From a virus: a DNA stretch of 64,000 nt. Both the position numbers and the translations under genes were made by a program. A model generated the notes under the pieces. The model was not told the DNA's origin and did not search any database. It saw only the letters and a program-made list of their open reading frames with translations. Below, in pieces: positions 1-64,000 of the stretch. The DNA lies in the IMG/VR virus record IMGVR_UViG_3300040801_002731, positions 42,504 to 106,503 of that record; one strand, written 5' to 3'. How positions within the stretch are numbered: the stretch's first letter is position 1; every line of letters starts with the position of its first letter.

Positions 1-319
1 TCGCTCTCGTCTGGAGATAGATCAGGATCATACGGGCCTTCGAGCCCGCCGGCAGACCGACCGGGGTCTCACCGTCTTCCTCCATGCCGCTTTCGATCAG
101 CAGGGTGACGTTGGCACCGGTGCGGCGCCAGATGGTTTCCTTGGGCGTGCGGAGAGGAAGGGAGGTCTGAGAGAAGCCGGAATAGATCAGGTTCAGTCTG
201 CGGTGATCGTCCTCAAGAACGCGCGCGGCCGAATCGACCAAGTGCCGCTGGTCGATGTCTACAAGCTCCTTCGCCTTCTCTCGGCCATGAGCGAGGATGA
301 GGCTGTGTAGATCACCCAC
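1..319 (-). CDS. repA: Plasmid replication initiator RepA (PF04796-like), C-terminus beyond window edge
   Basis: This is an open minus-strand frame that runs off the left edge, so only about 106 N-terminal residues are visible. It reads HSLILAHGREKAKELVDI, then LNLIYSGFSQTSLPLRTP, TIWRRTGANVTLLIESG and GLPAGSKARMILIYLQTRA. That series (LIYSGF..., W.R.G..VTLL.E.G, G.P.GS.AR.IL.YLQT) is the recognisable core of plasmid-encoded RepA (PF04796), known from alphaproteobacterial plasmids. I chose the GTG at 319 because GGAG lies 7 nt upstream; an in-frame TGA lies further upstream and there is no ATG. The gene reads away from the iterons at 381-789, the usual arrangement for an iteron-binding initiator. 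The family assignment comes from memory of the family and was not tested by a search. Confidence 0.8.
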   Translation of the reverse strand, partial: MGDLHSLILAHGREKAKELVDIDQRHLVDSAARVLEDDHRRLNLIYSGFSQTSLPLRTPKETIWRRTGANVTLLIESGMEEDGETPVGLPAGSKARMILIYLQTRA

Positions 320-380
320 CAGGAAACTCCGATCTCGCAAACCCTCAAGAGCAAATCATCCACATGCTCGGAAGTCCAGT

Positions 381-789
381 CGCCAGTTTCCGACCGAACT
401 ATTAGGGTTAGGTTTTTAGTTTATATGGAACAGGGTCGGGAACTGGCGAGGGATAACTCGATTCGCCTGTGGATAACCCCCGAGTCGGTCGGAAACTGGC
501 GAACATCCGGTCGGGAACTGGCGAACTCAGCCTGTGGATAACCTGCTCGGTCGGAAACTGGCGAACATCGCTTGTGGAAAACTTTTGTGGCCCGAGTCGC
601 AACGGCTGGATATGGGTTTGATGGCACGCGAACGACGGATGTCAGAAATCGGTTCGCCAGTTCCCGACCGCTTCGCACAAACGCTAATGCACGAATGCGC
701 AGTAGGGCGATTTCGCTAGGGCGATTTTGGGACGTTTGTCGGCGCAATATACGACCGGCACCATTCAAAGCTCGCCAATTTCCGACTGA
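381..789. other. Iteron-type plasmid origin (oriV) with DnaA boxes
   Basis: Seven copies of a 17-bp iteron, GGTCGGAAACTGGCGAA or close variants, are visible. Four are direct (434-449, 487-503, 509-525, 549-565) and three are inverted (381-397, 653-669 and a weaker 773-789). Two exact DnaA boxes TGTGGATAA lie between them (468-476, 533-541), with a degenerate one at 573-581. The cluster starts directly upstream of repA. Iterons plus DnaA boxes beside a rep gene are the standard signature of a theta-replicating plasmid origin, and they support plasmid maintenance of this phage-like element. Confidence 0.87.
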
Positions 790-830
790 GCGCATAATCT
801 ACCTTTTGCGCTCAGTTTTGAGGGGTGAAT

Positions 831-1199
831 ATGCGAATCGTCCTGTCGAAAGCCATCATTAAAGATGCGGGTCGCGCGCAAGGAGTCGTTTTGATGGTGC
901 CCTTTCCGCCGGACCTGCCCAGCCCAGGCCAAATGGAAGAGGGCGAATTAACGAATGCGCAACCTCACGAAATCGCTGCCGCAACGGAGATTGTGCGTGA
1001 CCATCTGCCCGACGAGCTGATCATGCGCCACGTTGAGGTCGCGTTTTTGAAACGCCAGAACGCAGAGGGAATGCAATGGCGCGGCGCCATCATGTTTCAT
1101 CTGGCGTGCTATGTGATGGGCGGCCGCTTCTACAAGCCCGGCACGCGCTGCCCCGACTTCCTGCATCTGACCTGGCGCTTTCCGCGCGTGGAGTTCTAA
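831..1199 (+). CDS. Hypothetical protein beside the origin
   Basis: A 122-residue protein with no family I recognise. The ATG at 831 is preferred over the GTG at 825 because AGGGG at 821-825 gives a 5-nt spacing. It has a proline-rich N-terminal third (VPFPPDLPSPG), a central mixed alpha segment and a basic, aromatic C-terminus (HLTWRFPRVEF). It lies immediately right of the iterons and ends just before a strong hairpin terminator, so it looks like a single-gene unit. Its position suggests a role in replication or copy control, but nothing in the sequence proves that. Confidence 0.55.
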   Translation: MRIVLSKAIIKDAGRAQGVVLMVPFPPDLPSPGQMEEGELTNAQPHEIAAATEIVRDHLPDELIMRHVEVAFLKRQNAEGMQWRGAIMFHLACYVMGGRFYKPGTRCPDFLHLTWRFPRVEF

Positions 1200-1204
1200 A
1201 ACAA

Positions 1205-1228
1205 AAGGCGGCCCGAAGGCCGCCTTGT
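1205..1228 (+). terminator. Rho-independent terminator
   Basis: The perfect hairpin AAGGCGGCC-CGAA-GGCCGCCTT is followed by TTGTTC and lies 6 nt after the stop of the preceding gene. The stem is palindromic with an A-run upstream, so it could also act in reverse. Confidence 0.8.
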
Positions 1229-1405
1229 TCAATGAGGCCGGGGAGGTCGGAGTCTCCCCGGAAGAGCCGAAGTCAGTTGTTTCGCCGACCTAGCTTGCGC
1301 TTGCTTCAATGAGGCCGAGGCGCCGAAGCACCTCGGAAATGGCCGAAGCCATGAACGACAAGCGCGCTTGCAGGGTTACACTGGCATACCAGGAGAGACG
1401 TGTCA

Positions 1406-2065
1406 ATGCCCCGTCAAGGTCGTCAAGCCCAGACCCTCGATCCCCAGAAACACCTGCCGCTGCTGCTCGCCGAATGCGACAAGAGCCGCTACCCGCACCG
1501 TGATCGAGTGATCGTTCTGCTCTCTCTGCGCGCCGGGCTGCGGCGCATGGAGATCGCCGGCCTGAAACGCCGACACGTCATGGATGCCTCTGGCGGCATC
1601 GGCAGTCACATCAACCTGGAGGACAAAATCTGCAAGCAGGGCTCGGGCGGCCGAGTGCCTATTCACCCCGAACTCCGCGAGGCGTTGGCCGAGCTGCTCC
1701 GAAAGGTGCCGGGACAGCCTCATTGGCCTCTGATTCTGTCGGAGCGTGCCGAGACGGCCGCGACGGGCCGCAGATCGACAGCGGGCGCGTTGACCAGGCC
1801 GGCACCAATGGAGGAGCCCTATCACATGCGGGCCGATGCCGTTGGGTATCTGTTCTGGCGGCTCTACAAGAAGGCGGGGCTGATCGGCTGCTCGTCGCAC
1901 TCTGGCCGCCGCACATTCGGCACCCTGGCGGCGCGGCGCGCCATGAAGACGCCGGGCGGTTCGATCAGGGACGTGCAGGTCCTGCTGCGCCACAAGAACC
2001 TCGCCACGACCCAGAAATACATCGAGGCCAACAGCGAGGTTCACGAGGCGCTGATTGACTTTTGA
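1406..2065 (+). CDS. Tyrosine recombinase, catalytic domain only
   Basis: A 219-residue protein with the tyrosine recombinase catalytic signature. The box I arginine is in LRAGLRRMEIAGL (about R46), the H-x-x-R box is SHSGRRTFGT (about residue 165), and LLRHKNLATTQKYIE carries the late histidine and the nucleophilic tyrosine. The ATG at 1406 has AGGAGAG 8 nt upstream; a GTG at 1400 is too close to that site. The usual N-terminal arm-binding/SAM-like region is almost missing, since family members normally have 300 or more residues. It could resolve plasmid or phage-genome multimers or integrate at low specificity. It converges with the XRE gene, with only 2 nt between stops. Confidence 0.87.
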   Translation: MPRQGRQAQTLDPQKHLPLLLAECDKSRYPHRDRVIVLLSLRAGLRRMEIAGLKRRHVMDASGGIGSHINLEDKICKQGSGGRVPIHPELREALAELLRKVPGQPHWPLILSERAETAATGRRSTAGALTRPAPMEEPYHMRADAVGYLFWRLYKKAGLIGCSSHSGRRTFGTLAARRAMKTPGGSIRDVQVLLRHKNLATTQKYIEANSEVHEALIDF

Positions 2066-2067
2066 TG

Positions 2068-2412
2068 TCAGTGCATGGGCACGGAGACGTCCTTTTTCGG
2101 CTGTCTCTGACGTCGTTCGAGCCGTTCCGTCACCTGCAATGCGCGCTTGTAAAAAATTGGGTCTCTGGTGCGTGGCGGCTCGTCATACATACCTTCGTAA
2201 AAAAACTGAACGGGAACCCTGAGAGCATCGCTTATCAAAAGCAAAATATGAGCATCTGGAAAAAAACATCCGCGCTCTATCTCGTCCAAAGAGGCCACAT
2301 CAAGATTTATCTGCTGAGATAATTCCTCTGCCGTCAAACTAATTTCGATGCGCCTTAGCGCAATTTTTGCGCCAATGTGGCGCGCTAAATGCTCTTTCGC
2401 GATCGGCTTCAT
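2068..2412 (-). CDS. XRE-family helix-turn-helix regulator
   Basis: A 114-residue protein. The HTH_3 (Cro/C1-type) domain covers about residues 10-65: HIGAKIALRRIEISLTAEELSQQINLDVASLDEIERG is followed by ...ILLLISDALRVPVQFFYEG, the pattern seen in alphaproteobacterial XRE regulators. The ATG at 2412 has GAGGGG about 7 nt upstream, which is better than a TTG at 2430. It is the only clear XRE protein in the window, so it is a candidate lysogeny or copy-control regulator. However, its own promoter region lacks the dispersed 20-bp palindrome found elsewhere. Confidence 0.85.
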   Translation of the reverse strand: MKPIAKEHLARHIGAKIALRRIEISLTAEELSQQINLDVASLDEIERGCFFPDAHILLLISDALRVPVQFFYEGMYDEPPRTRDPIFYKRALQVTERLERRQRQPKKDVSVPMH

Positions 2413-2506
2413 GAAAAGCCCCTCTTTCAAGTTTCAGACAGAAAGACGTTATTTCAATGCTACAGGACAATCAAGCGGAAACGCGCGGCGGACTTTGTTT
2501 CGCATA

Positions 2507-2536
2507 GAAAAAGGGGCGACCCTGTTGGCCGCCCCT
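2507..2536 (-). terminator. Rho-independent terminator of the ligase operon
   Basis: Read on the minus strand, AGGGGCG and CGCCCCT form a stem with an 11-nt loop, followed by TTTTT. It lies about 45 nt beyond the stop of the last minus-strand gene, so it ends the long replication transcript. Confidence 0.78.
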
Positions 2537-2579
2537 GCACACGGAGGAAGAACATGCCCTGTAACCCTGGGCAGGGAAC

Positions 2580-2846
2580 TTAGAACAAACCGTGCTCCTT
2601 CCTGTCTTCAGACAATGGTTCGCCGCGCAACACATGCCGCTCCAAGAAATCGGCCCGATCGTTCCAACCGTCAATGATCTTTTGCAGCTCGGCACGCTTT
2701 TCGGCGGTCGTCGCCATTGCTTCAAAGTCTCGCGCGTGTTCGCGGAACTGTGCAACCAAATGTCCGACGATTTCGGGCGGCAGGTCAAGCTGCTCCGGCG
2801 TGATCAGCAACGCCTTGGCCCGTCGGATCATGGCTTCCGACGGCAT
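2580..2846 (-). CDS. Hypothetical protein downstream of ligase
   Basis: An 88-residue, mostly helical protein with no recognised domain (LLITPEQLDLPPEIVGHLVAQFREHARDFEAMATTAEKRAELQKIIDG). Its ATG shares one base with the ligase stop codon (TGATG), so translation is coupled; AGGAGG lies 7 nt upstream. It ends in EHGLF, loosely resembling the WG[SL]F ends of two other proteins in the same operon. Confidence 0.6.
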   Translation of the reverse strand: MPSEAMIRRAKALLITPEQLDLPPEIVGHLVAQFREHARDFEAMATTAEKRAELQKIIDGWNDRADFLERHVLRGEPLSEDRKEHGLF

Positions 2847-4249
2847 CACGCAGCCTCCTCAATGCCGGCGTCCTTATCGTCGCGCCAGGCCACGAAGCGC
2901 GGATGACGCAAGCTGCCGTCAGGCGTCTTCTCGTGGTATTCGACCTCGATCAGCCGGCCAAGCACCTCGGGGTTCGGCCCAGGCGACGGCCAGTGTCGAA
3001 CAGCCTGGTCACGCTGGAACGCCTCCCACAGACGACGACGCTCCTCGTCCGTGAAGCCGCCGCCCACGCGCACCTCGACACCATCGACGTCCACGATCAG
3101 GCCGCCGAGCTGACCCTCATACTTGCCCGTGCCCTCGAAGGCGCCGGTGACGCGGACGTCGACGCTCTCCTCGGCCTTCATCTTCATCCAGCCGAAAGAG
3201 CGCTTCTTCTGGTAGAAGCCATCCAGCGGCTTGACGATAGCGCCCTCCAGACCCCGGTCACGGAAGGTCTGGTAATAGGTCTGGATCTCGTCAACGGAAT
3301 TAACGAGGTAGCGCGGCACGAGCTTCAGAGGCGATTCGGGCAGCGCGTGCCGCAGAACGTGTTCAGTGAAGCCCCGCCGCACCTTGTAAGGCAGCTTGAT
3401 GTCCGCGCTCGCGCCGGCGAACAGACCGTATGGCAGGGCGTCGAAGACATTGAACACAGCATCCTCGGCCAGCTCGTCCTTGCGACGAACGGCACCGGTG
3501 GTCTCGTTGAAGTTACCCGAAACAACCTCGCCGTCCAGCACCAGCCGCGGCTTGTCGTCGCCAAGCAGCTTCCAATAGACCTCGCGCAGCTTCTCCGGGA
3601 TGCCAAGCTCCACAGCCGTCTCGGCGTTCTGCACGCCCGCCCGAGCGCCATCCAGCATGGTCAAAACGGGCAAAACGAGGTGATCGAGCGAGGTGAACGG
3701 CTTGCCGGTGCGCGAATAGAACCGGACGTCCCCATTCTGTGCGACCGCGATGACCCGCAGGCCGTCCAGCTTGGGCTCGACGGCTGCCGGCCAGGTCACG
3801 ATCCGCTTGACCTCATACTTGTGCGCCAACATGACGTCGAAGGTCGGGATCAAACCGGGCTTGACCTTGTTGATCGTCTTGACGCTGATTCCGCACCGCA
3901 GATCCTTGCTGAGAATGCGGAATAGAAGATCGCTGCTCGGCTGATCGAGGACGTCGACCATCCACTCACGCACGCAGACCTGGGCCGCGTTGCCGGTGAA
4001 CGTGCGATCCGCCAGGGCGTCCAGGGCGGCCCAGACCTTGCTGGCCTCTGTGATCTGCTGTCGACCCGCCGCTTTGGCGCGCGGCGGCGTCACACCAAAG
4101 GTGATGAAGGGGTTGTAGGCGTAGATCAGCGCCCGCTGAAACACCGGGTCATCAATGACCCGCTTCAGCATGTCCTCCTTTGCGATCCGGCTCTTGTCGG
4201 CCGCGATGCGGTCGAGATAAGCCAGAACGTCGGTTCCATTCATCGACAT
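2846..4249 (-). CDS. ATP-dependent DNA ligase
   Basis: A 467-residue ligase of the T4/T7 phage type. The adenylation motif is EPKLDGLR with nucleophile Lys160. Downstream nucleotidyltransferase motifs follow in order: FYSRTG (III), LVLDGEVV, LEGAIVKP (IV) and WMKMK (V). An OB-fold region (VTGAFEGTGKYEGQLGGLIV) makes up the C-terminus. It would seal nicks in phage DNA during replication and repair. The start ATG overlaps the stop of the preceding gene by 1 nt (TGATG), placing it inside the coupled replication operon. The length is normal for the family. Confidence 0.93.
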   Translation of the reverse strand: MSMNGTDVLAYLDRIAADKSRIAKEDMLKRVIDDPVFQRALIYAYNPFITFGVTPPRAKAAGRQQITEASKVWAALDALADRTFTGNAAQVCVREWMVDVLDQPSSDLLFRILSKDLRCGISVKTINKVKPGLIPTFDVMLAHKYEVKRIVTWPAAVEPKLDGLRVIAVAQNGDVRFYSRTGKPFTSLDHLVLPVLTMLDGARAGVQNAETAVELGIPEKLREVYWKLLGDDKPRLVLDGEVVSGNFNETTGAVRRKDELAEDAVFNVFDALPYGLFAGASADIKLPYKVRRGFTEHVLRHALPESPLKLVPRYLVNSVDEIQTYYQTFRDRGLEGAIVKPLDGFYQKKRSFGWMKMKAEESVDVRVTGAFEGTGKYEGQLGGLIVDVDGVEVRVGGGFTDEERRRLWEAFQRDQAVRHWPSPGPNPEVLGRLIEVEYHEKTPDGSLRHPRFVAWRDDKDAGIEEAA

Positions 4250-4794
4250 CAGGCAGCGTCCTTTGTTGCTTCGTTGATGGCGGCGGTCATGTCGCCGCGG
4301 GTGGCCGCTTCGACAGTGGCATCAGTGGTCGCGGAAGCCTTGTGGGTTGCAGAGCCGCGCGAAACGGCCGCGGCGCGCTTCCGGCGCTTGCCCGTCTCGA
4401 TCTTTGCCAATTCGCTGCGTGGCATGGTCGCGGCCTCGATCGCCGCGATTTCGTTGGCAGAACAGCCAAACCGTTTCAGATCGCGCTCCAGCACCATGAC
4501 CGGCATGACGTCGCTGATGATCTCCTGGGACAGCGACCCCACGGTTGGTGTCGTCGAGAAGTAGGCTTCCTTTTGAGTGCGAATGGCCTCTTTGATCATG
4601 TAGTGGATCGGGCACTTGTTGGCCGACAAGCAGGCATTGCAACCCGGCCGCTTGGGGTGCGGCTGCCCCTTCATGAAGGTCTCGTGGACCTTGAAGCAGA
4701 TGCGCGCCTGAACATTCAGCTTGAACACCGGGCACTCGAACTGAAACAAATTATCCGGTCGCGCCATCCGAGAATAACCGTATTGGTAGCTCAT
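4249..4794 (-). CDS. Cysteine-containing hypothetical protein
   Basis: 181 residues, no family recognised. The N-terminal 65 residues hold five cysteines (FECPVF, ARICFK, PGCNACLSANKCPIH), with CxxC-x5-C and a nearby histidine that could bind zinc or an iron-sulfur cluster. The last 50 residues are Ala/Thr-rich and basic (KRRKRAAAVSRGSATHKASATTD), probably disordered. It is translationally coupled to the ligase gene. A metal-binding helper of DNA metabolism is a guess from context. Confidence 0.6.
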   Translation of the reverse strand: MSYQYGYSRMARPDNLFQFECPVFKLNVQARICFKVHETFMKGQPHPKRPGCNACLSANKCPIHYMIKEAIRTQKEAYFSTTPTVGSLSQEIISDVMPVMVLERDLKRFGCSANEIAAIEAATMPRSELAKIETGKRRKRAAAVSRGSATHKASATTDATVEAATRGDMTAAINEATKDAA

Positions 4795-4821
4795 GCTTTT
4801 CAGCCTCCGTGTGCGAGCGCG

Positions 4822-5331
4822 TCAGAAGGAACCCCACAGCGGGTTTGCGGCGATCTGTTCCGTAACGGTCATTGAAGGGGGCGTCTCATCGACGAGCTTG
4901 GGTTTGCGCGGCCCGGCGCCGGTCGGGTTGCCCTCGTCGTCCCAGCGGGGCTCAGCGGCGCTCTTGGCGCCGACGAACTCGGCGGGATCAACGTCCGGCA
5001 GCAGATCAGGCAGATACGAGCCCATCTCGCGCCAGTAGCCCGGCCCGACCGCTTCGCGCAGCTCGGCAACGCTGTTGACCGTCCTATCGGTCTGCTTGGT
5101 CGGGCTATAGCCGCGACCGGATTTCTCCCGGATAACCTTGTCGTATTCAGCGGTGACCCTGGTCGTGTCGCCACCGATGAACTGGAGCTGACCCCAGGCG
5201 CCGGTCTTGCCCCAGCGCTTGACCAGCAGCCCACGTTCATCGCCGTTGCTCGCGGCGATCAATAATGTGTGATACTCCTTCGTTCCGCCTCTGTGATCGA
5301 AGGAGCGCTTTGTGACCTTCAGCGGGAACAT
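4822..5331 (-). CDS. WGR-domain protein
   Basis: 169 residues from the ATG at 5331, which has GGAGAG 6 nt upstream. The N-terminal half reads like a WGR domain (KEYHTLLIAAS... LLVKRWGKTGAWGQ), a nucleic-acid-binding module known from PARP and some bacterial proteins. The C-terminus is proline-rich and ends in IAANPLWGSF, nearly the same end as the protein at 6912-7385 (VAANPSWGLF). An operator-like palindrome lies about 58 nt upstream of the start. Expected role: binding DNA or RNA at the replisome. Confidence 0.72.
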   Translation of the reverse strand: MFPLKVTKRSFDHRGGTKEYHTLLIAASNGDERGLLVKRWGKTGAWGQLQFIGGDTTRVTAEYDKVIREKSGRGYSPTKQTDRTVNSVAELREAVGPGYWREMGSYLPDLLPDVDPAEFVGAKSAAEPRWDDEGNPTGAGPRKPKLVDETPPSMTVTEQIAANPLWGSF

Positions 5332-5388
5332 TGTGCGCTCTCCGTGTGCTTTCGCGTGCATGATCAATATAGCGACGAGCGCTTGGGC

Positions 5389-5408
5389 ATACGTCAGGAT
5401 TGATTGAT
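5389..5408. promoter_or_regulatory. Dispersed operator palindrome, copy 1
   Basis: The right half TGATTGAT is perfect and the left half (ATACGTCA) is degenerate; the centre is GGAT. It lies between the nuclease stop and the WGR gene start, so it would control the ligase-end part of the operon. Confidence 0.6.
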
Positions 5409-5432
5409 CTTTTCACGGAAATGAGAGCCCGC

Positions 5433-5834
5433 TTAGTCGCAGTAGCGGGGCAGCGTCATGTGTCGCGCTTGGGGCTGTTCCGAGGTCGCGTAAAGACCGC
5501 CCGAGAAGGCAGGGCAATCTCGTCCCAAGCCAGCCTCGACCAGCGCCTCCGCAACGTCCTGATTGCCCAGCCAGCAACGTGCGACGATCCTGTCGTGAGA
5601 TCGTCCCTTGCGCGCGCAGACAACCACCTGCCCCAAAACAAGACGCTCCATGAACGCCTTGGCCTGCTCTCCACCAGGCTCCCGCAGCTCCGGCGCGTGA
5701 AGTCCCCACAGCCGCACCGGCTGCCCGCCGACGATGAACGTGTCCCCGTCCCGGACGTGCCCGACCCTGCCCGATAGACCATCAGCGGCAGCGGGTGTTG
5801 CGACCAGCACGAGACAGAGAAGAATGCGCAGCAT
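5433..5834 (-). CDS. Secreted thermonuclease (staphylococcal nuclease-like)
   Basis: 133 residues. The N-terminus MLRILLCLVLVATPAAADG is a classical signal peptide. The SNase core follows: GHVRDGDTFIVGGQPVRLWGLHAPEL with the Ca-binding Asp and first catalytic Arg, GEQAKAFMERLVLG, and GRSHDRIVARCWLGNQDVAEALVEAGL with the second Arg. The family hydrolyses DNA and RNA to 3'-phosphates. The start is the internal ATG; the open frame extends further upstream but the leader begins there. An exported nuclease inside a phage replication operon is unusual; it might degrade DNA outside the cytoplasm or act after entry. Confidence 0.87.
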   Translation of the reverse strand: MLRILLCLVLVATPAAADGLSGRVGHVRDGDTFIVGGQPVRLWGLHAPELREPGGEQAKAFMERLVLGQVVVCARKGRSHDRIVARCWLGNQDVAEALVEAGLGRDCPAFSGGLYATSEQPQARHMTLPRYCD

Positions 5835-5841
5835 GATGGCC

Positions 5842-6912
5842 TCAACGATAAGGGTTTCGCAGGCGCCAACGAACGACCTGAGCCGATGTGACGGGCGCGG
5901 CCTGCCAGATGGCCTGACGCACCACGTCCGGCCTGGCCTCGTTGGGGTCGAGCCCCTTCGGCAGCAGGGCAACTTTGGCACGCAGGCCGATCTTGCCCAA
6001 CAGCAGACCGGCATCCGCCGCTGCGTTCAGCGCGGCGGTCTCCCCGTCCCAACAGAAGACCACCTCCTCCACACCGCGCCGGCGTAGCTCCAGAAACGCG
6101 CCGAGCTGATCCGAACCGCCGCCGGCCGACAGATGCTTGCCGAAGGTGCCGATGGGCACGATATCGCGCAGCTCGGGCTCCCCATCGACGGCGACCTTCA
6201 GCGCCATGACGTCGAAGGCGCCTTCGCCGACCACCACCCGCCTCGTGCGGATCACGTTGTGGCCGTTGTAGAGGAACCGCCCGGTGGCCGGCAGCGTGGC
6301 AGGGAACAGGTATTTCCGGTCGCTCGTGCCGGTGACGTCACGGCCCTGGAAGGTGACCAGCTTGCCGTCGAGATCGAACACCGGGATGATGACCCGCTGC
6401 CCGAAATTCTGACCGCCGCGGCTGCCATCCTCCTTGGTGTAGTTCCACCAGGCGTCCTCGCAGTAGCGCAGGTGAAAGTAGCCGGCCATGTCGGCGTCAA
6501 TGCCTCGCCTTTCCAGATAGACGAGATTCTGCCCCTCGTAGGGCAGAGGGATCGAGGCGGGCAGGTGGATCTTGTCGGGAATCTCCACGGCGGCCGTGGT
6601 GGTGCGCCGCGGGCGCCAGCCCTGCTCGTGCAGGACTTCCCGGATATGCCGGAAGGTTTCGGCGTTGTTCATCCCGGTGTGGTGCTGGATGAACCCCCAT
6701 TTGCTGAAGGTTTCCGAACACACGAAACAGTTACCGAGACCGGTCTCGGCGTTGATGTAGGTGCGCCAGCGGCTGTCGCCGCACGCCGGGCACTCCTTCA
6801 GATTCAACTGTGCGCCGTTCTGACCGGACGTGACCTTGTAGGTTAACCCCTCGCGCTCGGCATAGAACTCCATGTCGAGCCGGTTCAGCATCTCCCTGAG
6901 ATCGTCAGCCAT
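5842..6912 (-). CDS. DNA primase (CHC2 zinc finger plus TOPRIM, T7 gp4 primase-like)
   Basis: 356 residues. The N-terminal zinc ribbon has two CxxC pairs (ECPACGDSRW at about 37-46, NCFVCSE at about 57-63). The TOPRIM domain shows VVVGEGAFDVMAL with the catalytic Glu and VVFCWDGETAALNAA in place of the DxD element. It lacks a helicase domain, unlike T7 gp4; a DnaB-like helicase is encoded separately at 7460-8833. Expected role: RNA primer synthesis on phage DNA. The start ATG overlaps the previous stop (TGATG). Confidence 0.88.
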   Translation of the reverse strand: MADDLREMLNRLDMEFYAEREGLTYKVTSGQNGAQLNLKECPACGDSRWRTYINAETGLGNCFVCSETFSKWGFIQHHTGMNNAETFRHIREVLHEQGWRPRRTTTAAVEIPDKIHLPASIPLPYEGQNLVYLERRGIDADMAGYFHLRYCEDAWWNYTKEDGSRGGQNFGQRVIIPVFDLDGKLVTFQGRDVTGTSDRKYLFPATLPATGRFLYNGHNVIRTRRVVVGEGAFDVMALKVAVDGEPELRDIVPIGTFGKHLSAGGGSDQLGAFLELRRRGVEEVVFCWDGETAALNAAADAGLLLGKIGLRAKVALLPKGLDPNEARPDVVRQAIWQAAPVTSAQVVRWRLRNPYR

Positions 6913-7385
6913 CAGAACAGGCCCCAGCTCGGATTGGCCGCAACCGCGGCCGCAATGTCGATGGGCGGGGGCGGCACGGGCATTTCGTCAGAGTCCGCCA
7001 GTCGGGACTCATGGGGCTCGAAGCCATCCGTCAGCACAAACTTGGCGTCCAAGTCCTCCAGGCGCAGCCCAACCTTGGGATAGAGTGCATACTCTCCCGC
7101 GAGAGGAGCCGGCTCCATGCGCAGAACGATCAGCGGCGGCAGATCCTTACCCCGCTTGTCCTTGCGCCCGCGCCTGATCTCGTCGATGACGTAGGAATGC
7201 TCCGACGATCGAATGCCGGACAGGTCCTTCCAGGCCGTCTTGTCGTCATCCTCCCGGAAGTGCGGTAGCAGCCATTTGCCCGTCTTTTCGCCCTTGCCGC
7301 GAAGAAACTTGGATGCGGCCGGAACATGATCGCCCAGATACTTCAGCGACATTCCGACGCGCAGCTTGTCCAGACTTAAAGCCAT
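6912..7385 (-). CDS. Hypothetical replication-operon protein with AANPxWGxF tail
   Basis: 157 residues, no family recognised. GGAGAG lies 6 nt before the ATG. The body is mixed alpha/beta and rich in Lys/Arg (FLRGKGEKTGKWLLPHFREDDDKTAWKDLSG). A proline-rich, acidic linker (SDEMPVPPPPID) leads to the terminal VAANPSWGLF. A folded domain, flexible acidic linker and conserved aromatic tip recall single-stranded-DNA-binding proteins, and no SSB is otherwise recognised in the window, so this is a candidate functional analogue. That is inference only. Confidence 0.6.
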   Translation of the reverse strand: MALSLDKLRVGMSLKYLGDHVPAASKFLRGKGEKTGKWLLPHFREDDDKTAWKDLSGIRSSEHSYVIDEIRRGRKDKRGKDLPPLIVLRMEPAPLAGEYALYPKVGLRLEDLDAKFVLTDGFEPHESRLADSDEMPVPPPPIDIAAAVAANPSWGLF

Positions 7386-7459
7386 GTCGCTCTCCGTTTC
7401 GCGCTATCGTGTTTTCGCTCTTTAACGATATAGCAAAAGCGCGAAGTCTTGTCGGTCGG

Positions 7460-8833
7460 TCATTCACGCCCAAGAACCCGCTTGATGAACTTCATCTTGG
7501 AGCGGTCCTGAGAAATGCGCAGCGTGAAGCCATCTTCCGTGTTACGACTGGCCGCAAAGAAAAGCCGAGCTTCGCCCGAGTCCTTTTCTTCCTGGGTTGC
7601 GTTGATCGAAATCACGATGTCGGCGATGCGGATCTTGTTGAAATCTTCCGCAACGTCCGTCATCGACGACGTGACCTTTTTCGCTCCTTCGCGGTTTGTT
7701 TGTGTGGCCGTCAGGAGCGCCAGGTTGTATTCCTGAGCGATGCCGCGCAGATCCACATAGATCGAGCGGAAGTTGGCGATATCGCTGTCGGTGCGGAACT
7801 CCGGCGCCATCAGGTCGGCGTAGTCGACCACCACCAGGTCGAACAGGATGCCCCGTGCCCGGTAGTTCTCCAGCAGCCGGCGCAGCTTCGACGGCTTCAG
7901 AGTGCCCGTCGGATACTCGTGGATCTTCAGCAGACCGGACCTGGCCTTCAGCCGGTCGATCTCTGTCCGCACCTTGTGCGGGCTGTCCTTGAGTGTCTTG
8001 ATGGCCGTGTCCGTAATGTTGGCGTCCAGACGATCGGCGTAGATCGCGGCTGACACCTCAAGGGTCACGATCAGGACGTTGTGCCGCTTGGGGGACAGGG
8101 CCGCGGCCTAGGCGAACTCGCCCAGAGCCAACGACTTGCCGCCTTTGGCCGGACCCATGATCAGCGACAGCTCCCGAAGGCCCCAGCCCCGGTGATAGAG
8201 CAGCGCATCCAGCTCCTCGACCCCGGTGGTAATGCCGGTCGGCACCTTCGTCCCCGACATGATCGAGACTCGCGTTTCCGTGCGACCCTCGATCTGCTCG
8301 AAGAAGTCATAGCCGGTGTCGGCCTCGCCCTCGCCCACCAGCAGGGCCTCGCGCATGGCCTTCTCGATACCCGCGAAGTCGCCCTTCTCCAGACGACCGA
8401 CGCTTTCGATCATGGCCTTCTCAACAGCCCTCTCGCGCGCAAACTCAGCGACCTTCTCGACCGCAAAGGCGCCGCCGGAGATGTCCGCTGCATAGACCGA
8501 TCGCACGGCATCCTTGACCTCGGCCAGAATGTCACTGCGGATCTTCTTGGAGGCGACGGCCTCCTTCAGCAGCACGCCAAGAGCTGCCTTGTCGGGCGGA
8601 GACCGGAACCGGGCGTAATGCCCCCGGATCAGGTCGAACAGCGCGGCCTCGCCGACGTTGGTCAGATAATCGGGCTTGATCAGCCCCTCGGTGCGCGCCA
8701 GGAACGTCGGGTCCCGAAGCGCCAGGGCTACGATCTTGGTCTGGAAATCCTCGTTGAAGCCGTAGGCGACCTCGATTTCTTCGCCGCCAGCCACCTCGTC
8801 TTCGGTTTCGATCTCCGCTGCGACTACCGTCAT
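7460..8833 (-). CDS. DnaB-like replicative helicase interrupted by an in-frame amber codon
   Basis: The frame encodes 457 codons with a single internal TAG at 8110-8108 (codon 242). The first part has a DnaB-type N-terminal region and Walker A (GPAKGGKSLALGEFA), then TAG. The same frame continues AAALSPKRHNVLIVTLEVSAA without any shift, with Walker B LVVVDYADL, the ATQTNR motif and FFAASRNTEDGF. All helicase motifs are present and correctly spaced, so one codon change separates two halves that are useless alone. The start ATG overlaps the preceding stop (ATGA). Options are readthrough or suppression, a real mutation, or a base-call error. TAG also ends normal genes here (terminase, scaffold), so general recoding is unlikely. 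Confidence 0.87.
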
Positions 8834-9102
8834 GCTCGGACCTCAAAGCTCATGAGGGCGGATTTGAAATAGATCACCACGTCGCCGGCGCGGTTGCCGC
8901 CGGTCAGCTCCAACTTCAACGTGAACTGATCTGCGGCGAGCAGCCGGCCTTCCCGCGTCTTGACGTCGGAACCAGCTACGATCTCAATCCGCACCTTCTT
9001 GCCGATGGCGTGAGAAAGGTCATTCTGGTGCGACCAACTCCGACCCGGCTTGGCCTTCTGTCGCGCTGCGGTCGACATCATCTGAGACGGAACGGCTCCC
9101 AT
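8830..9102 (-). CDS. Hfq/Sm-like small RNA-binding protein (candidate)
   Basis: 90 residues with GGAGG 5 nt before the ATG. Residues 32-88 (IGKKVRIEIVAGSDVKTREG, RLLAADQFTLKLELTG, DVVIYFKSALMSFEV) follow the five-strand Sm pattern: G..V.I....G....G.L...D.F.L.L, then a hydrophobic VIYFKSALMSF resembling the Sm2 motif of Hfq (YKHAISTV). The N-terminus is basic. Hfq-like proteins bind RNA as hexameric rings; here it could tune phage or host mRNA. It overlaps the helicase start by 4 nt. The assignment is from pattern only; another small beta-barrel fold is possible. Confidence 0.55.
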   Translation of the reverse strand: MGAVPSQMMSTAARQKAKPGRSWSHQNDLSHAIGKKVRIEIVAGSDVKTREGRLLAADQFTLKLELTGGNRAGDVVIYFKSALMSFEVRA

Positions 9103-9136
9103 GCTTTCCTCCAGGGTGTGTGATTCTGCGTAAATG

Positions 9137-9156
9137 ATATATCAAAGTTGATTGAT
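9137..9156. promoter_or_regulatory. Dispersed operator palindrome, copy 2
   Basis: Right half TGATTGAT perfect, left half ATATATCA, centre AAGT. It lies in the 88-bp gap upstream of the Hfq-like gene and helicase operon. Confidence 0.65.
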
Positions 9157-9190
9157 CTTTGCACTTGGGAACGAGACGGCTAAAGACGCC

Positions 9191-9934
9191 TCAAGCCGCC
9201 AACTTGGCCCGCTCGATCTCGTCGTCGCCGAAGCGAGCGCGCGCAATCTCCCCGCGGATCACCGGATCGACCCAAAGATGTCTGTGCAGAAGATAGGCGC
9301 GCGTGCCAGGAGTGCGTCGGGCGATCTGGGTGCAGACCCAGCTTTCGTGTGCGATCTGTGCCGGCGTGCCCTGCCACTGACCAATCCGATAGCGCGGGTC
9401 GTTGGCGATGAGGAACTTGCCGGCGGTCAGCTCGTCCCAGCCGGCCTGCACCGCCTCGATGATCTCATCGGAATAGAGCTGGCTCGGTCGCGGCAGATAC
9501 TTCCGCGACCAGCTCATCGCCTTCGTCATCGCCAGCTCAATGTAGGTCTCATAAGGGATACCCATCGCATCCGCGACCTGACGACCACGCCAGCAGGCCG
9601 CGACCGTGTTGTTGAGCGACCGACGCGCCTTTTCGTTGGCGCCTTCAGGCAGCTCGAAGATGTCGTCGGCCTTGATGCCTGCGACGTAGCCGGCCGAGCG
9701 ATGATCCATGTGTCGCCGCCAGATCGTGCGATACACACTTTTATAGCAATGCGCGTAATACGACGTGGCGAGGGTGGGGTGCATAAAGCGGTAATCCCAC
9801 CACTTGTGCTGGAACAGGGTGCGCTCGGGCTCCAGGCGCTCGCGTGGGATGCGTGTGAACATCACACGATCGAGCGCCATCGGCGGCCGGTGCGCGCCGG
9901 GAAAGGTGCCGAGAATTTCCAGTTCCTGATACAT
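9191..9934 (-). CDS. Conserved-looking hypothetical protein
   Basis: 247 residues, no recognised domain. It is rich in Trp, Tyr, His and Arg (KWWDYRFMHPTLATSYYAHCYKSVYRTIWRRHMDHR), and has a central Ala-rich helical part (NNTVAACWRGRQVADAMGIPYETYIELAMTKAMSW). It sits between phoH and the helicase operon, in the same direction. A regular globular composition and good start (GGAG upstream) argue that it is a real gene, but no function can be assigned. Confidence 0.65.
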   Translation of the reverse strand: MYQELEILGTFPGAHRPPMALDRVMFTRIPRERLEPERTLFQHKWWDYRFMHPTLATSYYAHCYKSVYRTIWRRHMDHRSAGYVAGIKADDIFELPEGANEKARRSLNNTVAACWRGRQVADAMGIPYETYIELAMTKAMSWSRKYLPRPSQLYSDEIIEAVQAGWDELTAGKFLIANDPRYRIGQWQGTPAQIAHESWVCTQIARRTPGTRAYLLHRHLWVDPVIRGEIARARFGDDEIERAKLAA

Positions 9935-9951
9935 CGAGACTCCAGACCGGT

Positions 9952-10827
9952 TTAGCCGGCCTTGAGCATCCGCATCAGACCGGCGTTGTCGCTTTCGCTT
10001 TCATTGACGATATAGCGCTCAGACGTTGGCGCTGCGCTTTGAGGTGCCGGGTTTCGATAGGCGAGAATGACCGCCTTACACATGCCGGAGCGCACGATGT
10101 CCTCCGGGCTGAACTCAACAGCGCCAACGCCCGGCACATCACGCATCCGACGCCAGGCGTCCAGCAGCCCGGACAGGTCCTGTCTCGGCAGGTCACACTG
10201 CTCAGGGTCGCCGTTCAGGACCATCTTGCAGTTCTCGCCGAAGCGAGAGAGCAGCAGCTTGTGCTGGGCGACGGTGGCGTTCTGCATTTCGTCGGCGATG
10301 ACCCAGCAGTTGCTGAAGGTCTCGCCGCGGATGAACTCAAGGGGCGCTACCTGAATCCGACCATGCTCGATCAGGTAGTTGGCGTGTCCGGTGCCGAGGA
10401 ACTGCTCCAGGGCCGCACGCACCGGTCGGAAGTAGTTGGCGAACTTCTCCTCCAGGGTGCCCGGCAGGTAGCCCATGCTCTGACCGGACTCGATGGCCGG
10501 GCGGGTGCAGACGATACGCTCGATCTCGCCGGCTTCAAAAGCCCGACAGGCACGGGCCACGCTCCACCAGGTCTTGCCGGTGCCGGCCACGCCCAGTCCG
10601 AAGACGAGATCCTTGGTGGTGATCAGTTGGTCATAAAGGGCCTGGTTTGCCGTGCGAGGCTTCAGGGTTTTGGGATCCAGGCGGGTCGGCGCCCGACGTG
10701 TCTGCTCCCGTGCCTCGCGCTCGGCAACAAGCTCAATAAGGGGCATGTTGTTCTTTCTCTCCAGTCGCGCAGCCTTGCGTTGTTCCCGTGTCTCGGCCTT
10801 GGTGGGGCGATTGATCCTGCGAGCCAT
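9952..10827 (-). CDS. PhoH-family ATPase
   Basis: 291 residues. A basic N-terminal 60-residue extension (KAETREQRKAARLERK) precedes the PhoH P-loop domain: Walker A LGVAGTGKTWWSVA, VCTRPAIESGQSMGYLPGTLEEKF, Walker B CWVIADEMQNATVAQ, and MVLNGDPEQCDLP. PhoH proteins are common in phages and resemble superfamily 1 helicases; an RNA-related role has been proposed. It is the first gene after a strong terminator and has its own AT-rich leader at 10862-10920. Confidence 0.9.
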   Translation of the reverse strand: MARRINRPTKAETREQRKAARLERKNNMPLIELVAEREAREQTRRAPTRLDPKTLKPRTANQALYDQLITTKDLVFGLGVAGTGKTWWSVARACRAFEAGEIERIVCTRPAIESGQSMGYLPGTLEEKFANYFRPVRAALEQFLGTGHANYLIEHGRIQVAPLEFIRGETFSNCWVIADEMQNATVAQHKLLLSRFGENCKMVLNGDPEQCDLPRQDLSGLLDAWRRMRDVPGVGAVEFSPEDIVRSGMCKAVILAYRNPAPQSAAPTSERYIVNESESDNAGLMRMLKAG

Positions 10828-10923
10828 GTCTTGTCCCTTGAAGACAGGTTTGGTCCTGGGCTCTTATTTTAACAGATCAACGATTATTGATCCCATATTG
10901 ACTTTACAAAACCTCCGTGCGTG

Positions 10924-10954
10924 AAAAAAAAGGCGGCGCAACAAGTGCGCCGCC
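10924..10954 (-). terminator. Strong rho-independent terminator
   Basis: On the minus strand GGCGGCGCA-CTTGT-TGCGCCGCC is followed by eight T. It separates the structural/lysis/phosphoesterase transcription unit from the phoH unit. Confidence 0.9.
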
Positions 10955-10995
10955 ACACGGAGGTTCAAGCTGAGAGGAAAAGGAAGCCGCAACCC

Positions 10996-11015
10996 ATCAA
11001 TCAATCTTGATCTAC
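10996..11015. promoter_or_regulatory. Dispersed operator palindrome, copy 3
   Basis: Left half ATCAATCA perfect, right half TGATCTAC, centre ATCT. It lies between the phosphoesterase stop and the terminator, so it is not at an obvious promoter for a downstream gene. Confidence 0.6.
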
Positions 11016-11028
11016 CTTCCGAGCGATG

Positions 11029-12150
11029 TCAAGCGGCGAGTGCAGATCCGGCAGCGGAGCGCAGCATGTCGAGATGGCGCAGGCCGTCCCGCATGTCCTC
11101 GAAGAACAGGGTGCGCCGGCCGGCGGGGTCATGCACCACCATCGGCACCAGGAACGGTGTGTTCTCCCGGAAGCCTTCCTGCCGGGCATAGCCGTCGATC
11201 AGCTTGTAAGCGCCAAGCTGGACACCCCGGACGGTCCGGCTTTCGCCGGCCCACTTCTTCTGAATCGACAGATGCCCGGCGGTGTGAATGTGACCACCCC
11301 AGAAGACATCCTCGCCCTGCCAGTTCTCCAGCATGTCCACCAGGATGCCGTGAACCTGGTTGTATTTCGAGTGTCCGCGATACTTGTGCCGAACCTTGTG
11401 CAGCCACGATGTGCCGTCCGGGGAGATCAGCTCGACGCGGATTTCGTCGGTGTCGTAGATCGGCCCCAGGCCGGCGTCTTCAAACATCCGCTTGAGCACG
11501 TCGACGCCGCCCAGAGACTTGCTCCAGTCCATGTGATTGCCGCTGATCGCCGCCACCAGCTTCGGCATCAGGGTTGCCACATAATGCTCCAGCAGACGCC
11601 AGGAATCGTCATGGCTCATGATGTCGCCGCGGCGCTCGCGCTCCAGGCGGCCGACGATGAAGTTGTCCAGCCAGTCTCCAACCGCCACGGCGTAGAGCGC
11701 CGGGTGTTGGGCGATCAGATCGGCGTCCTGAAAGACACGGCGCAGGTGTGTGCCCGGATTGTTCAGATGATTGTCCGGCAGACCAACGACGCCAAAGGGG
11801 CCGGGCGTCTTGATCCGCACCTGAACCACATTGCGCGCCCGATGCCAGTCAGCAAGACGGTCGTTCGCCTGACAGGCTCGCTCAATCAGCGTTTCGATGG
11901 GCTCGTCCGGGTCCGGCAGCGACGTCGCAATGTCCCGGAACTGCTCGCCAACCGGGCGTGTCAGATTGGCCCTTGAGACCAGCTCGGGGATGCTGCCATC
12001 GCCTCGTCGCAGCCGGCGAATGATGGCGGCCTGGTTCTTGACTGTCTTGTGGGCCACGCCAAGCTCGCGCGCGACGTCGCTGAGGGTCGGGTAGGCCGCG
12101 ACGTCATTGTAGACCTTGGCGAATCTCGTGATCGTGTCCGGCGTCATCAT
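11029..12150 (-). CDS. Calcineurin-like metallophosphoesterase with N-terminal HTH
   Basis: 373 residues from the ATG at 12150; a TTG 6 nt upstream is an alternative. Residues about 1-50 look like a helix-turn-helix (YPTLSDVARELGVAHKTVKNQAAIIRRL). The phosphoesterase motifs follow: GLPDNHLN (D-x-H), VGDWLDN (GD), AISGNHMDW (GNH), HKYRGHSK and WGGHIHTAGH (GHxH). The family hydrolyses phosphodiesters or monoesters with two metal ions. Similar HTH-phosphatase proteins are seen in tailed phages; the substrate is unknown. It lies between the lysis genes and a strong terminator. Confidence 0.85.
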   Translation of the reverse strand: MMTPDTITRFAKVYNDVAAYPTLSDVARELGVAHKTVKNQAAIIRRLRRGDGSIPELVSRANLTRPVGEQFRDIATSLPDPDEPIETLIERACQANDRLADWHRARNVVQVRIKTPGPFGVVGLPDNHLNNPGTHLRRVFQDADLIAQHPALYAVAVGDWLDNFIVGRLERERRGDIMSHDDSWRLLEHYVATLMPKLVAAISGNHMDWSKSLGGVDVLKRMFEDAGLGPIYDTDEIRVELISPDGTSWLHKVRHKYRGHSKYNQVHGILVDMLENWQGEDVFWGGHIHTAGHLSIQKKWAGESRTVRGVQLGAYKLIDGYARQEGFRENTPFLVPMVVHDPAGRRTLFFEDMRDGLRHLDMLRSAAGSALAA

Positions 12151-12194
12151 TTCCAAGTCCGCGCTCTGTTATATATAATATATAATAAATAATA

Positions 12195-12241
12195 CTCTTA
12201 GAGATTCTTCTCTTAAAACCTATAGAGAATAACTCTAAGAG
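12195..12241 (-). promoter_or_regulatory. AT-rich hairpin upstream of phosphoesterase
   Basis: CTCTTAGAG and CTCTAAGAG form a perfect 9-bp stem that extends imperfectly inward, followed on the minus strand by about 25 nt of A/T only (12167-12194). It could be a weak terminator after the spanin genes or an operator with an AT-rich promoter for the phosphoesterase gene. Confidence 0.5.
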
Positions 12242-12259
12242 CGAGACGGCGCCGGCTCG

Positions 12260-12544
12260 TCATTCCAAGCTCCTGTAATAACGGAGAAGATTGTTGGCTT
12301 CTTCCATCCAAAGCAACACTCCGGTCTTGTTCCGCAACATCTTCTCCGCTTCCTCTGCCGACAGGCAAAACTCTCCGGTCTCGGAGACCGTGAACGCTTC
12401 GTCCTCCAGCGTCAGCGGAGCTGGCAGCGGAGGATGAACGATGGCCGGTCTGGGGTCGTCAATGACCACCGGCCTGTTCGAGCAGCCGGTTGATGTCGCG
12501 ATTGGCAGCATCAAGGCGAGCAGCAGCCCCTTTTGGATCCGCAT
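12260..12544 (-). CDS. Outer-membrane spanin lipoprotein (Rz1-like)
   Basis: 94 residues. The N-terminus MRIQKGLLLALMLPIATSTGC is a lipoprotein signal with lipobox STGC, followed by a proline-rich stretch (VVIDDPRPAIVHPPLPAPL), as in Rz1 o-spanins. Its start is inside the 3' end of the Rz-like gene in another frame (86-nt overlap), the classic Rz/Rz1 layout. It would pair with the inner-membrane spanin to fuse membranes at lysis. It is longer than lambda Rz1, with an extra acidic C-terminal domain. Confidence 0.82.
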   Translation of the reverse strand: MRIQKGLLLALMLPIATSTGCSNRPVVIDDPRPAIVHPPLPAPLTLEDEAFTVSETGEFCLSAEEAEKMLRNKTGVLLWMEEANNLLRYYRSLE

Positions 12545-12905
12545 GAACGTGCTTCTCCAGATCGAGAGTGTTGATGGCGTGGGTCAGTTCAGCGATGCGC
12601 GCTCGGCTGATCTTGTTGGCGAGCATCAGATCGCTCAGCCGGTCGGCCGCCGCCTGATATTCCGTCTTCCAGTGCTCGACGCGCGCTTCTGCTTCGATGC
12701 GCGCGCTTCGTTCGACGTGGAGCGCGCTCTCAGCGTCACTCAGAGCGTCCCTGATGCGTGCCACATACATGATCGCAACGACGACAGCGACGACAGCGAG
12801 AAGCGCACCAGCGAGCTTTAAAAAGCGTTTTCCGGTCACGGCCGAGGTCAGTGCCGACACCGCAAACCGGCCGATCTGCCACGCGCGAAACAAGGCAACT
12901 GTCAT
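12459..12905 (-). CDS. Inner-membrane spanin (Rz-like)
   Basis: 148 residues. A short cytoplasmic N-terminus leads to one membrane helix (LAGALLAVVAVVVAIMYVA, about 31-49), then a long charged coiled coil with heptads (SDAESALHVERSARIEAEARVEHWKTEYQAAADRLSDL). That is the i-spanin topology. It overlaps the o-spanin gene at its 3' end and the holin-like gene at its start (ATGA). Confidence 0.83.
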   Translation of the reverse strand: MTVALFRAWQIGRFAVSALTSAVTGKRFLKLAGALLAVVAVVVAIMYVARIRDALSDAESALHVERSARIEAEARVEHWKTEYQAAADRLSDLMLANKISRARIAELTHAINTLDLEKHVHADPKGAAARLDAANRDINRLLEQAGGH

Positions 12906-13147
12906 CGGTGGTCCCTCCCCAGGGCGCGCCGATGGTTCTGGTCATCCCAAACTGCGCCGAAGACGTAGCTGCCGATGATGGCGCCGGCCGACCAAAAGGC
13001 GTTGGTGATCACCACCTCGGCAATGCTCTCGCTGTCCTGCCAGATCATGGAGTGGACGATCACGCCGGCGCAGAACAGCAGCGACAGAGCGACGATGCGC
13101 CGGCGGATCGTCCACGGCGCCGGCGGCATACCGGCGATTTCCGTCAC
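12902..13147 (-). CDS. Holin-like small membrane protein
   Basis: 81 residues with two hydrophobic segments (VALSLLFCAGVIVHSMIW at about 19-36 and VVITNAFWSAGAIIGSYVFGAVW at about 45-67) and a charged tail (DDQNHRRALGRDHR). Size, topology and position between endolysin and spanins fit a class II holin. It overlaps the neighbours at both ends by 4 nt. Confidence 0.7.
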   Translation of the reverse strand: MTEIAGMPPAPWTIRRRIVALSLLFCAGVIVHSMIWQDSESIAEVVITNAFWSAGAIIGSYVFGAVWDDQNHRRALGRDHR

Positions 13148-13707
13148 AGCAGGTAGCTCCGGGCACGCCGGGTCCAGCCGTTCAGATACTTTCGGCTGGC
13201 CGGACGGCGATGCGCGATCCCCTTCAGGTAATCGAGGCGGGTCAGCACCAGATCGTTGTTGACCTTGACGACGCCAAAGCGCTCGATGGCGCCTTTGACG
13301 GCGCGCAGCGTGTTGGGGCCGATCTTTCCGTCCATCGTGATCGGATGGCCGAGCAGACAGACGACACGCTGGAGAGACTTCACGGCTCGAACCGGGCCGC
13401 TGTTGACACCGAAGTCGGTCATCTGCGGCTGCAACAGCTCGGGCAGCTCGTCAAACCGAGGCGTTAGGTAAAAATCCTGGTAGAAGGCATCAAAGGCGAT
13501 CTCGGGCGTCACGCGCCGGATGTCGTCGATATCCACGTCGCCGTCACCGTCCAGGTCGAACATCAGGCCGCGGCTCTTGGCATATCGAAGCGAAACGCCG
13601 TGCTTGGTCGCGCCGCCGGGGTCGTCCGGGTCGTTGACGAACCCACCTTCGGTCTCGATGATCTCGTTGATAATATCCTGAATGGCTTCAGATGGCGTTT
13701 GGTTCAT
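13144..13707 (-). CDS. GH108 endolysin with internal EF-hand and peptidoglycan-binding domain
   Basis: 187 residues from the ATG at 13707 (ATGA overlap with the previous stop). EGGFVNDPDDPGGATKHGVS is the GH108 muramidase signature, with the catalytic Glu in EGG. Inserted after it is DLDGDGDVDIDD, a canonical EF-hand/dockerin calcium loop. The C-terminal half (LLQPQMTDFGVNSG, MDGKIGPNTLRAV) is the companion peptidoglycan-binding region. There is no signal peptide, so release needs the holin. The EF-hand suggests calcium-stabilised folding or activity. Confidence 0.9.
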   Translation of the reverse strand: MNQTPSEAIQDIINEIIETEGGFVNDPDDPGGATKHGVSLRYAKSRGLMFDLDGDGDVDIDDIRRVTPEIAFDAFYQDFYLTPRFDELPELLQPQMTDFGVNSGPVRAVKSLQRVVCLLGHPITMDGKIGPNTLRAVKGAIERFGVVKVNNDLVLTRLDYLKGIAHRRPASRKYLNGWTRRARSYLL

Positions 13708-14075
13708 TGGTGGCCGCCCCATTGACTAAAGAGCCATGTAGCCAGGCCGGAAATCGCCGCGCTGACGAGCATAAGCACCGTCGCTTTTGAGGCGTCCAGC
13801 TTGGCAATCGTCACGTTTTGGTCATTGCTGAGGTCGCCGATCTTCTGAAGATCATCGCGGATGCCGGCGAGTTCCGCGCGCAGCAGGTCGATTTCGCGGT
13901 CCTGGCGGTCCAGCTCGCTCTTGAGCCTCACTTCAAGAACCAGGATCCGCTCGCGGTTCTCGGTCAGTCGCTCGACAGCGACCGTGACTCGCTCCAGCCA
14001 TTTCTCGATCTGGCCGATGCGCGAGTTCACCTCAGCACGGAAGTTGGCGATATCTTCAACAGGCGGAGTGCTCAT
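13704..14075 (-). CDS. Coiled-coil protein with C-terminal membrane anchor, lysis cassette
   Basis: 123 residues from MSTPPVED. A long coiled coil (about 15-90: IGQIEKWLERVTVAVERLTENRERILVLEVRLKSEL...) ends in a single membrane helix (ATVLMLVSAAISGLATWLF). The layout resembles XhlA-type haemolysin/holin partners, and it sits directly before the endolysin. An operator palindrome and a TATAAT box lie just upstream. Confidence 0.65.
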   Translation of the reverse strand: MSTPPVEDIANFRAEVNSRIGQIEKWLERVTVAVERLTENRERILVLEVRLKSELDRQDREIDLLRAELAGIRDDLQKIGDLSNDQNVTIAKLDASKATVLMLVSAAISGLATWLFSQWGGHQ

Positions 14076-14087
14076 AGCGTCGCAAAG

Positions 14088-14107
14088 ATCAATCAAAGTT
14101 GATTGAT
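14088..14107. promoter_or_regulatory. Dispersed operator palindrome, copy 4 (perfect), at the lysis promoter
   Basis: ATCAATCA-AAGT-TGATTGAT, a perfect 16-bp inverted repeat. On the minus strand a TATAAT box (14106-14111) abuts it, with a weak TGGAAT -35 element 17 bp further. A bound protein would cover the -10/start region and block the lysis genes. It also overlaps the 3' end of the peptidase gene. Confidence 0.8.
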
Positions 14108-14560
14108 TATAGACCGGACGGGTCTGTCATTCCAGGCGCTTTTGCGCAGCATTGGGCTCATCAAAAGGTCGCGCGGCGTGATTCGTGACAAACCCTCGGA
14201 TCGCAACAGCGGAAACCCGGCGTTCTCGAAAGCCCAAGCGACCAGCTCAGAGCAGAACCAGGCGTGCGGATCCTGCCAGTCGCGCCGAAGCGCCCAGCCC
14301 ATGATGCCGGGCCAGTCATAGGGTCGCCCAATCTGCGACAGCATTCGTTCGATCACTGGGCCTGCGGGCACCTGCACATGGTAGAACTCGACGCGGCCCG
14401 CCTGATCCGGCACGCGCATCACGACGCCACGCTTCGGAATGGCGCCGATCAGGGAGCCGTCCGTCAGCACCACATCGACATGACTGGCCCAAGACCAGGT
14501 GGCCCACTGGACCACCCGGCCGGTTAGATCATCGAGGGTCGAGAACCGCAGCGTGATCAT
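14093..14560 (-). CDS. YiiX/NlpC-like papain-fold hydrolase
   Basis: 155 residues from MITLRFST; the longer open frame upstream overlaps the neighbour and lacks support. Catalytic elements fit permuted NlpC/P60-type (YiiX-like) proteins: the His in WSWASHVDVVL, then late Cys in HAWFCSELVAWAFENAG. Such enzymes cleave amide bonds in cell-wall peptides or lipids. It lies between the tail-fibre genes and lysis genes. It could be a virion-associated or lysis-helper hydrolase. Confidence 0.7.
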   Translation of the reverse strand: MITLRFSTLDDLTGRVVQWATWSWASHVDVVLTDGSLIGAIPKRGVVMRVPDQAGRVEFYHVQVPAGPVIERMLSQIGRPYDWPGIMGWALRRDWQDPHAWFCSELVAWAFENAGFPLLRSEGLSRITPRDLLMSPMLRKSAWNDRPVRSIINQL

Positions 14561-14571
14561 GGGAGGCTGCC

Positions 14572-15105
14572 TCAGACCGTATCCGGCCAGCCGCCATTGG
14601 AGGCCGGGTCGTAGGCGTTGATGGCGTCGATCTTCTCGTTCTCGGTCAGCGCCGGATCCTCGAAGATGGCCTTGACCGCCAGCTTGTGCTGACGGGTCGC
14701 CTGATGCCAGTCGTCGACCCATGCCGCCGCCAGATCGGTCATGGCGCGGGCCTGATCCGGCGTCAGGGTGTAGTCAATGTCCGAGGCGGACGTGAAAACG
14801 ATGGCTGGATCGTTGATGCCGGCCGCCGTGTAGCGATCCGCCATCATGGCAAGACCGAGCAGATTGGTGCGATCTTCCTGACGGCGCAGGTCGATGCGGT
14901 CCTGGGTGCCGAGAGGCGTCGTCCAGGGCGCGCCGGCGTTGATGCCGGCGTCCCGGATCTTGGAGAACTCGTCGCGCCGGCGCTGATAGGCGGCTTCCGC
15001 CGTGCCGCGCCAGAACGCCTGGACCTCGGCCAACGTGGCGGGAGCAAACGCCACTTCTTCAACGGTCGGCGTTTCAGCATCAAGTCGAAGCGTGACTTCC
15101 TGCAT
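14572..15105 (-). CDS. Tail-fibre-associated protein (DUF4376/assembly-chaperone-like)
   Basis: 177 residues. The segment EFSKIRDAGINAGAPW... DRYTAAGINDPAIVFTSASDIDYTLTPDQARAM resembles the DUF4376-type domain found in fibre assembly proteins that follow tail-fibre genes. It comes immediately after the large fibre gene. Likely role: folding or attachment of the fibre. Confidence 0.62.
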   Translation of the reverse strand: MQEVTLRLDAETPTVEEVAFAPATLAEVQAFWRGTAEAAYQRRRDEFSKIRDAGINAGAPWTTPLGTQDRIDLRRQEDRTNLLGLAMMADRYTAAGINDPAIVFTSASDIDYTLTPDQARAMTDLAAAWVDDWHQATRQHKLAVKAIFEDPALTENEKIDAINAYDPASNGGWPDTV

Positions 15106-15106
15106 A

Positions 15107-18100
15107 TCAGATCCTCAACCCGTAAATGGCGACATTGCCGGAAGCAATCGTGCCGGACCCCATGATCAAACGCACAGCGTTTACTGGCGATTGTGTGACG
15201 CAGTGCGCGGATCCGATCGACAGGCTCTGATTGCCATCGCTGTTCATGTAGCCGCCATTCCAATAGACTTGGTTCTTCTTGGCGGTGTTATTTCGCACAA
15301 TGTGCAGTATTCCGCAGTAGCCGGTTTCGCCAGCCGCTCCGCCCAGGCCCTGCACGGTCATACGCATGGCGTTGATGGCGGCGTTTGCCGCGATGGAGCC
15401 GGCGCCAGCCGAGGTGTAGCTCAAAGCGGTCGACTGGTAATCAGCCGCACCTGACAGATACGTCGTTCCGTTGTCGGTCGAAAACTGCACGAACAGATGA
15501 TCGCCGTCGGTGGTGGGCACGAGGTTATGGATAACCCAAACGAACTCGTAATAATTCGTTGCGCCGGTCATGCTCAGGGCGCCGCTGTTGTTGGCGCTGA
15601 GGTTTCCAACCCACACCAACGAGCCCGCGCCAGCCGTCAGCCACTGTGAGCCATTCCAGATCGGCACGCCCAAGAGAGGAGCGCCGTTCTGCTGCCAGTT
15701 GGCAAAGACCGTCGCATCCACGTTCGGCACGTTGCCAAGACCAACATCCGCCTTGGTCACATCCGCCTTGGCGCGCGCGGCGGTGTAGTAGAGGTTCGCG
15801 CTCCCCTCGGCGATGGCGTCGGTGGTCGTGCCGGTGCCCAACTTGGTCGTGCCCAACTCATCAATCGCCGCCTGTGCGGTCGTGGCGGCCAGCCCGGAGG
15901 AGGCGTTGTCGTAGGAAACTTCGGAGGCGCCGTGTCCATGCGATGCCGCAGCAAAAGCACTGGCCTGCTGGCCGTCCAGAGTGTCGGCGTCCAGGCCCGA
16001 ACCGGCACCGTCCACGGTCTTGACCGCGGTGAGGATCTCGGAAGCGGTCATATCCGCGGTCGCGCCCGCCTCAATCCCGTCGAGCTTCGCCTTGTCGGCA
16101 CCGGTCATGAAACCCGCATCGCCGTTGGCAACGACAGCCGCGTGCGCAGACGCACCGGACCCGACGTGCGTGGCCGGGGCGAAGGCCGATGCCTGCTGAC
16201 CGTCAAGGGTGTCCGCATCCAGACCGGAGCTGGGGCCGTCGACCGACTTGATGGCCGTCAGGATCTCGGTCGGGGTCATGTCGCCGGTGGCGCCAGCTTC
16301 AATCCCGTCCAGCTTGGCCTTGTCCGCGCCGCTCAGGAAGCCGGCACTGCCGCTGGCGGTCGCCAGCGGGTGGGCGCCGGTGCCGGCAGCGCCGACATGG
16401 GCCGAGGGGGCGAAATCGCTGGCGTGCTGACCATCAAGCAGATCAGCGTCGAGACCGGACGTGCTGCCGTCCACGGTCTTGACTGCGGTCAGGATTTCCT
16501 CGGGCGTCATGTCGCCCGTGGCCCCGGCTTCGATGCCATCGAGCTTGGTCTTGTCGGCACCGGTCATGAAACCAGAGGCGCCGCCTGCCACGACATCCGC
16601 GTGCGCCGCGCCGCCAGACCCCACATGGGTCGCTGGAGCAAAATCACTGGCCTGCTGACCGTCGAGAAGATCAGCGTCGAGGCCGGAGTTGGCACCATCG
16701 ACGCCCTTCAGGTCGGTCAGAATCTGGTTGATCGTCACGTCGCCGGTGCGGCCAGAGACGCTGGTGACCTGTTCGGTGTTGTCGAGCTTCTGCCAGCCGT
16801 CGGTGCCGCCGTAGATCAGCGCATCACCCACGTTGACGTCGAAATCGGGCAGCGTGCCGGCCACACTGATCCGGTAGTAATCGCCGGTCGTTGGCGACGG
16901 CGGGTAACTGCCGCCACTGGCATCAAAGAGCCCACGCCAGGTGAGCTGACCGGACGCCGTGGCAATCGCCTGCTGTGCCCAGTGATATGCCGAGCGCGTG
17001 CCTGCGCCGTCCACGTCTTCGTTGACCGGCGCCGAGGACCAGCGCTCGGCCAGAAGGGCGGCATCGGCGGCATCCGTCGCACTGCCTGCGGCGTTGCTGG
17101 CACTGGTGCTGGCGTTGGTCGCGGCCGCTTGGGCGTTGCCGGCACTGGCGCTGGCGTTACCGGCGGCCGTCTGGGCGTCATTCCGCGCGGTAATAGCCTC
17201 GTCCCGCGCCGAGATCGCAGCATCGCGCGCCGAAGCTGCGGTCTGCTCGCTGCTCAGGGCGTTGGTAGCCGACGCGCCGGCCTTGTTCGCGTGGTGTAGA
17301 GCCGAGAAGTGATCGGACCCGTCGTTCATCACCACGATATCTTCGGGCTGCTCGGCCCACTGCTGCGCCGCCGTTGCCGAGGTAGCAGCATTGCTCTCGG
17401 CCGTCTGAGCCGCGAGCTTGGCGGTGTTGGCATCGCTGGCGCTGCCCGAGGCTGCCGTCGCGCTGTTGTCAGCGTTGGTGGCCGCCGTCTGCGCCTGATC
17501 ACGATAGCCAAGCGTCACGTCGCGGGCGGTGATCGCTGCGTCCCGAGCGCTTTCGGCGTTGGTGACGGCCGTTTCCGCCGCGTTCTTGTGGGTCAGAGCA
17601 TCGCTGGCGCTGCCGGCCGCGTTCGTTTCCGCACTCTGAGCGGCATTGCGGGCCGTCACAGCAGCATCGCGAGCGCTCTCTGCGCCGGTCTTTGCCAGAT
17701 TGGCGGCACTGGCATAGCCGCTGGCCTCAAGCGCGGAGTCCGCCGCAGCCTGGGCGCTGTTGGCCGCATCGGTGGCGCCCGTGCCCATTGCAGCCAGACT
17801 GTCGGCAGCCGACTGAGCGCTTGCCGCGGCATCGGTCGCGCTCCCTGCCGCCGCTGTGGCCGACGCCTGGGCGTTCTGGGCATAGACGAAGGCGTCCGAG
17901 ACGCTGATGCCGGCGTCGTTCATCTCCAGGAAGGAGATGGCGAGCTTGGCCCCATCACCAACAGCCACAAGCTGGTCATCAGCCTCCATGAAGAACTTCT
18001 CGGAGACCTTGGTCTGCTCGTTCTCGATGATGAACAGCTCGGAGCCATCAACCTTCACGATCTTCACCGTGCCGGTCGCGCCGGTGACCTGCACAACAGC

Positions 18101-18190
18101 CAGCACAGTGCGGGAACCGCCCGGTGTCGTGTAGAGCGTCTGTTCAGTGGCGGTCAGGGTAGCGCCAAGACTTTTCAGATTTTCAGCCAT
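15107..18190 (-). CDS. Large tail fibre protein with collagen-like/Ala-rich shaft and repeated modules
   Basis: 1027 residues. The N-terminus forms a beta domain (about 1-105). An Ala/Ser/Thr-rich helical shaft (ASATAAAGSATDAAASAQSAADS...) reaches to about residue 400. A TLPDFDVNVGDALIYGG domain follows, then four about 72-residue modules (SGLDADLLDGQ, HVGSG, GFMTGADKTKLDGIEAGA), and a unique C-terminal domain that probably binds the receptor (GALSMTGATNYYEFVWVI... NVAIYGLRI). The shaft-domain pair is shared with the next fibre at 18195-20555, showing duplication. Confidence 0.85.
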   Translation of the reverse strand: MAENLKSLGATLTATEQTLYTTPGGSRTVLAVVQVTGATGTVKIVKVDGSELFIIENEQTKVSEKFFMEADDQLVAVGDGAKLAISFLEMNDAGISVSDAFVYAQNAQASATAAAGSATDAAASAQSAADSLAAMGTGATDAANSAQAAADSALEASGYASAANLAKTGAESARDAAVTARNAAQSAETNAAGSASDALTHKNAAETAVTNAESARDAAITARDVTLGYRDQAQTAATNADNSATAASGSASDANTAKLAAQTAESNAATSATAAQQWAEQPEDIVVMNDGSDHFSALHHANKAGASATNALSSEQTAASARDAAISARDEAITARNDAQTAAGNASASAGNAQAAATNASTSASNAAGSATDAADAALLAERWSSAPVNEDVDGAGTRSAYHWAQQAIATASGQLTWRGLFDASGGSYPPSPTTGDYYRISVAGTLPDFDVNVGDALIYGGTDGWQKLDNTEQVTSVSGRTGDVTINQILTDLKGVDGANSGLDADLLDGQQASDFAPATHVGSGGAAHADVVAGGASGFMTGADKTKLDGIEAGATGDMTPEEILTAVKTVDGSTSGLDADLLDGQHASDFAPSAHVGAAGTGAHPLATASGSAGFLSGADKAKLDGIEAGATGDMTPTEILTAIKSVDGPSSGLDADTLDGQQASAFAPATHVGSGASAHAAVVANGDAGFMTGADKAKLDGIEAGATADMTASEILTAVKTVDGAGSGLDADTLDGQQASAFAAASHGHGASEVSYDNASSGLAATTAQAAIDELGTTKLGTGTTTDAIAEGSANLYYTAARAKADVTKADVGLGNVPNVDATVFANWQQNGAPLLGVPIWNGSQWLTAGAGSLVWVGNLSANNSGALSMTGATNYYEFVWVIHNLVPTTDGDHLFVQFSTDNGTTYLSGAADYQSTALSYTSAGAGSIAANAAINAMRMTVQGLGGAAGETGYCGILHIVRNNTAKKNQVYWNGGYMNSDGNQSLSIGSAHCVTQSPVNAVRLIMGSGTIASGNVAIYGLRI
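15945..16720 (-). repeat. Four tandem fibre modules (about 72 codons each)
   Basis: Each module encodes SGLDAD.LDGQ.AS.FAP..HVG...GFMTGADK.KLDGIEAGAT.DMT. Copies differ by a few residues. They encode a repeated shaft segment and could change number by recombination. Confidence 0.7.
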
Positions 18191-18194
18191 GCGT

Positions 18195-20555
18195 TCATCC
18201 GAAGATCAAGCTGTAAATGAGAGACTTACTTTCCACCGTCTTCAACTTCTCCTCGATTGGAACGCCGATGGTTTTCCACCCATCAACATCCGAATAGAGA
18301 AGCATCATTCCAGGTTCGACTGCGAAATCCGGTAGCGTTCCCGCCACCACGACCTGATAAAAGTCGCCGTTTCCAGGCGCGGCCGGATACTGTCCGGTGC
18401 TGGCATCCCAGGTGCCTCGCCAGGTCAACGCTCCGCCTACCGTAGCCGCAGCGTGCATGGCCCAATGGTAGGCGGAGCGGGTTCCGGCACCGTTGGCGTC
18501 TTCGTTGGCCGGAGCCTCGGCCCAGCGCTGCGCCTTCAGCTCGCTGCTGGCGGCGTTCGACGCCGACGTCACAGCTTCGTTTCGAGCGGTCTGGGCGTCA
18601 TTTTTGGCCGTGGTCGCGGTGCTGGCCGCATTGACAGCGGTATCCTTGGCCGAAACCGCGGCGTTCTTGGCCGAAGTCGTGTTGGTCTCACTGGTCAGAG
18701 CAGAAGCGGCGGAAGCGGCAGCGTTGGTCTCGCTTGTTGCGGCATTGGCAGCAGAGGCGGCAGCGTCGACCTTGCTCTGGGCAGCGTTGGTGGCCGCCGT
18801 CTGCGCCGCGGTCTTGCTGGACAGAGCTGAGGCGGCCGAGGCAGCAGCGTTCGTTTCGGACAGAGCGGCGGCGTCTGCACTGGCCTGGGCCGAGGTCTTG
18901 CTGGTCAGCGCAGACGCCGCAGACGCGCCGGCGTTGGTCTCGCTGGTCGCCGCATTCGCTTCGCTCGTGGCAGCGTTGGTCTCGCTGGTCGCCGCGTTGG
19001 CAGCGGAAGCCTGAGCATTGGTCTCCGACAGAGCAGCGGTCGCGGCGCTGGACGTCGCGTTGGTCTCCGACAGAGCAGCGGCCGCGGCAGCGCTGGTCGC
19101 TTCGGCGGCCTTATTGACAGCCGTCGTTTCGCTGCTCGCTGCACTGGTCGCGGATGCAGCGGCAGCGGATGCAGCGGCAGCGGCGTTGGTCTCGCTGGTC
19201 GCCGCGTTGGTCTCGCTGGTCGCTGCGTTGGTCTCGCTGGTCGCTGCGTTGGTCTCGCTGGTCGCTGCGGCCTGTTCGGACGCCAGGGCGGCGGCAGCCG
19301 ACGCAGACGCCGCCAATTCGGACGCGGCGGCATTCGTCTCGGACGCGCTGGCATTCAGAGCACTCTGCGCCGCGGCCAATTCCGAAGCCGCAGCATTGGT
19401 CTCGCTCTGGGCAGCCGCGACCTGTGCAGCCTGGGCCGCGCTCGCAGCGGTCGACGCGGCAAGTTCACTGTTCGTGATGGACTGTTCGGCAGTCTGCGCG
19501 ATCGTGGCGCTGTTCGCGGCAGCCGTGGCGCTGGTTTCGGCGCTCGTTTGCGCCGCAACAGCTTGATCCTTGGCCGTCTGCGCATCACTCAGGCTGGTTG
19601 CGGCGTCTGTCGCGGCCTGGCTGGCGGTCGTAGCGCTCGTTGCGGCCTCTGTAGCCGACTGAGACGCGGACTGCGCAAAAACAGAAGCGTTGGCCTCGCT
19701 CTGGGCAGCCGCCGCCTCGGATGTCTGAGCCGCGCCTGCCGCCGCGACAGCATTAGCTTCGCTCTCGACAATAGACAGCTCGGCCGCCTCTGCGATGGTC
19801 GCACTGCTGGCCGCGGCCTGGGCGCTGGCGTCGGCGGCCTGGGCGCTGGCCGCAGCGTCCGTCTTTGCGGTTTCGGCCTGGGCGCGGGAAATGTCGGCGT
19901 TGGAGGCGGCAAACTGAGCCTGATCACGATACGTCAGAGTCGACGCCGCATGGTCGGTCGCGGTCTGGGCGCTGCTTTCCGCGTTCGATGCCGAAAGGGC
20001 AGCGGCGTCTTTGTGAGACAGAGCTTCGCTGGCCGATGCAGCCGCGGCCGTGGCCGACGATTCAGCATCCAGAGCATAGGACTGTAGGCCGTTGACGATC
20101 TCGATGGCCGTGCCAACCGTCGGATCACCGAGCACGCCGCTGATCCAGGCCGGGCACTTCACCATCTGGACGTTGCCCTCCAGATCGGTCAGCGGATATG
20201 TGCCGTCACCGTTGGGGCCGCCCGTCACCGTGCCGGACAGCCACGCGATCATTTCGTCTTCGCGCACCTTCCAGCGGGCGACGAGATCGGACATCCGACG
20301 CGCCAGATCGGCGTTCGTGGTGAAGGTAAAGTTTCGGATGATCGCGTAGGAAAGACCAGTTGCGGTATCTCCAGCCCACACCGGCCAGATTTTCAACCCG
20401 GTGTCCGCAACGACCTGCTCGACCATATAGAAGCGGTCGTTATCGACCGTGAGAATATCACCCGCCTTGATGTTGGTGGACCAAACCGTGTCCACGCCAA
20501 CAACGCTGGCCGAGCCCGCGGTGACATTGATGGTTCCGGTGCGATACCAGGTCAT
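18195..20555 (-). CDS. Alanine-rich tail fibre/shaft protein
   Basis: 786 residues. The N-terminal 180 residues form a virion-anchoring domain (MTWYRTGTINVTAGSASVVG... FYMVEQV). About 500 residues of low-complexity A-A-T-S-E-T-N repeats follow, a helical coiled rod. The C-terminus (EDANGAGTRSAYHWAMHAAATVGG, LPDFAVEPGMMLLYSDVDGW) is paralogous to the middle of the next fibre protein. It has a well-formed promoter at the operator copy at 20604. No receptor-binding head is seen, so it may be the proximal shaft that carries the 1027-residue fibre. Confidence 0.8.
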   Translation of the reverse strand: MTWYRTGTINVTAGSASVVGVDTVWSTNIKAGDILTVDNDRFYMVEQVVADTGLKIWPVWAGDTATGLSYAIIRNFTFTTNADLARRMSDLVARWKVREDEMIAWLSGTVTGGPNGDGTYPLTDLEGNVQMVKCPAWISGVLGDPTVGTAIEIVNGLQSYALDAESSATAAAASASEALSHKDAAALSASNAESSAQTATDHAASTLTYRDQAQFAASNADISRAQAETAKTDAAASAQAADASAQAAASSATIAEAAELSIVESEANAVAAAGAAQTSEAAAAQSEANASVFAQSASQSATEAATSATTASQAATDAATSLSDAQTAKDQAVAAQTSAETSATAAANSATIAQTAEQSITNSELAASTAASAAQAAQVAAAQSETNAAASELAAAQSALNASASETNAAASELAASASAAAALASEQAAATSETNAATSETNAATSETNAATSETNAAAAASAAAASATSAASSETTAVNKAAEATSAAAAAALSETNATSSAATAALSETNAQASAANAATSETNAATSEANAATSETNAGASAASALTSKTSAQASADAAALSETNAAASAASALSSKTAAQTAATNAAQSKVDAAASAANAATSETNAAASAASALTSETNTTSAKNAAVSAKDTAVNAASTATTAKNDAQTARNEAVTSASNAASSELKAQRWAEAPANEDANGAGTRSAYHWAMHAAATVGGALTWRGTWDASTGQYPAAPGNGDFYQVVVAGTLPDFAVEPGMMLLYSDVDGWKTIGVPIEEKLKTVESKSLIYSLIFG
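19183..19266 (-). repeat. Four tandem 21-bp repeats within the fibre gene
   Basis: Four near-identical 21-bp units in tandem encode repeated AATSETN. The unit length is a multiple of three, so slippage would change shaft length without a frameshift. Confidence 0.8.
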
Positions 20556-20582
20556 GCGAAATCCTCAGAAAATGCTCCGTCC

Positions 20583-20623
20583 ATGATACAAGGAGACCAA
20601 AAGATCAGTCAATCTTGATTGAT
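20583..20623 (-). promoter_or_regulatory. Operator copy 5 with embedded promoter for the fibre operon
   Basis: The operator is ATCAGTCA-ATCT-TGATTGAT at 20604-20623. On the minus strand it contains TTGACT (20607-20612), followed after 18 bp by TATCAT (20583-20588); transcription would start about 20 nt before the fibre ATG at 20555. A protein on the palindrome would cover the -35 element. Confidence 0.75.
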
Positions 20624-21021
20624 CATTCGGGCCAAACAATGGACGCAACGATGGCGTCGATCTCGCCTGGCGTGGCTGCCGTGTCCACGCGGCTCTTGGC
20701 CGTCAGTCGGGCGATCTCGACTTGATTCAGGAATGGCTTGAGGCCGGCCTGAAGACTTGACCAAAGCGCTGCCACCTCAGCCGGCGCCATACCTGTGCGC
20801 TCGACCTCGCCGACCATGAATGTGAAGTCGGCCAGATCGGGCTCCGTGCCGTGCTGGGCGACGTAGGTCTGAAATCGCTCCGCCTCCCGCCCCTTCTCGG
20901 CATAGATGGCATCGACGCCGTGGCTGGCTCGGCGTTCACGCACACGGACAGCCTGCTCGTCGATCCGACGCTTCGCAGCTTCGCGCAGAGGCGTCATGTT
21001 TTTGACGATGGAGAGCTTCAT
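20623..21021 (-). CDS. Tail accessory protein, hypothetical
   Basis: 132 residues, helical and charged (EAAKRRIDEQAVRVRERRASHGVD), no recognised family. The ATG overlaps the previous stop (ATGA) and its stop touches operator copy 5. Its place between the tip protein and fibres suggests a fibre chaperone or connector. Confidence 0.6.
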   Translation of the reverse strand: MKLSIVKNMTPLREAAKRRIDEQAVRVRERRASHGVDAIYAEKGREAERFQTYVAQHGTEPDLADFTFMVGEVERTGMAPAEVAALWSSLQAGLKPFLNQVEIARLTAKSRVDTAATPGEIDAIVASIVWPE

Positions 21022-21416
21022 GCGGCGACAACCTCGACTTCCAGAGGCAACCAGGGGAACTGCTCAGGCACCTCGATCTGATAGGTGGCCGGCATAGGCG
21101 ACGTGATCTCAAGCACGCCGCCGGCGATCTCGTAGGTCTCGCCGTCGATAATCACCGTGCCCGGATCGGGCAACCCGCTGATCGTCGCCGTGTCGGCGTC
21201 GTCAGCGGCGATCTGGGACTTGTCGAGCACAGGGGTTGGCCGCGGCATGACCTTTCCGTTCAGGACATAATCCTTGTGGAAATCGCTCTGTTCAGTCAAA
21301 AACAAAGCGCCTTTATCCATCGCTTCCTGTTCTGCCATGTGAAGAACCGAATCGTCACAGTTACCGCAGAACAAAATGCGTCCATTCTCGTCGTGCGCTG
21401 TATAGTGAACGATCAT
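21018..21416 (-). CDS. Tail accessory protein, hypothetical
   Basis: 132 residues; it begins MIVHYTAHDENGRILFCGNCDDSVLHMAEQE and has a later beta-rich part (GTVIIDGETYEIAGGVLEITSPMPATYQIEV). It is translationally coupled on both sides. The 'VNGKVMPRPTPVLD'-type linker is typical of small proteins next to fibre genes, but I cannot name the family with confidence. Confidence 0.6.
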   Translation of the reverse strand: MIVHYTAHDENGRILFCGNCDDSVLHMAEQEAMDKGALFLTEQSDFHKDYVLNGKVMPRPTPVLDKSQIAADDADTATISGLPDPGTVIIDGETYEIAGGVLEITSPMPATYQIEVPEQFPWLPLEVEVVAA

Positions 21417-24400
21417 TTGTTCAGCCCCATAATCACAACAACTACGCCACGGGCGCTGCCTCCAGAGACAGTAACCTGCGCATTGTGACCGCCAGGATTA
21501 ACCCACATGGCGCCCATTACCGACATGCTTACGCCGCCGCCGCCGACCCATTGCGATATTTGCGCCGATCTGTGCCCGTCGATATTCAAAGTAATCGAGA
21601 CGCTTCCTCCCGGATTGTCGCCAGCCGAAGACACCTCGGTTTGCCCGAACGCCCACGCGGTCACCGTGCCAGAGTTCACCATGTTGATATAAGCCGTGGC
21701 CGTGTAGGACCCCGACGCGCCGGCCACCTGCGAAATCGCGCCGTTCTTGATCTTGATGGTGTCCACCGACAGATCGCGGATATAGGCCGCATCCATCGTC
21801 ACCCTACCGCCGTAGACGCCGAACGGCACGATGCCGGGATATCCAGGCTGCACAACAGCAAAGGCGTCGGCTCGAACAATGAACTCGCTGTAGGGCGTGC
21901 CGTTGCGCGGATAGCTCGCCAAACCAAAGCCGGTGACATAGCCGTTGTTGTCGATCTTGACGGTGTATTGGCCGCTCAAGCCGTTCACGGCGTTGACGGT
22001 CTGGTTTACCGTCGTCACCATGTTGTTGTGCGCGGTCTGGAGCGTGGTGATGTTGTTGGCGAGCGAGCCGTCCGCACTAGCCCGAGCATTCTGCTCGTTC
22101 GTGATGGCGGCGGAGTTGTTGTTGATGGCCGCAGCGAGGTTGTTCAGATCCTGAACGACGGCTTGATCGAACGTCGACCGGGCGGTCTGCTCGTTCGTGA
22201 TAGCGGTCTCGGCGTTCCCAAGCCGCGTTCCCAGACTGTCGATGCTGCTCGCAAGCGACTGGTCATTATTGACCAAAATCTGCTGGTTGTTCTGGAGAAC
22301 GGCATAGTTGTCATTGAACGTGGCGTTCAGGCTGTTGATGCTCTGGGCCAAAGCCTGATCGGCGTCGGCCAAAGCCTGCGTATTGCTCTGAATAAGAGCA
22401 TACTTGTCGTTGAAGTCCGCGCTCAGAGTGTTGATGCTCTGGGCCAAAGACTGGTCGTTGTCCACCAGCGTCTGCTGGTTGCTTTCCAGAATGGCGATAT
22501 TACCATTCAGCTCGGAACTCAAAGTGTCGATGCTGGTTGCAAGCGCCTGGTCGTTGCTCGCAAGCGCCTGGTCGTTGCTCTCCAGAATGGCGATGCTGTC
22601 GTCCATCTGGGAGCTGAGAGTCGTGATGTTTTGCGCAAGCGCCTGGTCGTTTTCGACCAGCGTCTGCTGGTTGGTCTGAAGGACGGCGATATTGCCATTC
22701 AGCTCGGAACTGAGCGTGTTAATAGACTCTGCCAAGCTCTGATCAGCCGACGCCATCACGCGGTTGGTTTCGTTGATCGCTGCGGCAATATCCTCGTCCA
22801 CCCGCACCGACAGCTCGGTGATCTGCTGCGCCAGCGCGGCATCTTCGGTCGCCTGGGCGTTCAGGTTCTGATTGACCAAGGCGATCTTGTCATCGAACTC
22901 GGCCGCGACCGTCGTCACCTGCTCGGCGAGATTGGCATCTTCCGTCTGAAGCTCTTGAACCTTGGTGTCGACCACGGCCGCCCGGCGATCCGTGATGCCA
23001 CGGTTGGCCTTGATCTCCTCGAAATGCTCATAGCCGAGCGTCAGGGCGTTCAGCAGATCCTCAGACAAACCCTCGACGTCCGGGATTCCCAGATTGTCGA
23101 TGATGGCCTGGACGCGCCCGGCCAACTCCTCATGGATCGTCGTCACGTCATCATGGACAAGCGTCATCTCGTCCTGAATGACGCGGATGTCGTTCAGGAT
23201 GGCGTCGACGTCGATCCGCTCAAGCTGCTCGGCCAGTTCGGGAATCAGATGGGAACTGTCGATGATCGCGTCCGCGATGTCACCGCCATCCAGCGGCTCG
23301 GTGCGGACATAGGTGCCCATGTCCGAGTTCCACTCGGAGACCAGACCGGCCTTGTTGGCAGACCGGATCCAGAACCAGTAATCCCAGATGCCTCGCAGGC
23401 CGTTGACGGTGTGCGTGGTGCCGTAGGCGTGCGCAACCAGAGACGCTTCCTCGCGGTTCGGCGTCTCGGAACACCAGACCTCAATATGGTCGATAGACGG
23501 ATCGGCCGGCAGCTCCCAGTTCAGGATTGCCAGACGGATGCCGCCGGTGGCCGTCAGATTGAACGGTGCCTCGGGCGGCACGCCTGCGCCGACCACCGTG
23601 TAATCGAACACCGGCGCCGTCTCGAACGGCGGCTTGTTGCCGTCTTTGTCGATGGCGACCAGGCGCACCTGGAGCATGTCGCCGACACCAGCGTCGAAGC
23701 TGAAGGTGGTGCCGCCGCTCATGACGGTGGTGTAGAGGGTCAACGGGTCGCCATTGACGCCGATGTAGACGTCGGCTCCGGCATAGACCCCATAGGCGGG
23801 CCGGCGCCAGGAGAACCAGCAGCGCATCACCATGCCGTCGGGCGTGAGCTTTTCCTCGCGCACCGCATCCACAACGACATGACCGATAGTGACCGGCAAA
23901 TCGCTGTAGCCTTCCGGCAGACCAGCGTTCTCGGGGTCGAGGTAGGCTTCCTCGACATATTCCGTGGCCTTGATGGTGCGGGTCTCGACGCCGTTGCCGA
24001 CCATCGACTGCACGCGGAAGGGCTTGGCGACCTTTTTGACCTCGCCGAACATCCAGTGGGCGAAGTCGGCCGGCACCTGTGACAGAGCGACGGAAATCTC
24101 CGTCACCTCGCCGCTGCCGCTGACAGACTTCTCCTCGATGGCGTCGGTGTCCCACAGCTCGACCGTCTGACCGACACTCAGACCCGTGGGCGCTTCGGAC
24201 AGGATCAGCTCGCTCCAGGTGCCGGCCACGATGCGCGCAACGCCCAGGTCGCGGTCGCCGACCTTGATCCGCCGAACGCGACCGGACGGTGTGCCGCTGA
24301 TCAGAATGGACTTCTCGGTGACCATTGTGATCGCGGCAGTGCCCCGGCGCAGGGCCGGGTGCATGACCAGGAACTTGTAGGTCTTGCCGCTCTGCATCGA

Positions 24401-26752
24401 CACCGGCCGGTCCAGCTTGACGCGCGTGGCCGTAGAGCCGGGCTCCAGGCGCCCAGAATAGCCCCACTGCGGCATGTCGTGCTGAACGAGAACGGTATCG
24501 CCCACGGTGCAGGCGATGGCCTCCAGCGGCGCATCGAACGTGACCGTCTGCTGAATCAGACGGTTGAGCGCCATATGGAAATAGCCCTCGAAACGAGCCT
24601 GCTCGTAGTGCGTGATGCCCGGCAGCGTGATGCTGGCAACCTTCTGCGGCAGACCGCGCGCGAGAGCCGTTTCGTCCACGACCCGGACGATCTTGCGCCG
24701 GAAGCCATCGTCCCGGTCGTAGTAGTTGATCTCGACCTCGTTGGCCCGGTCTTCCATCGACAGCCACTCGATGGCGAAGCTGTCCTTGATGATGTTGCCG
24801 GGGCCGAACATCATCGCCGGCGTCTCGGGCTTTTCGATCGCCAGGCTGTAGCGCGTGCCCACGCGCACGATCTGAGCATGACCGACGCGGAACACCATCT
24901 GGGCGGCATCCCAGACATTGGTCTTGAAATCGAAGATGCCGTTGAACTCGTAGCCGCGCAGCGCACACCACTCAGCCCACTCGAACCACTTGGGCATGTC
25001 GAAGCGCTCAAGTGGCAGGCCGGCGCCGTAGCGGTCGTTCGTCAGAATGTCGAGTGCGATCCAGGCCGGGTTGCTGGTCCAGGCCGTGGTCGTGTGATTG
25101 CCCAAATGGTCGTAGTGCGGCACCTTCTTGCCGCGCACCAGGGCGGTGATCTGCGGCACCGAATTGAGCTGTTCGGACAGCTTGATCTTCAGGCCATACC
25201 ATGCCGTATAGTTGTAGGCGACCTGCTCAGCAATCACCTCGCCGACGTCGGTCCAGGCCACCATGTCGAGCGTGCGGCCATCTTCGGACGGCGGCGCGTT
25301 ACGCTTGACGCGGATCTCGTAGAAGCCCTCATCGAGCGCCGGCGTCCAGTAGCTGCGGCGCAATGCCTTGCGCTGAGCGCCGACAATCTCGGGGCCTGCC
25401 TGGACGAGCGTCCAGGAGTTCGTCATGTTGCCGCCGGTGACCCGGATCTGATAGGCGGCAGGCGCCAGACCGCCGATCTCAAAAGTCTTCCGCTCGGCCG
25501 TGCTGCCACCGTAATACCAGCGGCTCTCGACCCCTGCGTCAGTGCCGAAGGTATGCCAGACCCCATCCGGGCCGGCATACTCGACGCGAACATCCCATGC
25601 GCGAACCGGGCGTGTATCTGTGTGATCACCACGTTCGTAATGGTAGAAATCGCCGGTGTTGAACAGCACAGGCTCAACCTCGACCCGCAACCCGGTGGAC
25701 CCTTCCGGCATCGAGGCGCTGCCCGACTGGATCCAGCTCGGCGTGGTCTGCATCGGCTGCCAGAAGGTCTCGCCGACCTGCCGATACTCGACATCCAAAC
25801 GCACGCCGCGCGGAGAGATCGAGCCGTCGTCCTCGATGTAGCCCAGGCCCTGCGGAAACACGACATCGACCCGCAGACCATCGACCTCGCCTTCGGTGGT
25901 GTGCGTTGCCCAGACGTCATGCGCCAGCGTGACGCCCTTGTTGATCTGCCGGATGGTCGAGGCAAACCATTCGCTCATCGTCTCGCGCGCTTGACCCATG
26001 CGGGAGCGCGTCTCGACCTCGATGAAGTTGCTGGCCGGCTGCTTGTTGATCTCGACGTTGGTGATGCTCTCGATGGGGCCTTCCGACACCACCGCCATCA
26101 TCTTCAGGTATTGGGTGTCGTCGACGTTCTCGGTCTGGATGGCGGTCAGGTTGCCGCCTGTGCGGAACTCGCCATAGACCACCGGCACGACGACATCTTC
26201 CGTCGCCGTGTTCTTGGCGCCGTCGATGCCGTAGCTCGGGCTCTCGGCGCTCAGGTCGGTCTGCTCGGGCGTCTTGGGCTTGGGTGGCGGCAGCAGGGCG
26301 TTGACCAACAGGCCGCCAACGGTCGTAACAAGCCCCGTGACGACGCTCGTGGCAACGCCGGCCATTGTGCCAGTCAGACCCATCGCGCCCACCAGCGGCC
26401 CTGCAACGGCCGCGGCAGCCACGGACACCGCGATCATCGCCACCATGCGCATGATCGACTTGCCATCTCCTCCCCCGCCTTCAGGGATGGCAACGACAAC
26501 GATGGTGTCGTTCGGCTTCAGGGTCGTGGTCGGCCAGTCGTCCCGCTCAATGGCCGTCTCGTTGACAGCCACGCCCCACTCGACGTGTTCCGGCAGACCC
26601 TCCAGATAGTCAGCCAGCGTCTTGCCGTCGGCCCAGACGATCCGACCGGTCGAACGCTGGTCGAGGCGCAGCGTGTTGTAGATGACGTGGCAGACGACGG
26701 ACGGCGTTTCGACGTCCTCAGTGGGCGGCAGCAGCGTGTCCTGCGAAGTCAT
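21413..26752 (-). CDS. Tail tip/central fibre protein (lambda J-like)
   Basis: 1779 residues from the ATG at 26752; an upstream TTG at 26761 is possible. An N-terminal region with a membrane-like Ala/Gly stretch (IAVSVAAAAVAGPLVGAMGLTG) precedes the J-type core (YGEFRTGGNLTAIQTENVDD, NVEINKQPASNF, WIALDILTNDRYGAGLP, ANEVEINYYDRDDGFRRK). Fibronectin III-like domains follow (PPEAPFNLTATGGIRLAILNW). A 300-residue repetitive coiled coil (SLAQSINTLSSELNGNIAILESNQQ) and a C-terminal beta domain complete it. It forms the tail tip and contacts the host receptor. The start overlaps the K-like gene. Confidence 0.9.
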   Translation of the reverse strand: MTSQDTLLPPTEDVETPSVVCHVIYNTLRLDQRSTGRIVWADGKTLADYLEGLPEHVEWGVAVNETAIERDDWPTTTLKPNDTIVVVAIPEGGGGDGKSIMRMVAMIAVSVAAAAVAGPLVGAMGLTGTMAGVATSVVTGLVTTVGGLLVNALLPPPKPKTPEQTDLSAESPSYGIDGAKNTATEDVVVPVVYGEFRTGGNLTAIQTENVDDTQYLKMMAVVSEGPIESITNVEINKQPASNFIEVETRSRMGQARETMSEWFASTIRQINKGVTLAHDVWATHTTEGEVDGLRVDVVFPQGLGYIEDDGSISPRGVRLDVEYRQVGETFWQPMQTTPSWIQSGSASMPEGSTGLRVEVEPVLFNTGDFYHYERGDHTDTRPVRAWDVRVEYAGPDGVWHTFGTDAGVESRWYYGGSTAERKTFEIGGLAPAAYQIRVTGGNMTNSWTLVQAGPEIVGAQRKALRRSYWTPALDEGFYEIRVKRNAPPSEDGRTLDMVAWTDVGEVIAEQVAYNYTAWYGLKIKLSEQLNSVPQITALVRGKKVPHYDHLGNHTTTAWTSNPAWIALDILTNDRYGAGLPLERFDMPKWFEWAEWCALRGYEFNGIFDFKTNVWDAAQMVFRVGHAQIVRVGTRYSLAIEKPETPAMMFGPGNIIKDSFAIEWLSMEDRANEVEINYYDRDDGFRRKIVRVVDETALARGLPQKVASITLPGITHYEQARFEGYFHMALNRLIQQTVTFDAPLEAIACTVGDTVLVQHDMPQWGYSGRLEPGSTATRVKLDRPVSMQSGKTYKFLVMHPALRRGTAAITMVTEKSILISGTPSGRVRRIKVGDRDLGVARIVAGTWSELILSEAPTGLSVGQTVELWDTDAIEEKSVSGSGEVTEISVALSQVPADFAHWMFGEVKKVAKPFRVQSMVGNGVETRTIKATEYVEEAYLDPENAGLPEGYSDLPVTIGHVVVDAVREEKLTPDGMVMRCWFSWRRPAYGVYAGADVYIGVNGDPLTLYTTVMSGGTTFSFDAGVGDMLQVRLVAIDKDGNKPPFETAPVFDYTVVGAGVPPEAPFNLTATGGIRLAILNWELPADPSIDHIEVWCSETPNREEASLVAHAYGTTHTVNGLRGIWDYWFWIRSANKAGLVSEWNSDMGTYVRTEPLDGGDIADAIIDSSHLIPELAEQLERIDVDAILNDIRVIQDEMTLVHDDVTTIHEELAGRVQAIIDNLGIPDVEGLSEDLLNALTLGYEHFEEIKANRGITDRRAAVVDTKVQELQTEDANLAEQVTTVAAEFDDKIALVNQNLNAQATEDAALAQQITELSVRVDEDIAAAINETNRVMASADQSLAESINTLSSELNGNIAVLQTNQQTLVENDQALAQNITTLSSQMDDSIAILESNDQALASNDQALATSIDTLSSELNGNIAILESNQQTLVDNDQSLAQSINTLSADFNDKYALIQSNTQALADADQALAQSINSLNATFNDNYAVLQNNQQILVNNDQSLASSIDSLGTRLGNAETAITNEQTARSTFDQAVVQDLNNLAAAINNNSAAITNEQNARASADGSLANNITTLQTAHNNMVTTVNQTVNAVNGLSGQYTVKIDNNGYVTGFGLASYPRNGTPYSEFIVRADAFAVVQPGYPGIVPFGVYGGRVTMDAAYIRDLSVDTIKIKNGAISQVAGASGSYTATAYINMVNSGTVTAWAFGQTEVSSAGDNPGGSVSITLNIDGHRSAQISQWVGGGGVSMSVMGAMWVNPGGHNAQVTVSGGSARGVVVVIMGLNK

Positions 26753-27137
26753 AGAAACCAATGACCCTCTTGTCCCAGAAGCTCAGACGTTCGATGCAGA
26801 CGCCGCCGGTGCCTTCCCAGGTGTGAACGAAGCGGTCATGTCGGAGCGTCATGCCGACATGCGCCCCGTAGCCCCTGATGCGGAACAGAACGGTGACGCC
26901 AGGGCGTTGTTCGACCGACACCCAGTCCTTCAGCCCAACGTCGACCAGACGCGCGATCTCGGCGATCTTGGTCGGACTGCGGACGTCCGGGATGATCACG
27001 CCTCGACGCCGATAAAGCTCCATGAGGAGACCGTAACAGTCGAAGGTGTCCGGCCCGCGTCCGCCGTAGGCGAAGGGCCTGCCGATCAGATCCAGTATAA
27101 CGGACTCGGAAAAATCAGTCAGCTTTGATTTATCCAT
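26718..27137 (-). CDS. NlpC/P60 tail-tip peptidase (lambda K-like)
   Basis: 139 residues. The NlpC/P60 core reads PFAYGGRGPDTFDCYGLLMELYRRRGV with catalytic Cys, and later GAHVGMTL with His. Such virion peptidases open the cell wall during DNA entry. The gene is in the lambda L-K-J order. Its first codons lie inside an operator-promoter (27094-27133) that would drive the tip and fibre genes. Confidence 0.87.
   Translation of the reverse strand: MDKSKLTDFSESVILDLIGRPFAYGGRGPDTFDCYGLLMELYRRRGVIIPDVRSPTKIAEIARLVDVGLKDWVSVEQRPGVTVLFRIRGYGAHVGMTLRHDRFVHTWEGTGGVCIERLSFWDKRVIGFYDFAGHAAAAH
27094..27133 (-). promoter_or_regulatory. Operator copy 6 with embedded promoter, inside coding sequence
   Basis: The operator ATCAGTCA-GCTT-TGATTTAT (27114-27133) covers the start codon of the NlpC gene. 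On the minus strand CTGACT (27117-27122) is followed after 17 bp by TATACT (27094-27099), so transcription would begin inside the peptidase gene and serve the J-like gene. Confidence 0.68.
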
Positions 27138-27753
27138 TGCGGAGCATCAAGCCCGGAAAGCCGCCGAAATTGGCCTGATTGCCCTTGTCGGAACACCCAC
27201 TGTCGCCCTGTAGGGTGTAATCGCAACTTGAAGCCGGGCCGGTATAACCACACTCGGCACTCTTGAAACGCCAGGGGCAGCGGTCCCGGAATTGCAGACG
27301 CCGCGGAAAGCGCAGCGTCAGCGGGTTCTCGGCGCCCAGAGTGAAGGTGACGACGTAGTTCTTGGCGCTCGCCTTCACGACCTTGAAGCGCTCGACCATC
27401 TCCGGCGGTTGATCGAGCGCGCCAGCATTGATGACGATGACCCGCACCTCGAAGCCGATGCCGCCGCCGAACTGCTGCATCTTCGCCTGGATGGCCTGGC
27501 TGTAATCGACCGCGGAAAGCTGGATTTGCGGCACCTCACCGGCGGCGCTCTCCAACTCGATGTCGAAGCTCGCCGAGACGAACTCGTGCCCGTTGAAGGT
27601 GACGTTCTCGCCATTGCGGACCAGACGCATGATGTCGACCAGCCCGCCGGTCACCGGGTCGATCACGTCGATCTCCAGAGCGACCAAGAAGGCGACGTCG
27701 GAGTGAATACGGTTGGCCTCGATGATGGTGGCGACCGAAAGATGCGCGGGCAT
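27130..27753 (-). CDS. Minor tail protein L-like (probable Fe-S protein)
   Basis: 207 residues. The N-terminal part resembles phage DUF2163/L proteins (FLVALEIDVIDPVTGG, MRLVRNGENVTFNGHEF). The C-terminus has four well-spaced cysteines (DRCPWRF, AECGYTGPASSCDYTL, DSGCSDKGN) matching lambda gpL, which binds an iron-sulfur cluster. Gene order M-L-K-J supports this. Confidence 0.83.
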   Translation of the reverse strand: MPAHLSVATIIEANRIHSDVAFLVALEIDVIDPVTGGLVDIMRLVRNGENVTFNGHEFVSASFDIELESAAGEVPQIQLSAVDYSQAIQAKMQQFGGGIGFEVRVIVINAGALDQPPEMVERFKVVKASAKNYVVTFTLGAENPLTLRFPRRLQFRDRCPWRFKSAECGYTGPASSCDYTLQGDSGCSDKGNQANFGGFPGLMLRNG

Positions 27754-28142
27754 CAGACCTCCTCGACCTTCAATGAATCAACGTCCCAGCGTCCACCGTG
27801 GCTCCCATCATCCAGAAGCACCGGCCCGATGTATTTGAAGCTCATGTTTGTGTCCTGTGTGAAGCGCACAAGCACAACTTCGTCTGTGATCGGCAGCGTG
27901 ACGTTGAAGCCCAGAGCGCTTCCCTTGACTGTGTTCCAGAAGTCTTCGAGCGTCTGCTTGTCGTCATCAGAGAGATTGGTAAAGCCAATGCTGAAAACCC
28001 GGCGAGGGCGACGATGATAACGCGGACGGGTGACCACATAGCCACCCTCCATTTCGTGAACCATCGCCGGGTTCTTTTGCGTCTGATCGAACTTCTTGGC
28101 GTCGATCCGCGCATTCAGCTCTGCGGGAAATTCCACCGTCAC
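27753..28142 (-). CDS. Minor tail protein M-like
   Basis: 129 residues. The pattern RRPRRVFSIGFTNLSDDDKQTLEDFWNTVKGSALGFNVTLPITDEVVLVRF is typical of lambda M/tail-tip adaptor proteins. It lies between tape measure and L, as in lambda, with coupled starts. Confidence 0.78.
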   Translation of the reverse strand: MTVEFPAELNARIDAKKFDQTQKNPAMVHEMEGGYVVTRPRYHRRPRRVFSIGFTNLSDDDKQTLEDFWNTVKGSALGFNVTLPITDEVVLVRFTQDTNMSFKYIGPVLLDDGSHGGRWDVDSLKVEEV

Positions 28143-31100
28143 GTCGCAAGGGCTCCCTTCAGACCTTCACGAAAACCGCCCGGCGTGCTGGCCGCCTGCA
28201 AGACGACATCCAGGATCATGCCGCGCGCGTCGATGCGCTGTTGCGTGCGGGCATCCATCTGCACACCAGACTGGTTGATGATGTTGACCTCGACCGGGCC
28301 GCTCTGCTGCGGGCCACGCGCCATCAGACCAAGGGCACGCATCTGCTCGGGCGTGAAGACGCCTTCGTCGCGCTTCAGAATGGTCGGCACCTCGTCGGTG
28401 CGCAGGCCAGCAATGCCGCCTTCGTGATACCGACGGGCGTTGTCGAACAGGCTCGCGGGCACGGTCATCGTGCCGGACACCTCGCGCCCAACGATGCCGC
28501 CCAGGTGGTTCTTGCCGACCTTGGCTGTGGCAGTCGTTCCGCCACCACCGGTATCGAACAATCCTCCGAGCGCATCGCCGATCCAGCCACCAATGCTATC
28601 AAGAACCCCGGAGCCGGCCTTGGCAATGGCCGCCTGACTCTGGATGCGCAGGATGTCGGCCAGCACGCTCTCGGCGAACTTGCTGAACTCGAACTTGCCG
28701 GTCTTGGCAAACTCGACGATGCCGTCGACCAGCCCGTTCAACCAGTCAGCGCCGGCGTCCTCCATCGCCTTTGCGGTGTTCTTCCACTCCCGGAACAGTC
28801 GCTTAATGGACCCTTCCATGTCGCGGTCGGCCTTGGCGCGAATGGCGGCGATATACGCCTGCACGTCGGCTTCGACCTCCTTGCGGTCGGCCCCTTCCTT
28901 GACCAGAACGTCGACCATCTGGCGCACCCGCTCCTCCTCCAGAGCAAGCTGGGCGCGGATGCGTTCCCGATCGTCTTCGATCAGGTCGAGGTTGATCTGG
29001 CGGGCCTGGTCGCGCCAGTCGATCCCCAGCTCAAGCAGGCGCTTGTTGGCGAGGCTCTGGCGCGCCCTGGAATTGGCTTCGAGGGCCTTTGCGTTCAGAT
29101 CAGCATTGGCAGCCGTGAGTTTCAGGTTGCGGTCAAGCTCGTCGAACTCGGCCGCCAGACCAGCAACGTCGCCCCGCGCCTCACCGAAGGCCAGAATGGC
29201 GCGCAGACGAGCCATCTCCAGGCCGGCATCTGCGGCCGCCTGCTCGATGTCCTTCAGCGCGTCCTTGGCGTCCTCGTATCGCTCCAGCTCATCGTTCAGC
29301 CGATCCAGTTCGGTCGCCATATTGCGCAGACGCTCGCGCTGCTCCGGCGAGGCGCCCTTGAACTCGGCATCGTGCTCCAGCAGACGATTGATCTCGGCCA
29401 CGGCGCCGGTGGCGCCACGCAGCTCGTCCTGCACTTCGGCGATCTGCATCCGCATCCGCTTGAAGCGCTCCTCGATGGGATTGCTGCCGGCGCCCTTGCT
29501 CGCCAGGTTAGCAAGGTCGGCCTCCAGCTTGGCCTTCCGAGCCAACAGCCAGTCGTCAAAGGCAGCTTCGATCTCGGCCCGCTTGGAGGCGTTCTCGACA
29601 GTCATGGCGATACGCATACGCCAGGCCGCCGCTTCCATCTCCAACTGCTTCTCAAGGCGCTCCCGATCGTCCTTGATCAGCTCGACGTTGATCTGCTGGG
29701 TCTCGTCGACCAACTGCTGGGCGATGTTCCCCACCTCGACGTCGGCCGCCACACGCATGATGGCTTCGATCTGCTTGCGCAGATTCTCCAGCTCCTCGGG
29801 CGTGCCCTTGGCCGTCATCAGGATCTTGGTCAGCTCGTCGCGGAGCTTGATCAGGCCGCCAGGGTCGCCATCGGACATGCCCGTGGCGACAGCGCGCCAG
29901 ACAACCTGCGCTTCACGCGAGAGATCCTCGAACTTTTCCGTCAGGCTGGAGACGGTCTTTTCCATCTCCTTCTGATCTTTCAGGGTCTGCGTGAGGCGAT
30001 CGACCTCGGCCGCCGCTTCACGCAGAGCCTTCGCCTCGTCCGGCGAAATGAGATTCAGCTCCTCAGCCGAGGCGATCAGCGCGTTGACCTTGGCAACCTC
30101 GGTGGTCTGCCCAGCCAGCTCCTCGCGCAACCTGACGGCCTTCTGGGTGAGCGAAGTCATGCGCTGCTCGATCTTCTCAAGCAGCTCCTTACCCTCGGCC
30201 TGACCCTGGTTCCAGATCACGTTCTCTTGCTGGAAGACCTCGATCATGCGCTGCTGTTCGCGCACGGACTGTTCCTGGTCCTCCTTCAGTTGGAGAAACA
30301 GCTCGCGTCCGGCCTTGGCCGTCATGGTATCGGCGCTCTCCATCATCGTCCGGGCCTGCTCGATGGCCCGCGCACGCAGAGCGGTCTCGGCCGCAAAGTG
30401 CGCCTTCATGATGGCGATCTGCTGCTCGTTGAGCGCCTTGCGAGCCTCAACGTCGTTCTCGTCGACCTGCTCGCGGTCCTTCTGAAGCTGTTCGATGGCG
30501 AGATTGTAGCTCACCCGGACATTCTTCAGGCCCTCGTTGATGGTCGCGTTGGTGCTACGAATGAGCCGATCGGCCGCGCGCTCCAAAAGGGCACGCTCTC
30601 CGTCGCTGGCGAGCTTGTCGAGACCCAGCAATTCCTTTTCGAGTTCGGCGATCTGAGCGCGCACCGCAGCAAGCTGTTCCTTGCCATACTCGCTCCAGTC
30701 GTTGCGCTCCCAATATGCTTCGCCCTGATTCCAGAGCGAATTGCCAGTGCGCAGCTCCTCCAGCTCCGCCTGAATCTCCTCGCGGCGCTTCTTCACTTCC
30801 TGAACGGCACGATCCGTGATCAGACCGTTCTCAATGTCCTCGCCGGCCTGCTTGGCCTTGCCGCCCATGAGACCGAAAACGTCGGTGAGGGCCATCAGAA
30901 TGCCAATGGCGATGCCGGCCGGACCCAGCGCGAAGCTGATCGCGCTGCCCACCAGCCGGAGGCCGCCGGCCAAAACACCCGATGCAACGGCCGCTGTCCT
31001 CATGCCCGCCGAAGCCGTCGCCATATCGGTCGTGACGCGCGCCACGCCCATCGAAAACGCCGCGGTGACACTTCCCAGCGTCCGCATCGGCGTGACGGCG

Positions 31101-32182
31101 CCGGCAATGGCGAGACCAATCGCTCGGATCCCATTGATCAGCGTGCGGCCGACAAACACGCCAGCCAAAACCGCACCCACCTGGAAAATCTCGTGGCGGT
31201 AATTCAGGATCGCCGGGATGGCTTCACGCACCTGTTCCGTGATGTATGCCAGACCATTGCCCAGGTCGGTGACGAACTTCTGCACGATGGGGTCACTGAA
31301 CAGGGCGTTCAGCTCCTGCATCCCCAGCTTCATTTGTGTGAAGAAATTCTCGATGCCTGCGTTGGTGGTCAGAAGCTCCTTCATGTTGGTGCGGAACAGC
31401 GCCACCTGGCCGTTGAAGGTCTCCATGAGCCGCGCACCATCGCCGCCATAGGTGCGCTTCATCTCATCGAACATCTTGGTCAGGGCAGAGGTCGCCTCGA
31501 CGGAGCCGGTCGAGACCTTCTTGACCAGCTCGGAGACGGTCAAGCCCATCGACCGGGCCATCAAGTTGATGGCCGTCGGCACGGCTTCACCGAGCTGTTG
31601 GCGCAGTTCTTCCATCGAGACCACGCCTTTACCGGCCATCTGCTGAATGGCGATAGCGGCGCGATGGAAAACTTCGGACGTGCCGCCGAAGGCCGACACA
31701 GAATCGCCCAGGGCGCGCAGAGAGCCGTCCATCGGATCCAGACCGCCGGCCTTGAACTTGACGGCCGCGTCGGTCAGGGCGTCGAAGGCGATCGGCATCT
31801 CCTTCGCCATGCCGCGAATGGAGTCAACAATGTCCTTGCCTTCCATGTCGCGCGCCAGAGCATCGCTCTGGTCGGAGAAGGTGGACATCATGACGGTCAT
31901 GCGTTCCATCTCGGCCTTGGCCTGAACGATCTGGCTGATCCAGCCACCCGTCACGCCATAGAGCGTGTAGAACGCACCGCGAATATGGGAAATCGTGAGA
32001 ACCAGGTCGCGCATCGCCGTGCCCAGGCCGGTGATGCGCCGCTCGATCCGCTCAACGGAAGCGGCCGTGCTGTTCACGTTTCGCTGGAAACGATTCACAG
32101 CATCGGCGGCATCTTCCATGCGTCCGGTGAACGAGCCGTCGTCCAGGTTCAGTTCGACGGCGATCTTTGCGACCCTGGTCAA
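28139..32182 (-). CDS. Tape measure protein
   Basis: 1347 residues; the only in-frame start after the upstream stop is TTG at 32182. The N-terminus has the tape-measure domain (GGLDPMDGSLRALGDSVSAFGG... KGVVSMEELRQQLGEAVPTAINLMARSMGLTVSELVKKVSTG). A Gly/Ala hydrophobic stretch (about 340-430) and long coiled coils follow. The C-terminus has the tail-tip-proximal GGGGTTATAKVGKNHLGGIVG region. By the usual rule of about 0.15 nm per residue, the tail would be near 200 nm. Long non-contractile tail is implied. Confidence 0.92.
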   Translation of the reverse strand: MTRVAKIAVELNLDDGSFTGRMEDAADAVNRFQRNVNSTAASVERIERRITGLGTAMRDLVLTISHIRGAFYTLYGVTGGWISQIVQAKAEMERMTVMMSTFSDQSDALARDMEGKDIVDSIRGMAKEMPIAFDALTDAAVKFKAGGLDPMDGSLRALGDSVSAFGGTSEVFHRAAIAIQQMAGKGVVSMEELRQQLGEAVPTAINLMARSMGLTVSELVKKVSTGSVEATSALTKMFDEMKRTYGGDGARLMETFNGQVALFRTNMKELLTTNAGIENFFTQMKLGMQELNALFSDPIVQKFVTDLGNGLAYITEQVREAIPAILNYRHEIFQVGAVLAGVFVGRTLINGIRAIGLAIAGAVTPMRTLGSVTAAFSMGVARVTTDMATASAGMRTAAVASGVLAGGLRLVGSAISFALGPAGIAIGILMALTDVFGLMGGKAKQAGEDIENGLITDRAVQEVKKRREEIQAELEELRTGNSLWNQGEAYWERNDWSEYGKEQLAAVRAQIAELEKELLGLDKLASDGERALLERAADRLIRSTNATINEGLKNVRVSYNLAIEQLQKDREQVDENDVEARKALNEQQIAIMKAHFAAETALRARAIEQARTMMESADTMTAKAGRELFLQLKEDQEQSVREQQRMIEVFQQENVIWNQGQAEGKELLEKIEQRMTSLTQKAVRLREELAGQTTEVAKVNALIASAEELNLISPDEAKALREAAAEVDRLTQTLKDQKEMEKTVSSLTEKFEDLSREAQVVWRAVATGMSDGDPGGLIKLRDELTKILMTAKGTPEELENLRKQIEAIMRVAADVEVGNIAQQLVDETQQINVELIKDDRERLEKQLEMEAAAWRMRIAMTVENASKRAEIEAAFDDWLLARKAKLEADLANLASKGAGSNPIEERFKRMRMQIAEVQDELRGATGAVAEINRLLEHDAEFKGASPEQRERLRNMATELDRLNDELERYEDAKDALKDIEQAAADAGLEMARLRAILAFGEARGDVAGLAAEFDELDRNLKLTAANADLNAKALEANSRARQSLANKRLLELGIDWRDQARQINLDLIEDDRERIRAQLALEEERVRQMVDVLVKEGADRKEVEADVQAYIAAIRAKADRDMEGSIKRLFREWKNTAKAMEDAGADWLNGLVDGIVEFAKTGKFEFSKFAESVLADILRIQSQAAIAKAGSGVLDSIGGWIGDALGGLFDTGGGGTTATAKVGKNHLGGIVGREVSGTMTVPASLFDNARRYHEGGIAGLRTDEVPTILKRDEGVFTPEQMRALGLMARGPQQSGPVEVNIINQSGVQMDARTQQRIDARGMILDVVLQAASTPGGFREGLKGALAT

Positions 32183-32194
32183 CTCACGACATCC

Positions 32195-32530
32195 TTACCG
32201 CAGTGTTCCCAATGCCTTCAGGTCACTCAGGCCCTCGCTGTCAAAGACCGGCTTCTCGACGAACACGGTGCCAATCTGACGATGCAAGCCCTCTACGAAT
32301 TGCTGCACCGCGTCAGAACTGCGAGCCTGCGACATGATCCCGGTCTGGAAGTGCCGCAGTTCTTCTTCTGCCGCGATCCGGCCGATGTTTCTGAACAAGC
32401 CCCAAAATGCCACGAGGGGTGTGTTCAGGACTTCCCAATAACTCAGCCCATAAAAACGCATGACGCGAGCGACAAGGAACGAGAAGTCAATCGCCTCAAT
32501 CTCGTCCCTGTCCTCGCCTGTTACTTTCCC
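32195..32530 (-). CDS. Tail assembly chaperone T extension, made by -1 frameshift from G
   Basis: There is no need for its own start: a -1 slip at GGGAAAG (32524-32530) fuses the G protein to ...VTGEDRDEIEAIDFSFLVARVMRFYGLSYWEVLNTPLVAFWGLF... about 110 residues long. This gives the GT fusion that helps assemble the tape measure. The TAA of G (32521-32523) follows the slip site immediately. This is the lambda G/GT architecture, with the same heptamer as lambda. Confidence 0.87.
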   Translation of the reverse strand, partial: GKVTGEDRDEIEAIDFSFLVARVMRFYGLSYWEVLNTPLVAFWGLFRNIGRIAAEEELRHFQTGIMSQARSSDAVQQFVEGLHRQIGTVFVEKPVFDSEGLSDLKALGTLR

Positions 32531-32838
32531 GACGCCTTTGCCTCCGCCGGCACTTCAGGCTCCTGATCGCGCAGAAACTCAAAAATGGCGTTCAGCTTGT
32601 CGAAGGTGATGGAGCGCAGTTCTTCCGGCGTCATGGTCGGGAACGCGCCGCAAATGGTTTCGATGATCATCTCGACCGCATCGCCGATGTCAGCATCGCC
32701 ATCCAGCCGGCGGGCCGTCTTCTGCTGCTCGATGAACTGACCCACGGACAGCGGACGCATCTCGTGGCGCTTGCCGTTCAGGACGATGGTCTTCTCGAAG
32801 CGAGTGGGCAGCTCATCCAGGTTCAAGAGCTTGGTCAT
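32521..32838 (-). CDS. Tail assembly chaperone G
   Basis: 105 residues from MTKLLNLDELP; the longer open frame upstream includes the operator and lacks a good ribosome site. It resembles lambda-type G chaperones (RHEMRPLSVGQFIEQQKTARRL... EMIIETICGAFPTMTPEEL). It sits between major tail protein and tape measure. Confidence 0.83.
   Translation of the reverse strand: MTKLLNLDELPTRFEKTIVLNGKRHEMRPLSVGQFIEQQKTARRLDGDADIGDAVEMIIETICGAFPTMTPEELRSITFDKLNAIFEFLRDQEPEVPAEAKASGK
32524..32530 (-). other. Programmed -1 ribosomal frameshift site GGGAAAG
   Basis: Read as G-GGA-AAG directly before the TAA stop; the -1 frame is open through the whole T extension. Lambda G/GT uses the same heptamer. Confidence 0.88.
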
Positions 32839-32896
32839 GGGCTCACAATTCCTTGGGTGGGGCGAGCGATGCCCGGTGCCGTTCTGGTCACCGGAC

Positions 32897-32916
32897 ATCA
32901 GTCAAACTTGATTGAT
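32897..32916. promoter_or_regulatory. Dispersed operator palindrome, copy 7
   Basis: ATCAGTCA-AACT-TGATTGAT, one mismatch from the palindrome. It is centred in the 81-bp gap between major tail protein stop and the G gene. TTGACT lies in it, but no -10 box follows at the right distance. Confidence 0.72.
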
Positions 32917-32919
32917 TGC

Positions 32920-33768
32920 TTACGCCGTCGGGTCGCCAACAACGAACAGCACGCCGGTATCCGGGTTCGGATAGCCGGAGAACTCGACGTTGAAGATCCG
33001 CTCCTCGTCGACCTTGTAGGCGAAGGACGCCTGACCGGCCGTGGAAGCCAGCGGAACCACAAAGTCTTCGGAACGGTCGGCGTCGGCCTTGGCGATCGGG
33101 TGCAGAACCAGCTCGCGGGCGTTCTCCAGCAGGGAAACACCAACGGCGTTGGTCACTTCCGCCTTACGCTTGGCCTCGACACCGCCGCTCAGCGTGGCGC
33201 CGGAGACCGACAGGGTGGAGCCTTCGACGGCCAGCGTGAACGTGTTGCCGAAGGTGCCCGGCAGATCGTAGATCACCGCGATATGATCCGCGCCGGTCGC
33301 GTAGGTCGCCTTGGAAGCGCGGAAGTCGGTGGAGTTATTCAGCGCGGTCACGGCGTTGCTGATCGACGTGGTGACATCCAGACCCACCTCGATCTCGAAC
33401 TCGCTGCTGGGCGCGCCAGAGACGAAGGTGAACAGGGCGCCGCCAACATAAATCTTGTCGCCCGGCACGACGTTGCCAGAGAAGTTGATCGAGCCGGTCG
33501 CGGCAACACCAGAGCCCGAGACCGTCAGGGTCGAGCCGGGCATGATGCGCTGAAGGTTTTCGACGGTGGTTTCCGCCAGGGGCACCTTCACGCGGCAGGT
33601 GCGGCCCATGACGTATTCGTTGATCTCGGTGGTGCCGAACTGATCGACAGTGACCTTGTGGGTTTCGGAAGCGACCTCAACCTCGACACCGCCCTTGGTG
33701 TAACCGAGATCGACGCCACCCCACACGATCCGGCACACGCCGAGCTTCACGTTGCGGGTATCGGACAT
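32920..33768 (-). CDS. Major tail (tube) protein
   Basis: 282 residues. The N-terminal tube domain (KLGVCRIVWGGVDLGYTKGGVEVEVASETHKVTVDQFGTTEINEYVMGRTCRVKVPLAETT) is typical of siphovirus tail tubes. A middle Ig-like insertion (GDKIYVGGALFTFVSGAPSSEFEIEV...) precedes the closing tube segment (RIFNVEFSGYPNPDTGVLFVVG). It has its own operator-promoter at 33808-33847. Confidence 0.87.
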   Translation of the reverse strand: MSDTRNVKLGVCRIVWGGVDLGYTKGGVEVEVASETHKVTVDQFGTTEINEYVMGRTCRVKVPLAETTVENLQRIMPGSTLTVSGSGVAATGSINFSGNVVPGDKIYVGGALFTFVSGAPSSEFEIEVGLDVTTSISNAVTALNNSTDFRASKATYATGADHIAVIYDLPGTFGNTFTLAVEGSTLSVSGATLSGGVEAKRKAEVTNAVGVSLLENARELVLHPIAKADADRSEDFVVPLASTAGQASFAYKVDEERIFNVEFSGYPNPDTGVLFVVGDPTA

Positions 33769-33807
33769 GGTTTGGGTGCTCCTTGCAAGAAAGCAAATTG
33801 ACGCACC

Positions 33808-33847
33808 ATGATACCAAGTCGGAAAGAATCAATCAAACTTGATTTAT
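33808..33847 (-). promoter_or_regulatory. Operator copy 8 with embedded promoter for the tail tube gene
   Basis: The operator is ATCAATCA-AACT-TGATTTAT (33828-33847). On the minus strand TTGATT (33831-33836) and TATCAT (33808-33813) are 17 bp apart, and the start would fall about 33 nt before the tube ATG. This is the clearest case of the palindrome covering a -35 element. Confidence 0.78.
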
Positions 33848-34233
33848 GTTAGGCGCACCGCGTTCACGTCGAAACGCACCGAAAATTCCAACCCATCACC
33901 GGAAGATCGTGGATAGACGATCGGCTCATGGCGCGGCCGGCAGTGATTGATTTGGTAGGCGCCCAAAACCTCGGGACTTTCCACAATGAGCGCCTGCACA
34001 GCCCGCTCCGTAAGAGCAAAGCCGGCTTCGTAGCGGCTCGCTCGCACGATCATGGTGATTTCGCCGTCCGGGCGGTAGCCGGGCAGTTCCGGGTCGATGC
34101 TGGCGCCGGCCAACCCCGTGCGCAGCAGAACGCCGGTCTTGACAGTCTCGGGCATGTAGTAGGCGAACAGGGTCTTGCCGCGCTCACCAACGCCGGCATC
34201 ATGCAGGCGGGTAACAAAGGCATCGAGCTGCAT
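33844..34233 (-). CDS. Tail terminator/minor capsid-type protein (U-like)
   Basis: 129 residues. GVLLRTGLAGASIDPELPGYRPDGEITMIVRASRYEAGFALTERAVQALI matches the minor capsid/tail terminator type found just before tail tube genes. Its coupled start overlaps the preceding stop. The exact subfamily is uncertain. Confidence 0.7.
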   Translation of the reverse strand: MQLDAFVTRLHDAGVGERGKTLFAYYMPETVKTGVLLRTGLAGASIDPELPGYRPDGEITMIVRASRYEAGFALTERAVQALIVESPEVLGAYQINHCRPRHEPIVYPRSSGDGLEFSVRFDVNAVRLT

Positions 34234-34697
34234 TACTGGAGCGCCTTTCTCACTTCGGAAACGATGTCTGCGACCATGTGGGGAGCGCGCTCGTTGAAGG
34301 CGCGCTCCAGGAACTTGCCGCCCACGTCCGGCCCTTTGGCCTTGGATGCCGGCCCCTTCTCGAACGCGCCGGAACCGTAGGGCGCCAGCCCCTCGTGCAT
34401 CTGCACCGCGTAGACGTCGACATCAACGCCATCAACCACGCCGCCGACGTTGACCAGCACCGCCAGGCGGCGGTTGTCCTCATAGAACCGTTCGGCCCGG
34501 ATGGAGCGCTCCAGTTCGCGCCGAGGCGGATCCTGTCGGCTCTGGCCCTTGTAATCGACCGGCGCCAGGTCTCGCGCCCGACTGGCGATGCGCTCGCCCT
34601 CCCGCTTGATCTGCTCACGCGCCCGACGCACGGCCCTGGGGCCGCCCTGGCGCAACAACAACATCAGCTCGCCGGTGCCCTTGACCTTCATGCCCAT
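34233..34697 (-). CDS. Neck protein (HK97 gp10-like)
   Basis: 154 residues. The arrangement GTGELMLLLRQGGPRAVRRAREQIKREGERIASRARDLAPVDYKG... LERSIRAE is the hallmark of HK97 gp10 tail-completion proteins (…A..lAPVd.G.Lr.Si.…). It is placed between connector and terminator genes as expected. Confidence 0.77.
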   Translation of the reverse strand: MGMKVKGTGELMLLLRQGGPRAVRRAREQIKREGERIASRARDLAPVDYKGQSRQDPPRRELERSIRAERFYEDNRRLAVLVNVGGVVDGVDVDVYAVQMHEGLAPYGSGAFEKGPASKAKGPDVGGKFLERAFNERAPHMVADIVSEVRKALQ

Positions 34698-35062
34698 CAG
34701 GTCGTCTCCTCAGCAGTGACGATGTTGCAGTCGACCTGATAGTGATCGAGCCGACCGATGACGGCGATGCGAGGCTGAACATCGACGACCTTGAGGGTCC
34801 GACCCTCGGCGACGATCATGTCGCCCAGGGCGATGTCGTAGAGCGGACGAAACAGCAGTCGGGCATCCGCCGTGATCTCATCGGCATTGCCGCGACTGGC
34901 TGAGCTGTCGGTGCGCACGCTGGTCTGATCGACCCCGAAGGTGAGCTTGACGATACCGCACAGCGCGTCGACCGGCGGCGCATAGCCATCCTCCGGCTCG
35001 CCGTAGACATTGAAGCTAGGGATGCGCTTGCGGATCTGGCACGGGCGATTGGGCAGGAACAT
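34697..35062 (-). CDS. Head-tail connector, stopper-like
   Basis: 121 residues: N-terminal PNRPCQIRKRIPSFNVYGEPEDGYAPPVDALCGIVKL, then beta-rich LFRPLYDIALGDMIVAEGRTLKVVDVQPRIAVIGRLDHYQVDC. The pattern 'GD.I...G..y.V..v.p' is common to stopper proteins such as lambda FII/gp16 types. Assignment is from position and pattern. Confidence 0.62.
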   Translation of the reverse strand: MFLPNRPCQIRKRIPSFNVYGEPEDGYAPPVDALCGIVKLTFGVDQTSVRTDSSASRGNADEITADARLLFRPLYDIALGDMIVAEGRTLKVVDVQPRIAVIGRLDHYQVDCNIVTAEETT

Positions 35063-35829
35063 CAGACCCCCTCGGGCCGTGCCAGCACGGCCTCACTGTT
35101 TGGATGAAACACCTCGTCGCGGACCTCCTCGTAGGTCGGAAGGTCGACGTTTGGTGCCAGGGTGATTTCGGCGCCTTGCCAGCGCGAACTGGCGTCGGGG
35201 TGAACGATGCGCGCCCGGTCGATCCGCTGCTCCGACAGGCTCGCCATGACGACCTGGTTGTAGGTCTCCAGCAGGGTGCCGCGAACGACGGTGCGCACGA
35301 ACTTCTGGCTGGGCCACTTCCGATTGCTGCGATCCTTGAAGTAGAACCGAAGCTCGTCGCCGTGGCGCAGGCGATACTGCATCTGCGCGGCATTACGGCT
35401 GATCGCCTGGGCGCGAGCGGCCGCCTCGGACACCAGGGCGGCCGAACGCAGCCGCTGCATCATGTGCGCGACGTCGCGCTCAATCTGCACTGTGATTTCG
35501 ACAAGGGCGTAGTGCGAAAACGCGCTCAGAAGCTCACCGGTGCGCGCCGCGTCACTGTCAGCACCCAGAGCAGCGCTCGCGTCGAGAAGCGCATCCCTGC
35601 GCGCTCTCAGCGCGATGGACGCGAAGGCTTCGTCGAGCAAAGCCTCCTCCGTCTTCAGAAAAGACCGGGCAACGGCATACGCCTGATCCTTCAGGCTTTG
35701 AGCGGCGCGCGGCGTGGCAAAATCGCCGCCGGCAAGAGCCTGGGCATAAAGGCCGCGCCAGGTCATCACCATCGAAAGATATCGGGCTCCCGCAGCTTCG
35801 GCAGCGGCCGTCAGATCATTGCCGATCAT
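35062..35829 (-). CDS. Minor head protein, hypothetical
   Basis: 255 residues, helical N-terminal half (LKDQAYAVARSFLKTEEALLDEAFASIALRARRDALLDAS) and a C-terminal half containing FVRTVVRGTLLETYNQVVMASL, a pattern that recalls MuF-type minor head proteins. It is not a clear match; coupled to neighbours by 4-nt overlap. Confidence 0.6.
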   Translation of the reverse strand: MIGNDLTAAAEAAGARYLSMVMTWRGLYAQALAGGDFATPRAAQSLKDQAYAVARSFLKTEEALLDEAFASIALRARRDALLDASAALGADSDAARTGELLSAFSHYALVEITVQIERDVAHMMQRLRSAALVSEAAARAQAISRNAAQMQYRLRHGDELRFYFKDRSNRKWPSQKFVRTVVRGTLLETYNQVVMASLSEQRIDRARIVHPDASSRWQGAEITLAPNVDLPTYEEVRDEVFHPNSEAVLARPEGV

Positions 35830-36626
35830 GCGCGACCGATCCCCTTGGCGATATGCAGATAGCCGGACAGGTAGACCAGAGCCTGCTCGGACACGCCCAA
35901 ATCCAGAGGCGTGCCGGGCCGGAACATCATCGAGCTTTCGCCGATGGTCTCGGACATGAGACCTGACCGACGCCGGCCGCCGATGACGTCGCCGTTCATC
36001 ACCACGTCGGCTTCAGCAATCTGCGCTCGACGCAGAGCGCGCCGGAAATGCTCGGGCAGCTCGCGGAACTCCTCCGTGGTCATTTCCGGCCAACGCAGCG
36101 GCACGATGAGATCGACGCTCCCGAACCCGCCAATCCGGCTCATGCTCCAGGAAATCGGCTGTTCGACCCGATAGGTCATCCGGGTGAGACGGTCATAGGC
36201 CGCGATCAGCGCCGCAACCCGATCGTCATCATTGCCGACGCTCCAGCCTTCCATGCGAGGCATGGTGCAGGATTCAAGCAGCGCCTCGTCGAAGGTCTGA
36301 AAGCTGTTTTGCGGCACGAACAGGCGCTGCGTTTGCCGAATGACATACCGAACCACGCTGGCGACCCAACCGGCCGGCGTTTCCAGCATCATCTCCACAA
36401 CGCGCATTTCCGGGTCCAGCCCGGACAGGACATTGTGTTCGCCGGCGATCGTCACTTCAGCTTCGGCATCACCAGGGGTCACAGCAACAGGCGTTGCTCC
36501 GACGATCTCGGCGCCAGTCTGGTCCAGCACCCGCACGGTAGCGGCCGTCGGTGCAACCAGATTGCCGCTCAGGTCAACAAAGGGCACGGCGACAGTGACG
36601 GCAGTCCCTTGCGGGTAGACCTGCAT
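35826..36626 (-). CDS. Head completion/connector protein, hypothetical
   Basis: 266 residues. An N-terminal Ig-like segment (GTAVTVAVPFVDLSGNLVAPTAATVRVLDQTGAEIVG) is followed by a helical DnaT-like adaptor region (FQTFDEALLESCTMPRMEGWSVGNDDDRVAALIAAYDRLTRMTYRV). It lies in the connector block between capsid and tail. Confidence 0.6.
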   Translation of the reverse strand: MQVYPQGTAVTVAVPFVDLSGNLVAPTAATVRVLDQTGAEIVGATPVAVTPGDAEAEVTIAGEHNVLSGLDPEMRVVEMMLETPAGWVASVVRYVIRQTQRLFVPQNSFQTFDEALLESCTMPRMEGWSVGNDDDRVAALIAAYDRLTRMTYRVEQPISWSMSRIGGFGSVDLIVPLRWPEMTTEEFRELPEHFRRALRRAQIAEADVVMNGDVIGGRRRSGLMSETIGESSMMFRPGTPLDLGVSEQALVYLSGYLHIAKGIGRA

Positions 36627-36629
36627 GGC

Positions 36630-37157
36630 TTAGTTCTCCTCGCCGACACCCTCAACGATCACGTCGGTCGGCGCAGGCGCCTGTCGATGCGACCGGTCCA
36701 GCCCGCGAGCGTCACAGAACTTGTCCTGCGCCTTGAGAATGCCGCTCATCAGCTCGTCGATGGCGCGGCCCTTCACGCCCCAGGCGTCACCCACTTCGCG
36801 CAGACCACGAATGCCTTTGGCGTCGGCGAGCTGGGCAAGCTCGGCCTCGGTGTAGAGACGCGGCGCCGGAGCCTTGGTGGCCGACGGCTCCTCACGAACC
36901 GGCGGCTCGGGCGGCAACTTCAGTTCGGCGGCGGTCGACAGACGGCCAAGGTTGGGCGCCGTGTCTCGATATGCCCCGACGATCCGATCAGCCAGCCCCA
37001 GCGGGTTCCCCTGCTCGTCGGTGATGGCGATGTTGGCGGCAAGCCGGTCGATTTCCTGGGGCGGGACATCCTCCACGGACAGCCCATCCTTGAACTCGAT
37101 GACGCCGAAGTGCCCGGTGTATGTCTCGAACCCAGGCGCCGTAAGGCGAACCTTCAT
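36630..37157 (-). CDS. Structural accessory protein, hypothetical
   Basis: 175 residues. MKVRLTAPGFETYTGHFGVIEFKDGLSVEDVPPQEIDRLAANI is similar in style to small post-capsid proteins; the C-terminus has a LEM/Rho-N-like helical part (LYTEAELAQLADAKGIRGLREVGDAWGVKGRAIDELMSGIL), which may bind DNA or a partner. It is the first gene after the capsid gene. Confidence 0.62.
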   Translation of the reverse strand: MKVRLTAPGFETYTGHFGVIEFKDGLSVEDVPPQEIDRLAANIAITDEQGNPLGLADRIVGAYRDTAPNLGRLSTAAELKLPPEPPVREEPSATKAPAPRLYTEAELAQLADAKGIRGLREVGDAWGVKGRAIDELMSGILKAQDKFCDARGLDRSHRQAPAPTDVIVEGVGEEN

Positions 37158-37210
37158 GACGCAACTCTCCTTGAACGAACGAAGGGGCGCGGTTGCCCGC
37201 GCCCCTGATG

Positions 37211-37250
37211 GTAAATCAATCCTGATTGACTCTCAAGCGCAATCAGGATT
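37211..37250. promoter_or_regulatory. Operator copy 9 plus an inverted half-site
   Basis: The palindrome GTAAATCA-ATCC-TGATTGAC at 37211-37230 is followed by an inverted partial copy. AATCCTGATTG (37218-37228) and CAATCAGGATT (37240-37250) form an 11-bp perfect stem. The second arm runs into the capsid stop codon. It may act as a paired operator or a transcript hairpin after the capsid gene. Confidence 0.68.
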
Positions 37251-38151
37251 AGGCGTTGGTGACGCCACGCAGGCGGGCAACAGAGTGAGTGGCCTTCAGG
37301 GCGGTGCCCACATACCACTTCACGCGCCAGCGAACGGCGTCCTTGTTCTGGATGGTGCCGATATCCTCGACCACGATCCCGGCGTTCGGGCCGCCGTAGA
37401 TGCCGTGGAAACCGTCGGTCTCGTTGAACCGGACGGCATAGATCGAGGTCAGATCGGTGCCGGTGCCCTGGGTTTCATCGGCGGTGATGAAGTCGTTGAT
37501 GATCACCGGAACGCCGTTGTAACCGGGAACCGGGCGACCGAAGTTCTCGATCATGATCATTTCCGGGGTGATGCCGCCCGTGGCGCGCATCAGCGCGCGA
37601 ATGGCGCGCCAGGTGCCCTGACGCATCATCAGCGCATCGGCGCCCAGCTTCACGGCGTCCAGCAGCTCGTCCAGAGCGGACAGGCTGACAGCACCACCGT
37701 CGGTGCCGGCGATCAGGGTCTGTTCGGCCGGAACCAGCTTGCGCAGGCCGTCGAACTCCTTGGCGTTCACGCCGCTGTCGCCGTTGATCAGGGTCCGGCG
37801 CAGCTTGCGGCCCAGAGCCTTCGCCTTGGCCGCGAGCTGGATGGCGAGCTGCGGGTTGGCGTCGGACATCGTGGAAATCATGAACTTGTCCAGATCCACG
37901 TCGCCGGCCAGGATGCGCAGCTTGGTCACGACCTCCTCGAAGGTCGCGGCGCCTTCCGGCACGACTTCGTAGGGGTCCAGGAACTCGCCTTCGCTCAGGG
38001 TGCCTTCGCGGTTGTAGGTGTAAGCCTTACCGTCGACACCCATGAAAGGCAGCAGGGCGAACATTTCGTCGCGGTCGATGATCTCCTCGATCACGCCGCG
38101 CTCCATCAGATCTTCCGAGAGCTTTTCAGCTTCGGCCTTGAGCAGAGGCAT
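37249..38151 (-). CDS. Major capsid protein (HK97-like)
   Basis: 300 residues. Typical features are the N-arm (KLSEDLMERGVIEEIIDRDEMFALLPFMGVDGKAYTYNREG), E-loop/spine segments (EEVVTKLRILAGDVDLDKFMI), the P-domain part (AIQLAAKAKALGRKLRRTLINGDS) and the late A-domain (VPGYNGVPVIINDFITADE, YAVRFNETDGFHGIYGG). No protease or long delta domain is visible, and a separate scaffold gene is upstream. It has its own promoter and operator upstream. Confidence 0.87.
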   Translation of the reverse strand: MPLLKAEAEKLSEDLMERGVIEEIIDRDEMFALLPFMGVDGKAYTYNREGTLSEGEFLDPYEVVPEGAATFEEVVTKLRILAGDVDLDKFMISTMSDANPQLAIQLAAKAKALGRKLRRTLINGDSGVNAKEFDGLRKLVPAEQTLIAGTDGGAVSLSALDELLDAVKLGADALMMRQGTWRAIRALMRATGGITPEMIMIENFGRPVPGYNGVPVIINDFITADETQGTGTDLTSIYAVRFNETDGFHGIYGGPNAGIVVEDIGTIQNKDAVRWRVKWYVGTALKATHSVARLRGVTNA

Positions 38152-38213
38152 TGGTTGTCTCCATCAGAGCGGTTGAGTCCAGATCCGTCGCCACAGACCG
38201 TATAAGTGCTTCC

Positions 38214-38243
38214 ATTATACGATCCGCGCAACAAAATTACCAA
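38214..38243 (-). promoter_or_regulatory. Promoter of the capsid gene
   Basis: On the minus strand TTGGTA (38238-38243), an 18-bp spacer, then a perfect TATAAT (38214-38219). The start would be about 55 nt before the capsid ATG. The perfect operator copy 10 lies just upstream of the -35 element. Confidence 0.72.
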
Positions 38244-38250
38244 GCCAAAA

Positions 38251-38270
38251 ATCAATCAAGATTGATTGAT
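38251..38270. promoter_or_regulatory. Dispersed operator palindrome, copy 10 (perfect, extended)
   Basis: ATCAATCA-AGAT-TGATTGAT; the inverted repeat extends to GCCAAAA/TTTTGGC, making a 34-bp palindrome (38244-38277). The A-run before and T-run after could also give terminator activity after the scaffold gene. Confidence 0.82.
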
Positions 38271-38283
38271 TTTTGGCGACAGA

Positions 38284-39237
38284 CTACTTCCGCCCCTTGC
38301 GTGCAGCCAGACCCGCCGCGATACGCTCGCGGCCACTGAGAGCCGTCGTTTCGGGCGTGCCCTTGCCGCTCGGGTCGGTGGTGCTTCCGGCACCCGGCTT
38401 CATCTTGGACTTGATCAGACGCTCACCGTCGGGGTCGCCCTCCACCAGCTTCTTGATCGCCGTCTCGAAATCGAGAGCGTTGCCGTCAGCGCCGACCAGC
38501 TTCGTGCGCCCCTCGGCGCCACGCGGCTTGTCGAACGGCACAGCCTGACCGTTCTCGACATCGAAATAGGAGCCGAACAGCGCCCGCGCCTTGGACGGAG
38601 GCAGAACGGTTTCGTTGGCGATGAAGGTGCTGGTATCGAACTTGGAGCCGATGGTCAGATCGTTGATGACGAACTCGGCCTGTGCGAGCTTTTCCTCCAG
38701 GCTCTTGATGCGGTCTTCGTAATCCGCCTTCAGGTCATCGACCGCCTTCTTCCAGGTGTCGATTTCCTGAGCGTGAGCCTGGGCCATCATCTCCTTGACC
38801 CGATCGAACTCGCCGCGCGCCTCAGCGTCGGCCTGTTCCCGCTGGGTCTTTTCCTGGAGCAACGCACGCACCTGATCGGGGTCGATACCGTCGAACATCT
38901 TCAGGCGCTCGTTGGCCTGATTCAGCGCACCGGTCAGCTCCTCGATCTTGCCCTTCTTCTCCATGACCTCCTTGAGCAGCTTGGCTTCGGTGTCCGAAGG
39001 CTTCGGCTTCTCGGGGGTCTTCGGGTCAGTGGCGGGGGCAGGCTGCGGGTCAGCCTGAGCGTCATCCGTTGCCGTGGTGGTCGGTGTCACTTCCGAACCA
39101 GCCTGCTCCTGCGCGGCACCGCCCTGTCCACCCGTCTCCGGGCTGAAGCAGATGCGAGGTCCGACGCGAGAGTGCCCGAACAGACCGAAAGCCGATCCGG
39201 TCGGGACAGCAACAACATCAGCGATCTTCACAGTCAT
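38284..39237 (-). CDS. Scaffolding protein
   Basis: 317 residues. A Pro/Thr-rich acidic linker (TPTTTATDDAQADPQPAPATDPKTPEKPKPS) and a long coiled coil (about 85-195: LLKEVMEKKGKIEELTGALNQANERL... DDLKADYEDRIKSLEEKL) precede a small folded domain (FDTSTFIANETVLPPSKARALFGSYFDVENG). Such coiled-coil proteins immediately before the capsid gene are scaffolds. It ends with TAG, a normal terminator codon here. Confidence 0.82.
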   Translation of the reverse strand: MTVKIADVVAVPTGSAFGLFGHSRVGPRICFSPETGGQGGAAQEQAGSEVTPTTTATDDAQADPQPAPATDPKTPEKPKPSDTEAKLLKEVMEKKGKIEELTGALNQANERLKMFDGIDPDQVRALLQEKTQREQADAEARGEFDRVKEMMAQAHAQEIDTWKKAVDDLKADYEDRIKSLEEKLAQAEFVINDLTIGSKFDTSTFIANETVLPPSKARALFGSYFDVENGQAVPFDKPRGAEGRTKLVGADGNALDFETAIKKLVEGDPDGERLIKSKMKPGAGSTTDPSGKGTPETTALSGRERIAAGLAARKGRK

Positions 39238-39337
39238 CCGTCAAATCCTTGTGTTTGACCAGTCTCTCGGTCTGTGTCGTCGGGCCGGTCTCTTGGCCCT
39301 TGGAGCCGCGGGGTGGCGAGCCCGCGGAACCTCGTTG

Positions 39338-40924
39338 TCAGGCGGCAGTGTTGCGTGTCACCTGCCCCTGCCGATCCTGTTCACCGGCGTTGCGCGCCGG
39401 CTGTTCCTGCTTCTGGAGCTGTCCGCGCGCGGCGCCACCGGCGGTCGCGGACAAACCACCCAGAACGTCATCGACGCTCGGCGGCCAGTCCTTCAGCTCG
39501 GCCTGCATCGTGGCCCGCAGCTCGGCGCTCAGGGTCGGGAACAGCTTGTCGATGATGTCTTCCATCTGCCGGCGCCGCAGAGCGTCGGGCGCCTCGATGA
39601 GCGACAGGCGCGTGGCGATATCGAACTCGTCGTAGAGCCCGCGCACGTCGAAATCCCGCGGGTAGCGCACCAGATCCTCGTCGGACGGGGCCTTGCCAGA
39701 CCACAGCGCCACCAGCTCGGCGAGCTTGTTTTCCGCCACGTCGAGCGATTCAGCCTTGCTCACCAGCAGGCTGTTCAGCCGCTCGAAATCGTAGGCTTTG
39801 GCGACACCGGAGCTGTTGTCGATGCCGACGGCGTTGTCGGCCTTGGTGCGCTCGCCGGCCATGCCGACCGAGTGATAGATTTCGGAGATGATCTTGTTGA
39901 TCACCTGCACGATGATCTGCGCCTGCTTGACATCGGGCGAGAGGTAGAACGGCTGCGTGTTGCTCTCGCCGTCGTAGAGGAACACGCGCTTGGTGCCCAT
40001 CTCCAGCAGCTTCGTGTAGGCTTCCTCGCCCGGCAGCAGGTTCTGTGCCGGCATGGCGAGCTGGCTGAAGCTCTGGTCCTGGATGATGGCGTCCAGGTTC
40101 GAGAGATAGTTGGCAACCGCCCGGTCGAGATAGGCGATGTCAGCGATCATTGAGTCCGCGACATAGCGGCGCTCGCCCAGCATGTGGTCGAGCGGGAAGC
40201 AGGGCACGCGGCCAAGGCCATGCTCCTGCTCGTCCAGCAGCTCGACCCGCACGCCGTCCCGGCCCGTCTTGATCTTGCGGAACAGATGCCAGGTGTCCGT
40301 GGTCCAGAGCCGGAAGCGCTCCTCCATACCGCCGCTGGAAGCAATGGGATCGTCGTCGTCACGCTGCCATTCACGCACCAGGATCCACCGCAGCGTTCCG
40401 GTCTCCGTGAACGCCATGTCGAGCGCGTCCTGCGGCTTCACATAGTAGCTGTAGAGCCGCGCGCCGGAGCGCTTTTCGTCCGCCAGCGTGAGCGCGTCCT
40501 GGGACTTGTTGTTGTCCACGAACACCCAGATGCGTCCGAACACGCTGGAGCGGTTTCCAAGAACCTTCATGTATTGGTCGATAGAAAGCCCCGAGAGCGT
40601 GGCGTTCTTCCAAAAAGCGCGCAGGGGCTCGCCGGCGTCCTCGACGTTTCGGTTGATCGGCGATCGGAAGATGTATTTGTTGAGAAGATCGACGACTTCG
40701 CGGGTGTGATTGAACCGGTAGGCTCGCGCCAAGCGATCCTTGAACTCCTGCTCACCTTCCTTGATGTAATGGAAAATGTGCGCGTCAAACCATTCACGCC
40801 CACCCTTGTAGGTCGCCTCCAGGAAATCCCAGTGCTGAAGATTTTCGTCATACTCGGGGTGTCGGCGCTCGATAAACGCCTTCAACGCCTTTGCTTCGGG
40901 AAGCGATCCTGCGAACAGCGGCAC
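39338..40924 (-). CDS. Portal protein (DUF4055-like)
   Basis: 528 residues with a GTG start preceded by GAGG (6-nt spacing). It contains HWDFLEATYKGGREWFDAHIFHYIKEGEQEFKDRL, FRSPINRN, SFSQLAMPAQNLLPGEEAYTKL and ...KAYDFERLNSLLVSKAESLDVAENKLAEL, the long helical stem of portals. It forms the dodecameric DNA channel. The C-terminal 40 residues are Ala/Gln-rich. Confidence 0.87.
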   Translation of the reverse strand: MPLFAGSLPEAKALKAFIERRHPEYDENLQHWDFLEATYKGGREWFDAHIFHYIKEGEQEFKDRLARAYRFNHTREVVDLLNKYIFRSPINRNVEDAGEPLRAFWKNATLSGLSIDQYMKVLGNRSSVFGRIWVFVDNNKSQDALTLADEKRSGARLYSYYVKPQDALDMAFTETGTLRWILVREWQRDDDDPIASSGGMEERFRLWTTDTWHLFRKIKTGRDGVRVELLDEQEHGLGRVPCFPLDHMLGERRYVADSMIADIAYLDRAVANYLSNLDAIIQDQSFSQLAMPAQNLLPGEEAYTKLLEMGTKRVFLYDGESNTQPFYLSPDVKQAQIIVQVINKIISEIYHSVGMAGERTKADNAVGIDNSSGVAKAYDFERLNSLLVSKAESLDVAENKLAELVALWSGKAPSDEDLVRYPRDFDVRGLYDEFDIATRLSLIEAPDALRRRQMEDIIDKLFPTLSAELRATMQAELKDWPPSVDDVLGGLSATAGGAARGQLQKQEQPARNAGEQDRQGQVTRNTAA

Positions 40925-40954
40925 GGCCTACCTCATCATTCGGTTGCCAGCATG

Positions 40955-40974
40955 ATAAATCAATTTTGATTGAA
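40955..40974. promoter_or_regulatory. Dispersed operator palindrome, copy 11
   Basis: ATAAATCA-ATTT-TGATTGAA in the 58-bp gap between terminase stop and the portal start. A TTGATT/AATGAT pair 17 bp apart would start transcription after the ribosome site, so no promoter is claimed. Confidence 0.68.
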
Positions 40975-40982
40975 CACCAAGC

Positions 40983-42275
40983 CTAAATGGAAACGCCGAG
41001 AACGGTCACCGACTTGGCGGGGAACTCGATGTCGATGCAGTAACCCAAAGCGTCGGCCGGGTGCTCGACGCCCAGCGACTTATCCACCTCGCGCGAACCG
41101 GCCTTGTAGATCGTCTGCTCCAGGGCGGTGATGAGGTGCTTGCAGTGCCGATCGACACGCAGGCGCACGGTGCCGTCGGCCGCGCGCAGCATCCGGTTCA
41201 CCGCGTTGACGCGATCCGAGACCCTGGGGTGCTTGCGCTTGTATTTCATCGCCTTGAAGCCGGCTTCCCGGAGAATCTGAAGATCGGACTCGCCGCGACC
41301 GTGACTGCGGTTGGCGCCGGCGGGATCCGGGTAGAACACCACCCGCTTCAGATGTCGCCAGTAACGCCGAGACAGCTCCTCCGCCGTCTCCTCGGTGTTC
41401 GAGCCGAACAAGATCAGCTCGCCGACGATCCAGACCTCCCCGTCAAGCTGTGGCTGCATAATGACCGAACTCATCGGGTCGATGTTGAAGTCCTGACCAA
41501 TCCAGATCGGCAGGCGCGGGTTGAAGGCGTAGTCGCCGACGTGAATGTGACGGTCGAAGGCGTGATAGACTCGACCACTCATCGTCTCGAAGCGGGCGTT
41601 GAACTCCTGATTGAAGCTCTTTTCGTCCATGTCGTGCCGCGCGGCCTCGATTTCCGAGGCCGGGATAAACGGCGACGTCATGGTCGGATACTGCCAGGAT
41701 TTCCACTGGTTGATCCGCTCACGCCCCTCCTTGTCCCGATAGCGCTCGCCGCGCTGCCCGAGCACATAGAGGTCGTAGAACCAGTTGTAGGATTTCGGCG
41801 TGCCGATCACGAGCGCATGGCCGCGCGTGGACGCCAGCGTCGGACGCAGCACCTTGAACCAGGTCTCGGGCCGGATATCCTGAGCTTCGTCGATCACCAG
41901 AACGTGAATGCCAACGCCTCGGAGTGTATCCGGCTTGTCCGCGCCCTTCAGTTCGATCCGGGTGCCGTTGACCAGCACGATCTCCATGCGAGTTTCGTTG
42001 GCCTTGACGATCCAGCTTTTGGGTATAACCTGAATCAGCTCGTGCCACATGATCGACCGAGCCATTCTGTAGGTCGGCGCGACATACCAGATCAGGCGCC
42101 GAGGCTTGCGTGCAGCCTTCAGAATGGTGGTCTTGGCAAGCACGGTCTTGCCCCAGCGTCGGCCAGCCACAACAACCTTGAAGCGATGCTTGTCCGAAAG
42201 CACGGTGGACTGACCACCGTGCAGGGACAATTCATGCCTAGATGTGGCCGTCGCGAGCAGACCGGAGGCACTCAT
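40983..42275 (-). CDS. terL: Terminase large subunit
   Basis: 430 residues. ATPase motifs: Walker A VVAGRRWGKTVLAK (about 35-48) and Walker B HVLVIDEAQDI. The nuclease half has IGQDFNIDPMSSVIM with catalytic aspartates and a later FYPDPAGANRSH. It cuts and pumps DNA into proheads through the portal. It overlaps the small subunit gene by 4 nt and ends with TAG. Confidence 0.93.
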   Translation of the reverse strand: MSASGLLATATSRHELSLHGGQSTVLSDKHRFKVVVAGRRWGKTVLAKTTILKAARKPRRLIWYVAPTYRMARSIMWHELIQVIPKSWIVKANETRMEIVLVNGTRIELKGADKPDTLRGVGIHVLVIDEAQDIRPETWFKVLRPTLASTRGHALVIGTPKSYNWFYDLYVLGQRGERYRDKEGRERINQWKSWQYPTMTSPFIPASEIEAARHDMDEKSFNQEFNARFETMSGRVYHAFDRHIHVGDYAFNPRLPIWIGQDFNIDPMSSVIMQPQLDGEVWIVGELILFGSNTEETAEELSRRYWRHLKRVVFYPDPAGANRSHGRGESDLQILREAGFKAMKYKRKHPRVSDRVNAVNRMLRAADGTVRLRVDRHCKHLITALEQTIYKAGSREVDKSLGVEHPADALGYCIDIEFPAKSVTVLGVSI

Positions 42276-42907
42276 TCGACCTCCATGGCCGCCGCGATAT
42301 CCTCGACGCTCAGATCGCCAGCCAGCAGAGCATCTTCGTCATCCTGCTGTCGCAGCGCCTCGATCTCGTTTTCCGTCAGATCGCGAATGACCAGTTCCGG
42401 CAGCGTCTGATCGTCGACCTCGTTCTCCATGTCGAGAATGGCCCAGCGCTCCTGCCGCCCCATGGCAATGGTATTCATTGCCGTGCGCAGCGCCTTCAGA
42501 TCGCCAGCGACGACACTGAACGGCTTATGGTCTCGCTTCGCCTCGACGAGAACCTGCATGGTCATCTTCTGAATACCCTCGACCCAGGTGTAGCTTTGGT
42601 CGCGGGTTTCAGCGATGCGCTTGGCTCGCAGTTCGGCGCCGGACAAAGCCTCCTCGACCGCGGCATCCTTCAGGGCCTCCGAAACAGCCTTCGCGGTCTC
42701 GCCGGCACGCTTACCCTTGACGGCGCCGCGACGCTTCAGACCCTTGGAAAGCGCGGGCGCGGAAATTCCAAAGCGCGCGGACAGATCATCCAGGCGCACC
42801 TCGCCGCGCTCCCACAGATCCACGACTTCGACCCACTGGGCCTCTGTCAGCCTGTGGCTCTCCTTGTCGGGCGTTTCTGTCTCGGTTTCGGCTTTTAGAT
42901 CAGTCAT
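42272..42907 (-). CDS. terS: Terminase small subunit
   Basis: 211 residues from the ATG at 42907, which lies inside operator copy 12. It has an N-terminal HTH for DNA recognition (QWVEVVDLWERGEVRLDDLSARFGISAPALSKGLKRRG), a helical oligomerisation centre and an acidic C-terminus (DEDALLAGDLSVEDIAAAMEVE) likely to contact TerL. Confidence 0.83.
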   Translation of the reverse strand: MTDLKAETETETPDKESHRLTEAQWVEVVDLWERGEVRLDDLSARFGISAPALSKGLKRRGAVKGKRAGETAKAVSEALKDAAVEEALSGAELRAKRIAETRDQSYTWVEGIQKMTMQVLVEAKRDHKPFSVVAGDLKALRTAMNTIAMGRQERWAILDMENEVDDQTLPELVIRDLTENEIEALRQQDDEDALLAGDLSVEDIAAAMEVE

Positions 42908-42918
42908 TTTTGATTGAA
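42899..42918. promoter_or_regulatory. Dispersed operator palindrome, copy 12, over the terS start
   Basis: ATCAGTCA-TTTT-TGATTGAA. The CAT complement of the terS ATG lies within it (42905-42907), so a bound protein would stop transcripts coming from the promoter at 42996-43025. Confidence 0.68.
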
Positions 42919-42995
42919 CAAAATGGGCGGCACGGAGAACCGGCCGCCCGAGTTGGAGGAGTAAGGCCCATGAAGAAACAATTCTCCGCACGACC

Positions 42996-43040
42996 AGTGT
43001 AGAGGGTCACGAAAGCGAGAGTCAATCAATTTTTACTTAC
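42996..43040 (-). promoter_or_regulatory. Terminase promoter with operator copy 13
   Basis: On the minus strand TTGACT (43020-43025) and TACACT (42996-43001) are 18 bp apart, about 80 nt before the terS start. The overlapping operator GTCAATCA-ATTT-TTACTTAC (43021-43040) has a degenerate right half. Confidence 0.62.
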
Positions 43041-43146
43041 TTTTGTGGACAAAGCCAACGGGCCGCGGAGGGCGGAGCCCGACGGGCCGGGGAGTTCTTC
43101 ATTGTTCAGGCTTGGAGGCTTCGCCTCACGGGCCGGAGGGGTTCCG

Positions 43147-43278
43147 TTTTGCCAAGCCAAGTCGCGCTAAGAATGAATCTCTATAAGTTTATTTTTTATT
43201 TTTATTATTTATTTTTTAATATCTTCTTCTTTCAGAATCTATATAGCGCGACTTGGCATGGGCAAGCACTTGGCAAAA
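43147..43278. repeat. Nested inverted repeats flanking an AT-rich core
   Basis: Inner arms GCCAAGTCGCGCTA (43156-43169) and TAGCGCGACTTGGC (43244-43257) are perfect over 14 bp. Outer arms TTTTGCCAAG (43147-43156) and CTTGGCAAAA (43269-43278) are perfect over 10 bp. The 74-bp core is almost only A/T with homopolymer T tracts. No gene fits between 42919 and 43306. The structure fits a replication origin, a packaging site next to terS, or a paired operator. Confidence 0.77.
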
Positions 43279-43306
43279 TCAAAAATTCCCCGGCGTGTTA
43301 TTTTTG

Positions 43307-43579
43307 TCACACCCTGAACACGCTATAAGAGAGAGCAGAGGGTTTTAGCACAACCTGCTTGCGACTGTCCAAGAGCTGATACTCCCGGACGATCATGCCA
43401 TGCTTCTCCAGGAACCGAACTGAACTCTGAAGCGCCTGAAGGGAGACGCCCGGCCCGTAGGACAGGCGCTCCTTGAGCTGTCTGATGGTGAGAAAAGAGC
43501 CGGCGTCCGCGGCCGACAAAACGTGGCGCATGATCTCCTGCTGCTTGGGTGTGGCTGCCAGGGTGCTGCCGGCCGTCAC
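43307..43579 (-). CDS. Winged-helix DNA-binding protein
   Basis: 90 residues from a GTG overlapping the previous stop (GTGA). The fold pattern is MarR/winged-helix-like: TPKQQEIMRHVLSAADAGSFLTIRQLKERLSYGPGVSLQALQSSVRFLEKHGMIVREYQL. It is the last gene of the 43-48 kb operon and may regulate it or bind the adjacent inverted repeats. A longer open frame upstream is antisense noise over the acetyltransferase gene. Confidence 0.7.
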   Translation of the reverse strand: MTAGSTLAATPKQQEIMRHVLSAADAGSFLTIRQLKERLSYGPGVSLQALQSSVRFLEKHGMIVREYQLLDSRKQVVLKPSALSYSVFRV

Positions 43580-44505
43580 GACAGATTCTCCAGCCGCAGC
43601 GGCTCGTTCGGCCCCTGCCAGTCGAAGGCGGTCAGAGGCAGGCTCTCCGGCAGCTTGCGACCGTGATCCGGGTTCTTCCAGAGCCCATACATCGGCGAAG
43701 CCAGCACGAGCTGCTGGAGCGCCTTGACGAGAGTGCGGGCATCCATGGCGGCCACACGCTTCGCTCCGTTCTCGCGATTGTTCCCGGTCTTCTCCAGAGC
43801 CGAGTGTCGGTAATAGAACTCTCGACAGGAGGCGATCATGCGCTCGCGCACCGCGGGGCTGGCGTCCTCGATCTCCTTCAGAACCAGCTCGGTGTCTGCC
43901 GGATTGGCCCGGAAGGTGGTGCGAAAGAACCGCATCCCGATCTCGTGCTTGGAACTGTTCTGCGGCTTGACGAAGGTGAAGCCGGCGCGCGGGCCGAACA
44001 GGTTGTATTTCGCCATCGAGGACTGGATCTCGACGATGCGAACACCTTCCAGGCGCGAGGCCAGGTTCATCATCCGATAGCCCAGACCGACGCCGCGGAA
44101 CTGCGTGTCGGTCACGAACCGGCTGATCACCCGCACATTGCCGTTCAGCCAAGTGGTCCGGTAGGTGTTGGTGATCTTGGTCTCCTTGCCGCCGGGCTTG
44201 ATCGCCGGCATGACCAGGTGCCGCTCGCGGATGAGCGGCTTGGGGTAGCCTGTAACCAGCACGCCAAGGGTCCGGTCGCCCAGGCGCAGGCGCCAGAACC
44301 GCGGACCAATGGGCAACCCCTCGGCCTTGTAGTGCAGATCGTGCAGCAGGTTCCAGTCGGCGCGGGTTCCCGGCTCAACGATCATCTCGTTCAGCAGCGA
44401 AAAACGCGCTTCTGGTGCGCGCCGTCGCTCGATCAGCACTGACCCAGCAGACTCGTCATGGAGCGCACCAGGGGCGCTCCCAGCGTCGATTTCGCACGCT
44501 TCCAT
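43576..44505 (-). CDS. GNAT acetyltransferase (COG2401 acetyltransferase half, Mom-like context)
   Basis: 309 residues. The GNAT core is WRLRLGDRTLGVLVTGYP, VISRFVTDTQFRGVGLGYRMMNLASRL (acetyl-CoA loop R-G-V-G-L-G), and MAKYNLFGPRAGFTFVKP. A helical C-terminal region follows. In COG2401 an ABC ATPase is fused to this type of acetyltransferase; here they are separate genes with a HAD phosphatase between. Phage Mu Mom, which modifies adenine in DNA, also has a GNAT fold. The substrate here is unknown. Confidence 0.75.
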   Translation of the reverse strand: MEACEIDAGSAPGALHDESAGSVLIERRRAPEARFSLLNEMIVEPGTRADWNLLHDLHYKAEGLPIGPRFWRLRLGDRTLGVLVTGYPKPLIRERHLVMPAIKPGGKETKITNTYRTTWLNGNVRVISRFVTDTQFRGVGLGYRMMNLASRLEGVRIVEIQSSMAKYNLFGPRAGFTFVKPQNSSKHEIGMRFFRTTFRANPADTELVLKEIEDASPAVRERMIASCREFYYRHSALEKTGNNRENGAKRVAAMDARTLVKALQQLVLASPMYGLWKNPDHGRKLPESLPLTAFDWQGPNEPLRLENLS

Positions 44506-44506
44506 G

Positions 44507-44959
44507 TCAGTAATCTCCCTCGCAGACCTGAAGACAGCGCACCCCTTCTTCGCGCCACATGGCGACGACCTTCTTGCGATCCTCGAACGCCAGGATGGGC
44601 TCGAAGCCAGAGGCCCGGATCTCCTCCAGGATCTCGCGCTTGACCGCCCAGTCCTCTCGGCGATCGTCGGCGCCGCGCATGTAGAGCTTGTCGTAGGAGA
44701 CGCCGTGCTGGCGCAGCCAGGCCACGGTCATGGCTTCATCAACAGCCGAGCGGCCGGTCACGATGAAGACCGGAAGTTCGTTGCACAGCAGGTTGTTGAC
44801 CATCACGATCTCGTGGATCGGCGTGTCCGCTTCAGCGGCCTCGAAGAAGGCTCGCCATGAGCCGCCATTCTGCGGCAGCAGGTGCAGACGGTGATCGGCG
44901 TTCGCCAGGGTGCCGTCCAGATCCATGATCACGCAGGGCCGTCGGGTTTCGCCGCTCAT
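44507..44959 (-). CDS. HAD-family phosphatase (polynucleotide kinase 3'-phosphatase-like)
   Basis: 150 residues. HAD motif I is VIMDLDGTLANADHRLHLL, motif II FIVTGRSAVDEAM, and motif IV LAFEDRKKVVAMWREEGVRCLQVCEGDY. This matches the phosphatase domain of T4 Pnkp, which removes 3'-phosphates from nucleic acid ends; a nucleotide phosphatase is another option. It overlaps the ABC gene (ATGA). Confidence 0.85.
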   Translation of the reverse strand: MSGETRRPCVIMDLDGTLANADHRLHLLPQNGGSWRAFFEAAEADTPIHEIVMVNNLLCNELPVFIVTGRSAVDEAMTVAWLRQHGVSYDKLYMRGADDRREDWAVKREILEEIRASGFEPILAFEDRKKVVAMWREEGVRCLQVCEGDY

Positions 44960-45786
44960 GCCGCTTTGGCCTCGCCCTTCTTGCGCTTGATCGCCTTGCC
45001 CTTGGGCTTGGGCGCAGCCGGCACCTCGACCGGGCGCAGGAACGGCCGCTCCAGCATCCGGCGCCAGGTGTCGACCTGCTGATCCAGGATGAAATCCTCG
45101 GCCTCGATGGCGTCGAGCATCTGGTGACCGACGGCGTGGATCGCGGCGTAGTTGCCGGTCTCGACCGCGACACGGGCCTGGAACAGCTTGGTGATCTGCA
45201 CGTCCGGCCCCAGCTCGTCGGTCAGGTCGGTGTGGGTCGTGGCGACCATCACCGTCTTGCCGAGCTGTCGGGCGATCTTCTGGATGTTGAAAGCGATGAC
45301 CTTGGCGGTCACACGGTCCAGAACGGCGCCGAACTCGTCAGCCACCCAGACATCAGCGCCGCTCTCGATCAGCTTCGCCAGCTTCAGGCGGTAGCGCTGC
45401 CCGTCGGACAGCTCGGAGGGCTTGCGCAGGTAGATGTAGGCGTCCGAAATGCCGGCCTTCGCCAGCAGGTCGGTGGCTTTGAAGGTGTTCTCGCCGACCA
45501 GCTCGATGACCGGCTTGTCCTCAAGCACGACATCGTTCAGATCCGCAACCTTCAGGCCGTCGGCCGCCATCAGGCGCTTCAGCTCCTTCAGCAGCAGCGA
45601 CTTGCCCGAGCCGGACTGCCCGGTGATGTAGACGACATCGCCCTGGTTGATCTCAACCTTGGTGTTGTCGTAGATCACGAACTCCTTGTCGGAGAGACCG
45701 ATGCCGAATGCCTCGGCCACCTCCAGAACGCGCTTGGTGCGCTCCACGCTGGTCGTGAAGCGCTTGTCGATGGTGTAGATGGTCAC
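44956..45786 (-). CDS. Soluble ABC-type ATPase (COG2401-like)
   Basis: 276 residues with a GTG start overlapping the previous stop (GTGA). Walker A is VVYITGQSGSGKSLLLKEL (about 50-68), the signature LSDGQRYRLKLAKLIESG, Walker B VWVADEFGAVLD and the H-loop VATTHTDL. No membrane segments or transporter partner are present, so it is not a transporter. The C-terminus is basic (KPKGKAIKRKKGEAKAA), suggesting nucleic-acid contact. It likely powers or licenses the neighbouring acetyltransferase. Confidence 0.85.
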   Translation of the reverse strand: MTIYTIDKRFTTSVERTKRVLEVAEAFGIGLSDKEFVIYDNTKVEINQGDVVYITGQSGSGKSLLLKELKRLMAADGLKVADLNDVVLEDKPVIELVGENTFKATDLLAKAGISDAYIYLRKPSELSDGQRYRLKLAKLIESGADVWVADEFGAVLDRVTAKVIAFNIQKIARQLGKTVMVATTHTDLTDELGPDVQITKLFQARVAVETGNYAAIHAVGHQMLDAIEAEDFILDQQVDTWRRMLERPFLRPVEVPAAPKPKGKAIKRKKGEAKAA

Positions 45787-45914
45787 GCGACGGTCCCCTC
45801 ATTCTCGAAGACGATGCCGAGAGGGCCAAGCCAGAAGATGCGCTCGTCCGGCTCGTCGCTGGCCGTCCAGCCGATCGACCAGTGCGAGAGGCACCATGCA
45901 AATCCGATGATCAT
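45783..45914 (-). CDS. Small coupled protein (43 residues)
   Basis: It reads MIIGFAWCLSHWSIGWT, then ASDEPDERIFWLGPLGIVFENEGTVA. The ATG overlaps the upstream stop (ATGA) and its stop overlaps the ABC start (GTGA), so it is embedded between two coupled genes, which argues that it is real. The Trp-rich, partly hydrophobic N-terminal half could be a membrane or partner-binding segment. Confidence 0.68.
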   Translation of the reverse strand: MIIGFAWCLSHWSIGWTASDEPDERIFWLGPLGIVFENEGTVA

Positions 45915-46198
45915 GTCGTCTCCACAACGTCATAGGTTTGGTAGAAAATCTCCGGCTTGCAGGGGTAGAACTCGCCAGCAATACCCTTGATCACGAAATC
46001 GCCCGGATCGACCCAATGCGCTCCTTCGAGCGTGGCGATGGAGAGCTGGCGCTTGCCATCAGCGTTGATGTCCATGCTGGCCGGGGTCTTGCTGCCCTTC
46101 GTCCACTCGATGATCGCGCGGTTGGAATCGGCAAGGCCGGTCGCCTGCATCGCCTGGATGACGACGGGCTTCTTGCGGTAGCTCTTGGGCGCGCTCAT
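45911..46198 (-). CDS. Conserved phage protein of unknown function
   Basis: 95 residues from MSAPKSYRKKPVVIQAMQ. The ending WVDPGDFVIKGIAGEFYPCKPEIFYQTYDVV is a widely seen small phage protein motif (PGDW.IKG..GE.YPCKPDIF..TYE), function unknown. Coupled on both sides. Confidence 0.8.
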   Translation of the reverse strand: MSAPKSYRKKPVVIQAMQATGLADSNRAIIEWTKGSKTPASMDINADGKRQLSIATLEGAHWVDPGDFVIKGIAGEFYPCKPEIFYQTYDVVETT

Positions 46199-46620
46199 TC
46201 GTCCATGTCCTCGTCGAGATACAGGCCCTCGGCGATCTGCTTGAGCATGTCTTCGAGGATCGGCAGGGTGCCGAGGTGCATCAGCGCCTGGGCCTGGTCG
46301 GGCGGCGCTGTTTCGTTGGCGTTCAGGCACACGCCGGCACACGGAGAGCCGACATTGGTCTGGTAGACGATTGAGGCGCTGACGACATTGCCGGCCTCGG
46401 CCTGCGCCAGCAGTTCCCGGAACATCTGCACGGCGAACGGATTGACGTCCGCTGACGGCGCATCACCGCCCTCTTTGCCCTCGCCATCGTTTTCGATGGC
46501 GAGGGGTTCGCGGGTCGCGAAATGGATCACCTTGCGGTCGCGGGTATCTTCCTGAACACCGTCAATCCGGTTCCAGACAGCGCGCATCCGGGCGCGCAGC
46601 TCTTCCAGCTTGTCGCTCAT
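46195..46620 (-). CDS. Hypothetical acidic protein
   Basis: 141 residues, no recognised family. It has a basic N-terminal 35 residues (LRARMRAVWNRIDGVQEDTRDRK), an acidic linker and a helical acidic end (LPILEDMLKQIAEGLYLDEDMDE). It is coupled to the ParB-like gene by a 4-nt overlap. Confidence 0.58.
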   Translation of the reverse strand: MSDKLEELRARMRAVWNRIDGVQEDTRDRKVIHFATREPLAIENDGEGKEGGDAPSADVNPFAVQMFRELLAQAEAGNVVSASIVYQTNVGSPCAGVCLNANETAPPDQAQALMHLGTLPILEDMLKQIAEGLYLDEDMDE

Positions 46621-47282
46621 GCGATCCCCAGAGAGTCCAGGTGGGCCATAAGCGCCGCGGCGCCTTCCTTGCCGGTGCTGCTCTCGATCTGCGCCATGAA
46701 CGCCTTGACGCGCCGGATCTCCTGCGCGCGCAGCTTCTTGAACCCGAAACCCTCGCCGATCGGCAGTTCGGTCTCGTCGACCTCGCGGATCTTGTCCTCG
46801 GTCTTCTCGCGCTGCTCCTCGACCGCCTCGCCGATGTCATCGACCAGAACGGCGTCGTCGATCATGGTCAGGTCCGCGAGCATGAACTCCAGCTCGTGCT
46901 CGTCGAAGCCGGTATCCGCCAGGTCAAAATCCAGGTTCTTCAGTTCCTGAAGGGCATCCTTCAGCAGCTCGGTGTCGTAGACCGTGGAGGCCGTGCGATT
47001 GTCGGCCAGACGCAACGCATCGGCCTCGGGCTTGGTCAGATCGGTGCGGCAGACCACCGGCACCTTGGTCATGCCCAGCTCCAGAGCGGCCAGTCGGCGG
47101 CCATGACCCGCGATGATCACGCCGTCTGCGTCGACCACGATGGGTTGGGTCCACCCGAACTTCTTGATGGACCGAGCCAGTGCCGCGACCTGCTCGGGCG
47201 CATGAACCTTCGCGTTCTTCTCGTAAGGCTGGATCCGGCCAATGTCCCAGATTTCCACCGGGAGCTTCGCAATCTCACTCAT
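46617..47282 (-). CDS. ParB/Srx-domain protein 1
   Basis: 221 residues from MSEIAKLPVEIWDIGRIQPYEKNAKVHAPEQVAALARSIKKFGWTQPIVVDADGVIIAGHGRRLAALELG, a full ParB N-terminal (ParB/sulfiredoxin) domain with the GHGRRLAA nucleotide-binding box. The C-terminal half is acidic and helical (LADLTMIDDAVLVDDIGEAVEEQREKTEDK). In phages these domains usually belong to modification or methylase-linked proteins, not partition. It overlaps the Cys-rich small gene. Confidence 0.83.
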   Translation of the reverse strand: MSEIAKLPVEIWDIGRIQPYEKNAKVHAPEQVAALARSIKKFGWTQPIVVDADGVIIAGHGRRLAALELGMTKVPVVCRTDLTKPEADALRLADNRTASTVYDTELLKDALQELKNLDFDLADTGFDEHELEFMLADLTMIDDAVLVDDIGEAVEEQREKTEDKIREVDETELPIGEGFGFKKLRAQEIRRVKAFMAQIESSTGKEGAAALMAHLDSLGIA

Positions 47283-47463
47283 CGAAAGTCTCTCCGCGGA
47301 AGTTCTCTGTGATGAACCTGCACGCCTCGTTGAAATCGAGGGTTTCTCCGCGCGTCTCGAAGTTCTCGCCAACGGCGCAGGTCACACAGTGATAGGTGCC
47401 GATCAGTGCGCATTCGTTACAGTCATCGAACTTGCCACGGCGAAGCCGGCGAGGTTCAGTCAT
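47275..47463 (-). CDS. Small CxxC protein
   Basis: 62 residues. Two CxxC pairs, DDCNECALIGTYHCVTCAVG, suggest a zinc ribbon. The start codon is inside operator copy 14. It lies between the two ParB-like genes. Confidence 0.63.
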   Translation of the reverse strand: MTEPRRLRRGKFDDCNECALIGTYHCVTCAVGENFETRGETLDFNEACRFITENFRGETFDE

Positions 47464-47474
47464 TTTTGATTGAT
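47455..47474. promoter_or_regulatory. Dispersed operator palindrome, copy 14
   Basis: TTCAGTCA-TTTT-TGATTGAT, overlapping the stop of ParB-like 2 and the start of the CxxC gene. Confidence 0.65.
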
Positions 47475-48124
47475 CCCATCAGAAGATAAACCAGAGCGTC
47501 GCCGGCATTTGTCAGCTCGTCCGCTTCGGTCAGTCCCTGCTCGGTCTGCGTCTTTTTGATCAGCGCCGATACCCGCTCAGCGTCTCCCAACGAGACCTTA
47601 AAACGCATGATGGTATGCGTCTTCGGCGTCTTCTCGGGCTTTTCGTCCGGGAGATTGACGTCATCCGGTGTCGAATTTTCTTCGTAATCCAGCGCGTCAA
47701 CGTCTATATCAACAGAAGCGAAAATCGCGTGCAGGTCTGTTTCGGTGAACGGCAAAAACGACGCCAGATCGTGTTCTTCGGTGTTCAAACTTTCCAGAAG
47801 GCCAGCGAGGCCGACAACATCGTCTGTGCCATAACGCGCGTTGTCTGCCAGGCTGATTTCCTTGGCGCGGGCGTCGTCTATTTTGCCGACGCAAATGACC
47901 GGCACCGGATTGATGCCCAGTCGAACGGCGCTGTCACGACGATGCTCGCCGCCCAGGATCTCATAAGTGCCGTCATCGAGGCTTCGGACGACGATAGGCT
48001 TGAACATGCCCATGCGCCGGATCGCGGCGTCGAGCTTGACCTGGTTTTCCGGGCTGACGTGATTGGTGTTCCAAGGGTTCGGCTTCAGAGCCGAAGGGTC
48101 GATGGTGAACTGTGTTGGGGTCAT
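47456..48124 (-). CDS. ParB/Srx-domain protein 2
   Basis: 222 residues. LKPNPWNTNHVSPENQVKLDAAIRRMGMFKPIVVRSLDDGTYEILGGEHRRDSAVRLGINPVPVICVG is the ParB N-domain (GGEHRRDSA box). The C-terminal half is acidic with a poly-Asp/Glu region (ASVDIDVDALDYEENSTPDDVNLPDEKPEK). It is the first gene of the minus-strand cassette and diverges from the helicase gene across operator copy 15. Confidence 0.83.
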   Translation of the reverse strand: MTPTQFTIDPSALKPNPWNTNHVSPENQVKLDAAIRRMGMFKPIVVRSLDDGTYEILGGEHRRDSAVRLGINPVPVICVGKIDDARAKEISLADNARYGTDDVVGLAGLLESLNTEEHDLASFLPFTETDLHAIFASVDIDVDALDYEENSTPDDVNLPDEKPEKTPKTHTIMRFKVSLGDAERVSALIKKTQTEQGLTEADELTNAGDALVYLLMGSIKND

Positions 48125-48135
48125 CTGGGTTGCCC

Positions 48136-48155
48136 ATCAATCAAAATTGATTTAT
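48136..48155. promoter_or_regulatory. Dispersed operator palindrome, copy 15, between divergent operons
   Basis: ATCAATCA-AAAT-TGATTTAT in the 68-bp divergent gap, so one site could control both the ParB/GNAT cassette and the helicase operon. Confidence 0.75.
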
Positions 48156-48192
48156 TGATAGCCGATGCGGATCCGAAATTCAAGAGGCAAGA

Positions 48193-49707
48193 ATGGCGCA
48201 AACATTGACACTGGCGACGTCCTGCGTTGGCGCGCAGGTTCTGAATGCCGACAGGGATGCGAAGCTGTTTCTGAGCGGGCTGCTGTCCTATGCGGTCGAA
48301 GGTGCCGAGTATTCGGCCGCGTTCAAGTCCGGCGGTTGGGACGGTCGCTCCAGCTTCTTTCAGTGGAACACGGGTCGTTTCCCGGCCGGGTTCGCCATGT
48401 CGGTTCACGACGCCCTGATCGCCAAGGGCTACAAGGTGCATCTGGTGCGCAAAGCCGTGCCGGCGCCGCGCGGCCCGGAGGACTTTCACCTGTTCGGCGG
48501 TCGCGGCACCGATCCGCGCTACGACTACCAGCCCGAGGTGGTTCGGCAGCTCATCAAGCACCGTGCCGGCATTGCTCGCGTGGCGACCGGTGGAGGCAAG
48601 AGCTGGGTTGCCACTCTTGCGATACACCGCATCCGGCGCATGACGCTGTTTCTCACCACGCGCGGCGTGCTGATGTATCAGATGGCCGACAATCTGACCG
48701 AAGCAGGCTTCAACGTCGGCATCATGGGTGACGGCGAGTTCCGGCCGCGGGCCATCAACTGCGCAATGGTGCAGACCCTGACCGCTCGGCTGCGCGAGCC
48801 TGAGCCCGACGACATGAGCGAGGCCGCTCAGCGCCAGCGGCTCATTCGCCGGCAGACCATCAAGCTCTTGGAGATGGTCGAGTTCGTCATTGGCGAGGAG
48901 GCACACGAGGCGGGCGGCGCCAGCTATTTCGAGATCCTGAAGCACTGCAAGAATGCCCACTACCGGCTCGCCCTGACGGCGACCCCCTTTATGCGCCCGG
49001 ACGCCGAAGCCAACATGCGCCTGATGGCCGCATTCGGCAGCATCATCGCTGAGGTCAGCGAGAAGATGCTGATCGACCGGGGTATCCTGGCAACGCCCTA
49101 CTTCAAGCTGATCACGCCCGAATGTCCGAAGGGGCTGCGCAAGGGCACTTCCTGGCAGCGGGCCTACAAGGTGGGTATCGTGGAGAGCGTGCCGCGCAAC
49201 CGGATCATCGTGGAGGAGACGGCCCGGGCGGTGAAGCTGGGGCTGCCGGTGATGGTTCTGGTGCAGCACAAGGCACATGGCCGACTGCTGGAAGACCTGA
49301 TGAAGCAGGCCGGAATCAAGGCCCGGTTCATCTTTGGCGAGCACGATAAGGACGCGCGTCAGGCCGCGCTGAACGCTCTCAAGGAGGGTCGCATCCAGTG
49401 TCTGATCGGCTCCACCATTCTCGATGTCGGCGTTGACGTGCCGGCCGTCGGCATGGTCATTCTGGCTGGCGGCGGCAAGGCCGAGATCGCGCTACGCCAG
49501 CGCATCGGTCGCGGTCTGCGCGCCAAGAAGGCCGGCCCCAACGTCGCCTTCATCGTCGACTTCAACGACGTTCACAACGGCCACCTGCGCGATCACTCGC
49601 GCGAGCGTCGGGCGATCCTGGAGAACACGCCCGGCTTCGCGGAGCGCATTCTTCCGTCAGGTGCCGATTTTGACTTCAAGGGCCTTGGCTTCGCCCTGGC
49701 CGCATAG
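48193..49707 (+). CDS. SF2 DNA helicase (UvsW-like)
   Basis: 504 residues. The N-terminal part (ALIAKGYKVHLVRK) precedes the helicase core: Walker A ARVATGGGKSWVATLA, MYQMADNL, motif II VIGEEAHEAGG, TATPFMR, and motif VI IALRQRIGRGLRAKK. UvsW family enzymes unwind D-loops, branched DNA and RNA-DNA hybrids, shifting phage from origin to recombination replication. AGAGGC precedes the ATG. It opens the plus-strand operon and ends with TAG. Confidence 0.9.
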   Translation: MAQTLTLATSCVGAQVLNADRDAKLFLSGLLSYAVEGAEYSAAFKSGGWDGRSSFFQWNTGRFPAGFAMSVHDALIAKGYKVHLVRKAVPAPRGPEDFHLFGGRGTDPRYDYQPEVVRQLIKHRAGIARVATGGGKSWVATLAIHRIRRMTLFLTTRGVLMYQMADNLTEAGFNVGIMGDGEFRPRAINCAMVQTLTARLREPEPDDMSEAAQRQRLIRRQTIKLLEMVEFVIGEEAHEAGGASYFEILKHCKNAHYRLALTATPFMRPDAEANMRLMAAFGSIIAEVSEKMLIDRGILATPYFKLITPECPKGLRKGTSWQRAYKVGIVESVPRNRIIVEETARAVKLGLPVMVLVQHKAHGRLLEDLMKQAGIKARFIFGEHDKDARQAALNALKEGRIQCLIGSTILDVGVDVPAVGMVILAGGGKAEIALRQRIGRGLRAKKAGPNVAFIVDFNDVHNGHLRDHSRERRAILENTPGFAERILPSGADFDFKGLGFALAA

Positions 49708-49720
49708 GAGAGCTATCTTG

Positions 49721-49903
49721 ATGTCCGATGATTTCGTTCATCTGTTCGACGAAGACGGTGTGCCGGCCCTGCGCCGGCGTCACCTGGAGCGGGAGAACGC
49801 CCGACTGACGGCCGAGGTTGCCAAGCTGCAACGGCTGCTCCAGGCCCAGGATCGCCAGATTAAGGCGTTGCAGACGCAGGACAGCGCCCCAATTCGTCAC
49901 TGA
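49721..49903 (+). CDS. Small coiled-coil protein
   Basis: 60 residues from the ATG at 49721 with GGAGAG upstream. The middle is a leucine-zipper-like coil (HLERENARLTAEVAKLQRLLQAQDRQIKALQTQ). No family is recognised. It follows the helicase gene by 13 nt. Confidence 0.6.
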   Translation: MSDDFVHLFDEDGVPALRRRHLERENARLTAEVAKLQRLLQAQDRQIKALQTQDSAPIRH

Positions 49904-49947
49904 GGCGCCGCAGGTGCTGAATTTTCCGCCTTGACACATTCTCGGAA

Positions 49948-49967
49948 ATCAATCAATTTTGACTGAC
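49948..49967. promoter_or_regulatory. Dispersed operator palindrome, copy 16, upstream of the RHH genes
   Basis: ATCAATCA-ATTT-TGACTGAC, 25 nt before the first RHH gene. A consensus TTGACA lies at 49931-49936 and places the operator over the -10 region (CAATTT, weak), the layout expected for an autoregulated repressor. Confidence 0.72.
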
Positions 49968-49992
49968 TTTCATAGCCAAAAAGGAAGAAAGT

Positions 49993-50166
49993 ATGGCACG
50001 CCAACAGGTCACGGTCAGCGACAGCATTCATCTGATGCTGAAGCGTATGGCGGCCTTGGAAGGCGTCAAGATGAACGATCTGATTTGGACGATGATCAAG
50101 ACGCGCCTCGCCACCTATCAACCCCACGTTCGCCAATCCGTTATCGAAGGAATCAAGACGAAATGA
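49993..50166 (+). CDS. Ribbon-helix-helix DNA-binding protein 1
   Basis: 57 residues: ARQQVTVSDSIHLMLKRMAALEGVKMNDLIWTMIKTRLA is a beta-alpha-alpha RHH unit of the Arc/CopG size. The ATG has AAGGAAG 6 nt upstream. It is preceded by operator copy 16 and overlaps the second RHH gene (ATGA). It is a good candidate for the protein that reads the dispersed palindrome. Confidence 0.73.
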   Translation: MARQQVTVSDSIHLMLKRMAALEGVKMNDLIWTMIKTRLATYQPHVRQSVIEGIKTK

Positions 50167-50351
50167 GCGAAAACAACAAGCCCACCAGCACCACCGTCAG
50201 CATTGCCGCCCCGCTGGCGAAGCAGCTTCGCGCCCTGGCGACCCTGAAGGGTATCAAGCCGTCCGCAATCGTTGAGGAGGCGATCCGGCGCGAAGTGGCT
50301 CAGCAGCCGGAACACGTCAAGCTGACCCTGCGCGATCTGGGAGCCATCTGA
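50163..50351 (+). CDS. Ribbon-helix-helix DNA-binding protein 2
   Basis: 62 residues: TTVSIAAPLAKQLRALATLKGIKPSAIVEEAIRREVAQ is an RHH unit. Its start overlaps the first RHH gene and its stop overlaps the kinase start, so the pair is co-translated. It could pair with RHH 1 or act as an antagonist. Confidence 0.73.
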   Translation: MSENNKPTSTTVSIAAPLAKQLRALATLKGIKPSAIVEEAIRREVAQQPEHVKLTLRDLGAI

Positions 50352-50950
50352 TGTTGCCGGACTTCATTGCCTTTGTGGGGCATCCGAAGTCCGGCAAAAC
50401 AACCGCCGCCGAGGTGTTTTTGGACACCTTTGGCGGCGAAGTTGTTGATGACGGGCACGTTCTGCGCAAATTCGCCGTCGAGGAGCTGGGTCTGAGTTGG
50501 GATGATGTGCTCAGCCAACACGGCAAAGCCCGGACCACCGAGATTCTGGGCAAGACCTGGACAAACCGAGAGATCCTCGGCGAGTTCGGCAACGCCCTGG
50601 AAGCCCTGTTCGGCGAACACATTCTGCCCTTCATCGCCACTCGGCATCACGTCCCTGGTCAGACCTGGCTGTTCCCCTCCTGCCGCAAGACGCAGGGCGC
50701 CTTCTACCGGCAGCGCGGCGGCATCGTCATTCAGATCGACAACCCACTCGCCGGCCCGTCGGGCAACGCCTTCGACGAATGGGACCGAACAGAGGTCGAC
50801 TATGTGATCAACAATGACGGCCTCGCGCGCGACCTGCCTCCGCTTCAGGCTCGCGCGCACTTGCGGGATGAGCTGATCGCGGTCGTCGAACAGCACGCCG
50901 CCGAAACCGTCTGCAATCAGCTTGCCGGTGCCCTTTGCAATGTTGCGTAG
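50351..50950 (+). CDS. Deoxynucleoside monophosphate kinase-like
   Basis: 199 residues with P-loop IAFVGHPKSGKTTAAEVFL at the N-terminus, then an adenylate-kinase-type fold (VVDDGHVLRKFAVEELGLSWDDV; PSCRKTQGAFYRQRGGIVIQIDNP; DYVINNDG). T4 gp1 and relatives phosphorylate dNMPs including modified ones. It lies in the plus-strand early-type operon and ends with TAG. Confidence 0.77.
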   Translation: MLPDFIAFVGHPKSGKTTAAEVFLDTFGGEVVDDGHVLRKFAVEELGLSWDDVLSQHGKARTTEILGKTWTNREILGEFGNALEALFGEHILPFIATRHHVPGQTWLFPSCRKTQGAFYRQRGGIVIQIDNPLAGPSGNAFDEWDRTEVDYVINNDGLARDLPPLQARAHLRDELIAVVEQHAAETVCNQLAGALCNVA

Positions 50951-50960
50951 AAAGCACACC

Positions 50961-51074
50961 ATGCGTGACCACACACCCAACCCCCTGTTCGACATTCTGA
51001 CCGCTCTGGCGCTGATCTTCGGTTTTCTCGCCTTCGGTCTGAACCTGATCCGCGGCGGCTTTTTGCCGTCCTGA
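50961..51074 (+). CDS. Small single-span membrane protein
   Basis: 37 residues, MRDHTPNPLFDILTALALIFG... with one hydrophobic helix (DILTALALIFGFLAFGLNLI) and a short tail RGGFLPS. It lies 10 nt after the kinase. A membrane peptide of this size could act in exclusion or lysis control; function unknown. Confidence 0.6.
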   Translation: MRDHTPNPLFDILTALALIFGFLAFGLNLIRGGFLPS

Positions 51075-51077
51075 TAG

Positions 51078-51097
51078 ATCAATCAGGATTGACTTAT
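51078..51097. promoter_or_regulatory. Dispersed operator palindrome, copy 17
   Basis: ATCAATCA-GGAT-TGACTTAT; its right end covers the ATG of the next small gene. Confidence 0.68.
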
Positions 51098-51194
51098 GCC
51101 CCTGTTTCTCATGGTTCCCATCGTCTGGCAGACGGCCGCAACCGTCTTCAACCCCTTCGCTTGGATTCCGGTGCGTCATGATCGTCAAGGATGA
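51096..51194 (+). CDS. Small hydrophobic peptide
   Basis: 32 residues, MPLFLMVPIVWQTAATVFNP then FAWIPVRHDRQG. One hydrophobic helix with a basic tail. The 3' end overlaps the next gene by 17 nt. There is no clear ribosome site because the operator abuts the start, so it may be leaderless or not expressed. Confidence 0.42.
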   Translation: MPLFLMVPIVWQTAATVFNPFAWIPVRHDRQG

Positions 51195-51534
51195 CCCAAA
51201 CGCCGATCCTCGGCTTCGCGTGCATCTGCGCACGGCCGGCGTCAAGCACCACCATATCGCCTGGCTGCGTCGGGACGCCGCTCAATGCTTCGACTGCCTG
51301 CCCATCGACGTTCCGGCGCCGGGCGGCATGATCAGTCTGCCGGTGGTCATGGACGGCATCACCATTGGTGATGCCGCTGCCAAGGCCATTCGCCACCCCT
51401 GGCCGTTCTACGCGCGTGTTGAGGAGCTTCGCTCCCACGGCGTCTGGATCGCCTCTTGGCCGATCGCCCTTGTCGATATCGAAAACCTGGCTGGCTTGTT
51501 GTGGTCGGGTGAGACCGAGGCGGTTCGTCGATGA
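51178..51534 (+). CDS. Hypothetical protein
   Basis: 118 residues (MIVKDDPNADPRLRVHLRTAG; AWLRRDAAQCFDCLPIDVPAPGGMISLPVVMDGITIGDAAAKAI). No family recognised. It overlaps the next gene by 4 nt, so the two are translated together. Confidence 0.6.
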   Translation: MIVKDDPNADPRLRVHLRTAGVKHHHIAWLRRDAAQCFDCLPIDVPAPGGMISLPVVMDGITIGDAAAKAIRHPWPFYARVEELRSHGVWIASWPIALVDIENLAGLLWSGETEAVRR

Positions 51535-51929
51535 AGGCGCTCAACCCCGCAGTCGACGGCACGCAGGTCTGGTTGCGCGAGGGCAAGAAGGAGCGCCTGG
51601 TCGGTATCCTCGACATCGGCAACCCCAACATCCGGCAAATGCCGAACCTAACCCTTGTCGATCTTCCGCAGGCCATGACCGGCTCGCACGACACCATCAA
51701 CACCTTCGACGTGCCCCTGTCCGGCAGACAGGTCGGCGTCTCTCTTGAGGCCCTTTACTCCTCTCGCCGGCCCACTCTCGATCTGCTCATGGACGCCGGC
51801 GCGCCTGCCTACGCGACGGTCCAGGAGGATCTCACACATGGCGTCATCTGCGCCAGGTGGCGGGTGGCCGAGGTGGATGTGGACCTCTACGAGCGACTGT
51901 TTGATCTCGAACAATTCGTCCCGGTCTGA
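51531..51929 (+). CDS. Hypothetical protein
   Basis: 132 residues (MKALNPAVDGTQVWLREGKKERLVGILDIGNPNIRQMPNLTLVDLPQAM... VSLEALYSSRRPTLDLLMDAGAP). No family recognised; beta-rich start and acidic end. Coupled to the preceding gene and 2 nt from the next. Confidence 0.6.
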   Translation: MKALNPAVDGTQVWLREGKKERLVGILDIGNPNIRQMPNLTLVDLPQAMTGSHDTINTFDVPLSGRQVGVSLEALYSSRRPTLDLLMDAGAPAYATVQEDLTHGVICARWRVAEVDVDLYERLFDLEQFVPV

Positions 51930-51931
51930 TC

Positions 51932-52381
51932 ATGCCCGGTCTCTTTCCCGATCGCTTCAACGACGAGTTCCAGACCTTCATGATCGGCACCAAGCTCGGT
52001 GAAGGTGTCGACCGCGAGGTCTACGTTTTTCGCGGCGACACCACCAAGGTCATCAAGATCGAGAAACCCGGCGTCGAGTTCTCCAACGTGGAGGAATGGA
52101 CCGTCTGGCATGAGGCTCTACACGCGGACGTTCAGGACTGGTTCGCGCCCTGCTACGGCATCTCCGAGGGCGGCCGGTTTCTGATTCAGGCCCGCACCAA
52201 GCCCATCGAGCGACTGCCCGACAAGCTCCCCAGCTTCATGACCGACATCAAGCGCGAGAACTTTGGCCGGCTACCTGACGGTCGCATCGTCGCGCACGAC
52301 TACTCCCGCCATCAGCTCTACACGCGCGGCTTTGCCAACTGGCGGCTGAAAAAGGTCGCCAAGGTCGATCACGAGCGTTAA
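51932..52381 (+). CDS. Protein-kinase-like fold protein
   Basis: 149 residues. It shows a kinase-like N-lobe (FMIGTKLGEGVDREVYVFRGDTTKVIKIEKP, with a glycine loop and Lys in VIKIEK), then NVEEWTVWHEAL, and later GRLPDGRIVAHDYSRHQ. It is shorter than a complete kinase and lacks a clear HRD/DFG, so it is probably inactive or a minimal phosphotransferase. This resembles small kinase-like proteins known in phages. Confidence 0.6.
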   Translation: MPGLFPDRFNDEFQTFMIGTKLGEGVDREVYVFRGDTTKVIKIEKPGVEFSNVEEWTVWHEALHADVQDWFAPCYGISEGGRFLIQARTKPIERLPDKLPSFMTDIKRENFGRLPDGRIVAHDYSRHQLYTRGFANWRLKKVAKVDHER

Positions 52382-52432
52382 ACACTCAGACGCGATTCAT
52401 TGGACATCGCCGGATCGCTGGATCTATCCTGA

Positions 52433-52458
52433 GCGAACCCGCCATCTAGCGAGTTCGC
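52433..52458. promoter_or_regulatory. Inverted repeat at the parA start
   Basis: GCGAAC (52433-52438) and GTTCGC (52453-52458) flank 14 bp directly before the ATG at 52461. TTGGAC at about 52400 may be a -35 element. It could be the auto-repression site or centromere of the partition genes, and it may hide the ribosome site. Confidence 0.45.
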
Positions 52459-52460
52459 CC

Positions 52461-53126
52461 ATGAACGCCATCATCCTTGCTGCCGTTTCGCAAAAGGGCG
52501 GTGTCGGCAAAAGCACCGTCGCCCGCCTTCTCTCCACCGTCTACGCCGGCGCCGGCTGGGATGTGAAACTGGCCGATCTGAACCTCAAGCAGAAGACCGC
52601 CGTCAACTGGGTGGCGGATCGTCTGCACGAGGGTATCACGCCAGAGATCACGGCCGAGCCTTTCGGCACCGTCAAAAAGGCCCTGCGTCTCGCTGCGCAG
52701 TATGACGCCATGATCTTCGACGGCGCCCCGGACTCCCACGCTACCACACTTGAGATCGCCAAGGCCGCGCACGCCGTCTTCATTCCCACAGGCGTCACCA
52801 AGGACGACCTGATGCCCCAGGTGCTGCTCGCGCACGAGCTGACTGGCGATCACGGCATCGCGGTCGAGCGCATTCTGTTCGTGCTGAACAAGACCCTGGA
52901 CAGCCAGGTCTCGGTCGACGAGGCGCGCACCTACGTCGAGCGGGCGGGCTACGCCTGCTCCAGCAATCACCTGAAGATGTCCACCGGCTATCAGCGCGCA
53001 CAGAACATCGGCCGCTCGGTCGCCGAGACCGAATACCCCACGCTCAATCAGGCGGCCGACCGGCTCGCGCAAGAGATGGTCGACTTCATTGAGCTGCGCG
53101 TCGGACTGAAGAAGGAGACGGCGTGA
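52461..53126 (+). CDS. parA: ParA-family partition ATPase
   Basis: 221 residues. The deviant Walker A is LAAVSQKGGVGKSTVARLLS with the signature lysine of ParA/MinD, then VKLADLNLKQKTAVNWVADR and MIFDGAPDSHATTLEIAKAAHAVFIPT. There is no N-terminal HTH, so it is the small, type Ib ParA. It moves plasmid copies with a centromere-binding partner, here the RHH protein that follows (TGATG overlap). It supports plasmid-like maintenance. Confidence 0.9.
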   Translation: MNAIILAAVSQKGGVGKSTVARLLSTVYAGAGWDVKLADLNLKQKTAVNWVADRLHEGITPEITAEPFGTVKKALRLAAQYDAMIFDGAPDSHATTLEIAKAAHAVFIPTGVTKDDLMPQVLLAHELTGDHGIAVERILFVLNKTLDSQVSVDEARTYVERAGYACSSNHLKMSTGYQRAQNIGRSVAETEYPTLNQAADRLAQEMVDFIELRVGLKKETA

Positions 53127-53368
53127 TGGCCGAGGTCAGCAAACCCATGCGGCGCAATCAGGTTGGACGGCTCTCCGATCAGATGCCGCCGCCCCAGGAC
53201 AACGCCCCCGGCAATCTGGCTGCGGCCGGCACGCGCGATCTGAACTTCAAGGTTGACCCGGACTTCCGGCGCCGGTTCAAGATGGAGGCGGTCACGCGCG
53301 ACATGACCCAGGTGGATCTGCTGCGCGCGGCGTTCGAGCATTACATCAACACGAAGCCGCAGGACTGA
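53126..53368 (+). CDS. RHH partition partner (ParG/ParB-type)
   Basis: 80 residues. A flexible N-terminus (PMRRNQVGRLSDQMPPPQDNAPGN) precedes an RHH unit (RDLNFKVDPDFRRRFKMEAVTRDMTQVDLLRAAFEHYIN). This is the ParG architecture: mobile tail that contacts ParA plus RHH DNA-binding fold. The start ATG overlaps the parA stop. Confidence 0.77.
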   Translation: MAEVSKPMRRNQVGRLSDQMPPPQDNAPGNLAAAGTRDLNFKVDPDFRRRFKMEAVTRDMTQVDLLRAAFEHYINTKPQD

Positions 53369-53371
53369 CCG

Positions 53372-53584
53372 ATGGGCAACGCCTGGATCATCGACCTGAA
53401 GAAGAACACCGTTCGACACGCCAACGGGTTGACCGTCCGGTTCTATGTCGACGCTGTGCCGGACGCCGGGTTCGAGATCGCAGGTCGACCTGTTGGTCCG
53501 ATGCCGCTGCACGTTCCTTACGAGGACATCCAGCGGCTGATCAACGAAGCCGGCGACGCCTATCTGAACGCGCTCCTGCGCTGA
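53372..53584 (+). CDS. Hypothetical protein after partition genes
   Basis: 70 residues (MGNAWIIDLKKNTVRHANGLTVRFYVDAVPDAGFEI), beta-rich start then a helical end; no family recognised. It is the last gene of the plus-strand operon, 3 nt after the RHH gene. Confidence 0.62.
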   Translation: MGNAWIIDLKKNTVRHANGLTVRFYVDAVPDAGFEIAGRPVGPMPLHVPYEDIQRLINEAGDAYLNALLR

Positions 53585-53589
53585 ACAAA

Positions 53590-53675
53590 TCCGGGTGGCG
53601 GGAGTCGAACCCGCACACTCTCTTTGAGCATCCGATTTTTAAGATCGGCGCGTCTACCAATTCCGCCACACCCGG
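53590..53675 (-). tRNA. tRNA-Leu (anticodon UAA)
   Basis: On the minus strand the acceptor stem is CCGGGTG/CACCCGG, the D-arm GCGGAATTGGTAGACGCGCC, the anticodon stem CCGAT/ATCGG with loop CTTAAAA (anticodon TAA), then a long class II variable arm and the T-arm GCGGGTTCGACTCCCGC. The discriminator is A; no CCA is encoded. It decodes UUA, a codon rare in GC-rich genomes. It is not an amber suppressor. Confidence 0.93.
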
Positions 53676-53835
53676 CCGATTGCTCAAGCCTAACCCGTCG
53701 AGGTTTGCACGACGGATTGCGAGATCGTGTCTGATTCCGGCCACAGATACGATACCGGCCTCGCTGGAAACAAGAGGTTGGCCGAATTGGGCGATTGGGA
53801 CGCTAATTAGGCGAATCTAACGGGGACGACTTACC

Positions 53836-56800
53836 ATGCAGTTAGGCGAGATTTTAGAGAACTACCGCACCGCCTCGACCAACGAGCGCGAGAAGGGTGA
53901 ATATTTCGAGCGCTTGGTTCGCGTGTTCATCACCAATGATGACATCCAGAAGCAGTTCTACTCCGCCGTCGTCCCCTTCGCTGAATGGGCAAAGCAACAG
54001 GGCTGGAGCAATGCGGACACCGGGATCGACCTGGTGGCCACCCTTGCGGACGGGTCGGGGTATGCGGCCATCCAATGCAAGTTCTACGCCCCCAACCATG
54101 TGATCCAGAAGCCCGACATCGACAGCTTCATTTCTGCGGCCTCGAATGACCTCTTCACCCGCCTGATCATCGCGGACACCACCCGGAAGGACTTCGGGCG
54201 CAACACCAAGGAAACCCTGGACAAGCTCTCGAAGGACTGGAACCGGATCGGTATCAATGAGCTTGAGGCCAGCCGGATCGACTGGTCGCAATTCATCCGC
54301 ACCGGCAACGTCACCCTGGCCCCCAAGAAGCAGCTTCGGGATCACCAGCGGGATGCGCTGACAGCCGTCACGGAAGGTCTGGCTGAGGCAGATCGCGGCA
54401 AGCTCATCATGGCTTGCGGAACCGGCAAGACCTTCACCGCCCTGCGGGTCGCCGAGACCATAGCAGGCAAAGGCAAGCACGCGCTCTTCATGGTCCCGTC
54501 GCTGGCGCTGATGTCTCAGACCGTGCGCGAGTGGAAGAACGACTGTCAGGAAGAGTTCACGGCCTTCTCAGCCTGTTCGGACATCAAAGTCGGGCGCAAC
54601 GCCGATGCCGATAGCCTTGATCTGAATGTCCATGACCTCGCCTTCCCGGCCACGACAGACCCGGAAAAACTGGCCCGCCAGGTCAAGGATGCGCCTGCGG
54701 ACAAGATGACAGTGGTCTTCTCGACCTATCATTCCATCGACGTTCTGACGCGCGCGCAAAAGAACCACGGCCTGCCCGAGTTCGATCTGGTGATCTGCGA
54801 CGAGGCGCACCGGACCACAGGCGTTACCCTGAAGGATGAGGATGACAGCAACTTCGTCCGCATCCACAACAACGACTATGTGAAGGCTCGAAAGCGCCTC
54901 TACATGACGGCCACCCCCCGCATTTTTGGGGACGCTGCGCGCCGCAAGGCCGATGACCATGAGGCCGAGCTGGCCTCGATGGATGACGAGACCAAGTTTG
55001 GCAAAGACCTGTTCCACCGGGGATTTGGCTGGGCCGTCGAGAATGAACTGCTGACCGACTACAAGGTCGTGGTGCTCGCCGTGGATGAGGGGCTGATTTC
55101 CAGCACCATTCAGAGCCGCCTCAAGGAAGGCGCGGAACTGACCCTGGACGACGCCACCAAGATCATCGGATGTTACAAGGCCCTGACCAAGAGTGACCTC
55201 AAGGGCGATCTGACCTTCGATCCGCAGCCCATGAAGCGCGCGCTGGCCTTCTGCCATAGCATCAAGAAGTCTCTGGTGATCAAAGAGGAGTTTACCCGCG
55301 TTGTCGATGAATACACCGGCAACGACTTCTTCGGTGACGCGGCGCCTCTGCACACTGAGGTGCGCCATATTGACGGCAGCTTCAACTCCAGCGCCCGAGA
55401 AGAAATGCTGAACTGGCTCAAGGCCGATGCAGGCGATGATACCTGCCGCATCCTGACCAACGCCAAGGTATTGTCCGAGGGCGTGGACGTGCCGGCCCTC
55501 GACGCCATCATGTTCATGCACCCACGCAAGAGTCAGATCGACGTGGTGCAATCTGTGGGGCGCGTCATGCGCCGTGCGGAAGGCAAGAAGCTCGGCTATG
55601 TGATCCTGCCAGTGGCTATCCCGCCCAACACAAAGCCCGAGGACGCCCTGAACGACAACGAGCGGTATCAGGTTGTCTGGCAAATCCTGAACGCGCTCCG
55701 TGCCCATGACGAACGCCTCGACGCTCGCATCAACCAGGCCGAACTGGGCGAGGATATCAGCGACAAGATCGAGCTGGTGCGCATCTCATCCAATACAGAG
55801 CTGAGAGAGCTGACCGCTGTGGTCGATGACTTCGCCACGAGCAAGACCAAGGCCGAGAAGACGGGCGCAGGCATTGGGCAGGAGAGCCGAGAGCGGCGGA
55901 CCTATGGCGAGCCGGATGCTCAAGGGTCTTTCGTCTTCGACGAGTTCACCCGCGCCATCATGGCCAAGATCGTCCAGAAGTGCGGAACCCGCGAATACTG
56001 GGATTCTTGGGCCAGAGACATCGCCAAGATTGCCCAGACACATATCACGCGCATCACCACCATCGTCGGCCAGCCGGGGGCTGAACGAGACGCCTTCCTC
56101 GCCTTCCTCGAAGAGCTACAGGACGACCTGAACCCCTCGATCACCGAGGCCGAGGCCATCGAGATGCTGGCGCAGCACCTCATCACGCGCCCGGTCTTTG
56201 ACGCTCTGTTCAAGGGCAGCCAGTTCACCAGAGCGAACCCCGTCTCGTGTGCGATGGAGACGGTGCTTGGGCAACTCCACCAACACAATCTCGCCAAAGA
56301 GGCGGAGAGCCTCGCCAAGTTCTACGCCAGCGTCGAACGCCGCGCTGCCGATGTGGTGACAGCCCACGGGCGGCAGGAGCTGATCTACAAGCTCTATGAC
56401 AGCTTCTTCAAAGGGGCCTTTCCGGTTCTGACGCAGCGGCTTGGCATCGTCTACACGCCGGTCGAGGTGGTGGATTTCATCATCCATTCGGTCAATGACG
56501 TGTTGAAGGCGCAGTTCGGCCAGACCCTCGGGGCCGAGGGTGTTCATATCCTCGACCCCTTCACCGGCACCGGCACCTTCATCACCCGGCTACTGCAATC
56601 TGGTCTGATCGCGCGCGAAGAGCTGGCGCACAAATACCGGAAGGAAATCCACGCCAACGAGATCGTCCTGCTGGCCTATTACATCGCCGCCATCAACATC
56701 GAGACGGTCTATCACGAGCTGATGCAGGGCGCGCTGTCGGAGGACGCGCCCTATGAACCCTTCAAAGGCATCCTGCTGACCGACACCTTCCAGATGTATG

Positions 56801-58728
56801 AGCAGGAGCGCGACATGGTGGCGAACCTGCTGCCGGACAACTCCGAGCGCCGGACGCACCAGAAGGCACTGGACATCCGCGTCATCATCGGCAACCCGCC
56901 CTATTCGGCGGGGCAGGGCAGCGCCAACGACAATGCTGCGAACCTTGCCTATCCACGACTAGATGCCGCCATCCGCGACAGCTACGTCGCGCACTCCACC
57001 GCCACTCTCAAGAATTCTCTCTATGACAGCTACATCCGGGCGATCCGATGGGCGTCGGACCGGATCGGTGATGCAGGTGTCATGGCCTATGTCACCAATG
57101 CAGGCTGGGTGGACGGTAACGCCACCGACGGCCTTCGTAAATGTCTGGCGGACGAGTTCAGCGACCTCTATGTGTTCCATCTTCGGGGCAACCAGCGCAC
57201 TTCTGGCGAGTTGTCTCGCAAGGAAGGCGGCAAGATTTTTGGCTCTGGCAGCCGCGCGCCGATTGCGATCTCTGTTTTCGTCAAGAATCCCGCGGCCACC
57301 GAGCATGGGCGCATCCATTTCCACGACATCGGCGATTATCTCGACCGGAAGCAAAAGCTGGCGATTGTGCGAGATTTCGCATCTATCGACGGCATCACCG
57401 CCGCCAAGGGTTGGCAGCGCATCGCCCCCGACGAGAACAACGACTGGCTGGACCAAGTGGATCGGAGTTTTGACAGCTTTATACCAATCGGGAACAAGTC
57501 AAATGGGGAAGAGAAATCTGTTTTCTATAATTACTACAATGGTATAAAGACGGGTCGGGACGTCTGGTGCTTCAATTCATCTGCAACCCGTGGTTTTGAA
57601 AACGCTTGTCGCATGATCGACGTCTACGAGCGTGAAAGGCAACGGTATGCCGAGAGTGATGGAAACCAAGACGTCGAAGACTTCGTTGACAGTGACCCGC
57701 GCCAAATAAGCTGGAACAGGATTGCCCGGCAGAAGCTTGCGCGTAATATCTCCCTGCGCCACCAAGACGTGCGGGCTTTTCAAAACATATATCGGCCATT
57801 CTCGCCACAGCAAGCAAACCTGCTTCTTGAGATCAGCGATCTCGTAACACTGTTCAGGCGGGCTTTCCCGACGGGTGGTCAAGACAACCTTGTGATTGAT
57901 GTGTCGGGCGTTGGTTCAAAGTCTTTCACATCGCTGATGTTCAGTCGCCCGCCAAGCTTCGATGCGGTGGAAAAAGGCCAATGCTTTCCCCTCTACCTCT
58001 ACGAAGAAACCCAACCCGATGAGGGCCTCTTCGCCACAGGTGGAGATCAGGCAAGCGGCCTGACCCGACGCGACGCCATCACCGATGCAGGTCTCGCCCA
58101 TTTCCAAGCCTCCTATCCGGGGCAGGAGATCACCAAGGAAGACCTGTTCTATTACATCTACGGTCTGCTCCACTCCCCCGAATACCGCGACCGCTATGCC
58201 AACAACCTCGCCAAAGCCCTGCCACGCATCCCGGCAGTCCGCACCTATCATGACTTCGCCGCCTTCCGTGACGCAGGCCGCGCCCTGGGCGATCTGCATG
58301 TGAACTTTGAGTCCGTCGCGCCCTACATGGTGACCTTCAAGGAAGGCGATCACGCCCTCATCAACGAGGCGCAGGATGACCCCGTGAAGTTCTACCGCGT
58401 CACCAAGATGAAGTTCGGCGGCAAGGGCAAGGGGAAGGACAAGACCACCGTCATCTACAACGGCAACATCACCATGCAGAACATTCCGCTGGAAGCCTAT
58501 GACTATGTAGTCAACGGCAAACCTGCGCTGGAATGGGTGATGGAACGGCAGGTGGTGAAGCAGGACAAGGACAGCGGCATTGTGAACGACGCGAACGATT
58601 ACGCCAACGAGACGGTGGGCGATCCGCGCTATCCGCTCGATCTATTCCGCCGCGTGATCACCGTGAGCCTGGAGACCATGCGGATCGTGAACAGCCTCCC
58701 AGCACTCGACATTGAAGACCCAAAGTGA
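53836..58728 (+). CDS. Single-chain restriction-modification enzyme (type ISP/LlaGI-like)
   Basis: 1630 residues combining all R-M activities. The nuclease at the N-terminus is Mrr-like (DTGIDLVATLADGSGYAAIQCKFYA, about 58-82, with D and QxK). The SF2 translocase has LIMACGTGKTFTAL (about 190), ICDEAHRTTG (about 320), MTATPRIF and QSVGRVMRRAEGKKLGYVI. The N6-adenine methylase has LDPFTGTGTFITRLL (about 910) and VIIGNPPYSAGQ (about 1020). The rest is a target-recognition region. Type ISP enzymes translocate and cleave between head-to-head sites. No other R-M gene is adjacent, consistent with a one-protein system. It probably protects the lysogen against other phages. Confidence 0.92.
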   Translation: MQLGEILENYRTASTNEREKGEYFERLVRVFITNDDIQKQFYSAVVPFAEWAKQQGWSNADTGIDLVATLADGSGYAAIQCKFYAPNHVIQKPDIDSFISAASNDLFTRLIIADTTRKDFGRNTKETLDKLSKDWNRIGINELEASRIDWSQFIRTGNVTLAPKKQLRDHQRDALTAVTEGLAEADRGKLIMACGTGKTFTALRVAETIAGKGKHALFMVPSLALMSQTVREWKNDCQEEFTAFSACSDIKVGRNADADSLDLNVHDLAFPATTDPEKLARQVKDAPADKMTVVFSTYHSIDVLTRAQKNHGLPEFDLVICDEAHRTTGVTLKDEDDSNFVRIHNNDYVKARKRLYMTATPRIFGDAARRKADDHEAELASMDDETKFGKDLFHRGFGWAVENELLTDYKVVVLAVDEGLISSTIQSRLKEGAELTLDDATKIIGCYKALTKSDLKGDLTFDPQPMKRALAFCHSIKKSLVIKEEFTRVVDEYTGNDFFGDAAPLHTEVRHIDGSFNSSAREEMLNWLKADAGDDTCRILTNAKVLSEGVDVPALDAIMFMHPRKSQIDVVQSVGRVMRRAEGKKLGYVILPVAIPPNTKPEDALNDNERYQVVWQILNALRAHDERLDARINQAELGEDISDKIELVRISSNTELRELTAVVDDFATSKTKAEKTGAGIGQESRERRTYGEPDAQGSFVFDEFTRAIMAKIVQKCGTREYWDSWARDIAKIAQTHITRITTIVGQPGAERDAFLAFLEELQDDLNPSITEAEAIEMLAQHLITRPVFDALFKGSQFTRANPVSCAMETVLGQLHQHNLAKEAESLAKFYASVERRAADVVTAHGRQELIYKLYDSFFKGAFPVLTQRLGIVYTPVEVVDFIIHSVNDVLKAQFGQTLGAEGVHILDPFTGTGTFITRLLQSGLIAREELAHKYRKEIHANEIVLLAYYIAAINIETVYHELMQGALSEDAPYEPFKGILLTDTFQMYEQERDMVANLLPDNSERRTHQKALDIRVIIGNPPYSAGQGSANDNAANLAYPRLDAAIRDSYVAHSTATLKNSLYDSYIRAIRWASDRIGDAGVMAYVTNAGWVDGNATDGLRKCLADEFSDLYVFHLRGNQRTSGELSRKEGGKIFGSGSRAPIAISVFVKNPAATEHGRIHFHDIGDYLDRKQKLAIVRDFASIDGITAAKGWQRIAPDENNDWLDQVDRSFDSFIPIGNKSNGEEKSVFYNYYNGIKTGRDVWCFNSSATRGFENACRMIDVYERERQRYAESDGNQDVEDFVDSDPRQISWNRIARQKLARNISLRHQDVRAFQNIYRPFSPQQANLLLEISDLVTLFRRAFPTGGQDNLVIDVSGVGSKSFTSLMFSRPPSFDAVEKGQCFPLYLYEETQPDEGLFATGGDQASGLTRRDAITDAGLAHFQASYPGQEITKEDLFYYIYGLLHSPEYRDRYANNLAKALPRIPAVRTYHDFAAFRDAGRALGDLHVNFESVAPYMVTFKEGDHALINEAQDDPVKFYRVTKMKFGGKGKGKDKTTVIYNGNITMQNIPLEAYDYVVNGKPALEWVMERQVVKQDKDSGIVNDANDYANETVGDPRYPLDLFRRVITVSLETMRIVNSLPALDIEDPK

Positions 58729-59295
58729 CCAGCACCGTAGCGGGCCGGTTTGGGTCACCGTGAACGACTGAGCCCGTGGTGCAAAACAATCGCCCACGAG
58801 GAACTACGTCTGCGGCCCTCGGCCCTCCAAGGATGGACCGGGGGCAGCGCGTGGCTCTCCAAGGATGGATTGGGTGCGACGCCCGGCTCTCCAAGGACGA
58901 ATTGGGGGTGTGGTGAGCGATGGCGGCATCCGGGTCGTCAAGACGCATTTTCGCTAGGACATCGTATCGTTTCGCGTTCGCACTATCGCATGACGCGCAC
59001 GCTATCGCGAAGCGCGAGCGTTTCACTTGCGAGACGTGTTGTTGCGAATGCGTTTCGTCTTGCTCGTGCGCGCGTCTTGTTCGCTTTCGTAACATTGCGA
59101 CCGCGACATATTCAGCGTTCGCAACAATGCGACATTGATGCAACAGCATGTGTTGCATAAACGACATAGCGTTTAAACGCTCACAGAAGCGCGCACAAGC
59201 GCGAGTCTGTTTTGCGGTATCTGGTGCCCTATCAGATTCGCTTGCGCGTCTGTGACGCGCTATAGCGTGATTTGTGGACTATCTGACAAAAGGGA
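58729..59295. other. Non-coding gap with short repeats and GCGA/TCGC-rich DNA
   Basis: No convincing gene. From 58816 to 58895 the unit CTCCAAGGAtgga occurs three times. From about 58930 to 59270 the sequence is dominated by GCGA, TCGC, CGCG and GCGC words (for example CGCTATCGCGAAGCGCGAGCG). The composition differs from the R-M gene before it. Confidence 0.5.
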
Positions 59296-59324
59296 AAAGG
59301 CCGGACCATTGCGGCCCGGCCTTT
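59296..59324 (-). terminator. Rho-independent terminator
   Basis: AAAGGCCGG and CCGGCCTTT form a 9-bp stem with an 11-nt loop; on the minus strand it is followed by T-rich TCCCTTTT. It ends the gene at 59332. Confidence 0.75.
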
Positions 59325-59331
59325 GTTGCGT

Positions 59332-59982
59332 TTACACTGCGAAACGATTCGCCAGATATTCGGCGAAGTCGTTTTCATTTATAGTGTAGTATTCACGATT
59401 CATGTCGTCTTTGGCTTTTGTCCAGAAGCCAAAAGTAACCAAAGCCGACATTGCGGGGCTTCCCTGTCCGTTTGCCGTTCCCTGACTTGCGTTATTTCGC
59501 TTAAACAAGCGACACAACTTTGCATCAAGTGTCAACTTGTCAGAAACGCTTGCAAGCCCATAGTGATGATAAAACGTGATCCCCTCTTTCTTTGCCACAA
59601 GCGCATTGTGGATAATTGCGCTTGCATGTTTGTTGATTGCGCTAACACTATCGAAAGCGCAAGCCACGCCAATATTTGCGCAATATTTCATTGCGTAAAC
59701 ATTATATCGCGTGCCGGCCTTGACTTGACGGTTCACAAAGTCGGCCGGAATGTTTGCAGCGATGCAAGCGCGTGCAAACGAGACTTTCGACATTTGCGCC
59801 AGATTCGCTTTCAAAGTATCCTGAATGTTTGCGTTTCCAGGATCCTTTGTCGTTTCATACTCTTTGCGCGCTTCCATTTGCTGGACAAGCGCGCTTGTCC
59901 ACTCTTTCGCTTGTTCGTCAGTGATAGACTGGACGGAAGCGATGAAAGAGGGAATGTTTGCGTTGGTGGTCTTGCGTGCCAT
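59332..59982 (-). CDS. Hypothetical protein of the right-hand region
   Basis: 216 residues (MARKTTNANIPSFIASVQSITDEQAKEWTSALVQQMEARKEYETTKDPGN; MSKVSFARACIAANIPADFVNRQVKAGTRYNVYAMKYCANIGVACAFDSV). No family recognised. It uses many more A/T bases than the phage block and contains many GCGC/TTGCGC words. The C-terminus (LVTFGFWTKAKDDMNREYYTINENDFAEYLANRF) looks like a winged-helix fragment. It has operator copy 18 upstream and a terminator after it. Confidence 0.65.
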   Translation of the reverse strand: MARKTTNANIPSFIASVQSITDEQAKEWTSALVQQMEARKEYETTKDPGNANIQDTLKANLAQMSKVSFARACIAANIPADFVNRQVKAGTRYNVYAMKYCANIGVACAFDSVSAINKHASAIIHNALVAKKEGITFYHHYGLASVSDKLTLDAKLCRLFKRNNASQGTANGQGSPAMSALVTFGFWTKAKDDMNREYYTINENDFAEYLANRFAV

Positions 59983-60115
59983 TGTCTTGTTTCCTTGTTT
60001 GTGTGTTTGCGTTGTTTTTCCAAACGCAACAGCTTTTTCATTCTGTGCGCGTTCGGTTTTTTCACAATGTCAAAGAGCGTATCGCGTTGTTTGTTTTGTC
60101 GTTCGCGATGACTCT

Positions 60116-60156
60116 TTTTTACTGGATTTCCCAAAAGTCAGTCAATCCTGATTTAT
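60116..60156 (-). promoter_or_regulatory. Operator copy 18 with possible promoter
   Basis: GTCAGTCA-ATCC-TGATTTAT (60137-60156). On the minus strand TTGACT (60140-60145) and TAAAAA (60116-60121) are 18 bp apart, 130 nt before the gene at 59982. It shows that this region belongs to the same regulatory unit as the phage genes, beyond the R-M gene. Confidence 0.6.
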
Positions 60157-60198
60157 CAAAAAAATTTTTTGCTGAAAAAACAGCATGTTAGAAAGCGC

Positions 60199-60220
60199 GA
60201 AAGCGCGATATCGCGCTTTC
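60199..60220. repeat. Perfect 22-bp palindrome
   Basis: GAAAGCGCGAT and its exact complement form a 22-bp palindrome without spacer. It lies in a run of GAAAGCG/GAAAGAGC units (60191-60247), upstream of the tandem repeats. Confidence 0.7.
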
Positions 60221-60362
60221 TCGAAAGAGCGAAAGAGCGAAAGCGCGACGACTCGAATCGTCGATTCGCGCACATTAGAATGATTGAATATGCAGACTCT
60301 GATTTGAGTCGTTTCGCATTGCGAACGGCTTTGACGCAAGCGCGTATAGTTAAGAATCGTTC

Positions 60363-60458
60363 TTATATGTGTTTTTGCTTATATGCACAGTCTCTTATAT
60401 GCACAGTCTCTTATATGCAGAGTTTCTTATATACGACGTTTCTTATATACGACGTTTC
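60363..60458. repeat. Six tandem 16-bp repeats (iteron-like)
   Basis: Six head-to-tail 16-bp units beginning CTTATATG or CTTATATA (at 60363, 60379, 60395, 60411, 60427 and 60443). Units 2 and 3 are identical, 5 and 6 are identical. The period of 16 bp and lack of a gene suggest protein-binding iterons, such as a second replication origin, a centromere for ParA/RHH, or an incompatibility locus. Confidence 0.85.
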
Positions 60459-60479
60459 TAAATTAGATCCGTCTAATAT

Positions 60480-60640
60480 GCGCCCGCTGCCCCACAACCC
60501 CATGGGATTCCGCCCATGGCCGTTCCCATGGCCGTTCCCATAGGCGCGTGCCCCTAGCCTTTCCCCTTGGAAACTGCCACGGAGCCTCACCCACGCGCAA
60601 CCCCTGAGCCGTTCCCTATGGGTGTGCCGGCGCCGCTCCC
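60480..60640. repeat. CCATGG/GTTCCC-rich spacer
   Basis: Dense short repeats with CCATGG three times, CCTTGG, and CCGTTCCC(A/T) three times. A 22-bp segment at 60601-60622 recurs exactly at 63135-63156. No gene is claimed. Confidence 0.6.
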
Positions 60641-60700
60641 ATGCGCACGACCGAGGACGACGCCGAGGCGCTCCCCTTGGCACACACCAAGCGCATGAGA

Positions 60701-60727
60701 AAGGGGAGCGCCCTCGACGCTCCCCTT
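60701..60727 (-). terminator. Hairpin terminator
   Basis: AAGGGGAGCG and CGCTCCCCTT form a 10-bp stem with a 7-nt loop, followed on the minus strand by TTTCTC. It lies 36 nt after the stop of the next gene. Confidence 0.7.
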
Positions 60728-60763
60728 CCCCGCTCTCGATCTACGTCCCGGAGCAGCGTGCGA

Positions 60764-61084
60764 TCACAGCTTGCCCGAAGCGAGCGCTTTGCGGAGCGCT
60801 TCAGCTTCCCGACGCTCCTCACGTCTGATCTGTGCGAGACGCTTCCGTTCGTGCGCCCGTTCGCGCTTCAGCTCATGGGCGCTTCGCATCATGTCGGCGG
60901 GCGCGTGATCGTAACCCAGCTTCTTCAAAGCGGGCTGGACGCGCTTCTCCGCGAAAAATTCAAGATGAGCGAAAGCGCGTTCGCGAAGGGAAGCGTCTTT
61001 CGCGTCACACGCCGCGAGCGCAAGCTCGGTCATGTCGGTGAGAAGGGAAACAGCGCGATCATAGCTCGGAGTGTTGGCAGACAT
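60764..61084 (-). CDS. Small helical protein
   Basis: 106 residues from MSANTPSYDRAVSLLTDMTELALAACDAKD, with GGGAGAACAAA before the ATG. The C-terminal half is strongly basic and helical (HELKRERAHERKRLAQIRREERREAEALRKALASGKL). No family recognised; its leader resembles those of the other short genes here. Confidence 0.63.
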   Translation of the reverse strand: MSANTPSYDRAVSLLTDMTELALAACDAKDASLRERAFAHLEFFAEKRVQPALKKLGYDHAPADMMRSAHELKRERAHERKRLAQIRREERREAEALRKALASGKL

Positions 61085-61129
61085 TTTGTTCTCCCTTGTC
61101 TGCGTTGCTGACAAGTAGAGTGTCGCGCT

Positions 61130-61372
61130 TTGCTGTTGGGTCTGCTTCCGGGAGATGAGCGGCAACTGAGCCGGGCGTGTCCACGGCGGATCTGTATGGA
61201 ACAGCCCGGCCGAGAAGCCATGGACGGCCGGGAATGGCCTGACCCCTATGGACCGGCCTCGGCCTGATGGACGTGGACCTGGCTATGGCGGCCTGGGATC
61301 GGAGAACCCCTTGGCCTGGCCTACATGGACCGGACCACGGGCTTGTCCTTGGGCGTTCTCATGCGCGAGAGA
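61130..61372. repeat. GGCC/TGGAC-rich spacer
   Basis: No gene. Repeated words such as CCATGGACGGCCGG, CTATGGACCGGCCT and CCTTGGCCTGGCC occur; a similar block is at 63830-63890, so this is a dispersed repeat family. Confidence 0.5.
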
Positions 61373-61390
61373 GCGCGTCCGAAGACGCGC
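61373..61390 (-). terminator. Hairpin after the gene at 61400
   Basis: GCGCGTC-CGAA-GACGCGC, a 7-bp GC stem with a stable tetraloop 10 nt past the stop; no T-run follows. Confidence 0.55.
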
Positions 61391-61399
61391 CCTAAGCTC

Positions 61400-61768
61400 C
61401 TAGCTGAACACCTCTGCAAGCTCTCCACTCAGCTCCACTAGATACTGATACGCTTCTTGCGAAAAGCCGATGAGCGCTCCGTTCTCTCTGTCAATGCGTG
61501 TCGCTTCGAGTGCGAAATCATAGAGCGCAAAAAAACTATATCGTTTGTCAGCGAAACGACATCTCACCATATCTGTTGAAACTCCTCTAATGATTCCTTC
61601 TTTAACGATTTTCGTTTTCACTTTGCGCGCTATATCAACTTCCAAGACAGTTTCCTCTTGCTTGTTCATAACAAGCACAGAAAAAGTCGTTATGGACGTA
61701 GCATCGTCAATGAGCGTGCTCTCGGACTCGACGACTTGCGCGAAGAAAGCGATATCGCTGATTTTCAT
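61400..61768 (-). CDS. Hypothetical protein
   Basis: 122 residues from MKISDIAFFAQVVESESTLIDDATSITTF, with GGAG 7 nt before the ATG. It has regular beta-rich composition (VLVMNKQEETVLEVDIARKVKTKIVKEGIIRG) and no recognised family. AT-richer than the phage block. Confidence 0.63.
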   Translation of the reverse strand: MKISDIAFFAQVVESESTLIDDATSITTFSVLVMNKQEETVLEVDIARKVKTKIVKEGIIRGVSTDMVRCRFADKRYSFFALYDFALEATRIDRENGALIGFSQEAYQYLVELSGELAEVFS

Positions 61769-61788
61769 TGTTCGCTCCATTGCTTGTC

Positions 61789-61808
61789 TGTTCGCTTCAT
61801 CGCGAACA
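61789..61808 (-). promoter_or_regulatory. 5' leader hairpin
   Basis: TGTTCGC and GCGAACA around a 6-nt loop, about 20 nt before the ATG at 61768. The same leader pattern is found at 62783-62804 and, weaker, before 61084 and 62285. Confidence 0.62.
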
Positions 61809-61954
61809 AGTAAACAGTAGAGCGTTGTTTGTGGACTTCAGGTAGGAAGAAGCATGGACCGAGGTGGGAAGATTTGCGGGTTTTCTCTTGGAGATTTCCT
61901 CGGTCGACGCGCCGGCGTTTTCCCTTGGCCGGCACCTTGGGCGTTCTCAGCGCA

Positions 61955-61986
61955 AGAAGAAAAGGCGTGCCCTTGAGCACGCCCTT
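61955..61986 (-). terminator. Rho-independent terminator
   Basis: On the minus strand GGCGTGC and GCACGCC form a stem with a 6-nt loop followed by TTTTCTTCTT. It ends the two-gene unit at 61993-62285. Confidence 0.78.
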
Positions 61987-61992
61987 GAGTGT

Positions 61993-62088
61993 TCAAGCGG
62001 CGAAGAGGATGAAGTAGATCCCCAGAACCCCGAACATCATCAGCAGGCCGAGGAACTCTCCGGCCCATCGGGCAATTTCTCGGATCAT
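61993..62088 (-). CDS. Small single-span membrane peptide (31 residues)
   Basis: MIREIARWAGEFLGLLMMFG then VLGIYFILFAA. One hydrophobic helix with a charged N-terminus. Its ATG overlaps the stop of the preceding gene (ATGA), which supports translation. Function unknown. Confidence 0.62.
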   Translation of the reverse strand: MIREIARWAGEFLGLLMMFGVLGIYFILFAA

Positions 62089-62285
62089 GACAGGCACTCC
62101 CCGCGGCAGGCGTTGAGGTCTCGGTCGAGGTCTCGGAGCAGGACGCTGCGGGGATCGTCTCGGCCGATCTGCGGGAACGTCTCGACGCCCGAGGCGTCGA
62201 TCACGGAGTAGACGAGACGGGTGAGGTGCCGGGAGAGGCGATAGATGCGGCCCGATGGGGAGAAGTATTCTCGCACGACAGTCAT
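62085..62285 (-). CDS. Hypothetical small protein
   Basis: 66 residues from MTVVREYFSPSGRIYRLSRHLTRLVYSVIDASGVETFPQIGRDDPRSVLLRDLDRDL. A GGGAA ribosome site precedes the ATG. It is coupled to the membrane peptide gene. No family recognised. Confidence 0.58.
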   Translation of the reverse strand: MTVVREYFSPSGRIYRLSRHLTRLVYSVIDASGVETFPQIGRDDPRSVLLRDLDRDLNACRGECLS

Positions 62286-62473
62286 GAGCGTGTTCCCTTT
62301 GCTCGTTGCTGACATGCTCATGCTCGCGTTTTCAGATTGGGGTCTCGGCTGGGTTGTTCTGCGGTTGTTGGTCGGCCGGTGCCTTGGGGCGCTCTATGGG
62401 CCGGGCCAGGGAAGTCTTCTCGGCCGGCACTCTGGGCATATCCTCGGACAGCCCCTTGGGGCATGTCATGCGT

Positions 62474-62500
62474 GAGAGTGCAGCGGGCTGCTGCACTCTC
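62474..62500 (-). terminator. Hairpin terminator
   Basis: GAGAGTGCAG and CTGCACTCTC, a perfect 10-bp stem with a 7-nt loop, directly after the stop at 62508. Confidence 0.68.
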
Positions 62501-62507
62501 TGCGGGG

Positions 62508-62759
62508 TTACGCTGCTTCGTCGTCAAGCGGGTCGTCGAGCAACGCGACGATCTCGTCGTTGGCGCGCTGCATCAGAACGAACAGCTCGTTGGGCGTCAG
62601 CGTCTCGTCGTGACGTTCGATGCTGTAGATTAGACGCTCGGCGTTCGTCATTTTGACAACAGCGGCGATCTTGTCGCTGTCTTTCTTGTAAATCTTGACT
62701 TCGGCTTCGTCGTTGGTCATGTCGTAGTCAACAGCGAAAGTGTAATTTGTCTGGTTCAT
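62508..62759 (-). CDS. Small acidic hypothetical protein
   Basis: 83 residues from MNQTNYTFAVDYDMTNDEAEVKIYKKDSDKIAAVVKMTNAERLIYSIERHDETLTPNELFVLMQRANDEIVALLDDPLDDEAA. Regular beta-beta-alpha-like composition, strongly acidic end; could be a DNA mimic or anti-repressor, but nothing is proved. It has the hairpin leader. Confidence 0.6.
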   Translation of the reverse strand: MNQTNYTFAVDYDMTNDEAEVKIYKKDSDKIAAVVKMTNAERLIYSIERHDETLTPNELFVLMQRANDEIVALLDDPLDDEAA

Positions 62760-62782
62760 GGCTCTCTCGTTTGTTTGGTTGT

Positions 62783-62804
62783 TTGTTCGCTTCGCTGCGA
62801 ACAA
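62783..62804 (-). promoter_or_regulatory. 5' leader hairpin
   Basis: TTGTTCGC and GCGAACAA, a perfect 8-bp stem with a 6-nt loop, 24 nt before the ATG at 62759; preceded by TCTACTTG as in the other leaders. Confidence 0.65.
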
Positions 62805-62849
62805 GTAGACTTTACGCGCGCAACTTCGGGGAACAGACTGGCATATTTA

Positions 62850-63200
62850 TGCGATCTGCGGCGGGGCTGCGCGCGGGCGTGGGCTTGTCGGTGATATAGC
62901 GGGCATGGGCCTGGGGTTGCCCTTGGCATTGTCCATGGAATTTCCCATGCGAACCGCCAACACGCCGGCCATGGGAGTTCCCAGAGCAGAGCCCACGGAC
63001 CTGCCCATGCGAGAGACCGAGGAGGGCGCCAACACGCCGGCCATGGGAGTTCCCTCGGCGATGCCCTTGGATGACACCGTGGGCCGGGCCGCGGCACGGC
63101 GCGTAGGCAAGGCCATGGCCGTTCCCAGAGGTCACCCCTGAGCCGTTCCCTATGGGATACCTGCCTGCCCGTGGCCTTTCCCTATGGGCGCGCCAAAAAG
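62850..63200. repeat. CCATGG/GTTCCC-rich spacer with a 28-bp direct repeat
   Basis: An exact 28-bp repeat (starting CGCCAACACGCC, ending GAGTTCCC) is at 62955-62982 and 63027-63054. The 22-bp unit shared with 60601-60622 lies at 63135-63156. Open frames in several registers exist but encode only Gly/His/Arg-rich repeats, so I take the region as non-coding. Confidence 0.68.
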
Positions 63201-63256
63201 ATGCCCGACTGGACGAACCAGCCGGGCGAGTTCATGGCATCGCAAATCGAAAAGGG

Positions 63257-63547
63257 TCAGGCGAGGCTCTTCCAGGAGAACTGGAAGCCATTGCCGAAGA
63301 TCGTGAGGCGCGCCGGGAGGCTCCTGCCGTCGGGCATGGTCAGCGCCGGAGTTATGCTTGTCTTGATCTCCCGGTGTCCGATGCCGTGCTGGGCGAGGAG
63401 CGCGCGGACCATGTTGATCGCGTGCTGGGGGTCGGCGGCGCTTTGGCTGGGGATGAGCCGCGGGAGGTCGTGCTTGACCGTCTCCAGGATGTCGTAGCCG
63501 CTCGGGCCGTAGAAGAAACAGGCCCCGTCGAGCTTGAAGTAGGACAT
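63257..63547 (-). CDS. Hypothetical protein
   Basis: 96 residues from MSYFKLDGACFFYGPSGYDILETVKHDLPRLIPSQSAADPQHAINMVRALLAQHGIGHREIKTSITPALTMPDGRSLPARLTIFGNGFQFSWKSLA. No family recognised. A GAGG/GAGAG ribosome site lies upstream. Normal globular composition. Confidence 0.6.
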   Translation of the reverse strand: MSYFKLDGACFFYGPSGYDILETVKHDLPRLIPSQSAADPQHAINMVRALLAQHGIGHREIKTSITPALTMPDGRSLPARLTIFGNGFQFSWKSLA

Positions 63548-63654
63548 GACGCTCTCGCCTCGTGTCGTTGTCGATGAGTCTGTTATCGCGCACCAGGTTT
63601 GGGGACGCGGCTGGGAACGCAGAGGATTGAGCAGCGCTGTCGGGGCACGAAAGC

Positions 63655-63726
63655 GCGTCACAGAGCGCGACCGGGGCGTTCTGCTGTCGAGCTACGCTGC
63701 GCGTGACGGATCGCGCTCTGTGACGC
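63655..63726. repeat. 16-bp perfect inverted repeat with 40-bp spacer
   Basis: GCGTCACAGAGCGCGA (63655-63670) and TCGCGCTCTGTGACGC (63711-63726) are exact complements. The rest of 63548-64000 has no gene I can support; 63830-63890 carries the GGACGGCC/GGACCGGCC repeat family. Confidence 0.72.
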
Positions 63727-64000
63727 TCTAAGAGCGATTCAGCGACAGCCAAATCACGCGAGAAAGCGATAGCGCGAGTGCGCGTGTTCGCGCTTGGGCG
63801 AAGGCCAGAGGCCAGCGGACCAGAGACCTCGGCCTGGAGGCCGTGGACGGCCGGACCCTCATGGACCGGCCTTCAGGCCATGAACCGGAGGACCTATCAT
63901 TCCGAGTGGGTTTTGGCGGTTCGAGGGCCGAGGGCTTTTCCTCGCCCTGGAGCGAAATCATGAAAATTGGGGATCTGGAATTGTAAGGCGCCCCTTGGCA

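Follow-up and report, generated by a model that had tools for sequence, protein, structure and literature searches.

The window, i.e., the whole stretch of DNA analyzed here (64,000 nt), makes up 60% of a 106.5-kb virus record and carries both phage and plasmid genes. Specifically, the record encodes SSU5-like siphovirus structural proteins (capsid, portal, terminase, and a J-like tail protein) together with plasmid functions (a RepA_C initiator [1.4e-22], a ParA-like protein, and an RHH protein). The capsid is 56% identical to that of SSU5, 71% to that of Rhizobium RHph_N1_10, and 60–63% to those of Acinetobacter plasmids. By these structural and replication/partition genes, the record is a member of the SSU5-type phage-plasmids (SSU5, Cyrano, pKpn, and AB groups), with which it shares a related capsid (56–71% identical), a large siphovirus gene set, a plasmid replicon, and ParA. 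Its relatives are complete plasmids of isolates, and the virus is probably able to persist as a plasmid as well, replication in the host being inferred. The RepA_C-type initiator is of its own type, unmatched in the other genomes compared, and a near-identity search of phage records with the first 25 kb of the window returned no match. A related capsid gene was found in 890 plasmid records, mostly from Klebsiella, Escherichia, Acinetobacter, and Enterobacter; antibiotic-resistance genes occur on some phage-plasmids of this kind (PMC9600943).

Dispersed palindromes in the window

A 20-bp palindrome, ATCAATCA-N4-TGATTGAT, composed of two half-sites (RTMARTCA) whose centers lie about one helical turn apart, recurs throughout the window (Table 1). 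Allowing up to three mismatches, we found 18 matches in the window vs 0.21 expected from dinucleotide shuffles (largest shuffle, 2). A sequence-only reading had listed 18 sites, all of which are present; 17 of our matches correspond to them, and the remaining one, at 38247, is site 38251 in a register shifted by 4 bp. The two copies described as perfect (14088 and 38251) were confirmed. The claim that most others carry one to three mismatches fails for site 43021, which has five mismatches to that consensus and still scores 24.3 bits on our refined matrix (core, RTMARTCARNNYTGAYTKAY). Across the 106.5-kb record, there were 30 matches at ≤3 mismatches (0.2 expected) and 36 refined-matrix sites (null, 0).

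Table 1. Predicted operators and associated genes (window positions unless prefixed G or L; strand of target genes in parentheses)
Feature	Position	Strand	Remarks
Plasmid replication initiator gene, RepA_C	start at 1..319; whole gene G000:C1:41896-42822	-	Pfam PF04796 1.4e-22; no operator upstream
Proposed XRE repressor gene, outside window, just beyond rep gene	G000:C1:41240-41680 (L003:1240-1680)	-	HTH_3, PHROG
Two weak operators at repressor gene	G41757-41776, G41815-41834		ranks 33 and 35 of 36
Tyrosine recombinase gene	1406..2065	+	Pfam PF00589 4.9e-13; no operator upstream
Operator	5389..5408		upstream of WGR-domain gene 4822-5331 (-)
Operator	9137..9156		upstream of 8830-9102 (-)
Operator	10996..11015		upstream of P-loop gene 9952-10827 (-), PhoH-like judged by position in relatives
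Perfect operator	14088..14107		touches TATAAT -10 box (TATAATCAATCA...), 13 bp before gene 13704-14075 (-)
Operator	20604..20623		-35 TTGACT inside, TATCAT 18 bp on; tail-fibre gene 18195-20555 (-)
Operator	27114..27133		-35 CTGACT inside, TATACT 17 bp on; tail genes 26718-27023 and J-like 21413-26752 (-)
Operator	32897..32916		upstream of 32521-32838 (-)
Operator	33828..33847		-35 TTGATT inside, TATCAT 17 bp on; Ig-domain tail protein gene 32920-33768 (-)
Operator	37211..37230		upstream of 36630-37157 (-)
Perfect operator	38251..38270		upstream of major capsid gene 37249-38151 (-)
Operator	40955..40974		upstream of portal gene 39338-40924 (-)
Operator	42899..42918		over start of HTH (TerS-like) gene 42272-42907 (-)
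Operator	43021..43040		upstream of HTH (TerS-like) gene 42272-42907 (-); weaker TTGACT-18-TACACT
Operator	47455..47474		junction of ParB-like gene 47456-48124 and next gene (-)
Operator	48136..48155		between divergent ParB-like gene (47456-48124, -) and helicase gene (48193-49707, +)
Operator	49948..49967		upstream of small genes 49993-50351 (+), second one RHH-like
Operator	51078..51097		upstream of 51178-51534 (+)
parA and RHH gene, plasmid partition	52461..53368	+	no operator directly upstream
Operator	60137..60156		no target gene assigned

Placement on promoters and conservation among relatives

The sequence-only reading had placed the sites at gene boundaries or over start codons, as held for the record, where 31/35 to 36/37 sites (depending on gene calls) are intergenic, coding sequence making up ~86% of the genome, and for site 42899, which overlaps a start. 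It had also described promoters whose -35 element is part of the palindrome, which we confirmed at 20604, 27114, and 33828 and, in a weaker version, at 43021. Across many genomes, the -10 box more commonly abuts the palindrome (as at 14088) or sits immediately upstream of it. Among 814 sites in 21 genomes, 734 were mostly intergenic and ~10% lay inside predicted genes, the distance from site center to start codon being mostly 20–60 bp. At sites whose start codon was <35 bp away, TATAAT-like boxes clustered in the 10 bp preceding the palindrome (63 vs ~7 per 10-bp bin); at more distant sites, they clustered at the 3′ edge of the palindrome or 34–52 bp on. The rep, parA, and recombinase genes had no operators.

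Next to these positional patterns stands conservation: 26 of 28 relatives each carry 21–55 dispersed sites that are variants of a single palindrome, and only nickie and ANB28 have none. Operator presence agreed between orthologs of the window phage and Rhizobium N1_10 (Fisher, 8e-7) or Acinetobacter (1e-6), and operator 33828 was retained in 8/8 relatives compared; operator positions relative to orthologs were not significantly kept between the window phage and Cyrano or SSU5. Equal frequency in host DNA had been named as a refutation of the network, and this was not observed, since all 16 matches in a 4.2-Mb host genome fell on its phage-plasmid contig and none in the ~4.1 Mb of other DNA.

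Taken as a claim about a genome-wide operator network, the sequence-only reading survives every sequence test applied, including the shuffled-sequence comparison it had called for, and is supported by the excess over chance, the intergenic and promoter-overlapping placement, the conservation upstream of orthologs, the absence from the host chromosome, and the co-variation with a DNA-binding protein described below; there are no experimental binding or repression data.

The candidate repressor and its correlation with the operator

XRE and RHH proteins had both been suggested as binders, and our results support the former and not the latter. The best candidate is a 146-aa XRE protein encoded 1.3 kb left of the window and adjoining the plasmid Rep gene, its binding being inferred from sequence. 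It matches HTH_3 below the curated cut-off (18.7 vs 23 bits) as well as PHROG transcription-regulator/repressor families, and its sequence profile gives a match to 8bny (E 1e-5), an immunity repressor, and weak ones to 434 Cro/CI. An AlphaFold model of a close relative (L333) predicts an all-helical fold containing the HTH (mean pLDDT, 89); a Foldseek search with this model gave no match below E 0.001. We detected no S24 C-terminal domain and no Pfam domain beyond the HTH in the 146-aa protein, so that it does not meet the description of the CI-type SOS-cleavable class.

The XRE ortholog is absent where the motif is absent and present in every motif-bearing relative except the partial contig G021 and SSU5, which has kept its operators and lacks the repressor gene. 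Three repressor-like genes of SSU5 were checked as binders: 116 has a weak HTH_60 match, 120 has no domain, and 121 was rejected as a flagellin-repressor homolog. A weak operator lies upstream of the XRE gene in nearly all genomes, with no clear one found there in MethAMS5 and Cyrano. Independent support for the XRE protein as the repressor comes from its Cyrano ortholog, CYRAN_45, which has been published as a putative repressor and whose expression in the lysogen is 10-fold above background (PMC9928086).

The residue at the start of the XRE recognition helix tracks operator base 7, with Lys/Arg accompanying C and Asn/Gln/Ser admitting A. Specifically, K/R occurred with C in 10/10 genomes and N with A in 8/9, AciB being counted as N (its residue is Asn or Gln depending on the alignment). 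In an enlarged set, the comparison of helix residue and base 7 gave medians of 0.92 vs 0.60 C (p = 3e-8). Exceptions were G007, which combines Asn with mixed C/A, and several metagenomic loci in which Asn or Ser goes with C and sites are few. On the capsid tree, most pairings gave three concordant and no discordant pairs, too few for significance, and a tree from the short repressor was too weak; the correlation thus rests on few independent changes. We take the operator-specific residue to be the equivalent of 434 Gln28 and lambda Gln44, based on our own alignment. Matched pairs of predicted repressor and site occur across a large element family in soil bacteria as well as in Acinetobacter, Klebsiella, and E. 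coli.

Rival readings, known systems, and proposed mechanism

Could the sites instead be stoperators as in mycobacteriophage L5, at which a repressor bound within transcription units blocks elongation rather than initiation? Their spacing (~1 per 3 kb, at gene boundaries inside long co-directional gene blocks) resembles that in L5, and Cluster A phages likewise have up to ~30 dispersed sites per genome, with site consensus and repressor diverging together between relatives (PMC6550527). However, L5 sites are 13 bp long, asymmetric, and aligned with the direction of transcription, and most are not at promoters (PMC6550527), whereas the sites here are symmetric and many overlap a core promoter at fixed spacing. 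We consider this reading very unlikely, and the L5 comparison drawn by the sequence-only reading is weakened accordingly; a minority of sites without a recognizable promoter could still work as stoperators. There is equally little to recommend a different phage protein (TerS-like HTH, RHH partition protein, or ParB-like) or a parS-like centromere. The genome does encode several DNA-binding proteins and a partition locus, but the TerS-like protein also occurs in the motif-free nickie and ANB28, the RHH protein was not detected in gammaproteobacterial members carrying the motif, and ~40 promoter-placed sites are unlike a centromere.

An activation network, with the palindrome as promoter element for a phage-encoded sigma-70-like factor, is suggested by the conservation of such a gene in alphaproteobacterial members and by half-sites that look like -35 hexamers. 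It too is very improbable: the gene was not detected in the motif carriers Cyrano, Klebsiella pJN2-26, SSU5, and AciB, the element is symmetric, and the -10 box may precede, touch the end of, or follow it. An RNA hairpin (processing site, terminator, or translation control), as inverted repeats near start codons might suggest, can be all but ruled out. G-U and A-C mispairs are equally common in the transcribed orientation (255 and 251), indicating that RNA pairing is not selected, and sites upstream of -10 boxes would be untranscribed. Among known site networks, the CtrA sites of alphaproteobacterial phages have a different motif (TTAA-N7-TTAA; PMC9437464), and alphaproteobacterial LexA boxes gave a few isolated matches with no clear link to the repressor gene.

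We favor the reading in which a single lysogeny (immunity) repressor, most likely the small XRE protein, uses the palindromes as its operators in an SSU5-type phage-plasmid. What is established at the sequence level is the sites (with their excess, placement, and conservation), the repressor distribution, and the residue-base correlation; binding, dimerization, and repression are inferred, no member having binding data or, for operator targets, expression data. While the element is a plasmid, each 20-bp palindrome would hold a repressor dimer that blocks RNA polymerase at 30–40 separate lytic promoters, silencing replication, recombination, nucleotide metabolism, capsid, portal, and tail functions, while rep, parA, and the recombinase would stay on. 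Its own promoter carries one or two weak operators, through which the repressor would cap its level, and loss or inactivation of the repressor would free all lytic promoters together.

The nearer functional parallel is P1 C1 rather than L5, since the sites are palindromic and promoter-overlapping. P1 is likewise a phage-plasmid in which one repressor, limiting its own synthesis, acts at ~20–40 operators dispersed at lytic promoters. It differs in having 22 asymmetric 17-bp operators (PMC8546580) of another sequence, ATTGCTCTAATAAATTT, which the 20-bp palindrome does not match, and the proposed repressor here is an XRE helix-turn-helix protein of ~146 aa. The XRE-type HTH is shared with the lambda, 434, and P22 repressors and SaPI1 Stl; in contrast to these, our protein has no recognized peptidase domain and ~36 operators, not a few. 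We found no earlier description of an operator network of SSU5-type elements in the literature searched, and where a recent phage-plasmid review deals with regulation, it mentions no operator system for these elements (PMC11652158).

A bolder reading, which as a whole is no more than possible, is that the ~40 operators form a copy-number-sensitive sink. As the element replicates, its new copies would titrate the repressor, which is small and weakly autoregulated, and lysis would depend on the number of genome copies per repressor; shifts in repressor and operator (TCA to TAA) would give rise to distinct immunity groups among the phage-plasmids of alpha- and gammaproteobacteria, and SSU5 would be a repressor-loss escapee.

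With a predicted repressor, site, 30–40 targets, and residue-to-base rule, immunity and induction in the SSU5-type family are now directly testable. Natural repressor/site pairs of graded specificity would be useful for asking how a network shifts its specificity at 40 sites together, and the repressor/operator system may explain why some relatives act as purely lytic phages.

A dispersed palindrome in the record and its relatives

The sequence-only reading had placed 18 palindromes in the window, almost all at gene boundaries, and both claims held. A pattern search of the window with up to three mismatches gave 18 matches against 0.21 expected, one of them a shifted register of the site at 38251; the site at 43021 has five mismatches, yet fits the refined matrix. 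The window spans G000:C1:42504-106503 of a virus record, and sites extend to its left (30 in the whole record at up to three mismatches), and the refined element, RTMARTCARNNYTGAYTKAY, was found at 36 sites in the 106,503-bp record and at none in shuffled sequence. Depending on the gene call, 36 of 37 or 31 of 35 sites were intergenic.

A de novo search of relatives for over-represented gapped palindromes, from which the original motif was withheld, recovered AAGTAA-N4-TTACTT 30 times in Rhizobium phage V1VFA-S (0.001 expected), AGTCA-N4-TGACT 35 to 40 times in Methylobacterium AMS5 and two other relatives (G001 and G004), and AATCA-N4-TGATT 23 times in a further one (G019). These palindromes are the same element as that of the window. 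With matrices refined from such seeds, 26 of 28 relatives yielded 21 to 55 sites each (0 to 1 in shuffled sequence), and the remaining two, nickie and ANB28, yielded none. Across 21 genomes, 734 of 814 sites were mostly intergenic, with centers mostly 20 to 60 bp from the start codon. Taking the window phage as reference, operators preceded orthologous genes more often than chance: 14 of 18 were kept in Rhizobium phage RHph_N1_10 (Fisher, 8e-7) and, in an Acinetobacter plasmid, 12 of 15 (Fisher, 1e-6), while the excess was not significant for Cyrano and SSU5. Equal frequency in host or shuffled DNA would have refuted the network and was not seen: all 16 pattern matches in the 4.2-Mb Faunimonas genome lay on its 109-kb phage-plasmid contig. 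The Ancylobacter genome had three on the phage-plasmid contig and one elsewhere; the search pattern suits its operator variant less well.

A candidate repressor and its inferred specificity

The palindrome is probably bound by a 146-aa XRE protein, pending a demonstration of binding. Its orthologs occur in all motif-bearing relatives except G021 (a 51-kb partial contig) and SSU5. No ortholog was found in SSU5, nickie, or ANB28, all phage isolates; the motif too is absent from nickie and ANB28, but SSU5 keeps 29 sites. In Cyrano, an SSU5-like phage-plasmid found in E. coli LF82, CYRAN_45 sits in the slot that precedes the CobT-like gene; it is a published putative repressor, expressed 10-fold over prophage background (PMC9928086), and matches the XRE profile at 62 bits. 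The same slot in SSU5 has a tRNA as its sole annotated gene, and we infer that SSU5 arose through loss of the repressor. An operator stands upstream of nearly all repressor genes and is usually among the weakest of its genome (ranks 33 and 35 of 36 in the window phage record; 46 of 48, 40 of 40, and 34 of 34 elsewhere), with G019 and MethOryz among the exceptions. Autoregulation through this weak operator is likely, although binding is inferred.

A structure model of a close relative (mean pLDDT, 89) places the variable residues of GY-x-K/N/Q/S-x-N immediately ahead of the recognition helix, whose first residue is that Asn. By our alignment, the second variable residue is the counterpart of 434 repressor Gln28 and lambda CI Gln44. 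In all 10 genomes that have Lys or Arg at this position, base 7 of the operator was mostly C; it was mostly A in 8 of 9 with Asn, if AciB, which has Asn in one alignment and Gln in a larger one, is counted as Asn. Genomes with Gln had C at about three quarters of base-7 positions and A at the remaining quarter, and those with Ser were mixed. In an enlarged set (70 further loci), the median C fraction was 0.92 for Lys/Arg versus 0.60 for the rest (28 versus 26 loci; Mann-Whitney p=3e-8, without kinship correction). The capsid tree offered only three independent contrasts, and each pairing left them either concordant or neutral. G007 and a number of Asn or Ser loci that have few sites are exceptions, which suggests a further role for neighboring helix residues. 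An Ancylobacter rudongensis contig (L327-L332) encodes a Ser-type helix, GYPSQN, and has a different operator with G or A at base 7, possibly a third specificity class.

Promoter placement and rejected readings

We oriented sites by the downstream gene and counted TATAAT-like boxes in 10-bp bins. For sites <35 bp from the start codon, boxes clustered directly before the palindrome (63 in one bin versus about 7 in background bins); at 35 to 70 bp they fell at its 3′ edge, and for more distant sites further downstream, where a TTGACT-like −35 element can sit inside the palindrome. The signal at the edges is partly made of palindrome letters. The −35-in-palindrome arrangement proposed by the sequence-only reading held, for example, at site 33828. 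Such positions are classical ones for blocking polymerase, although binding here is inferred.

Other readings, headed ALTERNATIVES, were rejected. An RNA hairpin is contradicted by the equal numbers of G-U and A-C mispairs (255 and 251). Against a sigma-factor promoter, the phage-encoded factor went undetected in several motif-bearing genomes; a TerS site is countered by the presence of TerS in motif-less genomes. Partition fits poorly with about 40 promoter sites, and CtrA networks have another motif (PMC9437464).

A phage-plasmid and its proposed immunity system

The record is very likely an SSU5-type phage-plasmid. It encodes structural proteins typical of a large siphovirus (portal, capsid, scaffold, terminase, and J-like tail protein) and plasmid-type genes (RepA_C initiator, ParA with an RHH partner, and tyrosine recombinase). 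The capsid is 71% identical to that of RHph_N1_10 and 56% to that of Salmonella phage SSU5, and 890 plasmid records carry related capsids. The host, not actually known, is probably some alphaproteobacterium. Members differ in initiator type (RepA_C, RepC, and Rep3-type), yet their capsids are related, as are their repressors except in SSU5, which suggests that replicons may have been swapped.

Features discussed in the text
Feature	Location	Strand	Remarks
Site 14088	window		TATAAT runs into palindrome; start codon 13 bp on
Site 33828	window		TTGATT-17-TATCAT
146-aa XRE protein gene	G000:C1:41240-41680 (whole record)		1.3 kb left of window, adjoining rep
RepA_C initiator of record	L003:1896-2822		
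RepC initiator of relative	L142:9490-10593		
Rep3 initiator of SSU5	L258:9428-10492		
tRNA-Leu (TAA) gene	window 53590-53675	-	between parA operon and restriction-methylation gene
Restriction-methylation enzyme	window 53836-58728	+	1630 aa, single chain; PADLOC Type IIG model, 2125 bits
AAACAA-N-TTGTTT in SSU5	L257/L258 (SSU5 record) 81, 30449, 42729, 80773, 82468, 87625, 87941, 88370, 90740, 92759, 94525		

No operator lies directly upstream of rep, parA, the recombinase, or the large restriction-methylation gene, as expected of genes that the plasmid state requires; an operator is likewise missing from some other operon heads. The restriction-methylation enzyme may therefore be active in that state, conceivably as defense. 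A second dispersed palindrome, AAACAA-N-TTGTTT, occurs 11 times in SSU5, 9 times in Cyrano (L279-L284), and 11 times in Klebsiella pJN2-26 (L321-L326), with about 0.01 copies expected, often directly before start codons of accessory genes. It was not seen in searches of alphaproteobacterial members, and no binder is assigned.

In the relevant passages, nothing beyond a repressor or HTH gene is mentioned by papers on SSU5-type elements, by a review of phage-plasmids, or by the genome note for V1VFA-S (PMC9928086, PMC9600943, PMC11652158, PMC12509600), and the network is not described in the open-access literature searched; subscription literature and preprints were outside the scope. The sequence-only reading had likened the sites to L5 stoperators, from which they differ in occupying classical polymerase-blocking positions, as L5 stoperators do not (PMC6550527). 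Closer in mode of working is P1 C1 immunity, with its 22 dispersed operators (PMC8546580), whereas the operator here is a palindrome of another sequence and the repressor an XRE protein without a recognized peptidase domain. Although binding is still to be shown, the network likely resembles known dispersed-operator immunity while differing from it in both operator and repressor type.

Follow-up and report, generated by a model that had tools for sequence, protein, structure and literature searches.

The DnaB-like replicative helicase gene of an SSU5/RHEph10-like phage, probably a phage-plasmid, is broken by one in-frame TAG, which in our view is probably an isolated and very recent amber nonsense mutation of the sequenced copy. 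The analysed window, i.e., the whole stretch of 64,000 nucleotides to which all positions refer, corresponds to bases 42504-106503 of a virus record of 106,503 bases. The G+C content of the record is 61%, and no end repeats were found and no ambiguous bases were seen in it. A gene appears truncated at the left end of the record, which is therefore probably slightly short of complete.

The helicase gene (7460-8833, minus strand) comprises 457 codons and is interrupted at codon 242 (8108-8110), which reads CTA on the plus strand and TAG on the minus strand, in the context GAG TTC GCC TAG GCC GCG. The minus-strand frame running from 8833 to 7460 thus encodes 241 amino acids, the TAG, another 215 amino acids and finally a TGA terminator. 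The lone in-frame TAG noticed in the sequence-only reading is thus confirmed in the record sequence, and the frame stays open without a shift for 215 codons beyond it. The stop is the eighth codon after the serine of the Walker A motif GPAKGGKS (residues 227-234), in agreement with its reported placement just past this motif, and the predicted truncated product (8111-8833, minus strand; 241 amino acids) contains the N-terminal domain and Walker A only. The 215 codons located 3' of the stop (7460-8107, minus strand) are conserved, and the Walker B (VVVDYAD), TATQTNR and FAASRN motifs are all intact, as had been claimed. The read-through frame matches both Pfam DnaB_C (1e-13) and phrog_19, DnaB-like replicative helicase (2.3e-77), each match spanning codon 242. 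A profile match and the motifs of the RecA core, which together define membership in the DnaB-like helicase family, are thus both present, while the frame is not open throughout, as the product would require for activity, though not for homology. Broken in this copy and intact in relatives, the gene is a candidate pseudogene by nonsense mutation. No second DnaB that might serve as a back-up was found in the record.

Homologs of the helicase were identified in 127 fetched loci, none of which has a stop inside the aligned helicase frame (0/127; the loci include the same contig fetched twice, and the independent relatives are somewhat fewer, 48 after dereplication), so the interrupted frame is not a chance open reading frame effect. 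Intact copies are carried by eight genomes. The nearest relative, which is intact and 74% identical, is encoded by a 96 kb contig of Roseospira marina, and the next ones by contigs of approximately 109-118 kb of Magnetospirillum, Faunimonas, Phyllobacterium, Ancylobacter and Paracoccus. Further relatives occur in Rhizobium phage RHEph10, in SSU5 and in numerous circular plasmids, including those of Methylobacterium and Acinetobacter. Among the records visible to the searches, which may not include very close ones, neither a near-identical record nor an independent isolate with either codon was found. Only two helicases with broken frames were present among the fetched relatives. The helicase of plasmid p5736 of Acinetobacter baumannii (locus L109, 1501-2903) contains a one-base frameshift some eight codons past Walker A, and its two halves are annotated as separate hypothetical proteins. 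The chromosomal relative of Halomonas sulfidaeris (locus L107, 10001-11306) is split into three frame pieces and is a decayed or badly sequenced copy. With two cases, the position of the Acinetobacter break at nearly the same residue as the TAG is best taken as a coincidence.

In an alignment of 48 dereplicated helicases, all 65 near-invariant columns are kept in the interrupted copy. Codon 242 itself falls in a variable column, occupied in relatives by K, I, R, V or Q, with Q in the nearest one. The dN/dS ratio calculated against the nearest relative is 0.30 (0.272/0.920) for the part located 5' of the stop and 0.14 (0.146/1.052) for the part located 3' of it, although this relative is distant (dS of about 1) and these values therefore bound the age of the stop only loosely. 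The frame past the TAG looks to be under purifying selection, and the gene contains no further stop or frameshift. Given the retention of the 65 near-invariant positions, this apparent selection and the lack of a second lesion, the stop appears to be young relative to the split from the Roseospira element, within the same loose bound. The stop also creates the only CCTAGG sequence of the record and one of its just 17 CTAG sites, compared with about 82 expected from a Markov estimate. CTAG is thus strongly depleted record-wide, and less so in the Roseospira element (49 observed vs. 75 expected).

The record shares replication, head and tail genes with SSU5/RHEph10-like phages, and 82 of its gene segments are conserved in the Roseospira element. 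Its kin are contigs of approximately 96-118 kb in Proteobacteria isolates, as well as circular plasmids. The terminase, portal, capsid, tape-measure and primase genes are intact, the last of these (TOPRIM DNA primase; 5842-6912, minus strand) being located two genes downstream of the helicase. The record also encodes ParA and two ParB-like proteins, and a phage-plasmid life style is likely. The DnaB-like helicase near a TOPRIM primase, the size of approximately 106 kb and the ParA/ParB, terminase, portal, capsid and tape-measure genes are features common to SSU5/RHEph10-like phages and phage-plasmids (pCAV, pKpn, pMT1, pSLy3, SSU5_pHCM2 and AB_1 types). The record differs from them in the TAG-interrupted helicase, whose nearest relative is just 74% identical, in the presence of a type ISP restriction-modification gene and in the apparent lack of a RepC protein: RHEph10 carries RepC and ParA, but no homolog of this RepC was found in the record, nor was a gene for plasmid replication identified, which weighs against the preferred reading. 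The type ISP enzyme (53836-58728, plus strand; 1630 amino acids) is composed of an Mrr-like nuclease, a helicase, a methylase and an ISP specificity domain. Its gene adjoins tRNA-Leu(UAA) (53590-53675) in a stretch without a counterpart in the Roseospira element, which is probable cargo with a defence role. Two other genes were distinguished in the window. One encodes a small tyrosine recombinase (Phage_integrase; 1400-2065, plus strand), which is 80% identical in the Roseospira element, has its neighbours on the opposite strand and is possibly a dimer resolvase. The other is an open reading frame of 375 amino acids (11029-12156, minus strand), placed between the PhoH gene and the lysis genes and matching the DNA repair exonuclease family phrog_7339.

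The meaning of TAG in this element was analysed in all 90 gene segments (21,468 codons) conserved between the record and two relatives, the Roseospira element and RHEph10. Across 82-90 conserved segments with about 21,500 codons, the helicase TAG is the sole genuine premature stop, and no frameshifts were found in the other conserved genes of the record. A candidate second disrupted gene, with a TGA at 45801, was rejected, as the frame of the relative had been extended too far upstream, beyond the true gene start, and most other apparent interior stops were antisense shadow frames. Terminators of 88 conserved genes are TGA (59), TAA (18) and TAG (11), several of the TAG terminators being located at the same point as in the genes of relatives. 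The earlier statement that TAG is an ordinary stop elsewhere is thereby borne out, and the claim that Leu(UAA) is the sole tRNA extends from the window to the whole 106.5 kb record, which may itself be slightly incomplete. A CUA suppressor tRNA was found neither in the window nor in the record.

These results bear directly on one alternative, a reassignment of TAG to glutamine as in code-15 phages (e.g., crAss-like phages), with which the record shares an in-frame TAG in a replication gene (PMC11210395) and which would agree with the glutamine found at the codon 242 site in the nearest relative. A code-15 phage would be expected to have TAG inside many genes and not as a terminator, together with a phage-encoded CUA suppressor tRNA. 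In recoded phages coding capacity and gene length drop greatly under code 11 (PMC11210395), but here code 11 leaves the conserved genes open along their whole length. With a single interior TAG, TAG ending 11 of the 88 conserved genes and Leu(UAA) as the only tRNA, reassignment is excluded. The main rival to a recent nonsense allele is an error of base calling, amplification or consensus, or a minor-variant base in the consensus, the real population having a sense codon. This explanation is possible, albeit clearly the less likely of the two; it would account for a single-base event in a gene and record that are otherwise perfect, with nothing else decayed, and no independent copy confirms the TAG. 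The unique CCTAGG and the rarity of CTAG would suit an erroneous base as well as a very young change. What speaks against an error is the clean state of the record, i.e., no ambiguous bases seen and no frameshifts in conserved genes, and the a priori rarity of such an outcome, as only 120 of the 4,104 possible single-base changes of the helicase gene (2.9%) create a stop.

The sequence-only reading had proposed either very recent decay or readthrough, and the two parts fared differently. Recency is supported by the single lesion in the record, the kept conserved sites and the purifying selection apparent 3' of the stop. Readthrough, in which a real TAG would be translated by a host amber suppressor tRNA or through leaky termination to yield some full-length helicase with low-level function, is unlikely. 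The variable column at codon 242 would accept many inserted residues, the frame past the TAG is conserved and apparently selected, and in-frame stops with dN/dS below 1 were reported to be widespread across bacteria (PMC7918605). The conserved downstream frame nevertheless does not favour readthrough, because recency alone would give the same picture. Moreover, the record encodes no suppressor tRNA, no Rfam element was found near the TAG, RNA folding 3' of the stop is not unusual (z = -0.9), and the stop is common to no relative. Even less credence is given to an amber switch, by which a host suppressor or leaky termination would supply a little full-length helicase and phage replication would hinge on how the host reads TAG. 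It is highly improbable that the helicase works as a pair of polypeptides, with translation of the second one initiated at an internal GTG. The first in-frame start codons past the TAG are indeed GTGs, 14 and 18 codons from it (8068 and 8056), and the frameshift of the Acinetobacter plasmid lies at nearly the same place, but no obvious ribosome-binding site precedes either GTG, the gene is interrupted within the RecA-like core, after Walker A and ahead of Walker B, and the fetched relatives are uninterrupted except for the two frame-broken ones.

Under the preferred interpretation, a recent nonsense allele, translation would end at residue 241, right past Walker A, and the sequenced copy would not supply a working replicative helicase; the element is otherwise intact. 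Such an allele may persist for a short time, since the helicase would serve the replication of the phage itself and is likely dispensable in the resident plasmid state; alternatively, intact copies in the same population may complement the broken gene. The frameshifted helicase of the Acinetobacter plasmid and the disrupted Halomonas copy, i.e., broken helicases elsewhere in such elements, are consistent with this interpretation. Phage-plasmids are known to turn defective via loss-of-function mutations (PMC12977533). The disruption of a phage gene in a phage-plasmid-like element is the feature in common with them; they accumulate such mutations, whereas here there is a single lesion, and neither the structural genes nor the other replication genes are disrupted.

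An in-frame stop that stands alone in an assembled viral record gives no evidence for recoding. Readthrough, if true, would be a clean case of host-dependent control over a phage replication helicase. Most likely, the helicase TAG represents an ordinary case and not a special reading of the genetic code, and would be a further example of a transient nonsense allele carried by a mobile element, of little consequence.
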